From assembly GCF_009766105.1 (NCBI RefSeq), contig NZ_LMUH01000007.1:56790-120789 (forward strand): a stretch of DNA of 64,000 nt. The letters are read 5' to 3'. Position 1 is the first letter of the stretch; the number at the start of each line of letters is the position of its first letter. The notes under the pieces are model-generated. The model was not told where the DNA came from, ran no database searches, and saw only the letters and a list, made by a program, of their open reading frames with translations. Below are positions 1-64,000 of the stretch, piece after piece. The translations under genes were made by a program, and so were the position numbers. Source of the DNA: Granulicella sp. S156. Its GTDB lineage: Bacteria > Acidobacteriota > Terriglobia > Terriglobales > Acidobacteriaceae.

Positions 1-1826
1 TGCTGACTTCCCCGCCAATGGGCACTCATGATTGGGATGAACTGACGAAGCAGGTAGGACCAGGGCCAACTTCCCTGAGTGTTTTGGGCAGGCTTCGTGC
101 CGGGGTGCCCCTCTCATTGGCTCAGTCAGAGATGAGTTCGATCTACAGCAGAATCGTTGCTGAGCATTCTGCCGACCAACATGTCTATGACGAGTTCACG
201 GGCTGGCGTATGTCGCTCTTGCAGGAGAAGCTGGAGGGCGGTGCAAGACGCGCTCTTTTCGTTCTCACTGCGGCAGTCATTTTTGTCTTGCTTATCGGGA
301 GCGCGAATATCGCAAATCTCATTCTTGCGCGGTCCGCAGCCAGGCAGAAGGAGATCGCCGTCCGTGTTGCCATGGGAGCAGGGCGATCACGGGTCACCCG
401 GCAGTTCCTTGCCGAAAGTCTGCTGCTCTCCCTGATTGGGGGAGTGCTAGGTTTGCTGCTAGCAGAAGCGGCTCTTATGGTAATGATCCATAGCTGGCCT
501 CAAGCTATTCCGAGATTGAACGAGGCTCGGCTCGATACTCCAGTCGTTCTCCTAAGTATCGTGCTCTCTTGTCTCACCGGGCTCTTCTTTGGACTCGTGC
601 CTCTCGCGCTGTTGTGGGGGAAGGACTTGCACGCAGCTCTTAAAAACACGTCCCAGAATTCCTCAAGCGGTATGAACCATGCCCAATTGCGAAAAGCTCT
701 CATATCTGTGGAGATCGCTCTTGCTATCGTTTTGTTGACCGGCGCTGGGCTCATGCTCAAGAGCTTTGCGCAGATGAGCGCAAACGCTCCTGGCTTCGAA
801 CCTGAAAGCATTTTGACGATGCGGGTTTCTCTAGCCGGGGGACAATATTCCACATGGGTCCCCCAGCAGTCCTATATCGAAACAGCACTCGAAAAGCTCC
901 GTGCCTTTCCTGGAGTGCAGGCGGCCGGTATAGACAGCGATACGCTGAATACAACCGTAAAAATTGAGGGGCTAGGTTCTGATACTTCAGACGGAAGATT
1001 CTCCGCCGTGCGTGCGGTCTCGCCCGGATACCTGCGAGCTATGGGTGTGTCTTTGATTGCTGGAAGATGGCCATCGGACAACCGGGCGCTGGATGAGGTG
1101 ATCGTGAATGAAAGCTTTGCTCAAAGCCTCTTGAACAAGGGAACTCTTCTAGGCAGACAAGTCACAGGGGGATTTCTCAATGGGCGAATAGTTGGGGTGG
1201 TTGCCGACTTCAAATATTCGCAGATGGATGCTGAGCCGACTCCCGAGGTTTACACCTCCTACCAACTCGCACCCCTCATGGATCCCATGACAGTGCGTTT
1301 CTTTATTCGAGTAGATGGGAGATCTGCACCTGACGCCGCAAGCCTGAGAAAGGTGCTTGCGAGCATTGATCCCACTCAGCCCGTCTACGGAGTACAGACA
1401 CTACAGCAAGCTCTTTCGGATTCAATTTCACCACGCCGTTTCAACATGTTCCTGATGGGCACCTTTGCTTTCGTAGCACTACTGATGGCTTTGGTTGGCA
1501 TTTACGGAGTAGTTTCCTATTCGGTCACACAGCGGACTCAAGAGATCGGCATACGTATGGCGGTAGGTGCTGCTCGAAGCCACATTGTCGAATTGGTGCT
1601 GTTTGAAGGCTCAAAGAGCATTCTCCTTGGAACAGGTATCGGTCTCGTCGCAGCGCTTGGACTTACTAGACTCATGTCGAATCTTCTCTATGGTGTAAAG
1701 CCTTACGATGCGATGACCTTCCTCAGCGTCACCGTGCTTCTAGTATCGGCAGCAATGCTTGCCTGCACTATACCTGCCCTGCGCGCCTCCTTAATAGATC
1801 CGGTGCTCACACTTAGGTCTGAGTGA
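1..1826 (+). CDS. ADOP/MacB-like ABC transporter permease, 5' end missing
   Basis: C-terminal part of a large permease of the MacB/FtsX type. The frame is open to base 1, so the gene starts before the window; the first Met at 18 is internal. Visible order: end of a periplasmic MacB-PCD-like segment, a cluster of three membrane segments (about residues 76-198 from Met18), a second unit opening with a membrane helix near 227-250, a second periplasmic segment, and three final helices from about 475 to 592. The FtsX signature with KEIAVRVAMGAGRSR recurs as QEIGIRMAVGAARSH, showing the internal duplication typical of acidobacterial duplicated orphan permeases (ADOP). These lack a dedicated ATPase neighbour, and none is seen here. 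Substrate unknown; export or envelope function is inferred from the family. Ends with a TGA at 1824-1826. Confidence 0.9.
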   Translation, partial: LTSPPMGTHDWDELTKQVGPGPTSLSVLGRLRAGVPLSLAQSEMSSIYSRIVAEHSADQHVYDEFTGWRMSLLQEKLEGGARRALFVLTAAVIFVLLIGSANIANLILARSAARQKEIAVRVAMGAGRSRVTRQFLAESLLLSLIGGVLGLLLAEAALMVMIHSWPQAIPRLNEARLDTPVVLLSIVLSCLTGLFFGLVPLALLWGKDLHAALKNTSQNSSSGMNHAQLRKALISVEIALAIVLLTGAGLMLKSFAQMSANAPGFEPESILTMRVSLAGGQYSTWVPQQSYIETALEKLRAFPGVQAAGIDSDTLNTTVKIEGLGSDTSDGRFSAVRAVSPGYLRAMGVSLIAGRWPSDNRALDEVIVNESFAQSLLNKGTLLGRQVTGGFLNGRIVGVVADFKYSQMDAEPTPEVYTSYQLAPLMDPMTVRFFIRVDGRSAPDAASLRKVLASIDPTQPVYGVQTLQQALSDSISPRRFNMFLMGTFAFVALLMALVGIYGVVSYSVTQRTQEIGIRMAVGAARSHIVELVLFEGSKSILLGTGIGLVAALGLTRLMSNLLYGVKPYDAMTFLSVTVLLVSAAMLACTIPALRASLIDPVLTLRSE

Positions 1827-2038
1827 ATCGAGACGGTTTCCCGAGCGCTCCAACTTAGGAATCGTCTGCGCTGGCAACAAATGTAGAACCTTCAGCCCTT
1901 GATTCGTTGTGGGCCTCGGCACGCACCCTACATCATTTGGGTGCTTATGAGACACGACACGCTCAAGCGCCTGTCATCAAACTTCCCTTAGAGCCAGATC
2001 GAACGGTGCAAACGTTTTGTTGAAGCAAGGACCGGAAG

Positions 2039-2198
2039 GGCATGGCTTCAGCCATGCCGATAACAGCCGGACCAAAGCCCCACACCTCGCTGCCGCAGGC
2101 CGGAGTGAAGGCAGAGCCGCAACGACTGAATTGGCGGGTGGCTCAGGTCTGCGATAGAACCAAAGTGGGTGCCCCACATCTCGCGTTTGAGATGTGGG
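2039..2198. repeat. Two short perfect hairpins in intergenic DNA
   Basis: The first hairpin is 2039-2058 (GGCATGGC, loop TTCA, GCCATGCC). The second is 2173-2198 (CCCACATCTC, 6-base loop, GAGATGTGGG). Both are embedded in text such as GGGTGCCCCACATCTC that resembles the dispersed palindromic repeats elsewhere in this window. I see no convincing gene in 1827-2518; the open frames there have no ribosome binding site and read through repeats. Confidence 0.6.
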
Positions 2199-2239
2199 TT
2201 GCAGGATGACGGTAGAGCGTTCTTCAGCCTTTAAAGCGC

Positions 2240-2390
2240 TGAAGGCGCGACATATACCAGCCTGGGGCGGACGGGGTCCCCGACGAGCGTTCTTTGCTCG
2301 TTGGGTGCAGGTAGCCCCAGGTAAATATCAGGCTAAAGGCCCTTCCTCCCTGCCGGAGTCTGGAGTGCAGCGCGAAACGCGAAACGACGG
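2240..2390. repeat. Palindromic repeat of the ATATACCAGCC family
   Basis: A structured element: CATATACCAGCCTGGGG near 2258-2275 faces CCCCAGGTAAATATC near 2315-2330. Between them lies a smaller stem (ACGAGCG/GCTCGTT near 2283-2302). The outer motif is a diverged form of GGATATACCAGCCCAGGG, which forms the arms of the large palindrome at 44358-44627. The two loci therefore appear to carry the same repeat family. Confidence 0.55.
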
Positions 2391-2518
2391 AATTGCCTTC
2401 TTTGGTCGTAGCGAAACAATACCCCAGCCACGCATACAGCCTTAGGCACTACCGTACAAGCTTGGCAGGGTGGGTGGCTAGGGTCTGAGCCGGAGCAAAA
2501 GTCGGTGCCCACATCTAA

Positions 2519-2770
2519 GGGGAGCTATCCACGATCTGGGCCACCCGCTCGGGGAAACGACCTTGGTTCGAATCAGGGAGTCTGTGGTCGTTTCAGCAAG
2601 CGGGGGGGCTGACGGTACAAGCTTTCGCATACGCCGAGTGTAACCCTAACGGCGTGTACACGTTATCTGGCTGTCCAGCAGGTACAACTGGGTATGCCAC
2701 CTGTACCTGCACCAATTGGTCGGCATCCGGGGGATATAGTGGTTGCGGTATAGTTGCGGGTTGCTATTAA
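2519..2770 (+). pseudogene. Start-less Cys-rich reading frame, possible gene remnant
   Basis: An 83-codon frame lies between stops at 2516-2518 and 2768-2770. It has no usable ATG, GTG or TTG in its first half, so it is invisible to start-based ORF calling. The last about 45 residues look like a genuine secreted Cys-rich domain: Cys residues occur in the patterns SGCPAG, ATCTCTNW, SGCGIVAGCY, with many Gly, Thr and Tyr. Upstream lies a run of seven G (about 2602-2608), a plausible frameshift site. I do not recognise the family. It could be the 3' remnant of a broken gene, or chance. Confidence 0.35.
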
Positions 2771-2808
2771 TTGCTTGATGTGTATTTTCAGCCATTTATT
2801 TGGGTAGA

Positions 2809-2853
2809 GCTGGGTATATATCATTTGAAATTTGGAGTGATATATATCCCAGC
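2809..2853. promoter_or_regulatory. Long AT-rich inverted repeat upstream of the TIGR03435 gene
   Basis: The arms at 2809-2823 (GCTGGGTATATATCA) and 2838-2853 (TGATATATATCCCAGC) are inverse complements except for one inserted base, with a 14-base loop. It lies about 75 bases before the start at 2929. A hairpin, a protein-binding dyad or a short mobile repeat are all possible; the position only suggests a regulatory role. Confidence 0.4.
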
Positions 2854-2928
2854 TTTGACGTTCCTTGATAAGTGGTCCTTGTGGCGAACTGTCATAACTT
2901 AGGATGACGCAGTGTAGCGAGGTTTTTA

Positions 2929-3780
2929 ATGCAAAACTCATCTTATCTATTGAGCCTTATTTTACTCGGCACGATACAGACTGGAATTCTCGCCGCACAA
3001 TCTAACACGCTCGCCGGAACAGCAGATGCACCACTGCCCTCCTTCGATGCCGTTTCTATCAAAGAGGTGGAGAAAGTTCATTTCTCCCATACTGCGGATG
3101 GATCAACAACGATCACAACCCCCCAGAAGTCATGTGAATATTTAACTGATCGCGTAGTTTGCCAGCTGCCCTTGAAGCATTTGATTGAAGAAGCATTTCA
3201 ATTACGTAAAACAGAAATAGTTGGGTCTTCTGGAATGGAAGATGAATTGTTCTTAATCCAGGCAATTATGCCATTGAACACCAGCAGGGATACCGCCAGA
3301 TTAATGTTGCAGCAAACGTTGGAGGAACGGTTCGGATTGAAGTTTCATCATGAAGAAAGAATGCTGCCTGTATATGCCTTAATTCCAGGGAAACAAGGCG
3401 TCAAGTTGCAGCCGGCCGACGATCCCGCCCACCGTAAGCTACTGGATGTGACAACCCCGATTGAAGGGCGTAAAGCAGTCGTATCTATGTCGCCCGGCGA
3501 GTTTTCCGCAGTGGCGATGTCGTTGGACTCGTTAGTGGACGTTCTTAACTCAATGGCGGATATGGATCTCCCCATTGTAAATATGACGGGACTTGCCGGG
3601 GAATATAAGATCAATCTCCACTGGACCCCGGTAGAAGAGCCAAGCACTACGCTGAAGATACTGGATTCTGGTTTTCCGTACGCTGTAGAGAGTCAATTGG
3701 GCTTAAAACTAGAGAAGCGCAAGTTTCCGACCAATGCATTTGTGGTCGACCAAATCGGCCATATTCCTACAGATAATTGA
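2929..3780 (+). CDS. TIGR03435 family exported protein
   Basis: 283-residue protein of the TIGR03435 'soil-associated' family, expanded in Acidobacteria and of unknown molecular function. An N-terminal signal segment (about residues 5-23, ending near LAAQS) predicts export. Family marks follow in the usual order: SFDAVSIKEV near 39-48, the LIEEAFQL segment, LQQTLEERFGLKFHHEERMLPVYAL near 126-150, and the closing LPIVNMTGLAGEYKINLHW near 208-226. The start is supported by GCGAGG six to seven bases upstream. The gene stands alone, whereas the second member in this window (18021-19922) is fused to an M56 sensor domain. No function beyond the family name can be assigned. Confidence 0.85.
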   Translation: MQNSSYLLSLILLGTIQTGILAAQSNTLAGTADAPLPSFDAVSIKEVEKVHFSHTADGSTTITTPQKSCEYLTDRVVCQLPLKHLIEEAFQLRKTEIVGSSGMEDELFLIQAIMPLNTSRDTARLMLQQTLEERFGLKFHHEERMLPVYALIPGKQGVKLQPADDPAHRKLLDVTTPIEGRKAVVSMSPGEFSAVAMSLDSLVDVLNSMADMDLPIVNMTGLAGEYKINLHWTPVEEPSTTLKILDSGFPYAVESQLGLKLEKRKFPTNAFVVDQIGHIPTDN

Positions 3781-3860
3781 ATGGTTTTCAGACAAAAGTT
3801 TTCTGGCGTGCCCCCCTTAAAGGAAGCTCGCATTGTTCAGGATAAGCGTAGGCACCCGTC

Positions 3861-4157
3861 CTAGTTTTCCTTCGAAAGGATGCGCGTCAAAGCCTTTTCG
3901 GTCGCGCAGTCATCTCTGAAACCACGTTCGGAGAAACTTCTTGTGGATAGTTTCGCCTTGTATTCTTCTTTCGTTCCAAGCTCCTCTCGGTAGGTGGAAC
4001 TCCCCTTTTTCGTAGCCAGGTGGTAAACGCAATCAAGAAGACCCTGCTTGCGCTGATACCGCCGCACGAGATCTGCGTCGAGGTTTTCTATGGATCGACG
4101 AAGTTGTTGTTCGCAAAGGAGCCGTCTGGCGGGTGGCCCACTCGTACCTCGAATCAT
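3861..4157 (-). pseudogene. Possible gene fragment of unknown family
   Basis: 98-codon frame rich in charged residues towards its C-terminus (TYREELGTKEEYKAKL...ALTRILSKEN), a composition unlike a random frame in GC-rich DNA. Its N-terminal codons run into a dispersed repeat (4145-4210) and there is no ribosome binding site. It may be the 3' part of a gene cut by the repeat. I do not recognise it; a chance frame remains possible. Confidence 0.25.
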
Positions 4158-4210
4158 TTGGGTGCCCCATTCATGACGGCCTCATCGTCATGAGTGGGGG
4201 TGGCGAGGGA
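4145..4210. repeat. Dispersed palindromic repeat, CCCCATTCATGACG family, copy 1
   Basis: GTGCCCCATTCATGACGG pairs with TCATGAGTGGGG, forming an imperfect hairpin preceded by CTCGTACCTCGAATC and followed by TGGCGAGG. Related copies occur at 42944-43016 and 48215-48292, and partial ones at 37981-38012 and 44246-44290. These look like non-coding REP-like elements. Confidence 0.6.
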
Positions 4211-4285
4211 GCGGGTGGCCACAAACTCGGCACTCGTGGCCACCCACTTGTGTGCAAGGGAATTGCATAGCTGACGCTTCATCGT

Positions 4286-4615
4286 TTATGCGACACGCTC
4301 TAGTAGCTCGATACTCAAAGGCAGCCCAGAGTTCACAGAAGTACCTGCACTTTCAGAAACATCTTCGTGATCATTGCCAACCTCTGCCATCTCGAGTATC
4401 CGCAATCTCCGCTTCCGCTCCCGCGTAATCAGCTTCTGACAAAACGCCGCAATGGTCATACCATCCGCATGGGCCATCGCCTTCAGGTCCACGTGGTCCT
4501 GCACCTCCAGGGTTGTGGCGAACGGAATCACATCGCCAGGGTTGTGCCGTGCATAGGGACGCTTCCGTCGTGCATGATCAGCGCCTGCTCTATCGAACTC
4601 CGCATCTATCGCCAT
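4286..4615 (-). CDS. Small protein of the phage-like module, unknown function
   Basis: 109-residue hydrophilic protein. The start has a strong GGAGG ribosome binding site five bases away (GAGGAGGGGAAG before ATG), which supports it being real. The centre (VQDHVDLKAMAHADGMTIAAFCQKLITRERKRRLRIL, about residues 38-74) has the look of a short helical DNA-binding segment such as a ribbon-helix-helix protein, but I cannot assign a family. It is the last gene of a minus-strand series with the DUF1376 protein (80 bases upstream), so a role in replication or control of that module is a guess from context. Confidence 0.6.
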   Translation of the reverse strand: MAIDAEFDRAGADHARRKRPYARHNPGDVIPFATTLEVQDHVDLKAMAHADGMTIAAFCQKLITRERKRRLRILEMAEVGNDHEDVSESAGTSVNSGLPLSIELLERVA

Positions 4616-4694
4616 CTTCCCCTCCTCGTTTTCCTTGCCTGCTGATTTCCAGTGCTATGACCACATCCTTCGGTGCCGCACGGATTCTCCGTTG

Positions 4695-5660
4695 TCAGTT
4701 GTCAGTTTGAAAACAACTGAGAACTGGCAACTGAGAACTGACAACGCACTCCAACGCTTCCCTCACCCATCGCGGCGCTTCCCTCGCATAGATCGGCCGG
4801 CCCATCGCCTTCATCTCCCGCCAGTAGCTCAGAGCAGCCTCTCTACGGGCCGCTTCCTCTTCCGCCTCCGCAGCCTCATCCCGGGCACTGCAAGCCCTCA
4901 CCGAACCCATCGCCGCATCGGGTCGCGCCGGCACCGCAACACTCCGCGCCGTATCCTGACTTCGCGACAGCCAGTTGTTCATGAACCGCCGAATGCCGCC
5001 GCGCGTCTTCGTCCTGCGCGGATTCGCCAGCAGATACGCCTTCATCGCGCGATACGCCTGCGGAACATCGACCCCGGGATACAGCGGGTTGTCGCGAGCC
5101 AGGTCATCTTCACGCACCTCGTAGTGCGTGCCGTCGTTCAACGGCAGCGTGTCCAACAGCGCACCACGATCCGGAGAAACGCGAGAGGCAGCGGGAACCG
5201 CATCAGCGGTGGACGCAAAAGTCTTTTCTGTCTCTGTACTTGTTCCTGTTAATGTTCCTGTTCCTGTTAATGCGTGCGCTTCACGTTCGTGCGGCGTACG
5301 CCCGGCGTTCGTCGCGCGTTTTCTGTTCGTCGCTTCCGCACGCGCCTGATTGGTCTTGAACTTCTCTTCCGCCCGTTTCCACTCGGACAGCAAGACGACG
5401 TTCACAAGCCGTCCGTCTTCGCCCTTCGTGAAGCGACGCAGAATCGCCGCCGAGTTCTCTCTCCACTCCTCATCATCCAAAGCTGCCCGTATCTGCAGCT
5501 CCTCATCGTCATCGCTGAGCGAGCAATCGTCGCTCTGCCACGCTGCGGCCAGCAGGTACAGATACCCAATCCGCGCCGCGGCTCGCATCGACTGGACGTG
5601 CATGCTTCCGCGCCAGCGATCGATATGAAACGGCATCCACTGTTGCCAACGCTCCGCCAC
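4695..5660 (-). CDS. DUF1376 (YdaU-like) phage replication-type protein
   Basis: 321 residues. The N-terminal about 95 residues match the DUF1376 pattern found in phage replication-initiation regions: WMPFHIDRWRGS near residue 8, then RIGYLYLLAAAWQSDDCSL, a DDEEL helix, WRENSAAILRRF and VVLLSEWKRAEEK. A Thr/Gly/Glu linker follows (GTGTLTGTSTETEKT near 134-148), then a helical region with an R/E-rich segment. The start is a GTG directly abutting the upstream TAG stop, with GGAGG eight bases before it. The last about 15 residues (SSQLPVLSCFQTDN) are encoded by a short-period CAGTTCTCAGTTG-type repeat at 4690-4745, so the natural C-terminus may have been extended by repeat invasion. No phage structural genes are nearby. 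Confidence 0.75.
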   Translation of the reverse strand: MAERWQQWMPFHIDRWRGSMHVQSMRAAARIGYLYLLAAAWQSDDCSLSDDDEELQIRAALDDEEWRENSAAILRRFTKGEDGRLVNVVLLSEWKRAEEKFKTNQARAEATNRKRATNAGRTPHEREAHALTGTGTLTGTSTETEKTFASTADAVPAASRVSPDRGALLDTLPLNDGTHYEVREDDLARDNPLYPGVDVPQAYRAMKAYLLANPRRTKTRGGIRRFMNNWLSRSQDTARSVAVPARPDAAMGSVRACSARDEAAEAEEEAARREAALSYWREMKAMGRPIYAREAPRWVREALECVVSSQLPVLSCFQTDN

Positions 5661-5972
5661 CTAAGCCGCCTCCATCAACCACTGCATCGGAAAAGCGCGA
5701 TAGGCGATCAACACCTCGGCCCCATAGCGCTTCTGCCCCGTCCCGCGAATCTTCCCCGCCGCCTTCAACTCCGCCAGCCGCCCACCGAAGGTATGAAGAG
5801 CCCACCCCGTCCGCTGAGCGATCTCCTTGCTGGTCATACCGTCGCTGGACTGCGCAATGAGCGCATAAATAGTGGTCCGAGCACTCGCATACCGAGCCTC
5901 CTCGCTGCTAGTACGAAATGCCAACACATTCGTCTTAGCCTCACCGTATTCATTCACCAGAATGTCCCGCAT
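5661..5972 (-). CDS. Winged-helix protein of the phage-like module
   Basis: 103 residues from the ATG at 5972, preceded by the G-rich GGGGGCGG. A TTG fifteen bases further upstream is also possible. The central part (ARTTIYALIAQSSDGMTSKEIAQRTGWALHTFGGRLAELKAAGKI) reads as a winged helix-turn-helix with the recognition helix around WALHTFGGRLAEL. It ends immediately before the GTG of the DUF1376 gene, so the two are translationally adjacent. Role in replication or transcription control of a former prophage is inferred from this pairing. Confidence 0.6.
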   Translation of the reverse strand: MRDILVNEYGEAKTNVLAFRTSSEEARYASARTTIYALIAQSSDGMTSKEIAQRTGWALHTFGGRLAELKAAGKIRGTGQKRYGAEVLIAYRAFPMQWLMEAA

Positions 5973-6009
5973 ACACCGCCCCCACAAAACCTTCTCTAAA
6001 ATGACCCGT

Positions 6010-6262
6010 CACCACTGCTCTTGCCTTTGCTGCTGCTGTTGCTTTTCTTTTTGTCATTCGCCCTGAGGCAGTCGAATGGGAGGGAACCTACTGTTGCTCT
6101 TGCTTTTCTGGTTTGTCATTCCCGTAGGGAATCTGCTGTTGCCTTTGCTCTTGCTCTTGCTCTTGCTCTTGCTCTTGTTCTTGTTCTTGCTCTTGCTCTT
6201 GCTCTTGCTCTTGCTCTTGCTCTTGCTCTTGCTAGTTTCTCGCCGTCATCCTGAGCCGTAGG
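6010..6262. repeat. Hexanucleotide (CTCTTG)n tract and flanking short repeats
   Basis: From about 6137 to 6231 the sequence is an almost pure CTCTTG tandem array with a few TTGTTC variants; 6010-6060 is a looser TTGCTG/TTGCCT run. Two GTCATTC-type dispersed motifs (6053, 6114) and a GTCATCCTGAGCC motif (6246) flank it. It separates the Cys-rich gene from the winged-helix gene. The Leu-rich open frames across it are products of the repeat, not genes. Confidence 0.8.
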
Positions 6263-6295
6263 CGAAGGACCCCCGCATTTCGCAGCCGCACAACC

Positions 6296-6646
6296 TCAAG
6301 CCGCCACCGCGCTGTTTCCTGTTTCCTGTTTGCTGTTTCCTATCTCTTCCGCCTCCGCCTCCCGCTCATGCTTCCCACACCATCCCCCCTCGCTCCCACT
6401 CATCGCCGTCTCCCGGCAAGGTTCGTCATAGGCGCAGACCTTCCACCCGCAACGCGGCACACAAGCCTCGCAAAGCATCACCTCTTCCCGCCGCCGATGA
6501 ATCCACGAATAGCGCTCATACGGATACATCTCCGCGCGCGGAAACAACTCGCAGCAGTCGCCGCACTCTTCCCTGCCGCGCGGCCGATTGGGCAGGTTCC
6601 AGGGAGCATTCGGATCACACAAAGCACCAGCAGGAAGGTTGTTCAT
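6296..6646 (-). CDS. Small Cys-rich, zinc-ribbon-like protein
   Basis: 116 residues with paired Cys positions (ECGDCCELF, VMLCEACVPRCGWKVC, EPCRE, GGWCGKHE) that suggest one or two zinc-binding knuckles. It is first in the minus-strand phage-like module and lies just downstream of a good promoter (6720-6748). The C-terminal tail NSKQETGNSAVAA is encoded by a TTTCCTGTTTGCTG short repeat. Ribosome binding site is weak (GTGGGG). Small Cys-rich proteins of this sort are common in prophage early regions; no precise function can be named. Confidence 0.55.
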   Translation of the reverse strand: MNNLPAGALCDPNAPWNLPNRPRGREECGDCCELFPRAEMYPYERYSWIHRRREEVMLCEACVPRCGWKVCAYDEPCRETAMSGSEGGWCGKHEREAEAEEIGNSKQETGNSAVAA

Positions 6647-6696
6647 CGCGCGAACCCCACAGAAAACGGGAGAAAAAAGACAGAAGATGCTGACAT

Positions 6697-6748
6697 GGCT
6701 AACAATCCTCGATGAACCGAAGATAAGTTAGCCTGCTTATGAAGTCAA
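6697..6748 (-). promoter_or_regulatory. Promoter and dyad upstream of the phage-like module
   Basis: On the minus strand TTGACT (6743-6748) and TATCTT (6720-6725) are separated by exactly 17 bases, a good sigma-70-type arrangement reading into the 6646 start. The 7-base inverted repeat GGCTAAC (6697-6703) / GTTAGCC (6727-6733) flanks the -10, as a repressor site might. Confidence 0.5.
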
Positions 6749-6886
6749 GCATAATTAGCGATTTCTAGAATTGTCGCTTAACCCATGAAAATGCACGCTT
6801 AGCAGCTCCTCCTACCCTGCGACGACTAAAAATCCACAAGGTACACTGATTCTCATTCCCAGGGACCACGCACAACCCGCCGCGCG

Positions 6887-8749
6887 TTGGACCGGGAAGA
6901 AGATCGTCACAAGGGGGACAGGACAATCAAACGCATCTGGATCCAGGGTTTCGCCGTCTGCGTCATAGGGTCATTCGCTTCGGCATGTGTAGGGCAACTG
7001 CGCGTCCTGGTCGATCAGGTCGGCTACGAAACGCGCGCCCCAAAACAAGCCCTCGTACTGGGCACCGACAAGGACCATCCCCAGCAGTTCTCCCTGATCG
7101 ACGACGCGACCGGCAAAACCGTCCTGACCGGCAAGCTCACTTCGAGCGGCCAGGTCGACGCCTGGGGCGGCCGCGTCTTCTGGACCGCCGACTTCTCCCA
7201 ATGGCAGACCCCCGGCCATTACTCCCTCCAGACAGACCAGGCAAGCTCTTGCACATTCGACATAGAAGACGATTTATTAGAACGAGATACACTATCAAAT
7301 TTAATCTTCTACTTCAAAGGACAACGCTCCACTGGACTGATCGATAAAGCCGACACCCACCTCCCTTTGCCCCCCGGCCAAACCGGTTTTGTCGACGTCC
7401 ACGGCGGCTGGTACGACGCAACCGGCGACTACGGAATCCACCTCTCCCACCAGAATCTGACCTCTTACTTCAATCCCCAACAGGTCCCCCTGGTAGCCTG
7501 GACCCTCTTAAAAAGCTATCGCGTCCTCGAATCCCGGCACGACGACAACTTCAGCGAATACGAACGCCGCCTTCTGGACGAAGGCCTCTTCGGCGCCGAC
7601 TTCCTGGTGCGACTCAAACGCCCCCAGGGCTCTTTCTTTGAAAGCGTCGACGGTCCAGGCAAAGGCAAACTGCCTCAGGACCGAGCCATCGGCAACCCCA
7701 ACTGGCGCACCCAGATCAAGAAGACAGACACGGATTCAACCGAGCACATCATGAGTGCCAACGGCCCCCATGCGTATGAAGCAAGCTTTCGCTCCGGCGC
7801 CGGCATGGCCATCGCCTCCCTGGCCCTGGCCAGCACCATGCCCGCCGACGGCGACTTCCCCCGCGCGGTCTATCTCCGTACAGCCGAAGAAGCCTTTCAA
7901 TTCCTCGAAGCGCATAACCGCGAGCTCTTGAACGACGGAAAAGAAAACATCCTCGACGACTACTGCGCCCTCATGGCCGCAACCGAGCTCTATCGCGCAA
8001 CCCACCAGGAAACCTATAGAACCGCCGCCGACAAACGTGCCGCGCACCTCATGGCACGTCTCGCAACCAGAGAGAATTATCACGATTACTGGCGCGCAGA
8101 CGACGCATCCCGCCCCTACTTTCACCCCTCCGATGCAGGCTTGCCGGTCGTAAGTCTCCTCGAATATGCGGAGATCGCAACCCCTGCCGCCCAAAAGCAG
8201 GTTCACGATACGGTAGAGCGGTCCCTGCGTTTCGAGCTCTCCGTAACCTCCGAGGTCAACAACCCTTTCGGCTACGCCCGGCAATTAGTGCGTATGGGAG
8301 ACGGCAAAGTTCGCAGCGCCTTCTTCTTCCCTCACGACACCGAAGCAGCCCCCTGGTGGCAAGGCGAAAATGCACGCCTGTCCTCATTAGCCGCCGCTGC
8401 ACGCATGGCCGCCCCGCTCTTTGCCGACAAACCAGAGTTTCAATCGCAACTGCAAAGCTATGCCTGGAACCAGCTGCATTGGATCCTGGGCCGCAACCCG
8501 TTTGATTCAAGCATGCTGATGGGCAGCGGCCATGGTAATGCTCCCTACATGTTCTTCCGTTCCTACAAGTACACCAGCGCTCCCGGCGCCATCATCAACG
8601 GCATCACATCCGGTCTCGACAACGAAGATGGCATTGCGTTCAATCAGGGATACGCTGTAACAGGACAGGACGAAGACTGGCGTTGGACAGAGGAATGGCT
8701 ACCCCACGCAGCCTGGTATATGTACGCCGTCAGCCTTCCGCATCAATAG
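6887..8749 (+). CDS. Glycoside hydrolase family 9 enzyme, secreted
   Basis: About 610-residue GH9-type endoglucanase-like enzyme. Order: signal peptide (IKRIWIQGFAVCVIGSFASACVGQ), CelD_N-like immunoglobulin domain (RVLVDQVGYETRAPKQALV...HYSLQT), then the (alpha/alpha)6 catalytic domain. GGWYDATGDYG is the GH9 motif with the catalytic base Asp pair; the C-terminal GRNPFDSSMLMG and DEDWRWTEEWLPHAAWYMYAV carry the expected late motifs including the likely acid Glu. Substrate probably a beta-1,4-glucan, by family. Start is unclear: the only legal upstream codon is TTG at 6887 without a Shine-Dalgarno, whereas AAGGGGG (6911-6917) stands eight bases before an in-frame ATC at 6926 that would open directly on the signal peptide. 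It ends two bases from the convergent aminotransferase stop. Confidence 0.85.
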   Translation: MDREEDRHKGDRTIKRIWIQGFAVCVIGSFASACVGQLRVLVDQVGYETRAPKQALVLGTDKDHPQQFSLIDDATGKTVLTGKLTSSGQVDAWGGRVFWTADFSQWQTPGHYSLQTDQASSCTFDIEDDLLERDTLSNLIFYFKGQRSTGLIDKADTHLPLPPGQTGFVDVHGGWYDATGDYGIHLSHQNLTSYFNPQQVPLVAWTLLKSYRVLESRHDDNFSEYERRLLDEGLFGADFLVRLKRPQGSFFESVDGPGKGKLPQDRAIGNPNWRTQIKKTDTDSTEHIMSANGPHAYEASFRSGAGMAIASLALASTMPADGDFPRAVYLRTAEEAFQFLEAHNRELLNDGKENILDDYCALMAATELYRATHQETYRTAADKRAAHLMARLATRENYHDYWRADDASRPYFHPSDAGLPVVSLLEYAEIATPAAQKQVHDTVERSLRFELSVTSEVNNPFGYARQLVRMGDGKVRSAFFFPHDTEAAPWWQGENARLSSLAAAARMAAPLFADKPEFQSQLQSYAWNQLHWILGRNPFDSSMLMGSGHGNAPYMFFRSYKYTSAPGAIINGITSGLDNEDGIAFNQGYAVTGQDEDWRWTEEWLPHAAWYMYAVSLPHQ

Positions 8750-8751
8750 CT

Positions 8752-9870
8752 CTACGCACCCTGCAGAATCTCGCGCAATAGTTGTTGAGCGATGCGATTC
8801 TCCTCTGGCCGGCCAATGGTAATGCGGGCCCAGTTGGTATAGGGCGGGAAGGTTCGCCCTATATCGACGCCCTTGGCTCGCATGCCTGCGGCCAACTCGG
8901 CCTGAGGACGGCCTGCATTAAAGAAGATAAAGTTGCTATGCGTATCCGTATGGGCAAGGTTGAGGTCCTTAAGAACAGCCACCCATTTGGCCCGTTCTGC
9001 CGCAGTGACAGCCCGAGTCTGTCGTACATGCCCCGTATCAGCGAGAGCCGCTGACGCTGCGGCGATGTTGAGCCGGCCCAGCGATTCTGCATCGCCCAAA
9101 CCCTGTTGATGCAGAGCATCCGCAAGCGGACGAGGCGCCAGCGTATATCCGATGGGAAGTCCGGCGAGCCCATGAATCTTATCGAAGGTCCGAAACACAA
9201 GAACATTCGCACCTTCGCGGACCAGCGAGACAGCAGAGCGAGTCTCAAAGTCTGCGGTGTATTCGAGGTAAGCCTCATCGACAACCACCGGCGCTCGCTG
9301 TGAGACCTCACGCAGAAAGCGTTTGAAGGCAGCATCATCGCTGACCGTTCCGGTGGGATTATGCGGATTGATCAGATAGAGCGCGCGCGTCTTCCCATTG
9401 ACTTTCGCAGCCAGCGCACCCAGGTCATTTTCATAGTCTGCGTTAAGCGGGACCGGAACGCCGACTCCACCGACGTGCGCAGCGGCATCGACAAGCGCAA
9501 GATAGCCGGGGGTGGAGTAGATGAACTCTCCTCCAGGGCCACCCTGGCTGCCGAGATAGAGTCCGAGCGCGCCTAGAATCTCTCCGAGCACTACTTGTTC
9601 TACCGGCACACGCTCATAAGCGGCAATCTGCTCGGCAAAACTCCGCGCTGCAGCGGCATCCCCATAACGCGAAAGCCTCGGAAATTCACGCTGGATCGCG
9701 CCTGCAACATTCGCAGACGGACCAAAGGCGTTTTCGTTCAGATTCAGGTGTATGAGCTGCGACGAAGTACCCTCTGCGGTTAAGGCAAGTGCTGACGCAG
9801 GCAAGAGAGTCGCACCGAGCGCCATACCGGAGGTCTTGAGAAGTGAGCGGCGCGTAAGAGCTGACGACAT
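8752..9870 (-). CDS. PLP-dependent aminotransferase (HisC-like) with Tat signal
   Basis: 372 residues. The start at 9870 is chosen over the longer frame because GGAAC lies before it and the N-terminus is then a twin-arginine signal: TRRSLLKTSG followed by a hydrophobic stretch ending LPASALA. The rest is a fold-type I aminotransferase close to histidinol-phosphate aminotransferases: LNLNENAFGPS near the start, INPHNPTGT, VVVDEAYLEY, and FDKIHGLAGLPIGY with the PLP lysine (the usual Ser/Thr before Lys is Asp). C-terminal FPPYTNWARITIGRPEEN fits the substrate-carboxylate Arg region. Tat export of a PLP enzyme is plausible since the cofactor must be loaded before export. The gene is 28 bases behind the TonB receptor and likely co-transcribed with it. 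The substrate is unknown. Confidence 0.85.
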   Translation of the reverse strand: MSSALTRRSLLKTSGMALGATLLPASALALTAEGTSSQLIHLNLNENAFGPSANVAGAIQREFPRLSRYGDAAAARSFAEQIAAYERVPVEQVVLGEILGALGLYLGSQGGPGGEFIYSTPGYLALVDAAAHVGGVGVPVPLNADYENDLGALAAKVNGKTRALYLINPHNPTGTVSDDAAFKRFLREVSQRAPVVVDEAYLEYTADFETRSAVSLVREGANVLVFRTFDKIHGLAGLPIGYTLAPRPLADALHQQGLGDAESLGRLNIAAASAALADTGHVRQTRAVTAAERAKWVAVLKDLNLAHTDTHSNFIFFNAGRPQAELAAGMRAKGVDIGRTFPPYTNWARITIGRPEENRIAQQLLREILQGA

Positions 9871-9898
9871 GGGTTGTTCCTCTACAGAAGATAACTGG

Positions 9899-12800
9899 TT
9901 AATACGTGATATGCAGCCCGAGCTGCAGATAGCGCGGGAAGTTGGCCTGGGCCGTGATCGCTCCGAAGTTTGCGCTGCCGTAGGCTGTATTCGGTCCGGC
10001 AAACAGCGGAGTGTTGAATGTATTGAAGGTCTGCGCGCGAAACTGAACATTCACGCGATCACGTACCACGACATTCTTGAACAGGGAGATGTCCCAGTTC
10101 TCATAAGCTGGCCCGCGCAACGAGAGCGTACGCGGCGCGTTGCCAAAGGTATACGCTGCCGACTGCGTAAAGGCAGCAGGATTGATGAATCCATTAAGCC
10201 GCTGGTACAGGCTGCCTTTGGTTCCAAGCGGAGCGCCAGAGACGCGATTGGGACGCTGGATTCCATTGCCCGCAATCGTGCTGTTGGGATTGCTGCTCTG
10301 ATAGATCGAGACCGGAAATCCACTCTGGAATGTCGGCAGCACATTCAACTGCCATCCACCGATAACCTCATCACCCCAGCGGTTTCCCGTAGAGAAGCGC
10401 TGATCCTTGCCGAACGGAAGGTTGTAGAGAACACCGGCAACAAAGCGATACGGCACATCGGTCACAGAGTGCGAATACTCAGCTTCGAGGTCATAGATGT
10501 TCTGAGGTGCGGAGATGCCGGAGCTTTGGATACTGTTGGCCGTGGCAAAGGACGAGTCCATGTTGCGTGACCAGGTGAAGGAGCTGATGAGATTGATGCC
10601 ATGTCCCGCGCGCTTCTCTACCTGCACAAGGAGTGCGTTGTAGTCGGCATGCGCAGAGCTGACGAAGAGGTTTACAGACGTGAACTGCGGGAATGGGCGG
10701 AGAGTCTGCGAACGCGCAACGGTCGGCTGACCGATGATGCCAGGGCCTCCTGCAACATAGTCCGGGTTCGCCACCTGATCGCCGAGTGACGCACCAAGCG
10801 AGAAGTTCGATGGGTTGAGCTGGTTGATGTTGATAGGCGTACTACTGGTGGGCGATGGGTTCAGATTGACGGAACGCGATCCAACATAAGACGCATGGAG
10901 AGCAATCTGGCCCGGCAACTCCTGCTCGACACCGAAGGAGAACTGCTGCACGCGAGGCGCATGATAGTTCTGATCGTACGTAGTCACTGAATTGCCGACA
11001 CCGGTAAGCAGGCCAGCGGAGTTCCCTGCTGGTTTCACAAAACCGCTGGGATACGGATTGTTGAGCGTTCCTGCCGAAGTCTGGTCGTTATCTACACTGG
11101 CGACGTAGGAGTTGGCCGCGGTATAGCCCGGTGCGAGCGAGCCGGTGGGATCATAGCGCAGCGGCGCATAGAAGATGCCATAGCCGCCACGAATCACGGT
11201 CTTCGGCGAGAGCTGATAGGAAGCTCCAATGCGCGGTGCGAACTTGGTTCGGGAGAGATCGCCGATGTCGCGCTGGTTACCGTTGATCCCCGCGAACAGA
11301 ATTCCCCCTGTAACTGAAACATCGGGTGCAAGCTGTGCGGTCGCATTGCGATCAAAGCCTACCGCTAACTGATTATTGTCTTCCTTCAACCCTGTCTCCG
11401 CCTCATAACGAAGCCCGAAGTTGAGCGTGAGTCGCGACGTAAGACGCCAGTCATCCTGCGCGAAGACTGCTGAGTAGTCGAGATACGTTTTGAGCGGCGT
11501 GGTGATATCAACCTCACCTGAGATCGGGTAGCCGAGAAGAAGATCGGCGAGATCCGATCCGGAGCCATCGCCTGTTGCGTTGGGGCTGGACTGCGTAAAG
11601 GCTCCTGAAAAGGTGTAGGTGCCGGGAGCATTGCTGAAGTCCTGAAAGTCCATGCGGATGCGGCGGTACTCTGCTCCAAAGGTGAGGTTGTGCCGCTTCA
11701 ATGTCTTGGCCAGCGTACCGTTCACGATCTCCGACTTCCAGTTGTCGAGCGAAGCGGTGTTCTGCCCTAGCTGCGAGAAGTTGCGCGGGAAGATGGTCGG
11801 AAAATACTTGTCCTGAATCTGGGAACTGTAAGAAGTTGGAAAACCAAGCGAGGCGGGATCGAATCCCTGGCTTACCTCCGCAATGAGGTTTGGGAAGCGA
11901 TTGTTGCCGTAACGAGCGGTCAAGACGGTAGTGGGATTAAGTATCCAGGTGCTATTGATCTGCGTGGCGTCTACCTGGCGATGATAGGTGTACGAGTAGC
12001 TTCCGGGCAGCGTGCCGAGCGGGTTTCCAAGCGGCTGCAAAGCCTCATAGAAGATATAAGAACCGCTGACGTTCCACCAGGGGCGAATCTGCTGATCGAG
12101 CTTAACCGTGACCTCCTGCGCGTGGTCGCGCACATCGTCGGTTCCCGTGAAGTTGTACTGCCCTGTCGCAGTGTTTGTCTGAGGAAGCGGATAGTATGAG
12201 GCGATGTTCTTGCCAACTGTGCTGACCTGGCTCGTCGGAATCTTATTGCCGGCAAACGGCGTGCGATGGATTCCGCTGGCGTCGGTGTAGGTCTTCGTTG
12301 GGTCGTAGATAACGTTGAGCGATCCATCTACGTTGTAGCTGTTGGAAAAGTCGCCGGTGCGTTCGAGCGCGGTGGGAACGGCGAAGCTCTCTGTGTAAGG
12401 AGAGCTCTGAATATAGCCCTCAGCACCAATCCAGAAGAACGTCTTGTTGCGCCCGTCATACAGATGAGGAATGACGACCGGGCCACCGAGCGAAGCGCCC
12501 CAGTTGTAGTACGGACTATCGGCACGGGGGACTCCATTGCGGTTGGCGAAGAAGTCATTGGCCAGCCACGAACCCTGACGGGTCTCGCCGAACACAGAAC
12601 CGTGAACCGTATTCGCTCCCGAGCGCAGCAGTGTGTTGAAGACTCCGCCGCCCGTGCGTCCTACCTGGGCATCGTAGGTGTTGGCCTGCACCTTCACGTC
12701 CTGAATAGACTCGATGGTCGGAATCACGATCGGACGATTGTTGGTATCGGTGATGGGAACGCCGTCGACGAGATAAAGGTTTGCGGCAACCGGGCCTCCA

Positions 12801-13393
12801 GCCACAGACGTAGTGGATGTACCGTTCTGATCCGCAAAACGAATGAACTGCGGATTGCCAGTATTCACGAAGACGCCTGAGAGCTTTGCCGTGATGTAGG
12901 GATTGCGTCCGAGAACAGGAATATCTTCGAGACGTTTTTGATCGAGGTCTGTGCTGATGGAAGCAGTAGAAGGATCAACAAGAGGAGCTTCAGCGGAGAC
13001 CTGCACAACGCTCGTAGTGCTGCCGACGGCAAGTTGAATATCGAGTGTCAGGAAATCCTGCGTGGAGAGAACAATGTGTGTGCGCTCAGCTTCGCTGAAG
13101 GTGCTGGCCACAACGTGCAGAGTGTATGTGGACGGCGTAAGCGAGTTGAAGGCATAGGCTCCAACTCTGTCGGACTTTGTGTCCCGCGTCTGATGCGTGG
13201 CCTCGTCGGTAAGGCTGATGGAGGCCCCTGCGATAACTCTGCCGCCGGAATCGGCAATAGATCCTCGGATGGCGCCGTTGTAGCTCTGGGCGAGTAAGCG
13301 CGAGGCTGATACGAGCAATAGCGCGATGAGGATGTAGGTTTTGTATCCGAAGCTGTATCGGGGGTGGCTCTTGTAGCTATCAGTGCAACTCAT
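9899..13393 (-). CDS. Oar-type TonB-dependent outer membrane receptor
   Basis: 1164 residues. Start at 13393 is supported by GAGAG seven bases upstream; the frame extends 23 codons further without a ribosome binding site. A signal peptide (YILIALLLVSASRLLAQ) is followed by a carboxypeptidase-regulatory-like domain (GAIRGSIADSGGRVIAGASISLTDEATHQT..., about residues 38-120), a plug domain with the motif YLVDGVPITD and the IQDVKVQANTYDAQVGRTGGGVFN segment, then a long beta-barrel ending in the aromatic LQLGLHITY. This architecture is the large acidobacterial/Oar TonB receptor class, usually taken to import plant or microbial oligosaccharides or peptides. Ligand not known. It heads an operon with the Tat-exported aminotransferase. 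Confidence 0.9.
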   Translation of the reverse strand: MSCTDSYKSHPRYSFGYKTYILIALLLVSASRLLAQSYNGAIRGSIADSGGRVIAGASISLTDEATHQTRDTKSDRVGAYAFNSLTPSTYTLHVVASTFSEAERTHIVLSTQDFLTLDIQLAVGSTTSVVQVSAEAPLVDPSTASISTDLDQKRLEDIPVLGRNPYITAKLSGVFVNTGNPQFIRFADQNGTSTTSVAGGPVAANLYLVDGVPITDTNNRPIVIPTIESIQDVKVQANTYDAQVGRTGGGVFNTLLRSGANTVHGSVFGETRQGSWLANDFFANRNGVPRADSPYYNWGASLGGPVVIPHLYDGRNKTFFWIGAEGYIQSSPYTESFAVPTALERTGDFSNSYNVDGSLNVIYDPTKTYTDASGIHRTPFAGNKIPTSQVSTVGKNIASYYPLPQTNTATGQYNFTGTDDVRDHAQEVTVKLDQQIRPWWNVSGSYIFYEALQPLGNPLGTLPGSYSYTYHRQVDATQINSTWILNPTTVLTARYGNNRFPNLIAEVSQGFDPASLGFPTSYSSQIQDKYFPTIFPRNFSQLGQNTASLDNWKSEIVNGTLAKTLKRHNLTFGAEYRRIRMDFQDFSNAPGTYTFSGAFTQSSPNATGDGSGSDLADLLLGYPISGEVDITTPLKTYLDYSAVFAQDDWRLTSRLTLNFGLRYEAETGLKEDNNQLAVGFDRNATAQLAPDVSVTGGILFAGINGNQRDIGDLSRTKFAPRIGASYQLSPKTVIRGGYGIFYAPLRYDPTGSLAPGYTAANSYVASVDNDQTSAGTLNNPYPSGFVKPAGNSAGLLTGVGNSVTTYDQNYHAPRVQQFSFGVEQELPGQIALHASYVGSRSVNLNPSPTSSTPININQLNPSNFSLGASLGDQVANPDYVAGGPGIIGQPTVARSQTLRPFPQFTSVNLFVSSAHADYNALLVQVEKRAGHGINLISSFTWSRNMDSSFATANSIQSSGISAPQNIYDLEAEYSHSVTDVPYRFVAGVLYNLPFGKDQRFSTGNRWGDEVIGGWQLNVLPTFQSGFPVSIYQSSNPNSTIAGNGIQRPNRVSGAPLGTKGSLYQRLNGFINPAAFTQSAAYTFGNAPRTLSLRGPAYENWDISLFKNVVVRDRVNVQFRAQTFNTFNTPLFAGPNTAYGSANFGAITAQANFPRYLQLGLHITY

Positions 13394-13608
13394 GGCGACT
13401 CTCTTAAAGAACGTTGTGCGTGTGTGCGGATAGATTGACTGGGGATAGGCACGTTCACGCAAGACCTGCGGAGATTAACGTGCAGGCCAGAAGAGAAAGT
13501 TGTGCGGGAAACCTAGGAACAATACATCAGTGCAGCGCCGCTCAACTCACAAGGACAGGCCTGTGAGGAACAGCAACTACAAAGCGTGATGGAACTAGGC
13601 ATAAGTTG

Positions 13609-13638
13609 AGCATAAGCTTCGGTTTATGCCGATGTCAA
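13609..13638 (-). promoter_or_regulatory. Probable promoter of the TonB receptor operon
   Basis: Minus strand: perfect TTGACA (13633-13638), 18-base spacer, TATGCT (13609-13614). It leaves a leader of about 210 bases before the start at 13393. The rest of the 13394-13720 gap shows no gene. Confidence 0.45.
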
Positions 13639-13720
13639 TTGACCAGGAACTATGCCGAGATGAGAAAACCGGTGCCTGCATAGACATTTCGCAGCCTTCG
13701 ATTGAATCAGCAACAGACAG

Positions 13721-14644
13721 CTATACCTGAACTTCGAACCCCTCTACATCACAAGTTCCGACGGTTAGCTCGATGGAGGAAGCGAGCTCCTTCGTCATTC
13801 GAGTGTAGCCGTTTTGAAGGGGCGGAGCCATCTCCCAAACGAACACTCTGTAGCGACCTGTTTGAACAGGAGCCTCAAAGTTTCGACTGGAATCCACCTT
13901 GACCCCTAAGCTGCCGAAGTCATCCAGCATCCCCACGTCACGGGTGAAATGGACGGAAATGTTCGCTATGTCTTCCGGCAGTTCGCCCGTAACCTTCCCA
14001 CGAACAGTAAGCCAAATCGGACGAGGAACACGCAGCTCGAGGTCAGCCTTGATTTGTCCTGCTTGAACATCGAAGGTACCGGCGTCCTTTATGTCCTGAG
14101 CATTTGGATAGAGGAAATCGAAGATTCGTTGTTGAATGTCCGGACGAGCTGGTTGAGGCGGAGCGCTGAGCGGTTTTTGGAGTATTCCGACGAAGCGCAG
14201 AGAGTAGCTGCCAGGAGAAAGGGGCGGCGAACAGAAGCAGCCATCCTCATCTACCTTGTGGTCCCCAGAATCGCTGATATAGCCAGATCGTTCTCCTCGA
14301 TTGCCAGCCCTTATCAAAGTGAAATGGCAATACCGTGGGGGAACCCCTTCTTCATCCAAAATCCGTCCCTTGATGAAAGCACCAGGTGTCAGCGAAATCT
14401 GTAGATTCTCTACGGTTTCCCCTTCTTCCAGGAGGACCTCGCGGTAAAGAGGAGCATAGCGAGCATCATGAAAACCCAGACTGTATCTGCCAGCTGGTAG
14501 TGAGTGAAAGGAGAAGCGTCCGAGCTCATCGGCTTGCGTAAAATCCTCCTCGCGAATCCCGTGACGGATCAGGCTTATTTGAGGCTTCGAAAGGGTCTCT
14601 CCTGTCACGGCATCCAGGAGGTGGCCAGTGATCATTCCACTCAT
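13721..14644 (-). CDS. Carboxypeptidase-regulatory-like domain protein
   Basis: 307 residues from ATG 14644, which has GGAG eight bases upstream. A longer form starting at 14740 would add a hydrophobic stretch (LFRLSLILI) that might serve as a signal, but lacks a ribosome binding site. At least two Cna-B/CarboxypepD_reg-like beta-sandwich repeats are visible: GHLLDAVTGETLSKPQISL...GRFSFHSLPAGRYSLGFH (about 5-55) and GRILDEEGVPPRYCHFTLI...GCFCSPPLSPGSYSLRF (about 90-150). A third, more divergent one follows. Such domains are structural or binding modules in envelope proteins; no catalytic residues are seen. It lies in the same orientation between the YidC paralogue and the TonB receptor. Confidence 0.7.
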   Translation of the reverse strand: MSGMITGHLLDAVTGETLSKPQISLIRHGIREEDFTQADELGRFSFHSLPAGRYSLGFHDARYAPLYREVLLEEGETVENLQISLTPGAFIKGRILDEEGVPPRYCHFTLIRAGNRGERSGYISDSGDHKVDEDGCFCSPPLSPGSYSLRFVGILQKPLSAPPQPARPDIQQRIFDFLYPNAQDIKDAGTFDVQAGQIKADLELRVPRPIWLTVRGKVTGELPEDIANISVHFTRDVGMLDDFGSLGVKVDSSRNFEAPVQTGRYRVFVWEMAPPLQNGYTRMTKELASSIELTVGTCDVEGFEVQV

Positions 14645-14754
14645 CTTCAGCACTCCACTGATGTGTGATTTCGCGTTCTGCGAACCACTCCGAATCAGTA
14701 TAAGACTTAGGCGAAACAAGGCCGCAGTATGCCACAACACACGCAGCTATCCCA

Positions 14755-15663
14755 TCATCCTGGTCTTCCCTTCGGCAAGTCACACTCTTGAATTCGGGGA
14801 TTGGTGTGATTGAAGAGGAACTGTTGGACGATGGTTATAACATTCCCAAGTGACCAGTAGAGTGCGAGACCTGCGGCTACACGCCATGCGATGAAGCAAT
14901 AGATGAGGGGTAGCGCTACTGCCATGATCTTCCGCTGTAGCGCATCGGTAGCCGGTGACGGAGTAACGATCTGCTGTAAGAACATCGTCACTACGAAAAA
15001 TATTGGAAGAAGGTGAAGAGGATCGGGCGCGGCTAGATCATGCAGCCACAGCCAGGGTGCATGGTGCAGCTCGCCAGCTCCATGAAGCATCCGGTAGATT
15101 CCGGAGAGCAGCGGCAGCTGTATCAGAAGCGGCAGAAACCCTCCGAACATGCTGACGCCGTATCTTTCATGTAACTCTGCTATCTCCTTGTTCATCGCCA
15201 GCATCTGCGGGTCGCCGAGCTTACAGCCTTTGTAGCGCTCTCTGATTGTCGCGATCTCCGGCTGGAGCTGCTGCATCTTTCGTTGTGAGCGCATGGACTT
15301 GATGCGCAATGGGAGCAGTGCAAGGTTGATTCCCAAAGTGAGCAGCAAAATATCCCATCCCCAGTTCCGAACAAGATGCTGGTGCATCCAGTTGAGCGCT
15401 ACGAAAAACGGCTTCGCGAAAAGATAGAGCTTCTCAGTTTTCTCTGAAGCCTGCGGCATAGCCTTAGCCGCATGATCCGGTGTGGCCTTGTGTGCATTCG
15501 TTTGTACTACCGGGTTCAATGTCCCGGCATTGTTCTCCACACCAACCTTTTGATGAAATATCTGCTGCACGTATAGGAAACCGAAAAAGATGACGGCCAT
15601 CGCGATCAAGGCACGTACAGTTTGCCTGCTCGTTTGCAGATTGGGATTCTTCATTTCTTCCAT
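14755..15663 (-). CDS. Short YidC/Oxa1-family membrane insertase paralogue
   Basis: 302 residues from ATG 15663 (CAGGAG before it). One N-terminal membrane anchor (VRALIAMAVIFFGFLYVQQIF), a short periplasmic stretch of about 60 residues instead of the large P1 domain of Gram-negative YidC, then the conserved insertase core: WDILLLTLGINLALLPLRIKS, the cytosolic helical hairpin (RKMQQLQPEIATIRERYKG), GGFLPLLIQLPLLSGIYRML, APWLWLHDLAAPDP, FFVVTMFLQQIVTP, and AGLALYWSLGNVITIVQQ. The groove position that is Arg in E. coli YidC (FIVRGIMYPL) is Asn here (LGINLALLPL). It probably inserts a subset of membrane proteins; a housekeeping yidC is expected elsewhere with rpmH/rnpA and is not in this window. 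Confidence 0.85.
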   Translation of the reverse strand: MEEMKNPNLQTSRQTVRALIAMAVIFFGFLYVQQIFHQKVGVENNAGTLNPVVQTNAHKATPDHAAKAMPQASEKTEKLYLFAKPFFVALNWMHQHLVRNWGWDILLLTLGINLALLPLRIKSMRSQRKMQQLQPEIATIRERYKGCKLGDPQMLAMNKEIAELHERYGVSMFGGFLPLLIQLPLLSGIYRMLHGAGELHHAPWLWLHDLAAPDPLHLLPIFFVVTMFLQQIVTPSPATDALQRKIMAVALPLIYCFIAWRVAAGLALYWSLGNVITIVQQFLFNHTNPRIQECDLPKGRPG

Positions 15664-15951
15664 GGAAATTCTCCTGGTCATCACCGCTGAGCGATGACGC
15701 CTCTGGTTTGGATCGATCGTGGATTGCTCGCCAATACACTGGTGGGGCCGGTGCAGCTGCCTTAATTTGTGTTGGACTATGCAGTATCTGAGACATTTTG
15801 GGGTGAGGGTTTAAGTCTTTACAGGCCACAAAGTCCGCTCACACGGAGCTGACGATGCGCCTGTCCTCACTCGCATCGTCACGAGAGCGCACAGATGCAG
15901 CAAATCAAAACGCAGCGACATACAACTGCGAATGGAGATCGGAGGGTTGAA

Positions 15952-16278
15952 CTAGAGGGAGATTGGAGGAGGAAGCTGGAAGATCAACCGCAGGCGCGGT
16001 GCCCAGGGAAGTGTCAGCGATGCCTCTTGCGGCATCGACAGACCGGCCTTCCGGGAAGGCTCAAATACATAGAGACAAATGGATTCTGCACAGGCGATAA
16101 GCCGCCGGCAGATATCCCCTGAGTGCGAGGCCAGAAACATCAACAGGCCGGCCACAGCACAGATCAATAGCAGCTTGTCGACCCCGACAAAGAACGACGA
16201 GACGGAATGTTTCACTCCGAAAGCGATCAGCGGGAGCAGCAGGTGGAAGCATGTATCAAACTTGCTTCGGGAGAACAT
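15952..16278 (-). CDS. Small two-helix membrane protein, unknown function
   Basis: 108 residues. GGAGG seven bases before ATG 16278 makes this a credible gene. Two membrane helices (FHLLLPLIAFGVKHSVSSFFVGV and LLLICAVAGLLMFLA) are followed by a soluble tail with CRRLIACAESICLYVFEPS. It ends in a Pro-rich PWAPRLRLIFQLPPPISL. Encoded 52 bases downstream of the acyltransferase on the same strand, so probably the same transcript. No family recognised. The 15664-15951 gap shows no further gene. Confidence 0.55.
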   Translation of the reverse strand: MFSRSKFDTCFHLLLPLIAFGVKHSVSSFFVGVDKLLLICAVAGLLMFLASHSGDICRRLIACAESICLYVFEPSRKAGLSMPQEASLTLPWAPRLRLIFQLPPPISL

Positions 16279-16330
16279 AAGGTGCCTCCGACGATGAGTA
16301 TACGACAGCCTCACCTATAACAAACGTGAA

Positions 16331-17560
16331 CTAGCGAGGCGGTCTGGCCCCTCGCAGATAACGGTTCATCGGCTCAGAGAAGAAGGTAGCCGTAAGCCAG
16401 CCAAGAAGCGCCGTAAGCAGAAGAATGCCCACAACCCAAACAGCCATATGCGGCACACTGAGCTGATGAGGTGCTAGACCTTTCGGTTTGGGATTTGGAT
16501 GCCAGTGGCTGAAGAGCATGACAACCCAGATAACGATGAACTCGTGAGTCAGGTAGACCTCATAGCTGTGCCTTCCATACCAACGAATGGGAGCGGTAAG
16601 GCGGCTCGGGCTGCGCGAATGTCCTCCTGCATGGCGAAGCACGCTGGCCAGCATAACGAGGCACGCACCCACGGCGAGCAGCGTTCCGAAGAAGTCCGCT
16701 TTCGTCGGAATCAACTTCCAAAACCAGTGTGGGCCGCAGGCAGTAACAGCGATGATGGTGACACCTGCAACCTGCAGAAGCAGCAGTAAGCGGCTATGGA
16801 TGGCGGGCCAGCGACCCTCTTGTCGGATTGAAACGTAGTGAGTCAACAGGGCGGTAAGGCAGCCCAGGGCAATACCGTCCATTCCACCGAGATAGCTTTG
16901 GTCCTGCCATATCTCATTTGTGGACCAAACAGTCCGGGCATAGGGTCCCATCGCTACAAATGCCACCAATATAACGATGAAGGGGATCATGCCCCTGCGA
17001 AAGCGCAGGAGAAGCATACAGAGGATCGGGAAGAAGACATAGAACATCTCTTCAACCGATAGGGACCACATCACATTCCAGTTTCCAGGCAGAAAGCCAA
17101 ACCGAGCCTCCAGCCAGTTCAGGTGAAAGGTGAAGGCGGCTATGATCGCGCGCCACAGGGGAGCCCTCTTGTGGGAGAAGTCAAAGCCTTCTACATGGGC
17201 CAGGGCCAGAACGCTAAGGATCGTAACGATGAGTATGAGCAACGGGGCGATGCGCGCAAACCTGATCCGGTAAAAAACGGACGCTCTCATGGCAGAGAGC
17301 GAACCGAACCGGCGCAGAGAGGTCAGCGTAATGAGAAATCCTGAAATGGCGAAAAAGACGGTGACCCCATTGCCGCCATTGAAGAAGAGGAGGTGGGTGA
17401 CGATCTTCGGCAAAGGCAGGTGCCGTATGTCGTAACCGGCAAAGAAGAGCCGGATCCATGTATGCAGCAGGACAACTGCAAGAATGGAGAAGCCTCGAAG
17501 AACGTCGATCGTGTCAAAACGTTGTGTCGCCGCTGGCAGAACAGGCGGGTTAGTAGCCAT
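16331..17560 (-). CDS. Acyltransferase family 3 membrane protein
   Basis: 409 residues with about ten membrane helices, matching the Acyl_transf_3 (OafA/NodX-type) family that O-acylates sugars in the envelope or exopolysaccharide. Visible marks: DVLRGFSILAVVLLHTWIRLFF near residue 19 with the conserved His, FFAISGFLITLTSL, the RFARIAPLL segment, and WSLSVEEMFYVFFPIL. The C-terminal helix ends with MNRYLRGARPPR. No SGNH domain is attached, so it is the membrane-only form. The ribosome binding site is weak (GAGCT). It probably forms a transcript with the small membrane protein downstream. Acyl group and acceptor cannot be inferred. Confidence 0.85.
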   Translation of the reverse strand: MATNPPVLPAATQRFDTIDVLRGFSILAVVLLHTWIRLFFAGYDIRHLPLPKIVTHLLFFNGGNGVTVFFAISGFLITLTSLRRFGSLSAMRASVFYRIRFARIAPLLILIVTILSVLALAHVEGFDFSHKRAPLWRAIIAAFTFHLNWLEARFGFLPGNWNVMWSLSVEEMFYVFFPILCMLLLRFRRGMIPFIVILVAFVAMGPYARTVWSTNEIWQDQSYLGGMDGIALGCLTALLTHYVSIRQEGRWPAIHSRLLLLLQVAGVTIIAVTACGPHWFWKLIPTKADFFGTLLAVGACLVMLASVLRHAGGHSRSPSRLTAPIRWYGRHSYEVYLTHEFIVIWVVMLFSHWHPNPKPKGLAPHQLSVPHMAVWVVGILLLTALLGWLTATFFSEPMNRYLRGARPPR

Positions 17561-17915
17561 AGCTCATTCTAGAGTCGTCTTTGTCGAGAACGGCTGAAAC
17601 AGATCTCCGCCTGTAGGTCTTCGATCGGGTGCAAATGACATAAAGGTGCTATCGCAGAGCTTACGGAAGCGGCGCGGAGAGAACAGGGGCTCCATCTGAC
17701 CTGAGCATTGTTCCACGTGCAACAACGTGGTGAAATCGAGCAGATAGTGGAGCCAGGCCGTGCTGTATGAAGGATTTAGACGCCACAATTCTAGATTTTG
17801 AAGAGGAATTTATGGTAGCAGATAAATAATTGAGTATTTCAATCAAATGCGAGAAATGGGGCGGCGTAGGGCGACCGCCTTTGCCTTGTAGTAGCGGCTA
17901 TGGCCGGACGGAGGA

Positions 17916-17984
17916 GAGCGGTCGGGCGTTCGCCCGATGCCCACCTTAGGCGCGATAATGCCGCGCCGAAGATGGGGCACCCGG
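17916..17984. repeat. GAGCGGTCG...GGGGCACCCGG repeat, copy 1
   Basis: 69-base element made of two palindromes: CGGGCG-TT-CGCCCG, then GCCCACCTTAGGCGC opposite GCGCCGAAGATGGGGC. Copies 2 and 3 are at 20498-20563 and 25177-25243. It lies in a 460-base gap (17561-18020) in which I see no gene; another small hairpin, CCACGT/ACGTGG, is at 17713-17730. Confidence 0.75.
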
Positions 17985-18020
17985 CCCGTGCTATGCCGAG
18001 GGCTGAATTCCTTCCCTGCA

Positions 18021-19922
18021 CTAATTTGTTGAAGGTCGTTCGAGTCTTTTGACGGAAATCGTCTCGACCTCACCTTTTGATGGCTTGAGACTTAACCCCA
18101 TCTGCTCTTCGATTGCAGTGAAGAATGACGGGGCCGAATCATTCGAGCCTTCTCTGGACCATTTCGCTTTGCAATCATACCTTCCCTCCAAACCTGTCCG
18201 GTCCAGCACTGGACGTCCGTCCAACTCCGGTTGCCAGGCGAGTTGACCCGCAATCAGCCAGAAGGGCCATCCCCAGGTGTCCATCACACCCTCGCCGCTG
18301 TGAGCTCCCTCCGGCGGTGGAGGTGGTGCTGGACTGCCCGCCGGTGGCGGAAGCGGCGGCGGCATTTGGAATCCGCCACTACCAAGGCGGGGCCGGCCAG
18401 AAGGAGCCACAGGAGAATCAAATGTCGATTTTTGGCATTTCAGCCCGCCCTTAGCCACTACCAACTCATATACAGGAAGACTCTGGGACTGAAAACTAAC
18501 AACTAATCCGAAGCGCTCCGCGAGCAACGACTGCACCCTAAGACGCATCTGCTCGTCCCGGTCGTCCGGCGATAGTTTGCTCATAGCCGCGACCTGCGCA
18601 TCATCCAACTTGCCCTGGATATCATATTGATCCGTCCCAATCCACTTTGGACCGCCCGAAAGCTCTCGCGCAAAATCGAGACCATAGGCGTAAATCATGA
18701 CTTCTTTGACCGTCTCTTTCTTCGCCTCAAAGCCGTCGGGACGCACAGTCTGCACCGGCCATTCCTCATCTGGCCCACTCGGGCGAACACTGGAAACCGC
18801 AAACGAGGGTTTCGGCCCGGAAACGTGCAGAATCTGGCCATATAGCGGAATCATTCGCACAACCCCAAACGCCATGGGCACGACGATGACGGTGAAAACA
18901 AATACTGCGAGCATGATCTTTCGAGGAAGAGTTAACTCGGCCACGCGCGGAGTCATAATGGACCGGATGCGACGCTTCAAGTCAGCGCCGGTAATACCAG
19001 CAACACAGGTGAGGGGAGTTTCGACGCAGAACTCGCAGACTGTGAGAATGCTCTCTGCATAGATCTGTGGCTGCCGGCAATGCAGCGCAATCTCTTCATC
19101 GCAGGAGAACTCGCGCTCTTCCACCAGTCGCGTCTCGATCCACCACACAAGCGGGTGAAACCAACAGATAGCTTCAACCAACATGTGAATCGCGGCCGTC
19201 AGATTATCGCGCCGGCGTACGTGACAAACCTCGTGAGCCAGCACCGCCTCTAGATGCTCGTCTCCTAAACGCTCGGATATTCCTTGCGGCCACAGGAGAA
19301 TGGGACGAAAGAAACCGAAGATTCCGGGCTCAACGGAAGCGGGCAACAATCTTAGTTCGATCTTTCGCTGCAGTCCTACTCGATCTTCTACACGGCGAAG
19401 CGCCTCCACCTCGCGGCCCTCCAGCACTGGCAGGGCCCTCCGAACTGCCTCTTGAATGCGCAACCACCGCGAGGTCCAGCGGCCTAGTATCACGATCGCG
19501 CCGCACAACCATATCGTTAGAACGATAGCCGGGACCGGAGGCGTGCTTAGGAAGTCTGCGACTCGAGCAGGCATAGAGGCAACCCCGAGCTCCGGCGCCC
19601 GTGCCTGGGACGCTTCCGACGTAAAGGGTTGGCTTAGCTCTTCCATTGCAAGATAGGAAGCAGTGTTCGCGCTCCCCGCCCTTAGCGGCGACGGATGAGG
19701 CATCCATGTCAAATGACTGCCCAGAATCACCATCAGCGAAAAAGGAATAAGAAATTTTATCGACCCCGCTAACCAGAGCCAGTATCGAATTCTTGCACGG
19801 TTCTTTCGCAGGGCTAAGGTCAGTAACCACACTGCTGCGGTAAGCAGCGTCGATTGCCATAGGTGATTCACCAGGGCAGGCACAATCGTTCCCGACATCC
19901 CGGACAAAGAGTCTGCGATCAT
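18021..19922 (-). CDS. M56 (BlaR1-like) sensor protease fused to TIGR03435 domain
   Basis: 633 residues. The N-terminal half is an integral membrane M56/BlaR1-type metalloprotease: helices LWQSTLLTAAVWLLTLAL, WLWLAGSIKFLIPFSLMVIL and IVLTIWLCGAIVIL, then the zinc motif LAHEVCHVRR (H230, E231, H234) and the downstream REFSCDEEIAL. After a further helix (IMLAVFVFTVIVVPMAF) comes a periplasmic TIGR03435 domain (FAVSSVRPSG..., LQSLLAERFGLVVSFQSQSLPVYELVV..., RPVLDRTGLEGRYDCKAKW) interrupted by a Pro-rich loop (PPPLPPPAGSPAPPPPPEG). In the BlaR family a signal on the outer domain triggers cleavage of a BlaI repressor. Here the outer domain is TIGR03435 rather than a penicillin-binding domain. It overlaps the upstream blaI-like gene by four bases. 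Confidence 0.85.
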   Translation of the reverse strand: MIADSLSGMSGTIVPALVNHLWQSTLLTAAVWLLTLALRKNRARIRYWLWLAGSIKFLIPFSLMVILGSHLTWMPHPSPLRAGSANTASYLAMEELSQPFTSEASQARAPELGVASMPARVADFLSTPPVPAIVLTIWLCGAIVILGRWTSRWLRIQEAVRRALPVLEGREVEALRRVEDRVGLQRKIELRLLPASVEPGIFGFFRPILLWPQGISERLGDEHLEAVLAHEVCHVRRRDNLTAAIHMLVEAICWFHPLVWWIETRLVEEREFSCDEEIALHCRQPQIYAESILTVCEFCVETPLTCVAGITGADLKRRIRSIMTPRVAELTLPRKIMLAVFVFTVIVVPMAFGVVRMIPLYGQILHVSGPKPSFAVSSVRPSGPDEEWPVQTVRPDGFEAKKETVKEVMIYAYGLDFARELSGGPKWIGTDQYDIQGKLDDAQVAAMSKLSPDDRDEQMRLRVQSLLAERFGLVVSFQSQSLPVYELVVAKGGLKCQKSTFDSPVAPSGRPRLGSGGFQMPPPLPPPAGSPAPPPPPEGAHSGEGVMDTWGWPFWLIAGQLAWQPELDGRPVLDRTGLEGRYDCKAKWSREGSNDSAPSFFTAIEEQMGLSLKPSKGEVETISVKRLERPSTN

Positions 19923-20305
19923 TCCGCTTTCTCCTTTTCTTGAAGCTTTTTCAATTCCCGTTGTGCCTCTTTGACGTCCTCCAGCCGCAACTTCCCGGAC
20001 CTAACCAGATGTGTCATCACGAGCTGGGTTCGCCCGCCAAACAGCGCCAACAGCTCGTCGACCAATCTTTGCTGGGCGGCATCGCGCGAGACGAGAGCTT
20101 CGAAGACGTGGAAGTTACCCACCTTCTTGACGCGGCGCACAATCTTTTTCACCTCCATGCGGGACATCGTCATCTGGATGGTCGTATAGCCGGGCCGTCC
20201 CTTCTCAGGAAAGGCGTCTTGAATCTCACGGATGGAGGATTCGCCTCGATCCCAGAGTTTCTCCATGATCTGAAGTTCGAGCTTCGATAGTTTCGGCGTT
20301 GCCAT
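19919..20305 (-). CDS. BlaI/MecI-family repressor
   Basis: 128 residues from ATG 20305, with GGAG six bases before it (a start five codons earlier also exists). Typical BlaI/CopY winged helix: LSKLELQIMEKLWDRGESSIREIQDAFPEKGRPGYTTIQMTMSRMEVKKIVRR, then the dimerisation helices (AAQQRLVDELLALFGGRTQLVMTHLVRSGKLRLEDVKEAQREL). It is expected to bind a dyad at its own promoter and be cleaved on signal from the co-encoded M56 protein (ATGA overlap). Two candidate operators lie directly upstream (20316-20346). The target besides its own operon is unknown; no beta-lactamase gene is nearby. Confidence 0.9.
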   Translation of the reverse strand: MATPKLSKLELQIMEKLWDRGESSIREIQDAFPEKGRPGYTTIQMTMSRMEVKKIVRRVKKVGNFHVFEALVSRDAAQQRLVDELLALFGGRTQLVMTHLVRSGKLRLEDVKEAQRELKKLQEKEKAE

Positions 20306-20315
20306 TCGCATCTCC

Positions 20316-20359
20316 AACAAGTGTTATAGGTTCTACAACACGTGTTTGAGCAATGTCAA
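20316..20359 (-). promoter_or_regulatory. blaI promoter with two BlaI-type dyads
   Basis: Minus-strand TTGACA (20354-20359), 18-base spacer, TAGAAC (20330-20335). The decamers AACAAGTGTT (20316-20325) and AACACGTGTT (20337-20346) flank the -10. Their centres are 21 bases apart, two helical turns. ACA/TGT dyads at this position fit BlaI/MecI-family operators and self-repression. Confidence 0.6.
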
Positions 20360-20497
20360 GACGAAATCGCAGGGCTGGTTACCGCGGTTATTGGAACTTC
20401 CTGTGATATCGCGTTTTTGGTAATGGTCTTACGCTCGTCGCAAAATCTGTGGCTATATCCAGGTTTGAACGTTGTAGCCAAGGCACACATCAAGCAG

Positions 20498-20563
20498 GAG
20501 CGGTCGCGCTTCGCGCGATGCCCACCTTAGGCGCAAAAAACGCGCCGAAGATGGGGCACCCGG
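20498..20563. repeat. GAGCGGTCG...GGGGCACCCGG repeat, copy 2
   Basis: 66 bases, with the internal spacer AAAAAA between GGCGC and GCGCC arms. It is identical to copy 3 in the GCCCACCTTAGGCGC to GGGGCACCCGG part. No gene is seen in 20360-20644. Confidence 0.75.
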
Positions 20564-20644
20564 ACCGTACGGCCTAAGCGGAAAGCCCACACGCACCCGC
20601 ATCGCGTGCGGCTCGAGAGAGTCTCGCTTTGCTCTACTAGCCCA

Positions 20645-21988
20645 TCAGGGCAGCAAGCTGGGGTTAGCTCTCTGTGCCAGGTCTATTGCCTGCTGCGGAA
20701 ACCAGCTCCCTGCAATCGGATCGTCTAAGCCCCATAGTGGATCGAACACTGCCTGGCCCGCTGCGTCCGTCGGCCATTGCGCCTGGGAATAGTCTGTGTA
20801 GTCCCACGCTCTTGCTCCGCCCGCTGCGTCACAGGTCCCATCCGACTGACCTGGCGTCTTCACCCAGATATAGGCATCCAATAATGAAATGCCTGTACTT
20901 GCAGCTGGATGAGTCCCCAGCCCACGCGCCGGAGGGTTGCACCAGCCGCCATTGGTGAGGGTCTGGACGACTGCGGCCGGCTGGTTATACGGCGCGTTCG
21001 CATAGATGCTGGCATCGAGTGGTCCCTGGCCGTTGCGACTCGTGTCGACCACGAAATGCGTCACAGGTTCGGCTGTTCCCAGGTTCTGCTGAAACCACTC
21101 GTCGGTGTAGATCCAGGTCGTAATGTCGTCCGGGTTGACTGTTCCGAGAGGCGAATAATACTGGCTCGCACAGTACGAATAATTTCCCAGCCGCCATCCA
21201 CCATTGTCGGGATTGTTGGCGAACGCGATGCACTCGGAGACCCAGGTGTCATATTTAGATTCGTAATTGTTCAGGTTGAAGTTCGATACGTTCGTAAAGA
21301 ACCCCTGTGCCTGCGTGATGCCAGCCTGTGCGAGCCGCGCTGACATAATCGGTACAGCCTGCCAGTGACTATTGCCACCGTCGATATAGACCAGCGTTTG
21401 CGATCCAGCCTCCAACGTCGTCACCGCATAGTTGATCTGGGTATATCGATCCGCCGTGAGCTGCGCGATGTTCACCTGTGCCGGGTTGTAGCCGCAATCG
21501 CTGGGCAGATCCGCCAGAGCATCCGGCTCCAGCACGATCACTACCTTCTGACTACCGATCGCTGCCGCAATGGCATTAATCCACGTCTCGTAGTCTGCGG
21601 TATTCTCTGCTCCACCCGCCGAGTAGCTACCGCAGTCCCTGCCAGGAATGTTGTAGAGCACAAACACCGGTATGGCTCGTTCCAGATGCGCTTCCACAAG
21701 AGTTGTTGTCACGGTGGAGGTCACCTGGGAAGTCGTACCGCCAGTGAGCCACACCGCTTGAGGAACTGTCTCCATGGTCGTAAGCAGCAGAGCATCCTTG
21801 AACTTCCCCTGCTCTAACAGGCCCTCCACTTGTTGTGCGGCTCCAGTAGGCGGTAGAGGAGTAAAGAAACGTGTGTCGGCCGGCAGCGTCTTAGACTGTC
21901 CGTGAGCTCCGGCGAATGGAGTCAGAAAAAGCGCTGCTCCTATAACCAACCTGTGCAGAGTGTGCCGGTGAGTGGGTGTGCTGCGCAT
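20645..21988 (-). CDS. Glycoside hydrolase family 6 cellulase, secreted
   Basis: 447 residues from ATG 21988 (GGGAG upstream); the frame runs 14 codons further without a site. Signal peptide LHRLVIGAALFLTPFAGAHG. The GH6 catalytic domain carries the family motifs in order: VFVLYNIPGRDCGSYSAGG with D118 (matching Asp175 of Trichoderma Cel6A), VIVLEPDALADL with catalytic acid D156, VDTSRNGQGP, WCNPPARGLG, and DAYIWVKTPGQSDG. GH6 enzymes cut beta-1,4-glucan with inversion; whether this one is an endoglucanase or cellobiohydrolase cannot be told by eye. No carbohydrate-binding module is attached. It is divergent from the GH71 gene with a 252-base shared intergenic region. Confidence 0.9.
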   Translation of the reverse strand: MRSTPTHRHTLHRLVIGAALFLTPFAGAHGQSKTLPADTRFFTPLPPTGAAQQVEGLLEQGKFKDALLLTTMETVPQAVWLTGGTTSQVTSTVTTTLVEAHLERAIPVFVLYNIPGRDCGSYSAGGAENTADYETWINAIAAAIGSQKVVIVLEPDALADLPSDCGYNPAQVNIAQLTADRYTQINYAVTTLEAGSQTLVYIDGGNSHWQAVPIMSARLAQAGITQAQGFFTNVSNFNLNNYESKYDTWVSECIAFANNPDNGGWRLGNYSYCASQYYSPLGTVNPDDITTWIYTDEWFQQNLGTAEPVTHFVVDTSRNGQGPLDASIYANAPYNQPAAVVQTLTNGGWCNPPARGLGTHPAASTGISLLDAYIWVKTPGQSDGTCDAAGGARAWDYTDYSQAQWPTDAAGQAVFDPLWGLDDPIAGSWFPQQAIDLAQRANPSLLP

Positions 21989-22240
21989 ATTGAGATCTCC
22001 CGAAATTATGGTGCGTATTACACGTGCCATCTTCTAGATGTTTCGCTCAACGCTTGTCAAGAATGGAGTCTCGATGATCACGTTCAAAGGAAGAATTCTT
22101 CCTCTTCTGAAGAATGCGCGCAACCAACGATAGTATGGCGATTTTCAAACTCCTCTCACATTGGATATGCGTCTCCCTATGCTATGGTGGCTCGTGTCAT
22201 TTTCCAGAGAACTTTAGGATTTAGCCCGGAGGTTGCCGCT

Positions 22241-25021
22241 GTGCCCTCGCCTAAACACACGCTTCTCATCTCACGCTTCGACATGCTTCTGCCGCTTCTG
22301 GCACTTGCCCTCTTCTCTCTCCTAGTCCCGCAGAAAGTCATGGGACAAAAGAAGGTCTTCGCTCACTACCTGGTGACGAATCAGGACTACCAGGGCAATA
22401 CAGATCCGACAGGCCAACTAAAAGTCCAGGCCTACGAAAAAGAGATCCAGCAGGCGCAAGCCGCAGGCATTGACGGCTTTGCCCTCGACGTTGGAAGTTG
22501 GCTGAGCGAAGGTGTCTCTTCGGAGTATTACATCGCGTATGCCTCGCAGATGTTTGAAGCGGCTTACGAGCTCAATACTGGGTTCAAACTATTCTTCTCC
22601 GCCGACTTTTGCTGCGGCAATACAGTCAGCGATGCAGAAGACATGATGCGGCGTTTCGCCAATGACCCCAAATTCTCGACTGTCTACTATCAGTACAACG
22701 GTGCGTTTGTGCTGAGCACATTTTCAGGCGAAACGCAGATCGGGATCTCCGGCTTTCAGCAGATCCGCTCCGACCTGGCCAATGGAACCAATCCATCCAC
22801 GCAATCCGTTTCCTCAACATGGCCGACGCTTGAGGTTGGTGGAGCTCCGAGCAACGCCGACTTACAGATTTTTCTGGTTCCGGCATTCTTTAGCGGGTGG
22901 GGTGGAGATATCCCCACTCTTTCGGAGGTTCAATCCGGTTTCAATTCGTGGAGCTCTACGATCAACGGATCGCTCTACTGGGGCATAGCTGGCGTTCCAG
23001 GATCAGGGGGATCGATCGACCAGATTCCCAGTAGCGAAGACTATGCTTCCGTTGTTCAAAATAACGGAGGCAAGGTCTATATGGCGCCGATCACCCTGCA
23101 GTTCTGGGGCGCGGACGCAGCCAGCTCCTACAACTACTACGAATACAGCGGATATAGCGGCATGCGAAAGATGTGGATGGACGCCATCAACGTCTCTCAT
23201 CCCGACTGGGTCGAGATCATCACATGGAACGACTTCATCGAAGGCAGCTATGTAAGTCCCATCGACGACCCGAATAAATACTCGGACGCAAACTATCTCA
23301 CCGGGAGCGGACTGCCGACCGGAGTGCTGAATTACTTCCACACCCACGCCGGCGCTACTGCCCTGCTGCCGTACTTCATCCAGTGGTATAAAACAGGCGT
23401 TCAGCCCGCGATCAATAATGATTCGATCTACTGGGCGTATCGAACGCAATCGGTAAACGATAACGCCTCCAACAACACTCCCCAGATCTCGGCAAATACC
23501 GACAACGGCCCTATTGCCGATGACATCTACGTCACCGCAAACCTCGCGCAGCCGGGGACACTCGTCGTTACATCAGGCAGCCAAGTAACCTCCTTCACTC
23601 TTGCCGCGGGCAGCACCGATGTGCAGGCGCCCTTCGTGGATGGCAACACACCCACCTTCACCTTCAGGCCCAGCTCAACCGGCACCATTGAACTGAGCGG
23701 AACCGGCACGGATGCGATTGGCCTCGCCAACTACGCGATAGCCTCATGGGCAGGGTCTTCCAGCACGTCGACCCCCGCGAACGATTACTACTATTCGACG
23801 GGATCAGTTGCTGGGTCCAATATCTCGTCGTCAGTTGCGGCCACGCCTACCTTCAGCCCGTCTGCGGGATCGTATGCGAGCGCCCAGACCGTGACCCTCT
23901 CCGACGCCACCTCCGGCGCGCAGATCTACTACACCACCAATGGCACTACCCCGACGACTTCCTCGACACTCTATTCCGCGCCCATCACGGTGAGCGCGAC
24001 CGAGACTGTCGAAGCCATCGCCGTCGCTTCCGGATACACCAACAGCGCGGTCGCAACAGCAGCTTTCACCATCAGCGGAACGGCCGAAGGTCCGTATGGC
24101 GGCACGCCTGCAGCCCTCCCCGGCACAGTACAGGCCGAGAACTACGACACGGGTGGCCAGGGTGTTGCCTACAACGTGACTTCGATCAACGGCAGTGGAA
24201 ACAGCTACCGCTCCGACGGTGTCGATCTGGAAACCACCTCCGACACAGGTGGCGGCTACGATCTCGGATGGACAACTGCCGGACAATGGTTTCGCTACAC
24301 CGTCAATGTCGCTACAGCTGGAACCTACACGGTCAGCTTCCGTGTCTCCGCTCCCAGTGCTGTGACCGATGCCTTCCATCTGTCGAACGCCTCGGGAACA
24401 AACCTGAGTGGATCCGTCGACCTGCCCGCGACAGGCGGTTGGCAGACATGGGCAACGGTAACGGCCAGCGTCACACTGCCGGCGGGCCAGCAAGTCTTAA
24501 CGCTTAACCAGGACAACGCCGGTTGGAACTTCAACTACGCGACGTTTGCGGCGTCCGGATCGCCCTATGGTGGAACTCCAGCAGCCATCCCCGGCACGGT
24601 GCAGGCCGAGAACTATGACACAGGTGGTCAGGGGTACGCCTATAACGTGACTTCGATCAACGGCACTGGCAACAGCTATCGCTCCGACGGCGTCGATCTG
24701 GAGACAACCTCGGACACAGGTGGCGGCTACGATCTCGGATGGACAACCTCCGGACAGTGGTTTCACTACACCGTCAACGTCGCCACAGCCGGAACCTACA
24801 CGGTCAGCTTCCGCGTCGCTGCTCCCAGCGCTGTTACAGATGCTTTGCATCTGTCGAACGCGTCGGGAACCAACCTGAGCGGGTCCGTCAATCTTCCGGC
24901 GACAGGCGGCTGGCAAACGTGGACGACGGTGACAGCCAACATTACGCTGCCGGCGGGCCGGCAAGTCTTAACGCTTAACCAGGACAACGCCGGTTGGAAT
25001 ATCAATTCCATGACGTATTGA
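22241..25021 (+). CDS. GH71-type alpha-1,3-glucanase with chitobiase-like and two CBM6-like domains
   Basis: 926 residues. The frame is open from 21902, but GTG at 22241 has GGAGG eight bases upstream and opens onto the signal peptide (MLLPLLALALFSLLVPQKVMGQ). Catalytic part: KKVFAHYLVTNQDYQGN, then AQAAGIDGFALDVGSW, FKLFFSADF, KVYMAPITLQFWG, PDWVEIITWNDFIEGSYV; these are GH71 (mutanase) marks. After a beta-rich linker comes a chitobiase C-terminal-type domain (FSPSAGSYASAQTVTLSDAT...YYTTNGTTPTTSS) and two tandem CBM6/CBM35-like modules (GTVQAENYDTGGQG...NQDNAGWN). GH71 acts on alpha-1,3-glucan, a fungal wall and dental-plaque polymer. The repeated CBMs are almost identical at DNA level. Confidence 0.85.
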   Translation: MPSPKHTLLISRFDMLLPLLALALFSLLVPQKVMGQKKVFAHYLVTNQDYQGNTDPTGQLKVQAYEKEIQQAQAAGIDGFALDVGSWLSEGVSSEYYIAYASQMFEAAYELNTGFKLFFSADFCCGNTVSDAEDMMRRFANDPKFSTVYYQYNGAFVLSTFSGETQIGISGFQQIRSDLANGTNPSTQSVSSTWPTLEVGGAPSNADLQIFLVPAFFSGWGGDIPTLSEVQSGFNSWSSTINGSLYWGIAGVPGSGGSIDQIPSSEDYASVVQNNGGKVYMAPITLQFWGADAASSYNYYEYSGYSGMRKMWMDAINVSHPDWVEIITWNDFIEGSYVSPIDDPNKYSDANYLTGSGLPTGVLNYFHTHAGATALLPYFIQWYKTGVQPAINNDSIYWAYRTQSVNDNASNNTPQISANTDNGPIADDIYVTANLAQPGTLVVTSGSQVTSFTLAAGSTDVQAPFVDGNTPTFTFRPSSTGTIELSGTGTDAIGLANYAIASWAGSSSTSTPANDYYYSTGSVAGSNISSSVAATPTFSPSAGSYASAQTVTLSDATSGAQIYYTTNGTTPTTSSTLYSAPITVSATETVEAIAVASGYTNSAVATAAFTISGTAEGPYGGTPAALPGTVQAENYDTGGQGVAYNVTSINGSGNSYRSDGVDLETTSDTGGGYDLGWTTAGQWFRYTVNVATAGTYTVSFRVSAPSAVTDAFHLSNASGTNLSGSVDLPATGGWQTWATVTASVTLPAGQQVLTLNQDNAGWNFNYATFAASGSPYGGTPAAIPGTVQAENYDTGGQGYAYNVTSINGTGNSYRSDGVDLETTSDTGGGYDLGWTTSGQWFHYTVNVATAGTYTVSFRVAAPSAVTDALHLSNASGTNLSGSVNLPATGGWQTWTTVTANITLPAGRQVLTLNQDNAGWNINSMTY
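24092..25018 (+). repeat. Tandem duplication of the CBM-coding segment
   Basis: Two copies with a period of 471 bases (24092 onward and 24563 onward) inside the GH71 gene. Long identical stretches include the segments encoding SYRSDGVDLETTSDTGGGYD and the end coding for VLTLNQDNAGWN. Differences are mostly synonymous. Confidence 0.85.
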
Positions 25022-25045
25022 TACTCCACATCTAGTTATCAACAA

Positions 25046-25073
25046 AAACGGCCTCCCTTGCGAGAGGCCGTTT
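25046..25073 (+). terminator. Terminator after the GH71 gene
   Basis: AAACGGCCTC, 8-base loop, GAGGCCGTTT, 24 bases after the stop codon. Its symmetric A/T ends would allow bidirectional termination. Confidence 0.75.
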
Positions 25074-25091
25074 CATCGTGTTGACCGCAAT

Positions 25092-25283
25092 CTAGAGCAT
25101 TTTTCGTGCAGGTGTAGAGCAGCAGGAGAAAGCGTAGTGTCAGTTGAAACATTGGAGACGTGGCATACATGGGCAGGAGCGGTCGGGCGGTCGCCCGATG
25201 CCCACCTTAGGCGCAAAAAACGCGCCGAAGATGGGGCACCCGGATTTGTGGCTCGCTCTACATCTATAGAGGAAATGCTCTAG
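25092..25283. mobile_element. MITE-like element with TAGAGCATTT ends, containing repeat copy 3
   Basis: Ends are CTAGAGCATTTTT (25092) and GGAAATGCTCTAG (to 25283). The right end, TCTACATCTATAG before the terminal motif, matches the right ends of the 115-bp elements at 61065 and 62269 (TCTACACCTATAG). The left end carries the same GGTGTAGA motif inverted. A GAGCGGTCG...CACCCGG repeat (25177-25243) sits inside. The right terminus overlaps the stop codon of the minus-strand gene 25280-26638. Confidence 0.6.
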
Positions 25284-26638
25284 TGAGAGGTCGTACGACG
25301 GTGGGCGGGAGCCTTCGCCGGTGGTTTCGCCGGGACAACTGAGCTATCGCTCATTGTGACCATGACTGGCGACGAGGTGTAGGACGCATAGGTGCCCTGC
25401 AGCTTTATTTTGTCACCGGCCTTAGGCACGACCTTCAACGGTTCTTTCATGTTGAAGGTAAAATCTGCCGTCTTGCTTTGCACCGAATCGTCGGAAAACG
25501 CAACCTGAACAGCATCCGCAGTAGCCGAGATGACCAAGGCATCACCGAAGGATACCGATTTACCCTTGACGCTATCGAAGACCTCATCCGCGTAGGTCTT
25601 TTGGGTCTTGGGGTCTATCTGGCCCGTAGCAGGATCCACCGTCCCGGTCTTAGGATCGGGAACATTGCCATATTGATACACAAACTCCTTGTCGCCGGGG
25701 GCTAATTTGGCGAGGTCGGGCGTGCTGGCAATCGTCTGCTTTACGTAGTCAATAGGCTTGGGCGCGGCCGTGATGGTGGTGCCCAGATCGACTGGAGGTG
25801 TCAGGCTTGTCTTCACCAATGCCTGTAGCTTCTCATAGCCATCGGTGCTGCCATGGTACTTCTTGTAGCAGTAGGTCGCCGTCGGCTGAATCGCAGACAC
25901 ATACTGGCCGGCAAACGCAGCAGCCCGAGTCGCGTACCAGGCGCAGTTCAGGTAATCGGGCGGCGTCGATTGCTGATAGGCGTTTGCCAGATAGAACACA
26001 TCCTGCAGCACGGCGCCTGGAGCCTGTGTCGCGTCCGGGGTTACGCCACCGAGTTCAGTTTTGAACGCCGTAATCGCGTCCGTATAGTCCTTCTTGGATA
26101 TATCATCGTCCGCAATTGCGCCCTGAAAGGTGGCTGTAGCCGACTTGAAGGTGGCATCATCCATAGCAGCTGGCTTGCCAACACCCAGGCCCGTCTGGGC
26201 ATAGCCCGCGGCCTTGTCGAGAGCCGCAGTCTTGGCGGCGGGATCAGTCAGTGCATCCGCCGCGCTCCGGCGCAGAAAGGCTTCGAGGTACAGTGCTTGA
26301 AGCTGTTTCGGATCGGCTTGCAGAAGACGGTCTGCGGCATCCAGCGTCTTAGCAGGATCGTTGGCTTTGTAGTAGGCGAACATCAGTTTCGCGAGCGCAT
26401 CCTTCTTGACCGCGGAGTTTGGATAGGCCTTCAGATAGGCCTCCCACGCGGCTGCCTGTGCAGCGGGTGTGGCTGCGGTATCGGCATCGTTATAGGCCTT
26501 GTACTCCTCCGGCGACATCTGAATCTGCCCGGCAGCCTGGCCAGCGGCAGGGGCTGAGGCATCCTGCGCAAAGCAGGGTTGCACAACGGTAGCAACGCCG
26601 GCCATTGCCAGCAGTGAAGCAAGTACGACGTTCTTCAT
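25280..26638 (-). CDS. Exported TPR-like protein of unknown function
   Basis: 452 residues from ATG 26638, preceded by GGAGC; the frame continues upstream without a site. Signal peptide VVLASLLAMAGVATVVQPCFAQ. The middle is Ala-rich and helical with TPR-like periodicity (AWEAYLKAYPNSAVKKDALAKLMFAYYKANDPAKTLDAADRLLQADPKQLQALYLEAFL). The C-terminal quarter is a beta-type domain (GDALVISATADAVQVAFSDD...GDKIKLQGTYASYTSSPVMVTMSDSSVV) followed by a basic, Pro/Ala tail (KPPAKAPAHRRTTSH). Such proteins recur in Acidobacteria; no catalytic motif is seen. The stop codon falls within the end of a MITE-like element, so the last residues may have been altered by the insertion. Confidence 0.7.
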   Translation of the reverse strand: MKNVVLASLLAMAGVATVVQPCFAQDASAPAAGQAAGQIQMSPEEYKAYNDADTAATPAAQAAAWEAYLKAYPNSAVKKDALAKLMFAYYKANDPAKTLDAADRLLQADPKQLQALYLEAFLRRSAADALTDPAAKTAALDKAAGYAQTGLGVGKPAAMDDATFKSATATFQGAIADDDISKKDYTDAITAFKTELGGVTPDATQAPGAVLQDVFYLANAYQQSTPPDYLNCAWYATRAAAFAGQYVSAIQPTATYCYKKYHGSTDGYEKLQALVKTSLTPPVDLGTTITAAPKPIDYVKQTIASTPDLAKLAPGDKEFVYQYGNVPDPKTGTVDPATGQIDPKTQKTYADEVFDSVKGKSVSFGDALVISATADAVQVAFSDDSVQSKTADFTFNMKEPLKVVPKAGDKIKLQGTYASYTSSPVMVTMSDSSVVPAKPPAKAPAHRRTTSH

Positions 26639-26771
26639 AGAAAAGCTCCTGGGCTGAATTAAGATGACAGTATACCTATACAAGACAACACCTTTGTTCG
26701 GCCACGATAAAACAGCTCGATACTCCAGGAAACAGCGAAAAACGCAGGCTCGAGCATCCCCACAAGTCTCT

Positions 26772-27533
26772 ATGACGGAAGACGAACACATCCTCACAGG
26801 CGGAAACGTCGCCGCACGCGTCGTAAGAATCGGAGAGACGGTACGCAAGCCGGTCACGATTGCCACATCCAGCGTCAAAAGCCTTCTCGATTTCCTGCAG
26901 GCTCGAGGCTACCCTGCATGCCCACAACACTTTGGGATGGATGAACAAGGCCGGCAATCTTTGGAGTTTGTTCCGGGAGTCATGGCCAATGTCGGAACCC
27001 CGTTGAGCCTCGCCGATTTAGAGGGGGTCGGCAGACTCATCCGTCAATTGCACGAGCTTACGGCTTGCTTCCCGATTCCGGCCGGCGCACGCTGGGACGT
27101 TCCGATACGTCCCGACCATGACGATCTCATCTGTCACAACGATCTCGCACCATGGAATCTGGTGCGGAACGGGGATCGATGGGTCTTCATCGACTGGGAT
27201 AACTCAGGTCCCGGTTCTCGCCTTTGGGACCTATCCTATGCGGCGATCACCTTCCCTCCCATAGAGCCGCAGGGGGACATCACGGAGATAGCTCCACGGG
27301 TCCGCGCATTAGTCAGAGGCTACGGATTGTCCCCTTCACAAGGCGATGCTTTACCCGCGTTGATGCGTAGGCGCGCTCAAGCCATGGGAGACCTTCTCGT
27401 GAAGGGTGCAGCGAAGGGTCTTCAACCCTGGACGCAGATGTATGCAGCAGATCACGCCAGGTACTGGTTCGGGGCGGCGAAGTTTGTAGAGGAACATAGC
27501 CAGGCATTACAAGACGTCTGCAAGAATCCTTGA
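26772..27533 (+). CDS. APH-family small-molecule kinase
   Basis: 253 residues from ATG 26772; the frame extends to 26664 without a better start and the ribosome binding site is weak. The phosphotransferase core is clear: ICHNDLAPWNLV (HxDxxxxN catalytic loop) and VFIDWDNSGPGSRLWDLSYA (metal-binding Asp), followed by the helical C-terminal lobe. The N-terminal lobe is short (GGNVAARVVRIGETVRKP) but present. Family members phosphorylate aminoglycosides, choline, homoserine or other small alcohols. Nothing here fixes the substrate, so resistance should not be assumed. A decayed partial copy of the same gene lies about 1 kb downstream (28505-28625). Confidence 0.75.
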   Translation: MTEDEHILTGGNVAARVVRIGETVRKPVTIATSSVKSLLDFLQARGYPACPQHFGMDEQGRQSLEFVPGVMANVGTPLSLADLEGVGRLIRQLHELTACFPIPAGARWDVPIRPDHDDLICHNDLAPWNLVRNGDRWVFIDWDNSGPGSRLWDLSYAAITFPPIEPQGDITEIAPRVRALVRGYGLSPSQGDALPALMRRRAQAMGDLLVKGAAKGLQPWTQMYAADHARYWFGAAKFVEEHSQALQDVCKNP

Positions 27534-27604
27534 ATGAACCTGTAGGGGCTAATGGACTGAGTGTACCGGGACATGCGTTACGCTGTGGAACCTGACACAT
27601 CCGC

Positions 27605-27922
27605 TTAGATCGGATCAGCAGCACCGGCAACAATTCTTTGCAGTGCAGCTACGTGATTATGGAACATCTTGCGGCCGGTGCGGGTGACTGAGACCCACGT
27701 TCGCTGACGACCATCGGCGGTGGCCTTGGTGAGTTTGATGAGCCCGGCGTCGGCGAGTGCCGATAGGTGCTTCGACATGACCGAATCGCTGGTGCTCGTG
27801 AGTTCTTTGAGGCGAGCGAACTCGGCCTGTTCCACTTGTACGAGAACGGCCATGACCTGAAGGCGTGCGGCTGCCTGGAGCAATGGCTCGAACCCGACGA
27901 TGATGGTTGCGCTAGCAGGCAT
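27605..27922 (-). CDS. Winged-helix transcriptional regulator (HTH_27/ArsR-MarR-like)
   Basis: 105 residues. Whole protein is one winged helix: ARLQVMAVLVQVEQAEFARLKELTSTSDSVMSKHLSALADAGLIKLTKATADGRQRTWVSVTRTGRKMFHNHVAAL, with the recognition helix around SDSVMSKHLSAL. It overlaps the end of the upstream membrane-protein gene by 11 bases, so the two are one operon. Small repressors paired with a membrane protein in this order usually repress their own operon. The tandem TTTCCATTGTGGAAA palindromes at 28371-28417 are the obvious candidate site. Confidence 0.8.
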   Translation of the reverse strand: MPASATIIVGFEPLLQAAARLQVMAVLVQVEQAEFARLKELTSTSDSVMSKHLSALADAGLIKLTKATADGRQRTWVSVTRTGRKMFHNHVAALQRIVAGAADPI

Positions 27923-28358
27923 TGAGTTCTCTCACGAAAATGTGCTGCCAGAGCACGCTTCCCAGATAGCCGATGATGAAAGTCAGGGCTGCAAGCGCGA
28001 GGCTAATGCCAGGTTCTTTCCGTACGATTGAGAAGTAGTAGCTAGTAAGGTACAGACCGCTAAGGAGCACAAGCATGGGGAAGGTGACCATACGTGTCTT
28101 GCCACGGCGATCGCCTCTAATGAAGACGCCGAGGCGGCGCTTATCCCACCTCACGATGAGATATACGCTTGCGATAATCAAGGCAAGTGCGGTGAATCGC
28201 AGCGGCTGAGGGAAGGCGGGGGTTCCCACTAAGGCTGCCACAACCGCAGCGAATGCTGCGTGGCGTGACGGAGGGCAGAACGAAAGATTCGCGAGGTTCT
28301 GCTCGACCTCGCCCTTTGCGGCGAGTGCCAGAAGAGCTTCTTCTTTAGGGGTGGACAT
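27912..28358 (-). CDS. Membrane protein co-encoded with HTH regulator
   Basis: 148 residues from ATG 28358, chosen because GTGAGG lies before it and because earlier ATGs (28379, 28400) fall inside the operator palindromes. N-terminal about 45 residues are soluble and helical (STPKEEALLALAAKGEVEQNLANLSF). Four membrane helices follow: HAAFAAVVAALVGTPAF, FTALALIIASVYLIVRW, MVTFPMLVLLSGLYLTSYYF and ISLALAALTFIIGYLGSVLWQHIF. No family recognised beyond its pairing with a winged-helix regulator. A sensing or envelope role is a guess. Confidence 0.7.
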   Translation of the reverse strand: MSTPKEEALLALAAKGEVEQNLANLSFCPPSRHAAFAAVVAALVGTPAFPQPLRFTALALIIASVYLIVRWDKRRLGVFIRGDRRGKTRMVTFPMLVLLSGLYLTSYYFSIVRKEPGISLALAALTFIIGYLGSVLWQHIFVRELNAC

Positions 28359-28370
28359 CTGATTGGCCTC

Positions 28371-28417
28371 ACTTTCCATTGTGGAAAGTATAGCGTTCAT
28401 TTTCCATTGTGGAAAGT
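28371..28417 (-). promoter_or_regulatory. Tandem perfect palindromes and promoter of the HTH/membrane operon
   Basis: TTTCCATTGTGGAAA occurs twice (28373-28387 and 28401-28415), each a perfect dyad, 28 bases apart. On the minus strand a TATACT -10 (28387-28392) lies between them, and TTTCCA from the outer palindrome can serve as -35 with 17-base spacing. Binding by the operon's own repressor would block the promoter. Confidence 0.65.
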
Positions 28418-28504
28418 GGCTTTAACAAGTTTCTACCTCGGGATTGCTACTTCGACGCTCTGCCTGTGGACCCCGCATCTAGCCATCGTCATTTTCCAGC
28501 GAGA

Positions 28505-28625
28505 GTACTCGCCGTTCCGCCGATAGAGCCGCAGGGCGACATCACAGATGTATGCAGCAGATCACGCCAGATACTGGTTAGGCGCAGCACAATTCGCTGA
28601 AGAACATAGCCAGGGCCGACAAGAC
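28505..28625 (+). pseudogene. Decayed partial copy of the APH-like gene
   Basis: GATAGAGCCGCAGGGCGACATCAC matches 27261-27284 closely, and the following segment from AGATGTATGCAGCAGATCACGCC to ACATAGCCAGG matches 27436-27505. The about 150 bases between these two blocks in the intact gene are missing here. The remnant has no start and several substitutions. In the rest of the gap to 29140 I see no gene. Confidence 0.7.
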
Positions 28626-29140
28626 ATAATTTGTTCTGTCTCTCATACCGCCGCAGATCCGTCATCCTGTACTAGATCTAAGTCATGACCTGCCTCACCC
28701 ATCATTCAAGTCCATGAACAATGTAGTCAGACAGATAGCTTGCTCAACCAGGTAATACGGACCGGGTAATAAGTGTGATGCCGCCGAATTGCTCCACACT
28801 GACAGATTCAAAGGAAGATGAACGTTGCCTTGCGTCGCCTGGAATTTTTTACGGAACTTCTATTCATTCCCACTTGACTAGAGAGGCACGCTAGTAGTAT
28901 TTTGAATCCCGCCGTCATGGAATCGTTACCAACGCCGGATAGAACATAATTTTCATAGGCAATCCGATAACGGGTTGCATCTGTCCGATGCGTGTGTACA
29001 AAGCTGTCGCAGTCAGTAGTCAGGAATACTTCTTCATCTGCATGAACAGTAGAGCCGTGTGGTTCACTGCTTTCCGCACGGAATGAAACGCAGATTCATT
29101 GCACGTCGCCTGTATAGCGAGCCCGCAAGGAGAATTCTCC

Positions 29141-30682
29141 ATGAACGTACATTTTTGCGCAGTCCTGTGTCGTGTAGTCGGCCCTTTCCTCGCAACCCTG
29201 TTGATGCTGAGCGCCGTTCGCCCAGCCCTCGCACAGTGGACAACTGCCGATGCTCAGACTGCATTCAGCAACTACAACAATGGCTTCTATTTCAATCCCA
29301 GCGGCGATAACTACGATTACCGCGTGCAACAGGGATCCACCACGACTTCAGGCTTTTGGGTGGGAGCTGAAGAGATTGAACTCGCAATTGACGCCTATAA
29401 CAACAGCCCAACTACGGCCAACCTTAATATCATCAATCAATTATGCAATGGCTTCGTTGCGCAGTTTGGGAGCAACTGGTCTAGCGATAGCTTTGACGAT
29501 GATTTGATGTGGGCGACCATTGCCTTTGTCAGGGCTTATTCTGCAACCGGGACAGCCGCCTGGCTAAGCGATGCGGAGACCAACTTCGCTGTCGTCTGGA
29601 GTCGCGGGTACGACACAACCTTTGGAGGAGGCATCTGGTGGAACGCCGCTCAGGCGAACACTTCCTCCGGCTATAAGAATTCTGCTGCGAATTGGACGTT
29701 TGTGATCGCCGGAAATCTTCTCTATAACGCAACCGGCAACTCAACGTATCAGAGTGAGGCAAACACAATCTATAGCTGGGCGTACAGCAACCTTTATGTC
29801 GCATCGACCGGGGAGATCTATGACGGCATTAACAGTAGCGGGATTAGCTCTGGGCAGTACTCCTATAACTACGGGGTCGCCGTGGGCGCTGACTACTTCG
29901 AAAACAAAGATAGTGATGCCACGAACGTAGCAAACTATCTCATGAACAACGAATCCAGCGGAACCGTCAACGGATATAACATCCTGCCAAACTATGGACA
30001 GGGCGGCACGGATGGCGGCGGATTCAATGGCATTGCCCTGCGCTGGATCGGGTACGCGTACACCAACGGTGCTCTCAGCAATCCCGATATATTGTCCTGG
30101 GCGCAGACCAATGTCAGTCAGGCATGGTCTGAGCAAAACTCACAGGGACTTTCATGGAATAACTGGCTGTCAGCCACTCCCTATGGCGGACTATACAGCT
30201 GGGATTGCAGCGATACAGTCGTTGGACTGCTGGATATACCTACTGGCACAGCGAGCTTGAATGGTGCGCACACACTCACTCCACAAAACGCCACCGGCTC
30301 ACGACTCGATGACTATCAGTCCGGTACGGCGTCTGGAAACACAATCGACATTTGGACTGCGAATAACACCGGAGCACAGAGCTGGGTCTTCAGTAACGTG
30401 AATGTCTCACCGGCGGGTTACTACAATATCGCGGTCTCCTACGGCGCCTATTGTGTCACGGCTTCTGCCGCCACCAGCGGTTCGGTGGTAAACCTCCAGC
30501 CGTGCATTGGCTCTTCAGGCCAGGCGTGGGAAGCAGTCGCCTCGGGCAGCACTTTTATCTTTCATCCCGCAAGTAATACCAGCCTCTGCCTTGATGTGCA
30601 GGGGGCAGGTACGGGTAACGGAACACCTGCTATCGCCTATACCTGCAGTGGCGGAAACAACGAGCAATGGGCGCTCGATTAA
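29141..30682 (+). CDS. GH76 alpha-1,6-mannanase with C-terminal ricin-type lectin
   Basis: 513 residues from ATG 29141 (AAGGAG eleven bases upstream). Signal peptide ending RPALA. GH76 (alpha/alpha)6 domain, about 33-365: FWVGAEEIELAIDAYNN, then FDDDLMWATIAFVRAY with the catalytic Asp pair around D120-D121, GGGIWWNAAQANTSSGYKNSAANWTFVIAGNLLY, SYNYGVAVGADYF, GGGFNGIALRWI and PYGGLYSWDCSDTVVGLLDI. From about 371 a ricin-B/CBM13-like domain (GAHTLTPQNATGSRLDDYQSG...CLDVQGAGTGNGTPAIAYTCSGGNNEQWALD). GH76 cleaves alpha-1,6-linked mannan, the backbone of fungal and yeast mannan and part of some bacterial glycans. The lectin cassette is shared with the next two genes. Confidence 0.9.
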   Translation: MNVHFCAVLCRVVGPFLATLLMLSAVRPALAQWTTADAQTAFSNYNNGFYFNPSGDNYDYRVQQGSTTTSGFWVGAEEIELAIDAYNNSPTTANLNIINQLCNGFVAQFGSNWSSDSFDDDLMWATIAFVRAYSATGTAAWLSDAETNFAVVWSRGYDTTFGGGIWWNAAQANTSSGYKNSAANWTFVIAGNLLYNATGNSTYQSEANTIYSWAYSNLYVASTGEIYDGINSSGISSGQYSYNYGVAVGADYFENKDSDATNVANYLMNNESSGTVNGYNILPNYGQGGTDGGGFNGIALRWIGYAYTNGALSNPDILSWAQTNVSQAWSEQNSQGLSWNNWLSATPYGGLYSWDCSDTVVGLLDIPTGTASLNGAHTLTPQNATGSRLDDYQSGTASGNTIDIWTANNTGAQSWVFSNVNVSPAGYYNIAVSYGAYCVTASAATSGSVVNLQPCIGSSGQAWEAVASGSTFIFHPASNTSLCLDVQGAGTGNGTPAIAYTCSGGNNEQWALD

Positions 30683-30872
30683 TTTGTAATCCTCAGCCTA
30701 TTTCTTAGGACTGTTTCCCACCAGATCGTTTTTAGTCACGACTGACTTCTATCGCAGCCCATGAAGGATCGCAGCACCCTGTACGACTGAATGGTTGCCT
30801 TCTGCTGAGTCACCTGCAGGCATATCTTCCAGATCCATATTTATTCAAATCCAGACTACTTAATGAGGGTTT

Positions 30873-32945
30873 ATGAAGAACTATGTGATGCCGCTCGTCG
30901 TCTTGTTACTTTCCTCCCCGGTGTTAGCCCAGCAACAAGCTCCCATAAAAAATAGCGTTCGCAGCGTGGTCGTAAACCGGCAGGTCAGAATGCTGAGCCA
31001 GCTGGATGAGGCACAGACCCTGAAGTTATCGATCGCCCTTCCGCTGCGCGATCAAGCAGGGCTCACTTCCCTGCTGCAGCAACTCTACAATCCTGCCAGC
31101 CCGCAGTATCATCACTGGCTTTCTGTGCAGCAGTTTACCGATAGATTCGGCCCTACGCAGGAAGACTACGACACTGTCGCGCGGTATGCGCAAGCCAACG
31201 GCCTTACGATTCGAGCCAGAACTGCCAATCGCTTTCTTCTGGACGTGAATGGTTCTGTGGCGCAGGTCAACAAGGCTCTTCACGTAACGATGCAGACATA
31301 CCAGCATCCCACCGAGGACCGAACCTTCTACTCGCCAGACCGGACTCCTATGCTCGACCTTCCCGTGAAGATCTGGTACATCGCCGGGCTGGATAACTTC
31401 TCCATTCCGAAGCCTCGTCTTCGTTTTGCAAAGGCTGGCGAACCCAAGACGTTCACAACGGGTTCAGGTCCGGGCGGAGCGTTTCTCGGCAGCGATATGC
31501 GTGCGGCATACTATGGCGGCACGGCGCTCACGGGAGCAGGCCAGACGATTGGCTTGTTCGGCCTGGACTACAACATCAGCGATGTTGAGAACTACTTCAG
31601 CAACGTCGGCCAGCCGTTTAATTCCGGTGTCGTGCAGAACTACTCGACCGATGGCACAACCAACTCCTGCGGCTCAGGCTGCGATGACGGCGAGCCTGTC
31701 ATCGACATCGTGGAAGCACTTTCCATGGCGCCTGGAGCCAGCGCGATCATCGAGTACTTCGGTGCGAACTTTGAAGACACCTTCAACGCCATGGCCACGG
31801 CGAACGTCGCAAAGCAGCTTAGCGCATCTGTCGGCTACCTGCCTGCAAACCCTACTGCGGATGAGCCTATCTTTCAGGAGTTTGCTGCACAGGGACAGAA
31901 CCTGTTTGTATCCTCCGACGACAGTGGTGCTTATCTGAATGGCGTCGATGCCTATTACCCTGCAGACGATCCGTATGTGGTCTCTACCGGTGGTACGGAC
32001 CTGACAACCAACGGATCAGGCGGAGCCTGGTCGTCAGAGAGTGCCTGGGTCGGCAGCGGCGGCGGCATCAGCACAAACGGCCTGGCCATTCCTTCGTATC
32101 AGCAGATATCCGGCGTTATTAACTCGTCGAATGGCGGATCAACCACCTTGCGCAACGCTCCTGATGTGGCCATGGAGGCGAATACGGATAACTGGTATTG
32201 CGTCAATGGCAACCCCTGCCAGGGAGGTGTTGGGGGCACGAGTCTCTCCGCACCGCGCTGGGCTGGCTTTCTGGCGTTGATCAATGAACAGGCGGCCAAC
32301 AATGGGCAGTCCTCCGTCGGCTTTCTCAACACCATCGTGTATTCACTCGGCTCTAGCTCGAACTACAGCGGAGACATGCACGACATCACGACCGGCAACA
32401 ACAACGACTCGGGCAACGGAGGCTACAACGCCGTTGCCGGATACGACCTGGTGACCGGCTGGGGCAGTCCGAATGGGCAAGCGTTTATTAACGCGCTGGC
32501 GCCCCTGACAACTGGCAATCTTGACGGCGCGCACATCATGGCTCCGGCAAGCTCTCCTGGCCTGGTGCTTGACGATTATGCCTCCGGCACCGGCAGTGGC
32601 AACCAGATTGACATCTGGACTGCCAACGGTACGGGAGCGCAATCCTGGGTCTTTGGCAGCGCGAACGTACAGCCGGCGGGAGACTACAACATTGCCGTGT
32701 CCTACGGCGCCTACTGCGCCACGGCATCGGGCACAACCAGCGGTTCGGTTGTGAACCTGCAACCGTGCAGTGGAGCGTCGTCGCAGGCGTGGAACATCAC
32801 CAGCGCTGGAAGCGAATACATCTTGCATCCGTCAGGCAATGCTGGACTCTGCCTTGATGTGGAGAACTCCGGCACGACCAACGGAACGCTTGTGCAGGTC
32901 TACACCTGCAACAACACGAACGCCCAAAACTGGGCGCTTCAGTAA
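30873..32945 (+). CDS. S53 (sedolisin/kumamolisin) peptidase with C-terminal ricin-type lectin
   Basis: 690 residues. Signal peptide MKNYVMPLVVLLLSSPVLA. Pro-kumamolisin activation domain about 30-175 (LSIALPLRDQAGLTSLLQQLYNPASPQYHHWLSVQQFTDRFGP). The catalytic domain holds the sedolisin triad: E274 and D278 in EPVIDIVEALSMAPGA, the oxyanion Asp in SSDDSGA (about 349-350), and S457 in GGTSLSAPRWAG. The calcium site is visible as DITTGNNNDSG...GYDLVTGWGSPNG. A ricin-B/CBM13-like domain occupies about 550-690. S53 enzymes are serine-carboxyl endopeptidases active at low pH, so this is probably a secreted acid protease. The attached lectin suggests targeting to a glycan-rich surface. Confidence 0.92.
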   Translation: MKNYVMPLVVLLLSSPVLAQQQAPIKNSVRSVVVNRQVRMLSQLDEAQTLKLSIALPLRDQAGLTSLLQQLYNPASPQYHHWLSVQQFTDRFGPTQEDYDTVARYAQANGLTIRARTANRFLLDVNGSVAQVNKALHVTMQTYQHPTEDRTFYSPDRTPMLDLPVKIWYIAGLDNFSIPKPRLRFAKAGEPKTFTTGSGPGGAFLGSDMRAAYYGGTALTGAGQTIGLFGLDYNISDVENYFSNVGQPFNSGVVQNYSTDGTTNSCGSGCDDGEPVIDIVEALSMAPGASAIIEYFGANFEDTFNAMATANVAKQLSASVGYLPANPTADEPIFQEFAAQGQNLFVSSDDSGAYLNGVDAYYPADDPYVVSTGGTDLTTNGSGGAWSSESAWVGSGGGISTNGLAIPSYQQISGVINSSNGGSTTLRNAPDVAMEANTDNWYCVNGNPCQGGVGGTSLSAPRWAGFLALINEQAANNGQSSVGFLNTIVYSLGSSSNYSGDMHDITTGNNNDSGNGGYNAVAGYDLVTGWGSPNGQAFINALAPLTTGNLDGAHIMAPASSPGLVLDDYASGTGSGNQIDIWTANGTGAQSWVFGSANVQPAGDYNIAVSYGAYCATASGTTSGSVVNLQPCSGASSQAWNITSAGSEYILHPSGNAGLCLDVENSGTTNGTLVQVYTCNNTNAQNWALQ

Positions 32946-33089
32946 GAAAACGATGGAACGAGGCGGTTCACACCGCCTTGATTCAAGTCGTTGAACTGTG
33001 TCTGCCTTCCTGGACATCCCAACGCAGGCACAAAGATCCTCACTCACTCGTCACGCAACCCGAAACTACCCATGGAGAGAGCAATGACA

Positions 33090-34487
33090 ATGCCAGAATG
33101 CAAGCGCAGACCAAACCAATTTTTCTCGAATGTTTGTCTTTTCCTATCCTGTCTTTTCGTAATGACCCTTTCAGCCGCAGCGCAAAATCTATCTGCAGGG
33201 CGCCCCACGAACGTACCGGCTGAATATGTGGTAACGCCGTTCGGCTATATGCATCCTTCGTGTCTGGTACACCTGCGCGAAGGAGAAAGCGTCGGGAAAA
33301 ATACAGTTCATCATGCCGACGGCACAGTGGAGAATGTCGCAGCCTGCCAGTATCCGCGTTATAAGGCGAACGGAGACGTTATGGCGCAGCCCGCAACGTC
33401 AAAATCGACCGAGACCGAGACCGCAACACCGCCACCGCCCACAATTAGCTGGGACTGGGTGGAGGACGTCACTGACTTTTATTCAAGTAACCTTGGCAAA
33501 CAATCCAGCACCTGGGTTGTGCCGGCAGACCCCACCAGCCACGACGGCCAGACCGATTACTTCTTCCCAGGCATCGGCAATATCATGCAGCCCGTGCTGG
33601 GGTGGGGCGCTGACTATGCGACCGGATGGGGCATAGCCAGCTGGGTATGCTGCAGTCCTGCGGCGGAGAGCGCGGCGATTCCAGTCAACGCCGGCGACCT
33701 GATCTCAGGAACCACAACCCAAACCTGCAGCAATGGGAGCGCTTCCTGTGGCACCTGGATCGTCTCGACAACCGACGTGACAACCGGCCAGACCACGACC
33801 CTGGGCGCCGAGCCAACCCAGGGAGATCAGAATGAAGCGATTGGCGGTGTACTCGAGGTGTATAGCATCGCCCAATGTAGCGATTATCCCGCGAACGGTG
33901 AAATCGTCTACGACTCTACGTTTTATGACTATAACGGCAACTTCGTACCCAATCTGACCTGGACCGGCAGCGCAAGCACTACCGATTCACCCCAGTGCAA
34001 CTATTCTGCGTCGGCACCGACGCAGTCGCAAATTGTACTTACCTTCGGCACCGTTGCGAACCTGAACGGCACACACACCTTGACCCCACAGAACTCCACT
34101 GGATCGCGCCTGGATGATTGGCAGTCCGGAACCGGCAACGGGAATCAGATTGATATCTACGGGGCGAATAACACGGGGGCACAGAGTTGGGTGTTCGGCA
34201 ACTCGGGTGTTTCGCCTTCCGGGTTCTACAACATCGCGGTCTCCTATGGAGCGTATTGCTTGACGGCTTCCGGCTCTAGCAGCGGCTCCCTGGTCCAGCT
34301 CGATGCCTGCAACGGGGCCTCCTCACAGGCGTGGCAAGCGGTGCCTGCAGGTAGCGGATACGTACTTCATCCTGCCAACAACACCTCTCTCTGCCTGGAC
34401 GTGCAGGGCGATGGAACTGCCAATGGAACGCTGGTGGACGCCTATACCTGCAACGGCGGCAACAACGAGAACTGGGTGCTCAACTAA
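33090..34487 (+). CDS. Secreted protein with eqolisin-like core and ricin-type lectin
   Basis: 465 residues; ATG 33090 lies nine bases after GGAGAG. Signal peptide LFLSCLFVMTLSAAAQ. An N-terminal segment (GYMHPSCLVHLREGESV...HHADGTVENVAACQYPRY) leads to a Thr/Pro linker and a beta-rich central domain (about 120-315), then a ricin-B/CBM13-like domain. I do not firmly recognise the central domain. Its run of motifs, STWVVPADPT, FFPGIGNIMQPVLGWG (Q167), WGIASWVCC, VNAGDLISG and GGVLEVYSI (E256), parallels the order TVP, WVGIDG-ILQTG, W-E-W-P, GD-I and EWIVE of G1 glutamic peptidases, whose dyad is Gln and Glu. A glutamic acid-peptidase role is therefore possible but unproven. It sits directly behind the S53 acid protease. 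Confidence 0.65.
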   Translation: MPECKRRPNQFFSNVCLFLSCLFVMTLSAAAQNLSAGRPTNVPAEYVVTPFGYMHPSCLVHLREGESVGKNTVHHADGTVENVAACQYPRYKANGDVMAQPATSKSTETETATPPPPTISWDWVEDVTDFYSSNLGKQSSTWVVPADPTSHDGQTDYFFPGIGNIMQPVLGWGADYATGWGIASWVCCSPAAESAAIPVNAGDLISGTTTQTCSNGSASCGTWIVSTTDVTTGQTTTLGAEPTQGDQNEAIGGVLEVYSIAQCSDYPANGEIVYDSTFYDYNGNFVPNLTWTGSASTTDSPQCNYSASAPTQSQIVLTFGTVANLNGTHTLTPQNSTGSRLDDWQSGTGNGNQIDIYGANNTGAQSWVFGNSGVSPSGFYNIAVSYGAYCLTASGSSSGSLVQLDACNGASSQAWQAVPAGSGYVLHPANNTSLCLDVQGDGTANGTLVDAYTCNGGNNENWVLN

Positions 34488-34515
34488 ACGGCTTATCCAT
34501 TCGATTTTGCCAACC

Positions 34516-34545
34516 GAAATCCCCCGGTTTTTACCGGGGGATTTC
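34516..34545 (+). terminator. Hairpin between lectin-protein gene and second GH76 gene
   Basis: GAAATCCCCCGG, loop TTTTTA, CCGGGGGATTTC: a perfect 12-bp stem ending ten bases before the AAGGAGA of the next gene. It could end the upstream transcript or stabilise and partially attenuate a polycistronic message. Confidence 0.65.
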
Positions 34546-34564
34546 AATCTACAAGGAGAGCTTT

Positions 34565-35881
34565 ATGCTTCGGCCCAATTTCCAAACGCTCAATCAGTTC
34601 TTTCATCGGACTACCTTAGGAGCAGCGCTTCTGCTCGCCATCTCACTTCCGGGCCTGACAGCCTTCGCGCAAACGGCCTGTTACACACCTTGGAGTGCCA
34701 CTACGGTGTATACAGGCGGACAGACGGCCAGCGAAAATAATCAGAATTACACCGCAGATTACTGGACGCAGAATCAGGACCCCTCCTCCAACAGCGGCGC
34801 AGTTGGAACTGGCGAGCCCTGGATTCCAGACGGAAGTTGTGGTGGTGCTGCTGCTTCTCCCTATGCGCAAGAGGCAGCCGAAGGAGTTACTACACTCCAG
34901 CAGTGGTATGTGCAGAGTAGCGGCCTCTATCAGTCCCCTACTGGATGGTGGAATGCCGCGAACGCGATCACTCTCTTAGTGAATTACTCCAGGGTCACCG
35001 GTACGACGCAGTATCTCTCCGCAGTTGCAAACACGTATGCGAATGCGAATGCGGCGAACGGCAGCCAGAACTTTATCACCAGCGCAAACGATGACGAAGG
35101 CTGGTGGGCTTTGGCCTGGGTCGATGCCTACGATCTGACACAAAACCAGAACTATCTGAATACCGCTGAAACCATATTCTCCGACTTAACCACGCAGTGG
35201 GATACGACCACGTGCGGTGGAGGCGTTTGGTGGAGCAAGAATCTCACGACGTCGGCCTACAAGAACGCGGTTACGAATGAGATCTTCCTAAAGCTTGCCG
35301 CATCGCTTGCCAACCGCGTCTCCGATCCCACAGCGAAGGCGCAATATCTAAGCTGGGCCAATCAGGAATGGCAATGGTTCCAGAGCTCCGGCATGATCAA
35401 TTCGCAGAATCTGATCAACGATGGACTGAATGCCACCAATCCAAACGCCTGCACGAACAATGGCCAGACAACCTGGACCTACAACCAGGGAGTGATACTG
35501 GGCGGCCTGGTTGAGCTTAATAAAGCCAATCAGAATAGTTCTCTGATAACAACGGCGCAGACGATTGCCAGTGCGACCATGACGAACCTTGTGACTTCCA
35601 ACGGAATCCTGCAGGAACCTTCGATCTCCGGACCAGATCAGCCGCAGTTCAAAGGTATCTTCATGCGCAATCTCATGGAGCTCGATGAGGCATCTCCTCA
35701 GTCGCAGTATCAAACATTCGTCGATAACAACGTGAACAGCATTTGGCAGAGTGATCAGGGATCGAATTACGAGTTTGGCGTCTACTGGCAAGGTCCCTTC
35801 GATTCAGGGGATGCGACACGTCAGACCTCGGCGCTAGACGCCTTCGTTGCTGCCATAGAGATGGAGGGCAATTCGCAGTAG
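34565..35881 (+). CDS. GH76 alpha-1,6-mannanase with N-terminal chitin-binding (CBM5/12) module
   Basis: 438 residues with a strong AAGGAGA site. Signal peptide LLLAISLPGLTAFAQ. Residues about 38-92 form a CBM5/12-type module (CYTPWSATTVYTGGQTASENNQNYTADYWTQNQDPSSNSG...PWIPDGSCG) with the aromatic pattern of chitin-binding domains. GH76 domain follows: GWWNAANAITLLVNYS, NDDEGWWALAWVDAYD with the catalytic Asp pair D176-D177, GGGVWWSKNLTTSAYKNAVTNEIFLKLAASL, WTYNQGVILGGLVEL, and QFKGIFMRNLMEL. It has no ricin domain, unlike the preceding three genes. A mannanase that binds chitin fits fungal wall degradation (inference). Confidence 0.9.
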   Translation: MLRPNFQTLNQFFHRTTLGAALLLAISLPGLTAFAQTACYTPWSATTVYTGGQTASENNQNYTADYWTQNQDPSSNSGAVGTGEPWIPDGSCGGAAASPYAQEAAEGVTTLQQWYVQSSGLYQSPTGWWNAANAITLLVNYSRVTGTTQYLSAVANTYANANAANGSQNFITSANDDEGWWALAWVDAYDLTQNQNYLNTAETIFSDLTTQWDTTTCGGGVWWSKNLTTSAYKNAVTNEIFLKLAASLANRVSDPTAKAQYLSWANQEWQWFQSSGMINSQNLINDGLNATNPNACTNNGQTTWTYNQGVILGGLVELNKANQNSSLITTAQTIASATMTNLVTSNGILQEPSISGPDQPQFKGIFMRNLMELDEASPQSQYQTFVDNNVNSIWQSDQGSNYEFGVYWQGPFDSGDATRQTSALDAFVAAIEMEGNSQ

Positions 35882-36005
35882 ATTGCATCTCACGGACGAC
35901 ATACATAACAACTGTCAGAACCATGTGGTGGCCCAGACCTCATGGCGCAACGATGAAGTTCCTGTCGATTTAAGGGACTGGGTGTGAGCCATTGGATAAT
36001 TGGAC

Positions 36006-37952
36006 ATGGTGCGTTTCACTCCTCTTCCGCTCGTTCGATTCGCTGCCGTTTGTGCTCTCGCGGCACTCTTGCCACTGTGCAGTCACGCAGACGCTTTGGG
36101 GCAGGTCAATTCCGGCCGGATCACTCCTCGGCCTGCACAGGCCTTTCGCGGATGGGGCATGTCCCTGATGTGGGAGGCAAACGACCTCTACGGCGGCGGC
36201 CGCCAGGTGGCGAAGATCAAGGATCCGAAGATTCAGAGCCAGTATATGGACCTGCTCTTCGGAGACCCGGCAACGCGTCTCACACTTGGACTCACGATCG
36301 CCCGCTACAACATCGGGGGTGGCGACGATCCAACGCACACGCACATGCGGCCCGATGCTCAGATGGAAGGCTATCAATCCGGTCCAGACAAGCCTTTTGA
36401 CTGGAGTAGAGATGCGTCGCAGCGGCGCATGCTGGAGGAAGCCAAGAAGCGCGGGGCTAACATTTTTGAGGCTGCTTCTTATTCCCCGCCCTACTGGATG
36501 ACGCTCAGCGGCTGCACCTCCGGGAGCAAAGACACACATCAGGACAACCTGCGTCCCGATATGCGAGAAAGTTTCGTCAACTATCTGGCAACCGTCGTCA
36601 AGCACTTTCGAGATGCGGAAGGAATCCGCTTTGAAAGCCTGGAGCCATTCAACGAACCGGATGCCGACTGGTGGAAAGCCGGAGAGAGTCAGGAGGGGTA
36701 CACCGTACCGGTGGCGACCCAGAGTGCAATCCTTCCGATGCTGGCGAACGTCCTTAAGGGCGACGGTTTAAGCACCATGGTTGCCGGCGTCGATGCGAAC
36801 AACATCCCGGCGGCGGTGAGCATTGGCAATCAGCTAAGCGCCGATGCGCTCTCCGCGACCGGGCGACTGAATACGCACGACTATCATTCATCCATCGGCG
36901 ATGTGGCAAAGCTCAAGGAGTACAGAGCTCTCGCCGAGAAGCTGCACAAACCGATCTGGATGAGCGAAGTCGGCTGCTGCTTTGGAGATCAAGGGGACAA
37001 GAGCGAGATGTGGGGAGCTCTGTTCATGGCGGATTCCATCCGCACGGATCTGCGCGATATGGGTGCGGAATCGTGGGTGCTCTGGCAGCCTGACTGGGGC
37101 GTGATCGCCTTCGATCCCAAAGGCGGGGAGCCGCATCTGCAGAAGCAATACTATGCACTCGCCCAGTACACCCGCTTCATTCGGCCAGGCTTTCAGATCA
37201 TCTCAGCCGGAGGAGCGTTCCATACCCTCGCTGCTTACTCGCGCTCGGCGAAGCGCCTCGTTCTTGTAACAACCAACTGGGAGACACCGGGGGAGAACGA
37301 CCTTGATCTCACGGCATTCGCTGGGCTCCAGTCCTCAGTAGCGGCCTACCGTACGACCGGAGACAATTCAGTCAGTCTGCGAGAGGAAAAGATCGCGATC
37401 TCCGCAACGGGACACATCCTTGACTCGCTTCCGGTTCGCTCCATCACTACTTATGTGATCGACGGTGTTACGCCCACCGCAAAGGCTCTGACGGGCACCC
37501 TCCAGGGCACTCATAAGGTTGTCTCACAAGCAGCCAGGCAATGCCTGAATATCACCACCAACTCCACGCGCGCGGGTGACGCCATCATTCCCTATTCCTG
37601 TGGCGCCTTCAATAACGAAGAGTTTAACTTTGTCGAGAAGGCTGGCGGGTTCTACTCGATTCAAACCGTCAACGGCGCAGAGAACCTGTGTCTGAACGTG
37701 TCCAACGGTGCGACATCGCCCGGAGACGGCAGGACGCGCGGAGGTCCGGGAAACCTGATTCAGTGGAGTTGCGGCAATGGCTCGTTGCCCGCAAACGATC
37801 TCTTTGAGATGATGCCCTCGGGCGAGGGCAGTTATCGAATTCGCGTAAAGAGCAGCGGCCTCTGCCTGGAAGACCCAGGAGCAGGAGGCACGATCCGCCA
37901 GAATCGCTGTGATGCTGCATCCGCGAACCAAATATTCAGCCTGATCGACTAA
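36006..37952 (+). CDS. GH30-family glycosidase with C-terminal ricin-type lectin
   Basis: 648 residues from ATG 36006; a TTG two codons earlier is the alternative and no strong ribosome binding site is seen. Signal peptide ends near SHADA. The catalytic domain resembles GH30 endo-beta-1,6-glucanase/galactanase enzymes: QAFRGWGMSLMWEAND, TIARYNIGGGDDPTH, EAASYSPPYWMT, SLEPFNEPDADWW with acid/base E217, HDYHSS, and PIWMSEVGCC with nucleophile E321. The beta-side domain continues to about 495, followed by a ricin-B-like domain (GTHKVVSQAARQCLNITTNSTRAGD...CLEDPGAGGTIRQNRCD) that is more divergent than the other three lectin domains. Substrate is either beta-1,6-glucan (fungal wall) or beta-1,6-galactan (plant); sequence alone does not decide. 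Confidence 0.85.
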   Translation: MVRFTPLPLVRFAAVCALAALLPLCSHADALGQVNSGRITPRPAQAFRGWGMSLMWEANDLYGGGRQVAKIKDPKIQSQYMDLLFGDPATRLTLGLTIARYNIGGGDDPTHTHMRPDAQMEGYQSGPDKPFDWSRDASQRRMLEEAKKRGANIFEAASYSPPYWMTLSGCTSGSKDTHQDNLRPDMRESFVNYLATVVKHFRDAEGIRFESLEPFNEPDADWWKAGESQEGYTVPVATQSAILPMLANVLKGDGLSTMVAGVDANNIPAAVSIGNQLSADALSATGRLNTHDYHSSIGDVAKLKEYRALAEKLHKPIWMSEVGCCFGDQGDKSEMWGALFMADSIRTDLRDMGAESWVLWQPDWGVIAFDPKGGEPHLQKQYYALAQYTRFIRPGFQIISAGGAFHTLAAYSRSAKRLVLVTTNWETPGENDLDLTAFAGLQSSVAAYRTTGDNSVSLREEKIAISATGHILDSLPVRSITTYVIDGVTPTAKALTGTLQGTHKVVSQAARQCLNITTNSTRAGDAIIPYSCGAFNNEEFNFVEKAGGFYSIQTVNGAENLCLNVSNGATSPGDGRTRGGPGNLIQWSCGNGSLPANDLFEMMPSGEGSYRIRVKSSGLCLEDPGAGGTIRQNRCDAASANQIFSLID

Positions 37953-37980
37953 TTCAGTGTGTTCAATAGCGGGATGTCAG

Positions 37981-38012
37981 GCGGGTGCCCCCTTCGTGAC
38001 GGCCTCATGTCA
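37981..38012. repeat. Partial copy of the CATGACG-family repeat
   Basis: GGTGCCCCCTTCGTGACGGCCTCATGTCATGCG is a degenerate half of the elements at 4145, 42944 and 48215. It lies in the 108-base gap before the hydrolase gene. Confidence 0.45.
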
Positions 38013-38060
38013 TGCGACAACTCGTTGCATTGACGTCAATACAGCGGTTAGTCTCGTTCC

Positions 38061-39191
38061 ATGCAACAATCCGCGCTGTACAGGGCATTGCTCTTCATTG
38101 CCGTGATGTTGATCGCGTCTTTTGGGAGCGCCCAGGGCACGAATGTAGGATTCATGGTGGTACAGATTCCTAATGGAACAGAGGCTGCTCTGACCGCAGG
38201 GATTTGGTATCCCACCGATGCAGAGCCGAGCGTTCATGCCTTGGGATTGTCCACACAAAATGTTGCCTTGGAGGCTCCGGTCAAGGGTCACAACCTTCCG
38301 CTCGTTGTCATCTCACACGGGGGTGGCGGTTCGTATGAAGGCCACTATGACACCGCACTTGCCTTAGCTCATGCCGGATTCGTAGCTGCGGCCATAAGCC
38401 ATGCTGGCGACACCTACGACGACCAAAGCAAAGTGCTGCAGCTTTGGCGACGCCCGGCCCAGCTCCGTCTCCTTGTGAGCTACATGCTGCAAAACTGGCC
38501 GCAGCATGAACGGCTGGACGCAAGCCGGATCGGCGGATTCGGGTTTTCTAATGGCGGCTTCACCATGCTGGTTGCAGCGGGTGGTATTCCTGATCTCAAC
38601 AAGATTGGCCCCTATTGCCAGGCCCAGCCCGGCCACGATCTCTGCCAGACGTTGAAGGAAGCAAAGGTTGATTCCTCTCATCTCGGCGATCTTGTTCCTT
38701 CTTCTGACGTATGGATCGCCGATCCGCGTATCAAATCCATAGTGATTGCTGCTCCAGCGTTTGCTTTCACGTTTACGAAGGATGGACTGAAAGGTATCCA
38801 CATTCCGATTCAGCTTTGGCGAGCAGCCAACGATCAGCACCAGCCGAACCCGTACTACGAGGAAACACTTCTCCGGCGTCTACCGCGACTGCCCGAATAC
38901 CACGTCGTTCCCGGTGCCGGCCATTATGATTTTCTCCCGCCCTGTAGCGCGAAATTGGCGGCGGTGAACCATCTCATCTGTGCCGATCCTGCCGGGTTCA
39001 ACCGGTCTGGGTTTCATGAGCAGTTCGATAGCGAGATTGTGCGGTTCTTTCAGACAACTCTGTCATTGCAGTCGAGAGATCAGTCGGCGGATGCCCCACA
39101 CCTGCCGCTGTGTTCACTATTGCTATCCAACAGTCAAGCCAAGGGTGATGACCGCGGCCTCAGGGATCTCATCGAAGCGGAGTTCTTCTGA
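38061..39191 (+). CDS. Secreted alpha/beta hydrolase (dienelactone hydrolase/PAF-acetylhydrolase-like)
   Basis: 376 residues. N-terminal hydrophobic signal (ALLFIAVMLIASFGSAQG). Alpha/beta-hydrolase marks: LPLVVISHGGGGSYEGHYDTALALAHAGFVAAAISHAGD (oxyanion region), nucleophile elbow GGFGFSNGGF with Ser, and a late His in VVPGAGHYDFL. This matches the group of periplasmic dienelactone-hydrolase-like esterases. Substrate unknown. Ribosome binding site is weak. Its last 69 bases overlap, tail to tail, with the convergent ABC permease gene. It follows the GH30 gene in the same direction by 108 bases but through a repeat fragment, so co-transcription is uncertain. Confidence 0.8.
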   Translation: MQQSALYRALLFIAVMLIASFGSAQGTNVGFMVVQIPNGTEAALTAGIWYPTDAEPSVHALGLSTQNVALEAPVKGHNLPLVVISHGGGGSYEGHYDTALALAHAGFVAAAISHAGDTYDDQSKVLQLWRRPAQLRLLVSYMLQNWPQHERLDASRIGGFGFSNGGFTMLVAAGGIPDLNKIGPYCQAQPGHDLCQTLKEAKVDSSHLGDLVPSSDVWIADPRIKSIVIAAPAFAFTFTKDGLKGIHIPIQLWRAANDQHQPNPYYEETLLRRLPRLPEYHVVPGAGHYDFLPPCSAKLAAVNHLICADPAGFNRSGFHEQFDSEIVRFFQTTLSLQSRDQSADAPHLPLCSLLLSNSQAKGDDRGLRDLIEAEFF

Positions 39192-40802
39192 AGCAGCGAG
39201 CGTTCGATTGAGCCACTCGAGGATGCCAGCGGCCAAGAGCAGGATGACAGACGTTACCAGTGTTTCAGTAGTGCTTGTGAGCATCAGCTGCTCCTTGCGA
39301 GTCACGGCATCGACCACTGGAATAGAGAGGACGACGCTGCCCCAAAACAGGAAGGGAATCTGTGCGGTGCCAGGCAGGTAGGAACAAGTGTAAGGGATAC
39401 TTCGATTTCCATAGAGACAGATGTCGGCGAGAAGGATGCCATATAGAGCGAGCAGAAGCACATGTTCGCAGCAGCTTCCCGCTGGCTCGACGAATAACCC
39501 GAAGACAGCCGAGACAATACAGACAGGAAGCACCGTGAGGGCGATCAGTGTGTAGCGGGAAGCATTCTGGTACGCGGGGGCGATACGAACCTGGTGAAGC
39601 CTGAAGACCCAATTTGCCTGGAGCAGAACAGGGAAAGAAAAGCCCACACGAAGACCGAGTACGACCACGGTCATCATCACGATGGTTGAATCCAGGTACT
39701 GCAAACTGATGTGCGAATTCAGGGGCGCGCGACTGCTCATGTCGAACACGACGAAGAGAATTGCCGAGCCAATACCTATATAAAACGCTAAAAGAAGCTT
39801 TTGTTGCCGGTTCCGAAAGAGAGATCGGCCCGAAAAGAGCAGCAGCGGACCCAGCAGAGAACCGCCGAGCCATGGCAGACGCTTCGGGCTGAATCGTGTC
39901 TTGACCGTGTCGGCATTCGCCGCGATGCGGGACAGGAGGTTTGCGTATAGCGCTGCACTGCCTATTCCTGAGGCCGCTATTACTCCTGCGAGCAAGATCC
40001 ATCCGTGAATCGCCGCGGTGCTGGCCGATGAGGGTAGAGTGCCCTGCATTTGGAAGAACATGGCTGTGAAACAGTAAGGCGGAAACCAGGAGACGTGTGC
40101 AACCGCCGATTGCAGCGCGAGCTGCTCCGGTACCACCGCACCCGGCTCAAGAAAAAATGTGGCGAGCAGTGTGGCGAAGAGCAGTACCTGCAGCATCGCA
40201 GAAGCCCGCAGAAAAAGATTCCTGGGAAGCAGGAGTGCGGCAGCGCTCTGTATCGCCAGCACGCTGGCGAAGAGGAATATTGCCGCGAAAGCCTGCATTA
40301 GCCAATAGGCCAGGTAGCTCTGCAACGTGGCACGAAGGCCGGAGGGTGCCAGCACCACCGGCCATATGAGTCCCGAAGCACAATTCAACACGAACGCGGA
40401 GATCAGCACGATGGAGCAACTGGCGCCTGTTTTGGCGAGGCACAGCGTCGTGGGCTTGATCGGCAACGGCCCGAGCACGAAGACATCCTTCCGGTCGGGC
40501 AACAAGGCGTCCCAACCGAGCAGAGTGCATAGCCCGCTTATAAGCAGGGTCCCCGACAGCAGATGGTATTCCATCGTCCAACAAAATACCTGCTTGAGCT
40601 GCGACGCCATCTTTTCGCCGCCGAAACTGAAGCCGGCAAACATCATGATCAGACTGAACATTAGAATTACAGAGCTCAACTGTCCAAGCAGTTTCGTTAC
40701 GTCAGCCTTGGAGGACAGCGAGTCGAGTTCAAAGATCCGAAATGCGAACTGTCGATAGAGGACTCTCAGGCGAGAGGGCGTATGCTGCGAGGAGTTAGTC
40801 AT
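39123..40802 (-). CDS. ABC transporter permease, large
   Basis: 559 residues with about twelve membrane segments, beginning after a soluble N-terminus (SSVILMFSLIMMFAGFSF, YHLLSGTLLISGLCTLLGWDALL, ...). The middle soluble part is short (SRIAANADTVKTRFSPKRLPWLGG). It has no recognised substrate motif. It overlaps the ATPase gene stop by 8 bases (start 40802, ATPase stop 40795), so the pair is translationally coupled, and it is encoded with a PadR regulator across the divergent promoter. The 3' end overlaps the convergent hydrolase gene. Likely role: export of a small molecule or peptide, by analogy to PadR-controlled ABC exporters. Confidence 0.8.
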   Translation of the reverse strand: MTNSSQHTPSRLRVLYRQFAFRIFELDSLSSKADVTKLLGQLSSVILMFSLIMMFAGFSFGGEKMASQLKQVFCWTMEYHLLSGTLLISGLCTLLGWDALLPDRKDVFVLGPLPIKPTTLCLAKTGASCSIVLISAFVLNCASGLIWPVVLAPSGLRATLQSYLAYWLMQAFAAIFLFASVLAIQSAAALLLPRNLFLRASAMLQVLLFATLLATFFLEPGAVVPEQLALQSAVAHVSWFPPYCFTAMFFQMQGTLPSSASTAAIHGWILLAGVIAASGIGSAALYANLLSRIAANADTVKTRFSPKRLPWLGGSLLGPLLLFSGRSLFRNRQQKLLLAFYIGIGSAILFVVFDMSSRAPLNSHISLQYLDSTIVMMTVVVLGLRVGFSFPVLLQANWVFRLHQVRIAPAYQNASRYTLIALTVLPVCIVSAVFGLFVEPAGSCCEHVLLLALYGILLADICLYGNRSIPYTCSYLPGTAQIPFLFWGSVVLSIPVVDAVTRKEQLMLTSTTETLVTSVILLLAAGILEWLNRTLAASEELRFDEIPEAAVITLGLTVG

Positions 40803-41559
40803 GAATCAACTCCATGATCTGTTTTGCGATGAGGATGCTGTCCTGTTCGACCGCCAGCTGCGCAAAGATGCTTTCCAGATCGGGCAACTCCATCAGTGCG
40901 CGAAGCTGGCCGACAGAATCGTTTGCGATGAGCTTTCCCTTGTGCAAAATTACGACCCGCGCGCTCAGACGCTCGACGGTGTCCAGTTCGTGCGAGCTGA
41001 ACAGTACGACCTTTCCCGCGGCAGCTAACGCCTGTATCAGGTCACGCAAGATCAAAGCAGATTCCACATCGAGGCCAGAGAACGGCTCATCCAGTAGAAC
41101 CAGGTCGGGGTTGTGCAGGAGCGCAGCGATCAACAGCACCTTCTGCCGCATCCCTTTGGAATAACCGGAGATGGCCGCGTGACGGTCGCCGTGCAACGAG
41201 AAAAGTTGCAGAAGCCCGTCGATCCTCTGTGTATCCCGCCGAGTGTTGAGGCCTCGGAGCTGCGCGATCATCGTAAGAAACTCGGAGGCCGAGAGGTGTG
41301 TGTAGAGATGCGGCTCCTCCGGAACGTATCCGATACGCTGCTTGTAGGCGATCAGGTCTTTGTCGATGCGCTGACCCTGAAACAGGATCGCCCCGGAGGT
41401 CGGTTCCAGAAGTCCCGTGATCATCTTCATGGTGGTGGATTTCCCGGAACCGTTGGGGCCGAGATAGCCAGTGACCTCTCCGGCGGCGGCGGAGAAGCTG
41501 ATCCTATCTACTGCCGGAATGCCGTTATAGCGCTTTGAGACCTCCCGAAGTTCGAGCAT
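40795..41559 (-). CDS. ABC transporter ATP-binding protein
   Basis: 254 residues from ATG 41559; longer starts run back through the operator region. Complete ATPase: Walker A GPNGSGKS near residue 37, Q-loop in YKQRIGYVPEEPHLY, signature YSKGMRQKVLL (a variant of LSGGQ common in CcmA/Nod-type exporters), Walker B LVLLDEPFSGLD and the switch His in FSSHELD. The short C-terminus resembles drug/natriuretic-type exporters (CcmA family). Partner is the 559-residue permease directly downstream. Transcription probably starts at TTGACA 41610-41615 within the PadR operator region. Confidence 0.9.
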   Translation of the reverse strand: MLELREVSKRYNGIPAVDRISFSAAAGEVTGYLGPNGSGKSTTMKMITGLLEPTSGAILFQGQRIDKDLIAYKQRIGYVPEEPHLYTHLSASEFLTMIAQLRGLNTRRDTQRIDGLLQLFSLHGDRHAAISGYSKGMRQKVLLIAALLHNPDLVLLDEPFSGLDVESALILRDLIQALAAAGKVVLFSSHELDTVERLSARVVILHKGKLIANDSVGQLRALMELPDLESIFAQLAVEQDSILIAKQIMELIHD

Positions 41560-41576
41560 GATGTTTTCCCTTCCGT

Positions 41577-41638
41577 GGTTGCTACATATGTAGCAACCAA
41601 GAAAACTCTTGTCAAGAAGAAAGCTACATATGTAGAAT
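41577..41638. promoter_or_regulatory. Divergent promoters with two PadR palindromes
   Basis: A perfect 22-bp dyad centred on ACATATGT spans 41577-41598, and CTACATATGTAG repeats at 41624-41635. Centres are 42 bases apart, four helical turns. Plus strand: TTGTCA (41609-41614), 18 bases, TAGAAT (41633-41638). Minus strand: TTGACA (41610-41615), 17 bases, TACATA (41587-41592). Both -10 elements overlap a palindrome, so one PadR dimer pair could shut both directions. Confidence 0.7.
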
Positions 41639-41645
41639 CCAGTCT

Positions 41646-41951
41646 GTGGATGACCTCGCTCAACTCTCGCCCACATCCGTGCTCGTGCTGACAAGCATTG
41701 GACAGGGGCAGATCTACGGGTACAGCATTATGCAGCGGACAGGCCTGCCGAGCGGAACGATTTACCCCATCCTCAGCCGGTTGGAGAAGGCGGGACTCAT
41801 CGTTTCGCGTTGGCAGACAAGGGCTCCGGAGGAGCAGGATCAGCGTCCGCCCCGCAAATACTACGGTTTGACGTCAAAGGGTGAAGCGTTGCTCGCCCCG
41901 GAAAACTTCCCGCAAATCACTTCGGTGCAGGTTGAAGCAGGGGGCGCGTGA
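41646..41951 (+). CDS. PadR-family transcriptional regulator
   Basis: 101 residues starting at GTG 41646. PadR winged helix: LSPTSVLVLTSIGQGQIYGYSIMQRTGLPSGTIYPILSRLEKAGLIVSRWQ...PPRKYYGLTSKGEALL, with the family's GTIYPILSRLEKAGLI recognition region. The C-terminal dimerisation helix is short. The -10 TAGAAT ends only seven bases before the GTG, so the mRNA is probably leaderless. Expected to repress itself and the divergent ABC genes through the TACATATGTA dyads. The stop overlaps the next gene's ATG by four bases. Confidence 0.9.
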   Translation: MDDLAQLSPTSVLVLTSIGQGQIYGYSIMQRTGLPSGTIYPILSRLEKAGLIVSRWQTRAPEEQDQRPPRKYYGLTSKGEALLAPENFPQITSVQVEAGGA

Positions 41952-42775
41952 TGAGAGCCACCATGGTCTTCCAGCGGGGATTTTTCTGGGTCGCAGCCTG
42001 CGTCCTGCCTGCCTGTGTTCGGGTGGAGTGGCTGGCAACGTGGAACGCTGAAATCTGGCACGTTCACAGGGACGGAGCCTCATGGATGGATTCCTGGCGC
42101 TTCGCCTTGGGTAGCGTGGCGGATGTTCTCGCTATACGGTGCGAGCTTCCAGAGGAATCGTCCTATCTGATTTCTTCCCCGGCTGCGTGCCTTCTTACTA
42201 TGGTGCTCATCAATGCGGCCCTCGTATTGCTGGGACTTCTTACATCGTCATTTTGCCGCAGTCTGTGGTCCGAGCCCGTGTGGGACGCGATTCGCAGCAA
42301 AACGGTCACACCTCTATTGGACGCTTTGTATGTACAGCTCCTCTTCGTAGCAGCGAGTTTTCTTATCGTGATACCGGTAACCGCCGTTTTTGGGACGCGA
42401 GCATTTTCAGGATATGACCATTTCTGGAAGAAGCCCTGCAGCAGGGCTTCTCTCTTCTACCTGGCTAAGCTTCTCTTGATCGTGTCCATCTTCGAATCTG
42501 TGCTCACGGGCACAATGCTCTATCCTGGGCTCCAGCTGAATGGTGCGGTCCTGGCTTATGTCCTCATGTTGCGCTGGGCCATACGCGATCAGCAACAACG
42601 TTGTCCCGTTTGCCTTAAGCGGCTTGGCAGCCCAGTTCATTTCGGACGCCCTTCGTGCGCGCTCCTCGACTGGAACCTGCAGGAGTATGTATGTGACGAT
42701 GGGCACGGTGTGATGCAAATTCCGGCAGTCTCGTTCTCAGGCCAGTCTGCGCAGGCATGGTTGCCTCTCATCTGA
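41948..42775 (+). CDS. Membrane protein with C-terminal zinc-ribbon-like tail
   Basis: 275 residues, coupled to padR by an ATGA overlap. Membrane segments are near the N-terminus (GFFWVAACVLPACVRV), around 85-105 (ACLLTMVLINAALVLLGLL), 130-155 (LLFVAASFLIVIPVTAVFG) and 180-215. A cytoplasmic tail contains CPVCLKRLGSP and later CALLDWN and CDDGHG, suggesting a metal-binding knuckle. Family not recognised. Its obligate linkage with PadR and an ABC exporter suggests a part in sensing or immunity linked to that exporter, which is inference. Confidence 0.65.
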   Translation: MMRATMVFQRGFFWVAACVLPACVRVEWLATWNAEIWHVHRDGASWMDSWRFALGSVADVLAIRCELPEESSYLISSPAACLLTMVLINAALVLLGLLTSSFCRSLWSEPVWDAIRSKTVTPLLDALYVQLLFVAASFLIVIPVTAVFGTRAFSGYDHFWKKPCSRASLFYLAKLLLIVSIFESVLTGTMLYPGLQLNGAVLAYVLMLRWAIRDQQQRCPVCLKRLGSPVHFGRPSCALLDWNLQEYVCDDGHGVMQIPAVSFSGQSAQAWLPLI

Positions 42776-42943
42776 TGCCCTCATGACAATTGCTGTGACG
42801 CATCCATCACCATTCGGTCCTTGATCGCTACCAACATTTCAGGGATGAGGAACTTCGCGGGTGTGTCAACATAATGGCCGGCCAGAAAATCTAGTCGACC
42901 ATTGTGTTGATCGAGCTTACGAACGTTTGGGCGGGTGGCCCTC

Positions 42944-43016
42944 ACGTACCTTGAATCTGCCGTGCCCCATTCATGACGGCTTCATGTCATGAATGGGGTG
43001 GCAAGGAAGTAGACAT
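42944..43016. repeat. Dispersed CCCCATTCATGACG repeat, copy 2
   Basis: GTGCCCCATTCATGACGG then TCATGAATGGGGTGGC, preceded by CACGTACCTTGAATC and followed by AAGGAAGTAGACATGC. The AGGAAGTAGACATGCnGnGGAATC tail is shared with the copy at 48215-48292. No gene is seen in 42776-43099. Confidence 0.65.
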
Positions 43017-43099
43017 GCCGCTGAATCAGCCTCAGTGGCAGCACCCTCACGCTCAAAGATCGAGCATGAAGGTGGCACCCGGCAACGCAGTTGATCACT

Positions 43100-43555
43100 C
43101 TATTTGTTAAGAACTTTCAGCAATTCTGGATGCTTTTGCTTCAACCACGCCGAAATGCCTTGTTGCAGTTCCTCCGCGACTTTGATTGCCTGTTCAAGCT
43201 CCTGTTCAGAGATATTGCCAGCGGCATCATAGCTTGTTGCGTTCCTCTTCTTTGAGAAGACTTTTAATTTCTGAATCAGCGTCGGATCACTCTTGAGCGT
43301 GAGCTCCAGGGACTCGATGGTCTTCTGATGATGCCCCGTTTGCACGCGCGTGCGGTAGCCACTTGCCCGCAAAGCGATATTCGCGGACGTGAGTGCTGCG
43401 CTGAAGGCTGCCTGAAAGCGGAGGTCGTCCGAGATCGCTTCCACCTTCGAATCTTTGAGAGCGCGAGTGACAATTCCCAACAAATCGCCAATCTCGTCTG
43501 GGCTGGACGCTTCGGCCTTGAGCCAACCATATTCAGCCCATTTTTCTAAGCTCAT
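43100..43555 (-). CDS. HEPN-domain protein, probable toxin of an MNT/HEPN pair
   Basis: 151 residues. ATG 43555 is preferred because GGAG lies six bases before it; an ATG two codons earlier overlaps the Shine-Dalgarno. All-helical protein with the HEPN pattern: ARFQAAFSAALTSANIALRASGYR-type second helix and KKRNATSYDAAG in the fourth. The catalytic motif appears as RNxxxY rather than the RNase form RxxxxH, so nuclease activity is doubtful. The C-terminal helices (ISEQELEQAIKVAEELQQGISAWLKQKHPELL) fit the fold. It overlaps the upstream MNT gene by 23 bases, the normal order for these toxin-antitoxin modules. Confidence 0.75.
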   Translation of the reverse strand: MSLEKWAEYGWLKAEASSPDEIGDLLGIVTRALKDSKVEAISDDLRFQAAFSAALTSANIALRASGYRTRVQTGHHQKTIESLELTLKSDPTLIQKLKVFSKKRNATSYDAAGNISEQELEQAIKVAEELQQGISAWLKQKHPELLKVLNK

Positions 43556-44135
43556 CTTCATCTCCGATCAAGAGCATTTTTTTGCCATGCAATACCGAAG
43601 TTAAAAAGTGATTGCCGTTTTTAATCTTAGTTTTGAATTCTTTCAGAGAATAGATGGTTGGATTGATGGGACGCCCAATGGCACTCTCTGCCCCGCCCAA
43701 TAGAGCCAGTACGTCATCCAGAGTCACATTCCCTACGATCATCAAATCGACATCACTTCCCGCATCCTCATCCCCTCGCGCAATCGACCCATAGACCAAA
43801 GCAAAGTTCATTTGTGCAGCAAGGGGGGCCAGAGCGGAACGAAGCTGATGAAAGATGCCCGAAGTCTTTGCAATCAATGACCGAACTTCTGCGAATGCCA
43901 GATGGTTACTATTTGCCTGATAAAAGACCTGCCGCCCTATCGCTGTCCGATTGAGCAATCCAACTTCTGACAAGGTTTCCAATTCTCGCTGAACACTGCC
44001 GACACTTGTTCCAATCTGCCTCGCTATCTGGCGAACAAAGAAAGTTTGGTCGGGCATACCGTAGAGCAGTGCCAAAACGCGGCCTCGCGTCTGCCCAAAA
44101 AGCAGATCACCCAGAGATTTGGACACCGTTCTCAT
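43533..44135 (-). CDS. HTH-nucleotidyltransferase (MNT) protein
   Basis: 200 residues from ATG 44135. An N-terminal winged helix (SLGDLLFGQTRGRVLALLYGMPDQTFFVRQIARQIGTSVGSVQRELETLSEVGLLNRT) is followed by a minimal nucleotidyltransferase domain with YGSIARGDEDAGSDVDLMIVG, the GSx10DxD core. In MNT-HEPN modules the MNT partner modifies (AMPylates) the HEPN protein to neutralise it; the HTH would add autoregulation. No clear Shine-Dalgarno, but a TACAAT -10 (44146-44151) ends ten bases before the ATG, so the transcript is nearly leaderless. A palindrome spans the start codon. Confidence 0.85.
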   Translation of the reverse strand: MRTVSKSLGDLLFGQTRGRVLALLYGMPDQTFFVRQIARQIGTSVGSVQRELETLSEVGLLNRTAIGRQVFYQANSNHLAFAEVRSLIAKTSGIFHQLRSALAPLAAQMNFALVYGSIARGDEDAGSDVDLMIVGNVTLDDVLALLGGAESAIGRPINPTIYSLKEFKTKIKNGNHFLTSVLHGKKMLLIGDEDELRKMG

Positions 44136-44151
44136 AACGAGAACAATTGTA
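44128..44151 (-). promoter_or_regulatory. Dyad over the MNT start and candidate -10
   Basis: GTTCTC ATAAC GAGAAC (44128-44144) is an inverted repeat that contains the start codon of the MNT gene. TACAAT on the minus strand is at 44146-44151, and a third GAGAAC half-site lies near 44160. The MNT protein's own HTH domain is the natural candidate binder. No convincing -35 is seen. Confidence 0.45.
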
Positions 44152-44357
44152 CTCGATTTGAGAACGGCTCTCACTCCTGCTCCCGAATTAATGTCCCTTC
44201 AAACTGAGACCATTCTCTATTAGGCATCCTTGGGAGGGTAGTCCGCTCGTACCCGAACAATGGGTGGCGAGGAAGTCCGATCTGGGTACCCGGCTAACCG
44301 GCAATACGGTTCACATAACGCAAATTGAGCGGAAGAACAGGGTTGCTGACGCTTCGG

Positions 44358-44627
44358 GCCAACGGCCCGGGATATACCAGCCCAGGGCAAGCCGACGCCG
44401 GGCGATGCGCGACGCGCATTGCCTGACGGAGAGCGTCGCCGTAGGAAAGATGCGAAGGGGATCCTGCGGGCTGAAAGCACGCGATAAGGGCGACACGATA
44501 TCGCGTGCTTTCAGCCCGCCACACTACCCTGACACTCTACCCAGGGCGACGCTCTCCTCGACGCAACGCGCTGCGCTCGTTGCGTCGAGTCGGCTTGCCC
44601 TGGGCTGGTATATCCCGGGCCGTTGGC
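44358..44627. repeat. 270-bp palindrome built of three co-centred inverted repeats
   Basis: Arms 44358-44396 and 44589-44627 are perfect 39-bp inverse copies (containing GGGATATACCAGCCCAGGG). Inside them 44428-44440 / 44545-44557 (13 bp) and 44466-44485 / 44500-44519 (20 bp) are also perfect. All three pairs share the exact centre 44492.5. The 31-base segments between the first and second pairs are not complementary to each other, but each forms its own hairpin (ATGCGCG/CGCGCAT on the left, CGACGCAACG/CGTTGCGTCG on the right). Every open frame across 44220-44690 is a product of this repeat; no gene is present. Confidence 0.9.
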
Positions 44628-44689
44628 TCGAAAGGCCTGGAACCTATCTCTTTGCATGACTTCGGCGACCTATGTGAACAGTGTTGCGG

Positions 44690-45694
44690 CTAATCGGCAA
44701 TCACAATCTTTCCAAACGCCCCGCGTCCCAGATGCGCAAACGCCTTCGGCGTCTCCGCAAAGGAGTACGTCGCGTCGATCACCGGATGAATCTCATGCCT
44801 GGCAAAAAACTCCAGCATCCGCTCAAACGAGCGCCGTGGCCCCACCGTCACCCCGCGCACGTTGGCGCGCTTCCACAAAAGCGAGGTCACATCCAGCGGC
44901 GCAATCTTGTTGTTCAGATAGCCAATCACAGCAATATGCCCGCCAGTGCGGATCGCCTGAATGGACTGCTGCAAACTCTCGCCACCTGCAATCTCGATTA
45001 CGTGGTCGACGCCGCGCCCATTCGTCAAATCGAGCACAGCCTTGTCCCACTTCGGAGTCGCAATATAGTTGATCGAGCCATCCGCTCCCAGGGACTGTAG
45101 CCGCTTTATCTTCGCATCACTGCTCGAGATCGCAATCACCTTTGCTCCGAGTGCCTTGCCAATCTGCAGCCCAAAGATCGAAACTCCACCCGTGCCCTGG
45201 ACCAGCACCGTCTCACCCGGCTGGAGCTGCCCGTCCTCCACCAGCGCGGTCCACGCTGTCACCGCAGCAATCGGCAAGGTCGATGCTTCCGCGTCGCTCA
45301 GATAAGCAGGCGTTTTCAGCGCGCCCTTTTCTTCGAGCAAAACGTACTCAGAGAGCACCCCCTGCAACGGACCGCCCAGCGATGAAGCAAATGCCTTCGC
45401 ATCCGGCTCTCCATCCAGCCAGTGCTGCCGGAAAAGTCCCGTGACACGGTCGCCGACTATAAAATCCCTGACTTCGCTGCCAACCCTCACCACCTCGCCC
45501 GCCACATCCGACGCCAACACCAGCGGCAGAGTGTGCGCTCCAGAATACTGGCCGGTCAACAGGTCCCAATCGCGGTAATTCAGAGATACTGCCCGGTTGC
45601 GGATGACTATCTGTTTCGGCTCCGGCACCGGGACTGCCTGTTCCACCAGTTGCAAATGCTCCAGGCCATATTTCTTCGTCAGCCAGCTTTTCAT
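44690..45694 (-). CDS. NAD(P)-dependent MDR-family alcohol dehydrogenase/quinone oxidoreductase
   Basis: 334 residues from ATG 45694 (GGAG six bases upstream). Medium-chain dehydrogenase: GroES-like N-terminus (IVIRNRAVSLNYRDWDLLTGQY, LPLVLASDVAGEVVRVGSEVRDFIVGDRV), nucleotide-binding domain with VLVQGTGGVSIFGLQIGKALGAKVIAISSS and GADGSINY, and the C-terminal RRSFERMLEFFARHEIHPVIDATY. The structural zinc cysteines are absent and the catalytic zinc ligands are not obvious, so it is probably a zinc-independent NADPH:quinone-type reductase. Divergent from an ArsR-type regulator over a perfect dyad, which suggests substrate-controlled expression. Substrate unknown. Confidence 0.85.
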   Translation of the reverse strand: MKSWLTKKYGLEHLQLVEQAVPVPEPKQIVIRNRAVSLNYRDWDLLTGQYSGAHTLPLVLASDVAGEVVRVGSEVRDFIVGDRVTGLFRQHWLDGEPDAKAFASSLGGPLQGVLSEYVLLEEKGALKTPAYLSDAEASTLPIAAVTAWTALVEDGQLQPGETVLVQGTGGVSIFGLQIGKALGAKVIAISSSDAKIKRLQSLGADGSINYIATPKWDKAVLDLTNGRGVDHVIEIAGGESLQQSIQAIRTGGHIAVIGYLNNKIAPLDVTSLLWKRANVRGVTVGPRRSFERMLEFFARHEIHPVIDATYSFAETPKAFAHLGRGAFGKIVIAD

Positions 45695-45710
45695 ATTCGT
45701 CTCCAAGGCT

Positions 45711-45740
45711 TATTGTTCGACAATTCTCGAACAATATAGA
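45711..45740. promoter_or_regulatory. Perfect dyad between MDR and ArsR-type genes
   Basis: TATTGTTCGA, 6-base centre CAATTC, TCGAACAATA (45711-45736). A plus-strand promoter TTGTTC (45713-45718), 16 bases, TATAGA (45735-45740) is interleaved with it. Probable operator of the ArsR-type regulator acting on both genes. Confidence 0.6.
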
Positions 45741-45813
45741 GATGAGCACTACACTGAAATGGATTCCGGAAATCCGCATCTTCAGGCAGAATCGAAACAT
45801 CTGAAATACAGCA

Positions 45814-46188
45814 ATGGCCCTGAAAACAACCAAGCAGCCTTCGCGAAGCGAGATTCAGCTCCCCGTTGTCCTCCATGCACTCGGCGATCCCATACGCCTG
45901 GAGATCCTGCGGCAGATCGACGCTGAAGACAAGAAGGAATGCGGCACATTCAATCTCGAGATGCCGAAGTCATCGCTTTCGCACCATTTTCGCGTGCTGC
46001 GCGAGGCTGGCGTCATCGGCACCCGTCCCAACGGCACGGCGCTCATCAACTGGCTGCGAACCGACGACCTCGACGACCTCTTTCCAGGTCTGCTATCAAG
46101 CGTGCTCCAAGGAATCAGGAAGCCCTCGAAGCGGTCTCCAGCGAAAAGAAACAGAAGGGCCCGGCTTCAGCCCAAGTCTTTGCTTTGA
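45814..46188 (+). CDS. ArsR-type helix-turn-helix regulator
   Basis: 124 residues. Winged helix: LPVVLHALGDPIRLEILRQIDAEDKKECGTFNLEMPKSSLSHHFRVLREAGVIGTRPNGTALINWLR, with recognition helix KSSLSHHFRVLREAG. The metal-binding ELCVC motif of ArsR proper is absent, so it is a redox- or ligand-type member of the family. Divergent from the MDR oxidoreductase. The last residues (KRNRRARLQPKSLL) and the stop lie at the edge of an inverted-repeat element (46184-46404), so the tail may have been changed by its insertion. Ribosome binding site is weak. Confidence 0.8.
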   Translation: MALKTTKQPSRSEIQLPVVLHALGDPIRLEILRQIDAEDKKECGTFNLEMPKSSLSHHFRVLREAGVIGTRPNGTALINWLRTDDLDDLFPGLLSSVLQGIRKPSKRSPAKRNRRARLQPKSLL

Positions 46189-46404
46189 AGGGGCGGGGCT
46201 TCAGCCTAATGCCACTTACTTTCCACAGGAAAGGATGGTGGAGTGAACCATTTGGCTTCTTTGGTGATGCAAGCATCAGCAAAATGCAGGGGTTTCTCCA
46301 CTCCCGTTGGTCGGTCGAAATGACAGCTATGGGGTAGTTTCTAAATACAACTGCTGTTTCGGTGGAAAGTAAGTGACATTAGGCTTCAGCCCTGCCCCTT
46401 CAAA
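46184..46404. mobile_element. MITE-like element with 43-bp terminal inverted repeats
   Basis: Ends 46184-46226 and 46362-46404 match in 39 of 43 positions as inverted repeats (outer TTTGAAGGGGC, inner CACTTACTTTCCAC). The interior carries GTTTCTCCACTCC...GGTCGGTCGAAATGACAG, a motif shared with 63437-63476. No coding capacity. It begins inside the stop region of the ArsR-type gene. Confidence 0.7.
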
Positions 46405-46470
46405 ACAGAAATCTGGCCTCGAACTTCATCCGTTATCAATGGATTGAATCAGCGAATTTGAGGACACGCC

Positions 46471-47820
46471 CTAGGCCTGCGTAGCGATGGCAGACGCTGT
46501 GCGGCTCTTCCACCCGCCTCGAGTGAAATCGGGGAAGTCGATGTGGGCGCTGTCCCTGGCGACGGAGGAGACACTAAGCGGACCCACCGACGACCAGGCT
46601 GCGGCGTCGTAGACGTCCATGTCGGGCGGGAGCCCTTCGCGCACACATTGGAGAAGGCGATAGAGCATCAGGTAGTCCATGCCCCCATGCCCACCTGCCT
46701 TTTTCGCGACCTCTCCCATTCTCTGCCAGAGAGGGTGTGCGTACTCCTTGTATTGGTCGAGCGAGCCGTAGGCCTCGTCCTTGTCACCGTCGAAATAGAT
46801 GCGGGGCGGGTAATCCTCGAAGATGCCCTTGGTTCCGGCGATCATGTTGATGCGGCTGTAGGGATTGGGGAGAGAGACGCAGTGCTTGACGGTGATGGTG
46901 AGACCGTTGGCAGTCTTGATGAGCGAGGTGTTCATGTCTCCACAGACGTATCGCTCGGCCATACGAGGGTCGTTGGGCTGGAGATGGTCTTTGCGGTAGG
47001 CATCGAAGCCGCGCTCCGGGCTGCTCATCGAGACGAGGTAGCCGAAGCGGTCGCCGCGATTGATGCCCATATAGTTAGCGACGGGGCCTAGTCCATGCGA
47101 GGGGTAGAGGTTGCCGTTACGCTTGGTGTGTTCATCGCGGCGCCAGAGGCCCTCGCCGGCGTTCGAGAAGAGCTCTTCGCGAAGGTCGTGGCGATAGGCG
47201 CCTTCGCCGTAGAGAAGGTCGCCGAAGCGTCCCTGGTGGGTCATACGCAGGATGAGCGTCTCGTTGTAACCGTAGCAACAGTTCTCGAGCATGATGCAGT
47301 GCTTGCGTGTGCTCTCGGAGGTGTTGACGATGTTCCAGCAGTCTTCCAGTGTGAGGACGCCGGGAACTTCGATGGCGACATCCTTGCCATGATTCATGGC
47401 GAAGAGAGCCATCGGAGCATGCCAGGTCCAGGGGGTAGCGGCGATGACGAGGTCGATATCGCTGCGCTTGAGCATTGTTTCGAAGTCGTGCGGGCCGGCG
47501 GTGTAGAGATCAGGACGCTTACGGCCATCCTTCTCGACGAGGCCGGCTGCATGCTCAGCCTTCTCCTGGACCACGTCGCAGATAGCGACAATCTGGGCGT
47601 CGGCGGCGATGAGGTTTACGAGCAGAGAGGTTCCACGGCCTCCGACGCCGATGATGGCGATGCGCGGGTTCCGCTTTTCGAAGGGGACACCGATCATGGT
47701 GGGTTTACCAGTCGGCGCTGCGGCAGCCTCGAGAGAGGGGTTGATACCGGCAGCGAGAGCGCTAGCCGTTCCCATCTGAACAAACCTGCGGCGGGACCAC
47801 GAAGCGTTAGCAAGAGACAT
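46471..47820 (-). CDS. Tat-exported Gfo/Idh/MocA oxidoreductase, GH109-type
   Basis: 449 residues with GGAAG before the ATG. Twin-arginine signal: SWSRRRFVQMGTASALAAG. NAD-binding Rossmann domain: RIAIIGVGGRGTSLL and VAICDV. Then motifs typical of GH109 NAD-dependent glycosidases: AATPWTWHAPMALFAMNHGKDVAIEVPG, LENCCYGYNETLILRM, and GLWRRDEHTKRNGNLYPSHGLGPVANYMGINRGD with the conserved His and Tyr region. GH109 members cleave alpha-N-acetylgalactosamine by an NAD-dependent redox mechanism; other substrates are known in the wider family, so the exact specificity is open. Tat export fits the need to carry bound NAD. Confidence 0.88.
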   Translation of the reverse strand: MSLANASWSRRRFVQMGTASALAAGINPSLEAAAAPTGKPTMIGVPFEKRNPRIAIIGVGGRGTSLLVNLIAADAQIVAICDVVQEKAEHAAGLVEKDGRKRPDLYTAGPHDFETMLKRSDIDLVIAATPWTWHAPMALFAMNHGKDVAIEVPGVLTLEDCWNIVNTSESTRKHCIMLENCCYGYNETLILRMTHQGRFGDLLYGEGAYRHDLREELFSNAGEGLWRRDEHTKRNGNLYPSHGLGPVANYMGINRGDRFGYLVSMSSPERGFDAYRKDHLQPNDPRMAERYVCGDMNTSLIKTANGLTITVKHCVSLPNPYSRINMIAGTKGIFEDYPPRIYFDGDKDEAYGSLDQYKEYAHPLWQRMGEVAKKAGGHGGMDYLMLYRLLQCVREGLPPDMDVYDAAAWSSVGPLSVSSVARDSAHIDFPDFTRGGWKSRTASAIATQA

Positions 47821-48069
47821 AAGCGGATCTTCCTCACTCGAGCGGGAATGATGATGGAGAAACTATCTCATTGTTTTGGATCGATTTCAATGCTTATTTC
47901 TAATTTTGGTAATAATACGAAAGAATGCATAACTTTTATTGGCTAAAACATAGCGGAAAGGTAATTATGCCCTATTTGGATGAAATGGGTTTTGGTGTGG
48001 GAGTCGCTCATTCGGCCTCCGTGGCCACCCACTCCTGCTCAAAGAACGAGCAAGAATAGGGCACCCTAC

Positions 48070-48102
48070 AACCTTGAATAACGAACTCCGTTATTCAAGG
48101 TT
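48070..48102. repeat. Perfect 14-bp-stem hairpin
   Basis: AACCTTGAATAACG, loop AACTC, CGTTATTCAAGGTT. It lies in repeat-rich DNA after GGGCACCCTAC. The flanking region 47821-48344 has no gene. Confidence 0.6.
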
Positions 48103-48214
48103 GAGGCATTATCGTTTAATAACGAGCGCAAATGGCTGGTAGCATCGACAAGCTCTTCCAGGCAGACAAGGAAAAGATCGAACACCTCGGTCCGCTTCTT
48201 CCCTATTGATCTAC

Positions 48215-48292
48215 ACGTACCCTGAACAACGTGGCTTCCCCATTCATGACGGCTTCATGTCATGCGTAGCGTGACGAGGAAGTAGACATGCA
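48215..48292. repeat. Dispersed CATGACG repeat, copy 3
   Basis: ACGTACCCTGAAC, CCCCATTCATGACGG, CTTCATGTCATGCG, GACGAGGAAGTAGACATGC. Same order of blocks as 42944-43016, with a damaged right arm. Confidence 0.65.
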
Positions 48293-48344
48293 GAGGAATC
48301 AATTTTCTGTAATGATGGGGCGCTAACTTACAGAGGAAAAGGCG

Positions 48345-49601
48345 ATGATCCATATTGGTTCTCCGGCATTCTATTTGCTTTTCATCGTTGCCTTGCTTAG
48401 CGTCTCCGGTTTGCTCGCGCGCGGCGTGAAACCAGACCCAAAGAAGCTGAACGTGCCGTTAGAATCATTGCGCGGTCTGCTGGCTGCCAATGTATTGGCG
48501 TGCCATGCTCTGGTTTCGTTTTACTGCTTCCGCACCGGACAATGGGCCCAGGCCCCTTCGCGCTTCTACAACTACATTGGGACAGAGTCGGTAGAGATGT
48601 TTTTCTTCATGAGCGCCTTTCTATTTTGGTCAAAGTGCCTTAGTCCCAAAGGTCTTGGTGGGTACGGCAACTTTCTGCTCAAGCGCTTTCGTAGATTGGC
48701 CCCCGCTTACTACGTCTCAGTCTCCCTCATCCTGTTGATCGTCCTCGCCCGCACACACTTCCACCTTGTTGTCGCCCCGCTGGCCTTCCTTGGTCAGGTG
48801 GCACTTTGGTTCCTCTTCATACCGATACCTACGACGAACGGCTTGCCCGTAACGGCCATCAACGCCTATGTAACGTGGACATTGTGCCTCGAAATCATCT
48901 TCTATCTCTTCCTTCCCTTGCTCTTCCGTATCTTTAAGGGATATCGGATCGTGGCAGGCATTGGCGCCGCCATGGCCATCTATGGCTTTCTTGCGCTACG
49001 CGGTATCAGTACGGCCTCCGATTTCCATAAGACAAGCGTGGCGTGGTTGATCGTGCTCTTCCTTAACCTCTTCTTCGGATTCGGCTTTGGATTAGGGATG
49101 CTGTTGGCGTTCATCTTCCATAAGTGCCCTTCGGAGTGGCTTGCCGTTCTACGTCAAAGGCGGTGGACGCCGGTCCCGCTATTGTGTCTTGCGGCCCCTA
49201 TGCTCTTGCATGTCAAGCTGTACGACGCTCCGCAGTTCTTGTGCGTCATTGTCTTCTTTGCGTTCGTGGCGGCGGGCAATGACCTCTTCGGCCTGCTGTC
49301 GTGGCGCGGCGTCTTTCTACTGGGGACGGTCAGCTACAGTTTTTATCTGATGCATGGCATCATGCTGTATTTGATGTCGCACGGACTGGACCGTTGGGTG
49401 AGGATCGTTTCGTTGTCGCCGTGGCGGTACTGGAGCTTCATCTGCGTGGTGGCGGCCGTTACCGTTTGCCTGGCGAAGATACTCCACCGGCATGTTGAGC
49501 TACGGTTCATGAGCCAGCGCTCTGCCCTGGCGCAAACCAGAAAGGCCATCGGCGAACCATTCGCCCACCCAGTGATCCCGGAATTGGCATCCCCACAATA
49601 G
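48345..49601 (+). CDS. Acyltransferase family 3 membrane protein
   Basis: 418 residues with GAGG eight bases before the ATG. About ten membrane segments. Family marks: VPLESLRGLLAANVLACHALVSFY with the catalytic-type His, FFFMSAFLFWSKCL, LLKRFRRLAPAYYVSVSLIL, and YVTWTLCLEIIFYLFLPLLFRIF. The C-terminal soluble tail is short. As with the gene at 16331-17560 it should O-acylate a surface sugar, but the two are only distantly alike (this one has an extra N-terminal helix before the ESLRG motif). It stands alone and is followed by a strong hairpin. Confidence 0.85.
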   Translation: MIHIGSPAFYLLFIVALLSVSGLLARGVKPDPKKLNVPLESLRGLLAANVLACHALVSFYCFRTGQWAQAPSRFYNYIGTESVEMFFFMSAFLFWSKCLSPKGLGGYGNFLLKRFRRLAPAYYVSVSLILLIVLARTHFHLVVAPLAFLGQVALWFLFIPIPTTNGLPVTAINAYVTWTLCLEIIFYLFLPLLFRIFKGYRIVAGIGAAMAIYGFLALRGISTASDFHKTSVAWLIVLFLNLFFGFGFGLGMLLAFIFHKCPSEWLAVLRQRRWTPVPLLCLAAPMLLHVKLYDAPQFLCVIVFFAFVAAGNDLFGLLSWRGVFLLGTVSYSFYLMHGIMLYLMSHGLDRWVRIVSLSPWRYWSFICVVAAVTVCLAKILHRHVELRFMSQRSALAQTRKAIGEPFAHPVIPELASPQ

Positions 49602-49648
49602 AGAACGTTGGATCGCCGATCCCCCTGGATTTGATTACCAGAAAGCAG

Positions 49649-49671
49649 GGCCCTCCCGCTGCGGGAGGGCC
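49649..49671. terminator. Hairpin between convergent acyltransferase and SDR genes
   Basis: GGCCCTCCCGC and GCGGGAGGGCC separated by one base give a very stable stem. No U-run follows; it probably insulates the convergent genes in both directions. Confidence 0.65.
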
Positions 49672-49697
49672 AGTGAGAGAACAACGCAGCTCGCCTC

Positions 49698-50477
49698 TTA
49701 GAGAACCATGCCACCGGAGACTTCAATCCGCTGGCCGTTGATCCAACGATTGTCTTCAGAAAGCAGTGCCGCGATCATCGGGCCGATGTCGTCGGGAACG
49801 CCGACGCGACCGAGAGCCGTCATCTCAGAGACACGCTTGTTGATCTCCGGATTGTCGCGGACCATGCCGCCGCTGAAGTCGGTGGCAATCGCACCAGGAG
49901 CAACCGTATTGACAGCGATTCCGCGCGCGCCCAGCTCCTTCGCCAGATAGCGAGTCAGCACCTCAACAGCTCCCTTCATGGACGCATACGGACTGCTTCC
50001 AGGGAGCGTAAAGCGGGTCAACCCTGAAGAGACATTCACGATCCGGCCTCCATCGTTGATGAGCGGAAGGAGCTTCTGCGTCAGGAAGAAGACACCCTTG
50101 AAGTGGACGTTGTAAAGATTGTCCAGTTCCCTCTCGGTTGTCTGGTCAAAGGCGTTGTGATGAGAGGTACCGGCATTGTTGACTAAGTAGTCGAACCGCT
50201 CTGCTCCGAGTGTCGCCAACGCCTCGCGCACACTCTGCACAAAAGCGTCGAAGGTACTAACGCTGCCAGTGTTGAGTTGTATGGCAATCGCCTTCGCTCC
50301 CGCCTCACCGGCAGCAGAGACTACCTTGTCCGCTTCTGCACGATTCGAGTTGTAGGTAAAGATGGAAGGTACCCCGCGCCTGGCGAGGTTGATTACGGTG
50401 TTGCGGCCAAGTCCACGGCTTCCGCCGGTGACGATGGCAATTTTTGCATTGGAGGTTACAGCATTTTCTGAAGGCAT
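49698..50477 (-). CDS. Short-chain dehydrogenase/reductase
   Basis: 259 residues with GGAGT upstream of the ATG. Classical SDR: IAIVTGGSRGLGRNTVINLARRG (TGxxxGxG), YLVNNAGTSHH, IVNVSSGLTRF with the catalytic Ser, and SPYASMKGAVEVLTRYLAKEL with Tyr and Lys. The end LGRVGVPDDIGPMIAALLSEDNRWINGQRIEVSGGM is that of FabG-like SDRs. Substrate not known. Divergent from an AraC-type regulator 144 bases away, a common arrangement in which the regulator activates the SDR. Confidence 0.88.
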   Translation of the reverse strand: MPSENAVTSNAKIAIVTGGSRGLGRNTVINLARRGVPSIFTYNSNRAEADKVVSAAGEAGAKAIAIQLNTGSVSTFDAFVQSVREALATLGAERFDYLVNNAGTSHHNAFDQTTERELDNLYNVHFKGVFFLTQKLLPLINDGGRIVNVSSGLTRFTLPGSSPYASMKGAVEVLTRYLAKELGARGIAVNTVAPGAIATDFSGGMVRDNPEINKRVSEMTALGRVGVPDDIGPMIAALLSEDNRWINGQRIEVSGGMVL

Positions 50478-50621
50478 TCACTACTCCTGGGGTTACATGT
50501 CCCTTATTCAAACTACGTTCAACCCCGCGCGAAGTGAATGCCGAAACTCTTCCATTTCTTGCCTATTCCTGCTTCGAAAACTACTCTTGGTAGAGCGATG
50601 CCGTGGAGAGAAGGAACCAGT

Positions 50622-51512
50622 ATGTTGGATGGATTAGTCGAAGTTGTCAGGCGCTATACGGAGGCACAGCCCGGAGAGAGCCCTTTCGCAACAGCGATTG
50701 AAGGTGTGACCATCCTCCGGTCCTTTCACGAGAAACGCCCCAACCATCTCCTCTACAAGCCCGCTCTTTGCATTACCGTTCAAGGTGCGAAGCGCGCGAC
50801 CTTTGGAGACAAGCGCTTTGAATACAGGGCAGGACAAGCTCTGATCGTGAGCGTCGAGATGCCTGGATTCGGCACCGTTGCTGAGGCGAGTCCGAGCGAG
50901 CCCTTTCTTGGCATCATTCTCGAATTCAACCATGCCGTCATGCGCGAAGTGATGTCTGAGTTGGACACACCACCCAGGCCCAGCGATCACTTAGGGCCGG
51001 GCGTCTTCGTCACAGACTTCGATGGCCCTCTCGCGGACTGCACGCTGCGCATGATGCGTCTGCTCGACACGCCGAGAGCTATCTCCGTGCTCTATCCCGC
51101 AATCATGCGCGAGATCTGCTACTGGCTCCTGACGGGACCACACGGAGGCGAAGTCGTAAAGATGGTGTTGGCAAATAGCCATGAGCAACGCGTGATCAAG
51201 GCGATTCACGCGCTGCGCGATCGCTTCGCCGAACCGGTAAGAATTGACGACCTGGCCTCCATCGCGCAATTGAGCGCGTCTGCCTTCCACCGACAGTTCA
51301 AAGCGATTACATCCATGACGCCGCTTCAATATCAGAAGCAGCTTCGCTTACTCGAAGCACGGCGGCTGATGGTCTCCGATGCGGCCAACGTGGAGACAGC
51401 CTCGTTTCAGGTCGGCTACGAGAGTCCTTCGCAGTTCAGCCGGGAGTATTCTCGTATGTTTGGGAAGTCTCCTCGGAGAGACGTCGCTATGCTGAGAGAG
51501 ATTGCCGCCTGA
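50622..51512 (+). CDS. AraC-family regulator (AraC_N type)
   Basis: 296 residues from ATG 50622 (AAGGAACC upstream). N-terminal cupin-like AraC_N domain: LYKPALCITVQGAKRATFGDKRFEYRAGQALIVSVEMP, FLGIILEFN. C-terminal double HTH about 195-290: RIDDLASIAQLSASAFHRQFKAITSMTPLQYQKQLRLLEARRLM and VETASFQVGYESPSQFSREYSRMFGKSPRRDV. Probably controls the divergent SDR gene. The effector cannot be named. Confidence 0.9.
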   Translation: MLDGLVEVVRRYTEAQPGESPFATAIEGVTILRSFHEKRPNHLLYKPALCITVQGAKRATFGDKRFEYRAGQALIVSVEMPGFGTVAEASPSEPFLGIILEFNHAVMREVMSELDTPPRPSDHLGPGVFVTDFDGPLADCTLRMMRLLDTPRAISVLYPAIMREICYWLLTGPHGGEVVKMVLANSHEQRVIKAIHALRDRFAEPVRIDDLASIAQLSASAFHRQFKAITSMTPLQYQKQLRLLEARRLMVSDAANVETASFQVGYESPSQFSREYSRMFGKSPRRDVAMLREIAA

Positions 51513-51630
51513 ACAACAGCGGCGCAGATCATCTCGGAGAAGACGACATATCCGTAGTAATCCGGTGTCGGGAAATGAATTGGCGATTTTGCGTCAATCG
51601 AGGCTTGTTCCTGACGAGAAGCGCTTAGGA

Positions 51631-52191
51631 CTACTCTTCCCTTGCATCCAGGCCACGGAAAGCAAGCGCGAGGAGCCTCTTCACGCGCGCTTCTCCGGCT
51701 GCGCTTGGAGGGATCCGCCATAAGAGTCCAACCAGCACAAGAAAATCCTCGGGATTGGATCCGCGACGGATTTCACCTGAACCTTCGCAGGCGTCCATCA
51801 GTTGGCGAACCGCACCCAGCATAGGTCCGTACGTTTCCTGCATGTCCTGATCCGATGTTCCGGCATGGACGATGTCGGCAACCCCATATTTCATTCTTCC
51901 GAATTTGGCGAGCCGATCGCACCAGGTACGGAATGCCTGGAGCGGCGGGTGCTTGCTCAGAAGCACAGGAGCCAGCGCAACAAGCGTGTCGATCTCCTTG
52001 CGGTACACGCTCAGCACCAAAGACTCACGGCTCGGGAAGTGACGGTACAGCGTCCCCGCGCCAACGCCCGCCGTCTTCGCGATGGAATTGAGCGATGACG
52101 CCGGATCAACGGCTAGCGCATCGCGCGCTACCTCCAAAATACGATCTCGGTTTGCTTGCGCGTCTGCGCGCAAATTTTCATTGTCGGCCAT
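51631..52191 (-). CDS. TetR-family repressor
   Basis: 186 residues from ATG 52191; AAGGGG is very close to it. N-terminal TetR helix-turn-helix: NRDRILEVARDALAVDPASSLNSIAKTAGVGAGTLYRHFPSRESLVLSVYRKEIDTL. The C-terminal domain resembles the SbtR type (FRTWCDRLAKFGRMKYGVADIV, VRQLMDACEGSGEIRRGSNPEDFLVLVGLLW). Divergent from an aldo/keto reductase with a perfect 18-bp dyad between the starts. This is the standard layout for a TetR that represses both itself and the enzyme gene. Confidence 0.9.
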   Translation of the reverse strand: MADNENLRADAQANRDRILEVARDALAVDPASSLNSIAKTAGVGAGTLYRHFPSRESLVLSVYRKEIDTLVALAPVLLSKHPPLQAFRTWCDRLAKFGRMKYGVADIVHAGTSDQDMQETYGPMLGAVRQLMDACEGSGEIRRGSNPEDFLVLVGLLWRIPPSAAGEARVKRLLALAFRGLDAREE

Positions 52192-52204
52192 AACCCCTTG
52201 ACTA

Positions 52205-52222
52205 AACGGAGAATTCTCCGTT
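52205..52222. promoter_or_regulatory. Perfect TetR-type operator
   Basis: AACGGAGAATTCTCCGTT, a perfect 18-bp palindrome 13 bases before the TetR start and 53 bases before the reductase start. A weaker related site (AACCGGAGAGTTGTCC) is at about 52236-52251. Confidence 0.65.
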
Positions 52223-52275
52223 ACGCTCTGACTGTAACCGGAGAGTTGTCCCTTTGTATCTGGTTTGGAGGATTT

Positions 52276-53319
52276 ATGCAATATAAAAAGCTCGGAAACA
52301 CAGGTCTTGACGTGTCACACCTCTGTATCGGCTGCATGGGTTTTGGTGAGCCATCGCGCGCCTATCCTGGCTGGTCACTGGACGAGGAAGCCAGCCGCTC
52401 GCTGATCCGCCACTCTATCGAGGCGGGAATCAACTTCTTCGACACTGCCAACATGTATTCGAACGGGGGCAGCGAAGAGATCGTCGGCAGGGCGCTTAAA
52501 GATTTCACCAACCGCGACAGCGTAGTCATCGCGACGAAGCTCGCCGCCGCCACGCATAACGGGCCGAACGCTATCGGCTTGTCACGGAAAGCGATCATGA
52601 CCGAAGTCGACCATAGTTTGAGGCGGCTTGGCACCGACTACATTGACCTCTACCAGATCCACCGTCGCGACCAGTTGACTCCGTGGGAAGAAACCCTGGA
52701 GGCGCTTCACGATCTGGTGAAGATGGGCAAAGTGCGCTATCTCGGAGCCTCCTCCATGAAGGCATGGGAGTTCAGCAAGGCGCTGAACCTGCAGCGGGCT
52801 AACGGCTGGACACGCTTCGTGTCCTTGCAGGACACCTACAATCTGCTCATGCGCGAGGAGGAGCGAGAGATGCTGCCGCTCTGTGCCGATGAAGGCGTGC
52901 AGACCATTGTTTATAGTCCGCTTGCGCGTGGGGTTCTTGCCCGGCCCTGGGGAGAGAAGACGCCGCGATCAGAGACGGAGGCTGCTGCCGGCCATAAAGA
53001 TGAAACAAACGCCCAAAGCGATCAAAAGATCGTTGCAGCGGTGGGTGAGATCGCGAAGGAGCGTGGCGTCAGCCAGGCGAACATCGCGTTGGCATGGCTG
53101 CAGATCAAATCGGTCGTTGCCGCTCCAATCGTTGGCGCGCTCAAAATCAAGCACATCGACGACGCGATTGCGGCTCTCACAGTTACCTTGACGGAGGCAG
53201 AAGTCGCCAGACTTGAATCGCCTTATACGCCACGCATGGACTACCAGGGTGTATCTGACCCAGTCATGCTGGCCCGTGCCATAGAGGCAGCGACCGGATT
53301 CAAAGCCTCTGCCGCCTGA
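52276..53319 (+). CDS. Aldo/keto reductase
   Basis: 347 residues from ATG 52276 with GGAGG upstream. AKR (beta/alpha)8 protein with the catalytic tetrad regions: NFFDTANMYSNGGSEEIVGRALKDF (Asp and Tyr), VVIATKLAAA (Lys) and IDLYQIHRRD (His). NADP-binding part: VYSPLARGVLA and VGALKIKHIDDAIAAL. Similar to the YajO/YdjG-like group acting on small aldehydes and ketones. Expected to be derepressed when the divergent TetR binds its effector. Confidence 0.9.
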   Translation: MQYKKLGNTGLDVSHLCIGCMGFGEPSRAYPGWSLDEEASRSLIRHSIEAGINFFDTANMYSNGGSEEIVGRALKDFTNRDSVVIATKLAAATHNGPNAIGLSRKAIMTEVDHSLRRLGTDYIDLYQIHRRDQLTPWEETLEALHDLVKMGKVRYLGASSMKAWEFSKALNLQRANGWTRFVSLQDTYNLLMREEEREMLPLCADEGVQTIVYSPLARGVLARPWGEKTPRSETEAAAGHKDETNAQSDQKIVAAVGEIAKERGVSQANIALAWLQIKSVVAAPIVGALKIKHIDDAIAALTVTLTEAEVARLESPYTPRMDYQGVSDPVMLARAIEAATGFKASAA

Positions 53320-53401
53320 CGTCAACACAACGGAGCCGCGCATAGGGTATACCGGTTCGCGGCTCCTTAGAAGATTCGATAGACACCAGGATTTCTCGTA
53401 T

Positions 53402-53833
53402 ATGACGCCAGACACCCTCTACAGGCTTGCTCCGCCATTGATCTCGTTACAATTTCTCGCCTTCTGCTGGACAGTCCATCGAGAGATCGAGGCTGCCGAC
53501 GCTGAGAGGCAGTCGGTGATCCCTCTACCAGACGTGATCAACATACTGAGTCTGTTCGCGACGGTCGGCTGCTTGATCGTATTACCCCTTGCGACCGAAG
53601 CTTATTTATGGCTTTCACGGATGGTCCTGGGTGGCGCATACGTCTTGATTGCGTTCCATCCGTTCATGGTCGCGGCACACTACAGACTTTGGAGGCGAAA
53701 GGAAAAGTCCGGGAAATACACAAATGGCGCAAGGTCTCCATATGCAAACCGCGAGGAACTTATGATCTCGCTCGTCTCCATTCTGGTTGCGACCGCGGTT
53801 GCAGTGTGTCTCCGAATGCGCACTGGCATTTGA
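53402..53833 (+). CDS. Small membrane protein, unknown function
   Basis: 143 residues, AGGA ten bases before ATG. Four likely membrane helices: LAPPLISLQFLAFCW, VINILSLFATVGCLIVLPLA, MVLGGAYVLIAFHPFMVAAHY and ELMISLVSILVATAVAVCL, with a basic cytoplasmic loop (LWRRKEKSGKYTNGARSPYANRE). No family recognised. Same strand as the reductase, 82 bases away. Confidence 0.6.
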   Translation: MTPDTLYRLAPPLISLQFLAFCWTVHREIEAADAERQSVIPLPDVINILSLFATVGCLIVLPLATEAYLWLSRMVLGGAYVLIAFHPFMVAAHYRLWRRKEKSGKYTNGARSPYANREELMISLVSILVATAVAVCLRMRTGI

Positions 53834-53917
53834 ACCGTGCCGTTGCCACCGGGCCAATTCACTCGCTAAGCAAGGGTTTGAGATGACCTCTTTCCAAGGC
53901 CATGCCGCACACGAAGC

Positions 53918-55432
53918 TCAGGCGGCGGCCTTGGAAGCCGCCGGCTCCTCTGCTGCCTCGCCGATATGGTCAAGATCGACGCCCGTAGTCTCGATGCGGA
54001 ACCACGACGTCACCGCAGCTCCCAGCAACGATGCGCCGATCAGACCGTACAGCAGCCACCGCGTGCCAATCGAGACCAGCAGGATAGGAAACAGGAACGC
54101 GGTCGCAACCGCACCAATCTTGGCGAAAGCTGCCGCGAACCCTGCGCCCTTACCGCGGATTGCGGTCGGGAAAACCTCACCGGCGAGCAGGTAGGTCTGT
54201 GCATTCGGGCCAAGATTGGTCATGAAATTGAACAGCATAAAGCCCGTGAAGATCAGCGGGATCTTCAATGCGCCGGTGATATCCACGGAGAGCGAAGCGA
54301 GAAAGAGCCCGACCGCACAGCCGATGAAACCGACAATTTGCAACCGAATCCTTCCCAGCTTGTCGGCGAGCACAACGGCGAAGGCAATTCCAACGATCAG
54401 CAGCAACGTGATCATCGCTGCTCCCCTGGCGGCCAGGATGTCGTTGGCGATGAGATCGCTCAAGCTGCGGACGTGATCGGCTTCCTTACCGAGTGCAGCG
54501 GCCAGGATCGTCGGCGTGAAGATGCCGATGCCATAGGTGCTGAGATCCTGCAGGAACCAGGGCACCGAGGCGAGGATGGTTGCGCGGAGGTAGCGCGGGC
54601 TGAACAACGACAGGAAAGAAGTGCCCCCATGCCCATGTCCACCTGCGCCGGAGGGCTGTGGCATCAGGACGATATTCCCCGGATACTGTGGCTTGCGCAG
54701 CAGCAGCCGTCTCGCCGCATGGGTTGCGCGATCGGTAGCGCCGCGCGTGTGCAGCCAGTTGGCGCTCTCCGTAATGAAGAAACGCCCAATGGTGACTGCG
54801 AGGGCAGGCACGACGGCGGTTGCAAACATCCATCGCCAGGCGTCGAGCTTGGGTAGAACGACCAGCACCGCATAGCCAACTGCGGTGCCACACAAGGCAC
54901 CTACTGCCTGGAACGCGAAGGCTCCAAGCACCAGCTTCCCGCGGCTGGTGCTCGGGATATTCTCGGAGATAATCATGTGCGCCGTTGGGTAGTCGCAACC
55001 GAGCGCGAGCCCCAGCCCAAACAGGCAGATCACGAGGGACGTGAAACTCGTGCAGAACACGGCCGCACCAAGGAATGCGGTGAAGATAATCATCTCCACG
55101 ATGAACATCGACTTGCGTCCGAACTGATCCGACAAGCTGCCGAGGCCGACCGCGCCGATCAGGATGCCGCACAGGCTCGCCGCGCTGATGAAGCCGTTCT
55201 GTGCCGGACTGATATCGAACTGCCGAGCGATCAGCGGAAGCGCCACGCCGGTCATGAAGACGACATAGCCCTCGAAGAACTTTCCGGCCGCGGCCAGCAG
55301 CCAGATGAGCCGCTGCATCGCGGTCATCGGGGTGGAGAGAAGCCGGGTGCCATCCGGCCACATGGGCAACTCATCGATATAGTGCTGTACGGTGCGCGGC
55401 TCGCCCGGCGCGGGATTGACATCATTCGGCAT
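53918..55432 (-). CDS. MFS transporter, sugar/phosphate-porter type
   Basis: 504 residues; ATG 55432 has GAGG nine bases before it. Twelve membrane helices with MFS signatures: GSLSDQFGRKSMFIVE (loop 2-3) and VLADKLGRIRLQIVGF (loop 8-9), plus GCDYPTAHMIISENIPSTSRGKLV in the region of the family PESPR-like motif and EVFPTAIRGKGAGFAAAFAK late. A His/Gly-rich central loop (GAGGHGHGGTS) is present. Substrate not certain. The gene directly upstream in the same operon encodes a PstS-like phosphate-binding protein, so phosphate uptake is the best contextual guess. Confidence 0.82.
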   Translation of the reverse strand: MPNDVNPAPGEPRTVQHYIDELPMWPDGTRLLSTPMTAMQRLIWLLAAAGKFFEGYVVFMTGVALPLIARQFDISPAQNGFISAASLCGILIGAVGLGSLSDQFGRKSMFIVEMIIFTAFLGAAVFCTSFTSLVICLFGLGLALGCDYPTAHMIISENIPSTSRGKLVLGAFAFQAVGALCGTAVGYAVLVVLPKLDAWRWMFATAVVPALAVTIGRFFITESANWLHTRGATDRATHAARRLLLRKPQYPGNIVLMPQPSGAGGHGHGGTSFLSLFSPRYLRATILASVPWFLQDLSTYGIGIFTPTILAAALGKEADHVRSLSDLIANDILAARGAAMITLLLIVGIAFAVVLADKLGRIRLQIVGFIGCAVGLFLASLSVDITGALKIPLIFTGFMLFNFMTNLGPNAQTYLLAGEVFPTAIRGKGAGFAAAFAKIGAVATAFLFPILLVSIGTRWLLYGLIGASLLGAAVTSWFRIETTGVDLDHIGEAAEEPAASKAAA

Positions 55433-55486
55433 CGCGATACCCCTCATGAATAGGCCGAGCAACAGCGGCAAAGCTTGCTTGCCGGT

Positions 55487-56587
55487 CTAGTGGATTTTGG
55501 CAATCTGCAGCTCGCTGCGCGCGCGGATCGATACCGGCAACGCAATGAAATGCACTGGATCGAGGAAGCTCGCCGCGCTGCCGCCTTGCGGTGAGATGCA
55601 CCAGACAAGAAAATTGCTAATCGCCGTCGCGACCTGCGCGTTCGGTTGCTTCTCCGAGACCATTGCGTATTCGTAGTTGATCAGCGGATAAGAATTTGCG
55701 CCGGGAGCGAACACCAGCGTCAGGCGTTCGTCGGGTGGCGTGCGTGGCGTAAGCGTGGCAGCGGCCGCAGCAATCGTGGCTGCCGTAGGAAGCACAAAAT
55801 TCCCATCCTCATTCTGCAGCGCCGCCGTTACGAGGCCAGCCTTGTTCGCATCGGCCTCGAAACTTGCACCAAGATAACCGACCGCATAAGGGGTGCCGGC
55901 AAGTTTTTGCGCCATCTCCCGATTGCTGGATGCTGTCAGGCTGCCCGCTACCGAAGGCCAATGCACCGTAGTGCCGTAGTAGACGGCATTTTCCCAACTC
56001 CCGTGTGGGGCAACACCATTTACCTCGGGGGTGGAGAAGCTCAGGAACTGCGTAAAGATGAACGTATCGCCCGAGCCATCGGCACGATGTACCGGCACGA
56101 TCGTGCGATGCGGCAGATGTGCCCCTCCATTGAGCGCCGCAATGGGCGCGGCATCCCATTCGCGGATCTTGCCGGAATAGATATCGGCCAACACCGGCCC
56201 GCTCAGTTTCAGCGTGGAGCCCCGCAACTCCGGCAGATTGACCACCACCAGCTGGGCCGAGATCGCCAGCGGTATGTTGAGGATGTGAGGATTGGCCATG
56301 GCCTGGTTGTCGGTCATATACGCGTCCGACGTGCCGATCTGAACCTGCCCAGAGATGGCCGTATTGATGCCCGCTTCCGATCCCGTGGCCCCGACCGTCA
56401 TGTGCACTGCAGGATCGATCTTCGCGTAGGCGCCAACCCAGGCTTGGAACACCGGGTAGATCAACGTGGACCCCGATTCGGCCACATTCTGTGCCGCTGA
56501 ATACGCCGCCACCGACAAGAACGCCAGCCCAGCGATGAACGCCGAGACATGTCTTGCGCCGTAAACCACGCCAATGCCACGTCCCAT
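55487..56587 (-). CDS. PstS-like periplasmic phosphate-binding protein
   Basis: 366 residues from ATG 56587 (GAGGAG upstream). Signal peptide SAFIAGLAFLSVAAYSAAQ. PBP-like type 2 domain of the PstS family: ESGSTLIYPVFQAWVGAYAKIDPAVHMTVGATGSEAGINTAISGQVQIGTSDAYM, IPLAISAQLVVVNLP, LSGPVLADIYSGKIREWD, and VPVHRADGSGDTFIFTQFLS, which contain the phosphate-contact Ser, Asp and Arg positions. It is 54 bases ahead of the MFS gene and there are no pstC, pstA, pstB or phoU genes in the window. Either it serves a distant Pst system or works with the MFS protein. Confidence 0.88.
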   Translation of the reverse strand: MGRGIGVVYGARHVSAFIAGLAFLSVAAYSAAQNVAESGSTLIYPVFQAWVGAYAKIDPAVHMTVGATGSEAGINTAISGQVQIGTSDAYMTDNQAMANPHILNIPLAISAQLVVVNLPELRGSTLKLSGPVLADIYSGKIREWDAAPIAALNGGAHLPHRTIVPVHRADGSGDTFIFTQFLSFSTPEVNGVAPHGSWENAVYYGTTVHWPSVAGSLTASSNREMAQKLAGTPYAVGYLGASFEADANKAGLVTAALQNEDGNFVLPTAATIAAAAATLTPRTPPDERLTLVFAPGANSYPLINYEYAMVSEKQPNAQVATAISNFLVWCISPQGGSAASFLDPVHFIALPVSIRARSELQIAKIH

Positions 56588-56812
56588 GCAGCACTCCTCT
56601 TCCGCAATTCCAGGCACCCATGAGAGCGAGCCGAATCTGTTAGAAAATGCTTCTCCACGCTACAGACGCACTGTTACGAAATGATGACATTCTTTCCAGC
56701 AAATGCGGGACCGAGGCAGCCCCCCGAGAGGGTTGCCCGTGGGCGATTTGGCGTCCTGGCAGGGACCCGCATCCCGGTTGAACACTTAGCCGAGATGCAT
56801 CAGCCGTCTAAT

Positions 56813-56985
56813 TTAATGCCGTTTCGCGGGTTTATTCAAGCTGATCAGCTGATCCCGAGTCTGTTCGAGAATCTCTCGTGAAAGGTTGAGGTCTGACACG
56901 GCACGAGAAAGGTTGATCGCACCCAGCATTGCACTAATCGTGAGAATCGCACGGGCACGCCGATCAGAGGTTCCTTTTGGCGAAA
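56813..56985 (-). pseudogene. C-terminal fragment of a TetR-family gene
   Basis: Reading the minus strand in the frame ending with TAA at 56813-56815 gives SDRRARAILTISAMLGAINL then SRAVSDLNLSREILEQTRDQ and LISLNKPAKRH, the typical last two helices of a TetR regulator. Nothing upstream gives the DNA-binding half: the next DNA is the SnoaL-like gene. No start codon is present in this frame, so start-based gene calling misses it. Confidence 0.6.
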
Positions 56986-56995
56986 CAAGGCAACC

Positions 56996-57361
56996 GTGCT
57001 CGAAGCCTTCGAGACACTGTTCAACAAGCGTGACTACGCGGCGGCGGAACGCTTCTGGTCACCCAACTACATCCAGCACAGCGCACACATAGCACCAGGC
57101 CGCGAAGGGCTGTTCAATCTCGTCCGCTCAGCGCCGGAAGCGCTGCACTATGAGAACCAGCTTATCGTTGCAGAAGGTGACTACGTCATAGCCCATGGCC
57201 GCTTCACGGAGATTGGAAGGCCCGCCGCCTGGATCGCCGCCGACGTTGTCCGCTTCGAAGACGGTCTTCTCAAAGAGCATTGGGACGTATTGCAGGACGA
57301 GGCGACCAAGGCAGAATCTGTCAGCGGCCTTCCCATGTTCGGCGACACCTTTCCCAAGTAG
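56996..57361 (+). CDS. SnoaL-like (NTF2-fold) protein, N-terminus possibly damaged
   Basis: 121 residues from GTG 56996, with no ribosome binding site. The in-frame codons before it read NKATV, matching the usual family opening, so the original start probably lay a few codons upstream and was lost. NTF2/SnoaL-like pattern: LEAFETLFNKRDYAAAERFWSPNYIQHSAHIAPGREGLFNLV, then VIAHGRFTEIG, IAADVVRFEDGLLKEHWDVLQDE. Family members are small polyketide-cyclase-like or stress proteins of varied function. It abuts the decayed TetR fragment on the opposite strand. Confidence 0.7.
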   Translation: MLEAFETLFNKRDYAAAERFWSPNYIQHSAHIAPGREGLFNLVRSAPEALHYENQLIVAEGDYVIAHGRFTEIGRPAAWIAADVVRFEDGLLKEHWDVLQDEATKAESVSGLPMFGDTFPK

Positions 57362-57427
57362 CAGCCAACAAAGCGCGAATCGACTTGAGGAAGCTCTGAA
57401 CAAGGGTGCGAGCATTGATCCACTGCC

Positions 57428-58294
57428 CTAATCCTTGATCCCCGCTAAAAAGGCCTGCTGGACGCGGTTAAAACTGCGTCCGCGCAGAATGGCGGCGACC
57501 ACGGTGCGCGTCGCACGCGTGTCGCTGAGGCGCACATAGCGGCAGCCGGCGTTCCGGTCGATGGCCATCTCGGGGACGAGCGAGATACCGACACCCGCCG
57601 CAACCATTCCAAACAGGCTGCTGAACTGGCCACTCTCGAACGCGATGCGCGGCGCGACACGGGCTCGTGTACACGCGGCGATGCTGAGGTCGCGGAAGCA
57701 GTGGCCATCGCGCAGCATCACGAAGGACTCTCCGCGGAGATCCTTGAGGGCGAGCGATTCCGCAGCGGCGCGAGGGTGATCCTTAGGCAGCACGGCGAAC
57801 AGGGGTTCGGTGCAAAGCGGAAACAGCTCCAGGTCTTTGTGCCGCAGAGGAAGCGCAAGAATCGCAAGATCGATCGACAGGTCCCGCAGGCCTTCGATCA
57901 GGATCGGCGTCGTTTCTTCAACGATGCGCAGCTTCGCTTCGGGATACTTCTTCGCAAAGGTCTTCGTGTAGCGCGGCATCAGGTAGGGCGCAATGGTCGG
58001 GATAACGCCCACGGATACGCTGCCGCGAACGTCCGTCCACTTATCGGCCACGCTGGATCGCGCCGTCTCCATCTGGCTCAGAATCGAGCGGGCGTGGGGC
58101 AGAAAGGCGCGACCGGCCTCGGTGAGACGGACACTGCGTCCCAGACGGTCGAAGAGCTTTGAGCCCAGGTCTTCCTCAAGCTTCAGAACCTGTTGCGAGA
58201 GCGAGGGCTGGGCGACCTGGCAGCGTTCGGCGGCGCGGCTGAAGCTGCCTGTATCCGCGATGGCGCACACGTAACGTAGCTGGTGAATCTCCAT
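57428..58294 (-). CDS. oxyR: OxyR hydrogen-peroxide-sensing LysR regulator
   Basis: 288 residues. LysR helix-turn-helix at the N-terminus (HQLRYVCAIADTGSFSRAAERCQVAQPSLSQQVLKLEEDLG). In the regulatory domain the redox pair is present as RDGHCFRDLSIAACTR: Cys at positions 199 and 208, the same numbers as in E. coli OxyR. It is divergent from katG, and the intergenic region begins with a near-consensus OxyR site that overlaps its own start codon, as expected for autoregulation. In cells, peroxide would form the C199-C208 disulfide and turn on katG. Confidence 0.93.
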   Translation of the reverse strand: MEIHQLRYVCAIADTGSFSRAAERCQVAQPSLSQQVLKLEEDLGSKLFDRLGRSVRLTEAGRAFLPHARSILSQMETARSSVADKWTDVRGSVSVGVIPTIAPYLMPRYTKTFAKKYPEAKLRIVEETTPILIEGLRDLSIDLAILALPLRHKDLELFPLCTEPLFAVLPKDHPRAAAESLALKDLRGESFVMLRDGHCFRDLSIAACTRARVAPRIAFESGQFSSLFGMVAAGVGISLVPEMAIDRNAGCRYVRLSDTRATRTVVAAILRGRSFNRVQQAFLAGIKD

Positions 58295-58329
58295 AGGCTG
58301 TAACTATACTCCGGATGGAAATTATGTAT
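58293..58329. promoter_or_regulatory. Four-part OxyR binding site
   Basis: ATAG (58293-58296), 7 bases, CTAT (58304-58307), 7 bases, ATGG (58315-58318), 7 bases, GTAT (58326-58329). The OxyR consensus is ATAG-N7-CTAT-N7-ATAG-N7-CTAT, so 14 of 16 defined bases match at exact spacing. It starts within the oxyR start codon. Confidence 0.65.
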
Positions 58330-58521
58330 TGGAACTATCGATCCCCATAGTGCTACATTCGATGGGGTCGAGACAAACGGAAACATGGTCTCGACGAACG
58401 GCACCGGCATTGCGCAGGCTTTACCGGGCTGTAAGAATGACGGTGGATGATGAGGAGTGAATGGATGGCGGCTGACCCGAGCCGATGCTCGTACAGGATC
58501 GCCACCCCATCCAGAAGCTGA

Positions 58522-60876
<2,355 letters not shown>

Positions 60877-60910
60877 GTTTGCAAGGTAGGCGTTAGAGTC
60901 TTAAGCTGCT

Positions 60911-60956
60911 CGAACCTTGAGCTGACCCGGGTTATTCCGGATCAGCTCGAGGTTCG
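60911..60956 (+). terminator. Terminator hairpin after katG
   Basis: CGAACCTTGAGCTGACCCGG (60911-60930) faces CCGGATCAGCTCGAGGTTCG (60937-60956); 18 of 20 positions pair around a 6-base loop. It starts 34 bases after the stop codon. Confidence 0.7.
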
Positions 60957-61064
60957 GGCAGTTCTTGTTTGTGGAATGGAAGAACAGGCCAATGCGCGTT
61001 TCCAAGAGCAGATTTTCTCGAATAACGCATTGGCGATTTAGCACTCGTCGCCGTGGATATGGTT

Positions 61065-61179
61065 TAGAGCATTTTCCCTATTACTGTGAACCGGATGAGT
61101 TCTGCGAGTGCCGTTTTTGTTGGGAAAACGGCGTACAGATCTTTGCTTTCGGTCTACACCTATAGGGAAAATGCTCTAG
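61065..61179. mobile_element. 115-bp MITE-like element, copy A
   Basis: 17-bp perfect terminal inverted repeats, TAGAGCATTTTCCCTAT at 61065-61081 and its inverse at 61163-61179. A second internal stem GCCGTTTT/AAAACGGC lies in the middle. Same length and layout as the element at 62269-62383. No coding capacity. Confidence 0.85.
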
Positions 61180-61238
61180 CGCGAGTGTCAGGTTCAGAGA
61201 GATCAGCGAACAGTAATCAAGAATCGCAAAATTAGCAG

Positions 61239-61266
61239 TTGACATTGACCGACAATCCACTACCAT
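61239..61266 (+). promoter_or_regulatory. Promoter for a probably leaderless ArsR-AHSA1 transcript
   Basis: TTGACA (61239-61244), 16 bases, TACCAT (61261-61266). Transcription would begin about seven bases later, at or next to the GTG at 61273. Confidence 0.5.
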
Positions 61267-61272
61267 TTGGTT

Positions 61273-61620
61273 GTGAATAGACTGGATACAACATTTGCGG
61301 CTCTATCTGATCCAACCCGGCGAGCGATGATCGAGCGGCTCTCCCACGGCCCTGCCTCTGTGCATGGATTGACGGAACCGTTTGCACTCTCGCAGCAGAT
61401 GATTTCAAAACATATCGCCTACCTGGTGCGGGCGCGGATTGTGATCAAGACGAAGCGTGGACGAGAGAGTGTGTGCACGCTTAGACCAGAGGCGATCAAG
61501 ACAGTCAGCGACTGGGCGATTAGCTATCGCCGATTCTGGGAAGAGAGCTTCGACAAGCTGGAAGTAGTTGTCAATCAAATGAAGAAAGAGGAGGTCAGAG
61601 ATGGCAGAAAACATGGTTAG
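61273..61620 (+). CDS. ArsR-family regulator of an AHSA1 operon
   Basis: 115 residues from GTG 61273; TTG 61267 two codons earlier is the alternative. Winged helix: LDTTFAALSDPTRRAMIERLSHGPASVHGLTEPFALSQQMISKHIAYLVRARIVIKTKRGRESVCTL, of the metal-independent ArsR group that is nearly always coupled to an AHSA1/SRPBCC gene. It overlaps that gene by 20 bases. No Shine-Dalgarno; the promoter position suggests a leaderless mRNA. Confidence 0.88.
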   Translation: MNRLDTTFAALSDPTRRAMIERLSHGPASVHGLTEPFALSQQMISKHIAYLVRARIVIKTKRGRESVCTLRPEAIKTVSDWAISYRRFWEESFDKLEVVVNQMKKEEVRDGRKHG

Positions 61621-62113
61621 CGAAGTTGAGCGGATGGTCGTCACAAGAATTTTTGATGCCCCACGCGAGTTGGTTTGGAAGGCGTGGACAGACCCGAAGT
61701 ACATCATGCAGTGGTGGGGGCCGAAGGGCTTTACTGCGCCGGTTTGCGAGATGGATTTTCGCGTTGGAGGAAAACTTCTCTGCTGCATGAATGCGCCGGA
61801 TGGGCAGCTCTGCGGCTGGAATGCGGTTGAATACCACGAAATTGTTCTGCACGAGAAGATCGTTTCTTCCATGTACTTTTCGGACTCGAAGGGAAACAAG
61901 ATCGACCCTGCGGAATTAGGAATAGAACATGAGACTATCGACGGTGCCTACGACGTGACCCTCTTTGAGGACCTCGGAAACGGCCAGACGAAACTGACCT
62001 TCATCGGCAATGATCCCATGGAGAGAGCTAAAGAAAGCGGTCAAATGGAGGGCTGGATCGAGATACTCGATAAAGTTGCTACGGTTGTTGCGGAGCTAGC
62101 GCAGGCGAAATAA
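61601..62113 (+). CDS. SRPBCC/AHSA1-domain protein
   Basis: 170 residues with a strong GAGGAGG site placed inside the ArsR coding end. START/Bet v1-like AHSA1 fold: VVTRIFDAPRELVWKAWTDPKYIMQWWGPKGFTAPVCEMDFRVGGKLLCCM, then GWNAVEYHEIVLHEKIVSSMYF and the C-terminal helix EGWIEILDKVATVVAEL. Such proteins bind small hydrophobic ligands; function of the operon-linked type is unknown. Expression is presumably controlled by the ArsR partner. A hairpin (62168-62190) follows. Confidence 0.9.
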   Translation: MAENMVSEVERMVVTRIFDAPRELVWKAWTDPKYIMQWWGPKGFTAPVCEMDFRVGGKLLCCMNAPDGQLCGWNAVEYHEIVLHEKIVSSMYFSDSKGNKIDPAELGIEHETIDGAYDVTLFEDLGNGQTKLTFIGNDPMERAKESGQMEGWIEILDKVATVVAELAQAK

Positions 62114-62167
62114 GAAGCTGAGGCTTTGATGATCGTGCTGCGCTAGATAAAGCTGAGGCTGGCAGCG

Positions 62168-62190
62168 GAGGCCCGGTTAGACCGGGCCTC
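62168..62190 (+). terminator. Terminator hairpin after the AHSA1 gene
   Basis: GAGGCCCGG, loop TTAGA, CCGGGCCTC, followed by TGGTCG; a perfect 9-bp GC-rich stem without a long U-run. Confidence 0.6.
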
Positions 62191-62268
62191 TGGTCGCCTG
62201 GCCGAATCATGGCCCTTCCGGACAATCGGCCCTTGCTCAACTGTTACCTTCAGGCCTTAGCGCTCATC

Positions 62269-62383
62269 TAGAGCATTTTCCCTATTACTGTGCACTGGAT
62301 AAATTCTAGGAGTGCCGTTTTTATTGGGAAAAACGGCGTATAAACCTTTACTTTCGGTCTACACCCATAGGGAAAATGCTCTA
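62269..62383. mobile_element. 115-bp MITE-like element, copy B
   Basis: The same 17-bp perfect ends as copy A (62269-62285 and 62367-62383) with an interior that is largely identical (GAGTGCCGTTTTT...GGGAAAAACGGCGTA). An isolated third end, CTAGAGCATTTTC, lies at 62551. Confidence 0.85.
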
Positions 62384-62410
62384 GCCTCGGTTAAGCTCCC
62401 AGGAATTAGC

Positions 62411-62549
62411 GTGGTGAGTCATTCGTTCGTTGAAGAATGATGGTCTGTTCACTACAGCGCGAAGCGCGTTCCCTAACACTTCAGCGTCACGGTTTGCGCT
62501 GCGCGCCATTTTGAACTTCTCCATCTTCTACGAATGAATGACTCACCAC
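62411..62549. mobile_element. 139-bp element with 20-bp terminal inverted repeats
   Basis: GTGGTGAGTCATTCGTTCGT (62411-62430) and its inverse at 62530-62549 differ at one position. A small inner stem GCGCGAAGCGCG is near 62457-62468. Unrelated in sequence to the 115-bp family next to it. Confidence 0.7.
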
Positions 62550-62573
62550 ACTAGAGCATTTTCACGCCTCGAC

Positions 62574-63311
62574 TTACCAGGGAACAACTCCACCCGTCTC
62601 GAAGAAGCCACCGGTCGGAGCATCATCAGGAACGAGAGACTGACGGACCGTCTCGGCGGCTCCTTCTTCAATGGTTTGGGTGCCGCTATTGCCATTCAAA
62701 TCAGTGGCTGTATAACCAGGGTTGACGATGTTGACCTTGATGGGAGTGTCCTTTAGCTCCCAGGCAAGTTGCACGGTCAGCATATTGAGAATCGCCTTGG
62801 AGCCGTTGTAGCCCAGAGGCTTGATGCCGGCAAAAGACCAACTAGGATCGGCGTTCCATGTGAGCGAGCCGAGGCCGCTCGATACCATCACAATACGGCC
62901 GGATGGAGCATTCCGCACCAAAGGCAGCAGGCCTTGCGTAACAGCGAGCACGCCGAAGAAATTGGCTTCGAGAGTCTGGCGAACTGCCTCAGGATCGGCG
63001 AGGCTAGGCGGGCCGTCACCCTTCAAAAATACTCCTGCGTTATTGACCAGGATGTCGAGCCTGCCGTGTTCCGCGCGGATTTTTTCTGCAGCCTTCGTAA
63101 TCGTTTCAGGTTTGGTGACATCGAGCTCAATGAAATGAGCGTCCGCGCCCTCTGCTTTCAGCTTCGCTGCAGCAGCTTCCCCCAGTTGCGGATTGCGTGC
63201 GCCGAGAAGCACTGTAATACCTTCCGCACCAAGCTGACGTGCCACTTCGAACCCGATGCCCTTGTTCGCTCCCGTTATCAAAGCGATCTTGCCGTTGTGT
63301 TTCAATGCCAT
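62574..63311 (-). CDS. Short-chain dehydrogenase/reductase, carbonyl-reductase type
   Basis: 245 residues from ATG 63311 with AGAGG eight bases upstream. SDR with KIALITGANKGIGFEVARQLGAEG, VLLGARNP, ILVNNAGVFL, IVMVSSGLGSL, and LGYNGSKAILNMLTVQLAWEL carrying Tyr and Lys. The TGANKGIG glycine motif and the late NPGYTATDLNGNSGTQTIEEGA resemble the monomer-like carbonyl reductase group common next to stress regulators. Substrate unknown. Its end abuts repeat DNA containing an orphan MITE terminus. Confidence 0.88.
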   Translation of the reverse strand: MALKHNGKIALITGANKGIGFEVARQLGAEGITVLLGARNPQLGEAAAAKLKAEGADAHFIELDVTKPETITKAAEKIRAEHGRLDILVNNAGVFLKGDGPPSLADPEAVRQTLEANFFGVLAVTQGLLPLVRNAPSGRIVMVSSGLGSLTWNADPSWSFAGIKPLGYNGSKAILNMLTVQLAWELKDTPIKVNIVNPGYTATDLNGNSGTQTIEEGAAETVRQSLVPDDAPTGGFFETGGVVPW

Positions 63312-63436
63312 GCGATACACCTCTCCCTCTGGACGATTGGAGAGGGGGAGAGGCAAGTAGGATTCAAATTCGCCAGGAGGATCGCTCAAAAGCGGTTGGA
63401 CCTGACTAGTTATATCTACCGACCAACCCCAAGAGC

Positions 63437-63476
63437 CTGTCATTTCGACCGACCAACGGGAGCGGAGAAATGACAG
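63437..63476. repeat. GTCATTTCGACCGACC dispersed repeat
   Basis: Inverted arms CTGTCATTTC (63437-63446) and GAAATGACAG (63467-63476). The string CTGTCATTTCGACCGACC also occurs, inverted, inside the element at 46184-46404 (about 46305-46325). It lies between the SDR and SelO genes; 63312-63511 has no gene. Confidence 0.6.
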
Positions 63477-63511
63477 ATCTGAGAGTGGTTATTGTAAATA
63501 CAACTGTAGTA

Positions 63512-64000
63512 CTAGGTCCCGCAGAACGTCTGGCGAACATACTCTTCAGGGCGCGCCGGCATGGTATATCTCTCTTTGCCGGGCATGTCTTCGTAGGGAC
63601 ATGCCAGTACTTCGAGCAGCTCTTCAAAAGGCTGAAAATCCTCCTGCTCTGTTGCGGCCTCCAACGCAGCCTCCACGATATGATTACGCGGGATAAAAGC
63701 CGGACTCACCCGCCGCATCTGCGCGGCGCGCTCTTCTGGAGAAACAGACTCCTTCGCCAGCCTCTGACGCCACGCCGCCTCCCACGTATCGAAGGCCGCA
63801 GGATCGGCAAACAGCGCACGAACGCCCTGATTGCCTTCGATCCCGGCCGCTGCATCACACAACCTGCGGAAGGTCAGCGTAAAGTCGGCACGATTCTCTG
63901 CCATACGCTTCAGCAAATCTTCGACCAGCGCCCCATCGTCCTCATGCTCCTGCGTGAACCCCAACTTACGTCGCATCCCAACATCCCGCGCTGCTTCGAA
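63512..64000 (-). CDS. selO: SelO/YdiU protein adenylyltransferase, N-terminal part beyond window
   Basis: C-terminal 162 codons of SelO (YdiU/UPF0061), a pseudokinase-fold enzyme that transfers AMP to protein Ser/Thr/Tyr. Recognised by MRRKLGF, TFRRLCD, the WRQRL segment, MRRVSPAFIPRNHIVEAALEAA, and the closing YTMPARPEEYVRQTFCGT, which is a family hallmark. The frame stays open to base 64000 (FEAARDVGMRRKLG), so the Met at 63976 is internal. The terminal Cys is encoded by a normal codon, as in bacteria generally. The kinase-like catalytic residues are in the missing part. Confidence 0.92.
   Translation of the reverse strand, partial: FEAARDVGMRRKLGFTQEHEDDGALVEDLLKRMAENRADFTLTFRRLCDAAAGIEGNQGVRALFADPAAFDTWEAAWRQRLAKESVSPEERAAQMRRVSPAFIPRNHIVEAALEAATEQEDFQPFEELLEVLACPYEDMPGKERYTMPARPEEYVRQTFCGT

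What the first reader, a model, noticed from the sequence alone, without database searches (positions are those of the whole stretch)
20645..37952. Secreted-enzyme block that matches the polymers of a fungal cell wall
Within 17 kb are GH6, GH71 (alpha-1,3-glucanase type), two GH76 (alpha-1,6-mannanase), a GH30 of the beta-1,6-glucanase/galactanase type, a chitin-binding CBM5/12 module, an S53 acid protease and an eqolisin-like protein. All have signal peptides, and 29.1-38.0 kb is fully co-oriented. Alpha-1,3-glucan, mannan, beta-1,6-glucan and chitin are the main fungal wall components. There is no SusCD, PUL regulator or importer inside the block, so this is unlike a classical Bacteroidetes PUL. 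The fungal target is inference.
Basis: partly seen in the sequence, partly recalled or inferred. Interest (0 to 1): 0.8.

Follow-up and report, generated by a model that had tools for sequence, protein, structure and literature searches.

The report
Lectin-tagged enzymes against fungal walls
A soil bacterium of the Granulicella group carries side by side two mannan-cutting enzymes and two acid proteases, three of these four tagged with the same sugar-gripping module that its relatives attach to enzymes for another fungal wall polymer, which makes this a plausible but unproven kit for taking fungal walls apart.

Summary
In detail: GH6, GH71, two GH76, S53, an eqolisin-like peptidase and a GH30 lie at the stated places; 29.1-38.0 kb is co-oriented. 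It is two sub-blocks, a divergent GH6/GH71 pair and a five-gene run, with about 4 kb of non-CAZyme genes between. The five other carriers of this subtype found, all Acidobacteriaceae, are GH16 (3) or thaumatin-like (2) proteins. With GH71 and GH76b contexts in relatives, this favours a fungal wall or mannoprotein target, resembling the lectin-tagged yeast-lytic enzymes of actinomycetes. Against the fungal reading too: the lectin's nearest solved relatives are xylanase modules, and GH6 suggests cellulose. Binding, activity and co-expression are untested. Verdict: a new variant of a known kind.

The parts
20645..22030 (-). secreted GH6 glycoside hydrolase, divergent from GH71
   Evidence: Pfam PF01341 209 bits; hydrophobic N-terminus
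22283..25021 (+). secreted GH71 (alpha-1,3-glucanase type) with chitobiase-C, CBM35 and CBM6 tail; ORF opens at 21902, signal-like start 22283
   Evidence: Pfam; PDB best catalytic match Agn1 8yfh E 3.7e-21; start choice; the 93% identical GH71 of G022 is an ORF of 527 aa against 912 here, without the tail
25280..26878 (-). exported TPR-like protein, not a CAZyme; separates the two sub-blocks; conserved in congeners at 65-75% DNA identity
26664..27533 (+). APH-family phosphotransferase, not part of the enzyme set
   Evidence: Pfam PF01636
29099..30682 (+). GH76a: alpha-1,6-mannanase type with C-terminal ricin-B module (lectin 30251-30679)
   Evidence: Pfam; PDB 5m77/4d4a; lectin 71% identical to that of the eqolisin
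30873..32945 (+). S53 sedolisin/kumamolisin-type acid peptidase with the same ricin-B module (lectin 32508-32942)
   Evidence: Pfam; PDB kumamolisin 1t1e E 8e-41; GGTS motif
32991..34487 (+). eqolisin-like (glutamic peptidase fold) protein with the same ricin-B module (lectin 34056-34484); likely start at an ATG between 33072 and 33090
   Evidence: AF2 model and Foldseek: 2ifr E 1.7e-7; Q and E of the presumed dyad invariant in 5 of 5 rows; lectin; translation
34565..35881 (+). GH76b with N-terminal CBM5/12-like chitin-binding type module, no ricin-B
   Evidence: Pfam; PDB CtGH76 9r4k E 7e-58 and chitin-binding 6z40 E 2e-11
36000..37952 (+). GH30 (PF14587), endo-beta-1,6-galactanase-like, with a divergent ricin-B module (37461-37949)
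   Evidence: Pfam; PDB 24td; active-site map by eye
38061..39191 (+). exported alpha/beta-hydrolase-like protein, co-oriented, role unknown
   Evidence: weak PAF-AH/PETase-like matches below cut-off; hydrophobic N-terminus

Best explanation
The co-oriented run is a secreted, acid-adapted set for opening fungal walls, most directly the mannoprotein layer. Two GH76 enzymes cut alpha-1,6-linked mannan while an S53 and a glutamic peptidase cut the protein part; one lectin subtype, shared by GH76a and both peptidases, holds these activities on the same bulk wall surface. GH76b uses a chitin-binding type module instead. The divergent GH71 takes alpha-1,3-glucan. Products are probably finished elsewhere: the genome has 14 GH92 alpha-mannosidase places, and one locus with GH76, GH92, TonB receptor and S53. 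Shown: domains, shared lectin, partner enzymes of the lectin, locus contexts. Inferred: substrates, binding, joint expression, acid optimum, and that the GH30 and GH6 (galactan and glucan chains of mixed litter, or side polymers) act with the set.
For: Same lectin subtype on GH76a, S53 and eqolisin (62-71% identity). The 5 other carriers found at 50% identity or more are GH16 with lectin (G022; G002, whose protein is 97.6% identical; palsa_277, by BLAST) or thaumatin with lectin (this genome C12; palsa_246); the GH16 of G022 is nearest to beta-1,3-glucanases in PDB. In palsa_277 the lectin-GH16 gene stands about 0.9 kb from a GH30 (PF02055) whose CBM35/CBM6 tail is 42% identical to the GH71 tail of the window. 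GH31 and TonB receptor near GH71 in G018 and G035. GH92: 14 places here, the most of 61 genomes; 7 of 19 GH76b-type places lie within 16 kb of a GH92 (19 of 26 listed places used; 6 of 19 within 10 kb). S53 relatives lie near GH92 and a TonB receptor on C26 of this genome and in G002, 2 of the 3 neighbourhoods labelled for GH92. Precedent: passages of PMC1458353 report CBM13 modules on actinomycete yeast-lytic beta-1,3-glucanases and on Rarobacter protease I (mannose-binding), needed for efficient lysis of living yeast; the abstract of PMC10449523 reports a chitinase aimed by a beta-glucan CBM in the Chitinophaga fungal-wall locus.
Against: The lectin's nearest solved relatives are CBM13 modules of xylanases (1knl E 1.3e-18). 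GH30 points to beta-1,6-galactan, a plant-type polymer; its relative in G018 lies some 2.7 kb from a GH36 alpha-galactosidase. GH6 here and GH9 at 6887-8749 suggest cellulose. No chitinase, beta-1,3-glucanase or GH92 in the block. In G022 the two scanned neighbours of GH71 are a multicopper oxidase and a phosphoesterase, and in G018 a sulfatase stands beside GH71. The block was not found in relatives. One operon is not shown: promoters are at shuffle level (9 found, 9.2 expected), terminator-like sites are above it (22 against 15.5, sd 3.5), one of them at the end of GH76a on the coding strand, and a GC-rich inverted repeat is seen in the gap between eqolisin and GH76b (sequence printed). Another ricin-B subtype of this genome is on a GH12. 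GH71 was among families enriched on Granulicella exopolysaccharide in a soil labelling study (PMC7265232, passages).
Confidence: 0.55

Rival explanations
1. A mixed litter block: a set of secreted enzymes for whatever reaches acid soil, plant and fungal together, with no single target. GH6 (and GH9 nearby) take cellulose, the GH30 takes arabinogalactan side chains, S53 and eqolisin take any protein, GH76 and GH71 take fungal material, and the lectin holds xylan or galactose-bearing chains.
For: GH30 nearest to endo-beta-1,6-galactanase with Gln229, Trp222, Tyr294, Trp350 and Trp359 equivalents kept; GH6 in the pair, GH9 in the window; non-CAZyme genes split the block; lectin nearest to xylanase CBM13 among solved structures.
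Against: The 5 other carriers of the lectin subtype found are GH16 or thaumatin-type; no xylanase, pectinase or arabinanase in the block.
Confidence: 0.28
2. A chance or loose grouping: enzymes gained one by one in a genome rich in such genes, without joint function.
For: No examined relative keeps the block; GH76a, eqolisin and GH30 have no DNA match among the scored candidates in 6 congeners; GH30, GH71, GH76 and S53 homologues of G018 are at separate places; terminator-like sites inside the run.
Against: Three unrelated catalytic domains with one lectin subtype side by side; 4 of 15 ricin-B domains within 8 kb.
Confidence: 0.1
3. The target is bacterial exopolysaccharide or capsule, own or foreign.
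For: GH71 enriched with a Granulicella EPS that contains mannose, glucose and galactose (PMC7265232 passages); a GH76 of Mycobacterium cuts lipomannan (PMC12295086 passages).
Against: GH76b is nearest to CtGH76 of the fungal/bacterial mixed type, GH76a to characterised alpha-1,6-mannanases; acid peptidases and the chitin-binding type module have no evident role in EPS.
Confidence: 0.05

Closest known systems
Yeast-lytic enzyme systems of actinomycetes (Cellulosimicrobium cellulans beta-1,3-glucanases, Rarobacter faecitabidus protease I)
   Same: C-terminal CBM13/ricin-B modules on wall-opening glycanases and on a protease (PMC1458353 passages)
   Different: Here an acidobacterium; two acid peptidases of other classes (S53, G1-like) and a GH76 share the module in one run; no beta-1,3-glucanase in the run; mannose binding untested
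[quoted passage not shown]
   Same: A module aims an enzyme at the bulk wall rather than at its own substrate (PMC10449523 abstract)
   Different: FCWUL is a SusD-bearing PUL with chitinases and a beta-1,3-glucanase; here no SusCD, no chitinase, but mannanases and peptidases
GH30_5 endo-beta-1,6-galactanase Sa16Gal30A (24td)
   Same: Best solved relative; both catalytic Glu, Gln229, Trp222, Tyr294, Trp350, Pro355 and Trp359 equivalents kept
   Different: Loop 8 is 5 residues shorter, Asp354 has no aligned partner, Trp341 of the second sugar site is Asp, and a ricin-B module is attached
CtGH76, fungal/bacterial mixed GH76 subfamily
   Same: Best solved relative of GH76b, E 7e-58, DD motif
   Different: Bacterial, with a chitin-binding type module; that paper failed to show activity of CtGH76 on alpha-1,6-manno-oligosaccharides (passages)
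Eqolisins (MEROPS G1)
   Same: Best fold match and a conserved Q and E
   Different: No Pfam match; Gly55 position is Val, Glu69 not seen; lectin attached

Membership tests
Bacteroidota-type polysaccharide utilization locus | SusC/SusD pair in the locus | tested here: not met
   No such family in the block or in the neighbouring ORFs scanned; a TonB-receptor-like barrel is 7 kb from GH6
Yeast-lytic lectin-tagged enzyme set | CBM13/ricin-B module on a peptidase | tested here: met
   S53 and eqolisin-like protein
Yeast-lytic lectin-tagged enzyme set | same module on a beta-1,3-glucanase | tested here: inconclusive
   Met in relatives (GH16) and on a thaumatin-like protein of this genome, not in the block
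Yeast-lytic lectin-tagged enzyme set | mannose or wall binding by the module, lysis of yeast | not testable with these tools
   needs binding and lysis assays; nearest solved lectin relatives are xylanase modules
GH30_5 endo-beta-1,6-galactanase | closest to 24td among GH30 structures | tested here: met
   24td 210 bits, next 97; 136 against 54 with the single sequence
GH30_5 endo-beta-1,6-galactanase | subsite -1 and -2 residues | tested here: inconclusive
   Subsite -1 kept; in subsite -2 Trp350, Pro355 and Trp359 kept but Asp354 unmatched (mapped by eye)
GH30_5 endo-beta-1,6-galactanase | secondary galactan site (Trp341) | tested here: not met
   Asp at that position
GH30_3 endo-beta-1,6-glucanase | closest to 5ngk/5ngl | tested here: not met
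   22 bits against 210 for 24td; absent at E 0.01 from the single-sequence search
GH71 | Pfam GH71 and nearest solved relatives of alpha-1,3-glucanase type | tested here: met
   activity and catalytic residues not tested
GH76 | Pfam GH76 and catalytic Asp-Asp motif | tested here: met
   for both genes
S53 sedolisin | pro-kumamolisin domain and catalytic-domain match | tested here: met
Eqolisin (G1) | fold and Q/E dyad | tested here: met
   2ifr E 1.7e-7, TM 0.57 on a model of pLDDT 67; Q52/E141 invariant in 5 of 5; their place in the active site was not inspected
Eqolisin (G1) | strictly conserved Gly55 and Glu69 | tested here: not met
   Val at the Gly55 place in QPV and no Glu seen near the W; placed by eye

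The most novel reading that the evidence does not exclude
A single lectin subtype, so far seen only in Acidobacteriaceae, works as a common wall anchor passed between unrelated enzymes (alpha-mannanase, sedolisin, glutamic peptidase, GH16, thaumatin-like), giving an acid-soil counterpart, evolved separately, of the actinomycete yeast-lytic system, in which mannan and protein of the same mannoprotein are cut by enzymes standing on the same anchor.
Probability: 0.35. Interest if true: 0.65.

Novelty: new variant of a known kind. Interest (0 to 1): 0.5.

Why it matters
Who takes dead fungal walls apart in acid soils is an open question for soil carbon. A named gene set with one shared binding module, in an acidobacterial group that has been cultured, gives direct tests: one lectin to assay for binding, five enzymes to assay on mannoprotein and galactan, and one run of genes to follow on fungal necromass. 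It would also offer acid-active lectin-tagged peptidases; in the papers opened here, lectin-tagged wall-lytic peptidases appear only in actinomycetes.

Tried and rejected
beta-1,6-glucanase reading of GH30: rejected. A profile of ten GH30 proteins was dominated by rows of another, xylanase-like group (it ranked 7n6h first at 443 bits and 24td twelfth at 176) and was set aside as off-target; the three-row profile was used, though in that alignment the nucleophile column seems shifted, so the residue map comes from the printed alignment. Conservation of the block was looked for in 61 genomes with five protein queries and the lectin; not found (read by eye from listed places; the S53 list was cut). 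GH6 was not searched in relatives. First AF2 model of the eqolisin (pLDDT 41.5) was useless; trimming to the core and adding a row gave a usable one. Pfam for the 1021-aa protein that shares the GH71 CBM found no catalytic domain. Literature, listings only unless said: one search found no paper, one (not opened), one search listed 25 of 54, two, eight; no listed title describes such a block in Acidobacteria; subscription papers are missing. The main texts of PMC11497827 and PMC5900883 hold no mention of GH76, GH71 or GH92. From PMC11039641 passages only were seen, for CBM13 structure.

Counts and drops: the GH76b-GH92 count used 19 of the 26 places listed; dropped were five places matching the N-terminal module only or mainly and two of GH76a type. 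Its 16 kb limit was set after the distances were seen (6 of 19 at 10 kb), G022 and G002 are close kin and not independent, and the expectation printed there is for this genome only. The ricin-B null is uniform placement. The lectin scan of the GTDB collection used two short patterns, so divergent carriers can be missed; of 33 stretches, 9 loci were confirmed, 3 of them above 50% identity (two being G022 and G033 again); the window's own genome may be left out there. One search scored 40 candidates per genome out of 45 to 102.
Full report
What is there. The window lies in a 6.44 Mb genome of 26 contigs. A relative with the same genus label (G022) has a 60,644-base contig carrying the same GH16-lectin gene as Granulicella mallensis X5P3 contig NZ_JACHIO010000030.1, also of 60,644 bases, so the host belongs to the Granulicella group; its species is not known. 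The cited genes are real by profile search. They form two sub-blocks: GH6 and GH71, divergent, at 20645-25021, and a co-oriented run GH76a, S53, eqolisin-like, GH76b, GH30 at 29099-37952, followed on the same strand by an alpha/beta-hydrolase-like gene to 39191. Between them are an exported TPR-like protein and an APH-family kinase. A 54-nt hairpin repeat flanks the GH6/GH71 pair.

The shared lectin. Four of the five run genes end in a ricin-B domain. Those of GH76a, S53 and eqolisin are one subtype, 62-71% identical to each other, fused to three unrelated catalytic domains; the GH30's is divergent. Among 61 genomes, the subtype at 50% identity or more occurs in 4 (this one, G022, G002, G033), and a pattern scan of the GTDB collection added one more, palsa_277; all are Acidobacteriaceae by genus label or record title. 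Outside the run five carriers were found: thaumatin-like proteins in this genome (C12) and in palsa_246 (G033), and GH16 proteins in G022, G002 and palsa_277. The GH16 of G022 is nearest to beta-1,3-glucanases in the PDB. In palsa_277 the lectin-GH16 gene is about 0.9 kb from a GH30 (PF02055) carrying a CBM35/CBM6 tail like that of the window's GH71. So both accessory modules of the window recur side by side at a place that looks made for beta-glucan. Against this stands that the lectin's nearest solved relatives are xylanase CBM13 modules.

Each enzyme. GH71: nearest solved relatives are S. pombe Agn1 and a GH71 entry; relatives in G018 and G035 have a TonB receptor and a GH31 alpha-glucosidase close by, a context that fits alpha-glucan, while in G022 the two neighbours scanned are a multicopper oxidase and a phosphoesterase, and a sulfatase adjoins GH71 in G018; four other relatives with GH71 were not looked at. 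GH76a: nearest to alpha-1,6-mannanases. GH76b: nearest by far to fungal CtGH76 (200 bits, next non-Chaetomium match 90), of the fungal/bacterial mixed subfamily that its authors assign to degradation of alpha-1,6-mannan and GPI-core glycans, although they failed to show activity on manno-oligosaccharides. Both have the Asp-Asp motif. S53: kumamolisin type. Eqolisin-like: no Pfam match, but the predicted core has scytalidoglutamic peptidase as best fold and an invariant Gln and Glu in 5 of 5 rows; two hallmarks named in PMC6154417 (passages) are not seen. Bacterial glutamic peptidases are known (PMC3009609, passages). GH30: nearest to Streptomyces avermitilis Sa16Gal30A (24td), an endo-beta-1,6-galactanase of GH30_5 (PMC13431644 passages); the galactose-reading Gln229 and most subsite residues are kept, Asp354 and Trp341 are not; the GH30_3 beta-1,6-glucanase is a remote match.

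Setting in the genome. This genome has 14 GH92 places, the most of 61 genomes, the next having 9. On C26 a GH76, a GH92, a TonB-receptor-like protein and an S53 stand together, and G002 has a TonB receptor, an S53 and a GH92 on one strand within about 13 kb. A third S53 neighbourhood labelled in the same way (L155) has no GH92. Of 19 GH76b-type places in the relatives and this genome, 7 lie within 16 kb of a GH92, 6 within 10 kb. Pairing of mannan enzymes with an S53 peptidase is therefore not confined to the window.

Conservation. The block itself was not found elsewhere: GH30 has only two strong matches among 60 relatives (G018 37%, G050 39%), GH71 occurs in 7 of 60, the eqolisin core in 2 of 60, both partial, and in 5 of the 395 other genomes sampled from the phylum (4 of 395 with a profile), and homologues within one genome lie at separate places. 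In six congeners the TPR gene shows the strong DNA similarity, with short weak matches in GH76b and S53; GH76a, eqolisin and GH30 show none among the candidates scored. GH71 of G022 is 93% identical over the catalytic part but lacks the CBM tail. The run is best seen as put together recently in this lineage, which is inference. Whether it is one operon is open: promoter-like sites are at shuffle level and terminator-like sites above it.

Reading. The likeliest account is a lectin-anchored secreted set against fungal wall mannoprotein and glucan, working like the actinomycete yeast-lytic enzymes, whose CBM13 modules on glucanase and protease are needed for efficient lysis of living yeast (PMC1458353 passages). 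It is not filed as a member of that system, because binding and lysis cannot be tested here. By analogy the lectin may hold mannan; by its partners it may hold beta-glucan; by its solved kin it may hold xylan or galactose; the sequence does not decide. GH30 and GH6 remain the odd members and are the best argument for a mixed litter diet. Interest is moderate: families and principle are known; the combination (one lectin subtype on a mannanase and two acid peptidases of different classes, in an acidobacterium) did not appear among the titles listed.

Noticed in passing
window 20511-20564, 25191-25244, 17963-17980: A 54-nt hairpin (REP-like) repeat, 98% identical between the two full copies, brackets the GH6/GH71 pair; its 18-nt core is also at 17963, in L107 and L108, and similar stretches occur at several places in congeners.
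   Followed up: partly
window 27553-27603: A stretch of about 45 nt is 94-96% identical to dispersed places in three congeners (G002, G015, G022), with one further 90% match: perhaps another intergenic repeat of the genus.
   Followed up: no
window 6887-8749: A GH9 cellulase-type gene close to a large TonB-receptor-like barrel protein (9899-13462).
   Followed up: no
window 18021-20320: M56/DUF3738 fusion next to a small ORF that reads like a BlaI-type regulator (recalled likeness, not scanned), beside GH6; DUF3738 recurs at 2929-3780.
   Followed up: no
L107:9670-12735: A 1021-aa protein next to a TonB-receptor-like protein carries a CBM 73% identical to part of the GH71 tail and a ricin-B module, but its N-terminal 600 residues match no Pfam catalytic family.
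   Followed up: partly
L115:5878-8040; L109:11445-12893: GH18 proteins of the same genome with the CBM5/12-like module or a ricin-B module, so chitinase-type genes exist elsewhere in the genome.
   Followed up: no
L117:6874-8865: A protein with a Vps62-family domain, ricin-B and CBM35 modules.
   Followed up: no
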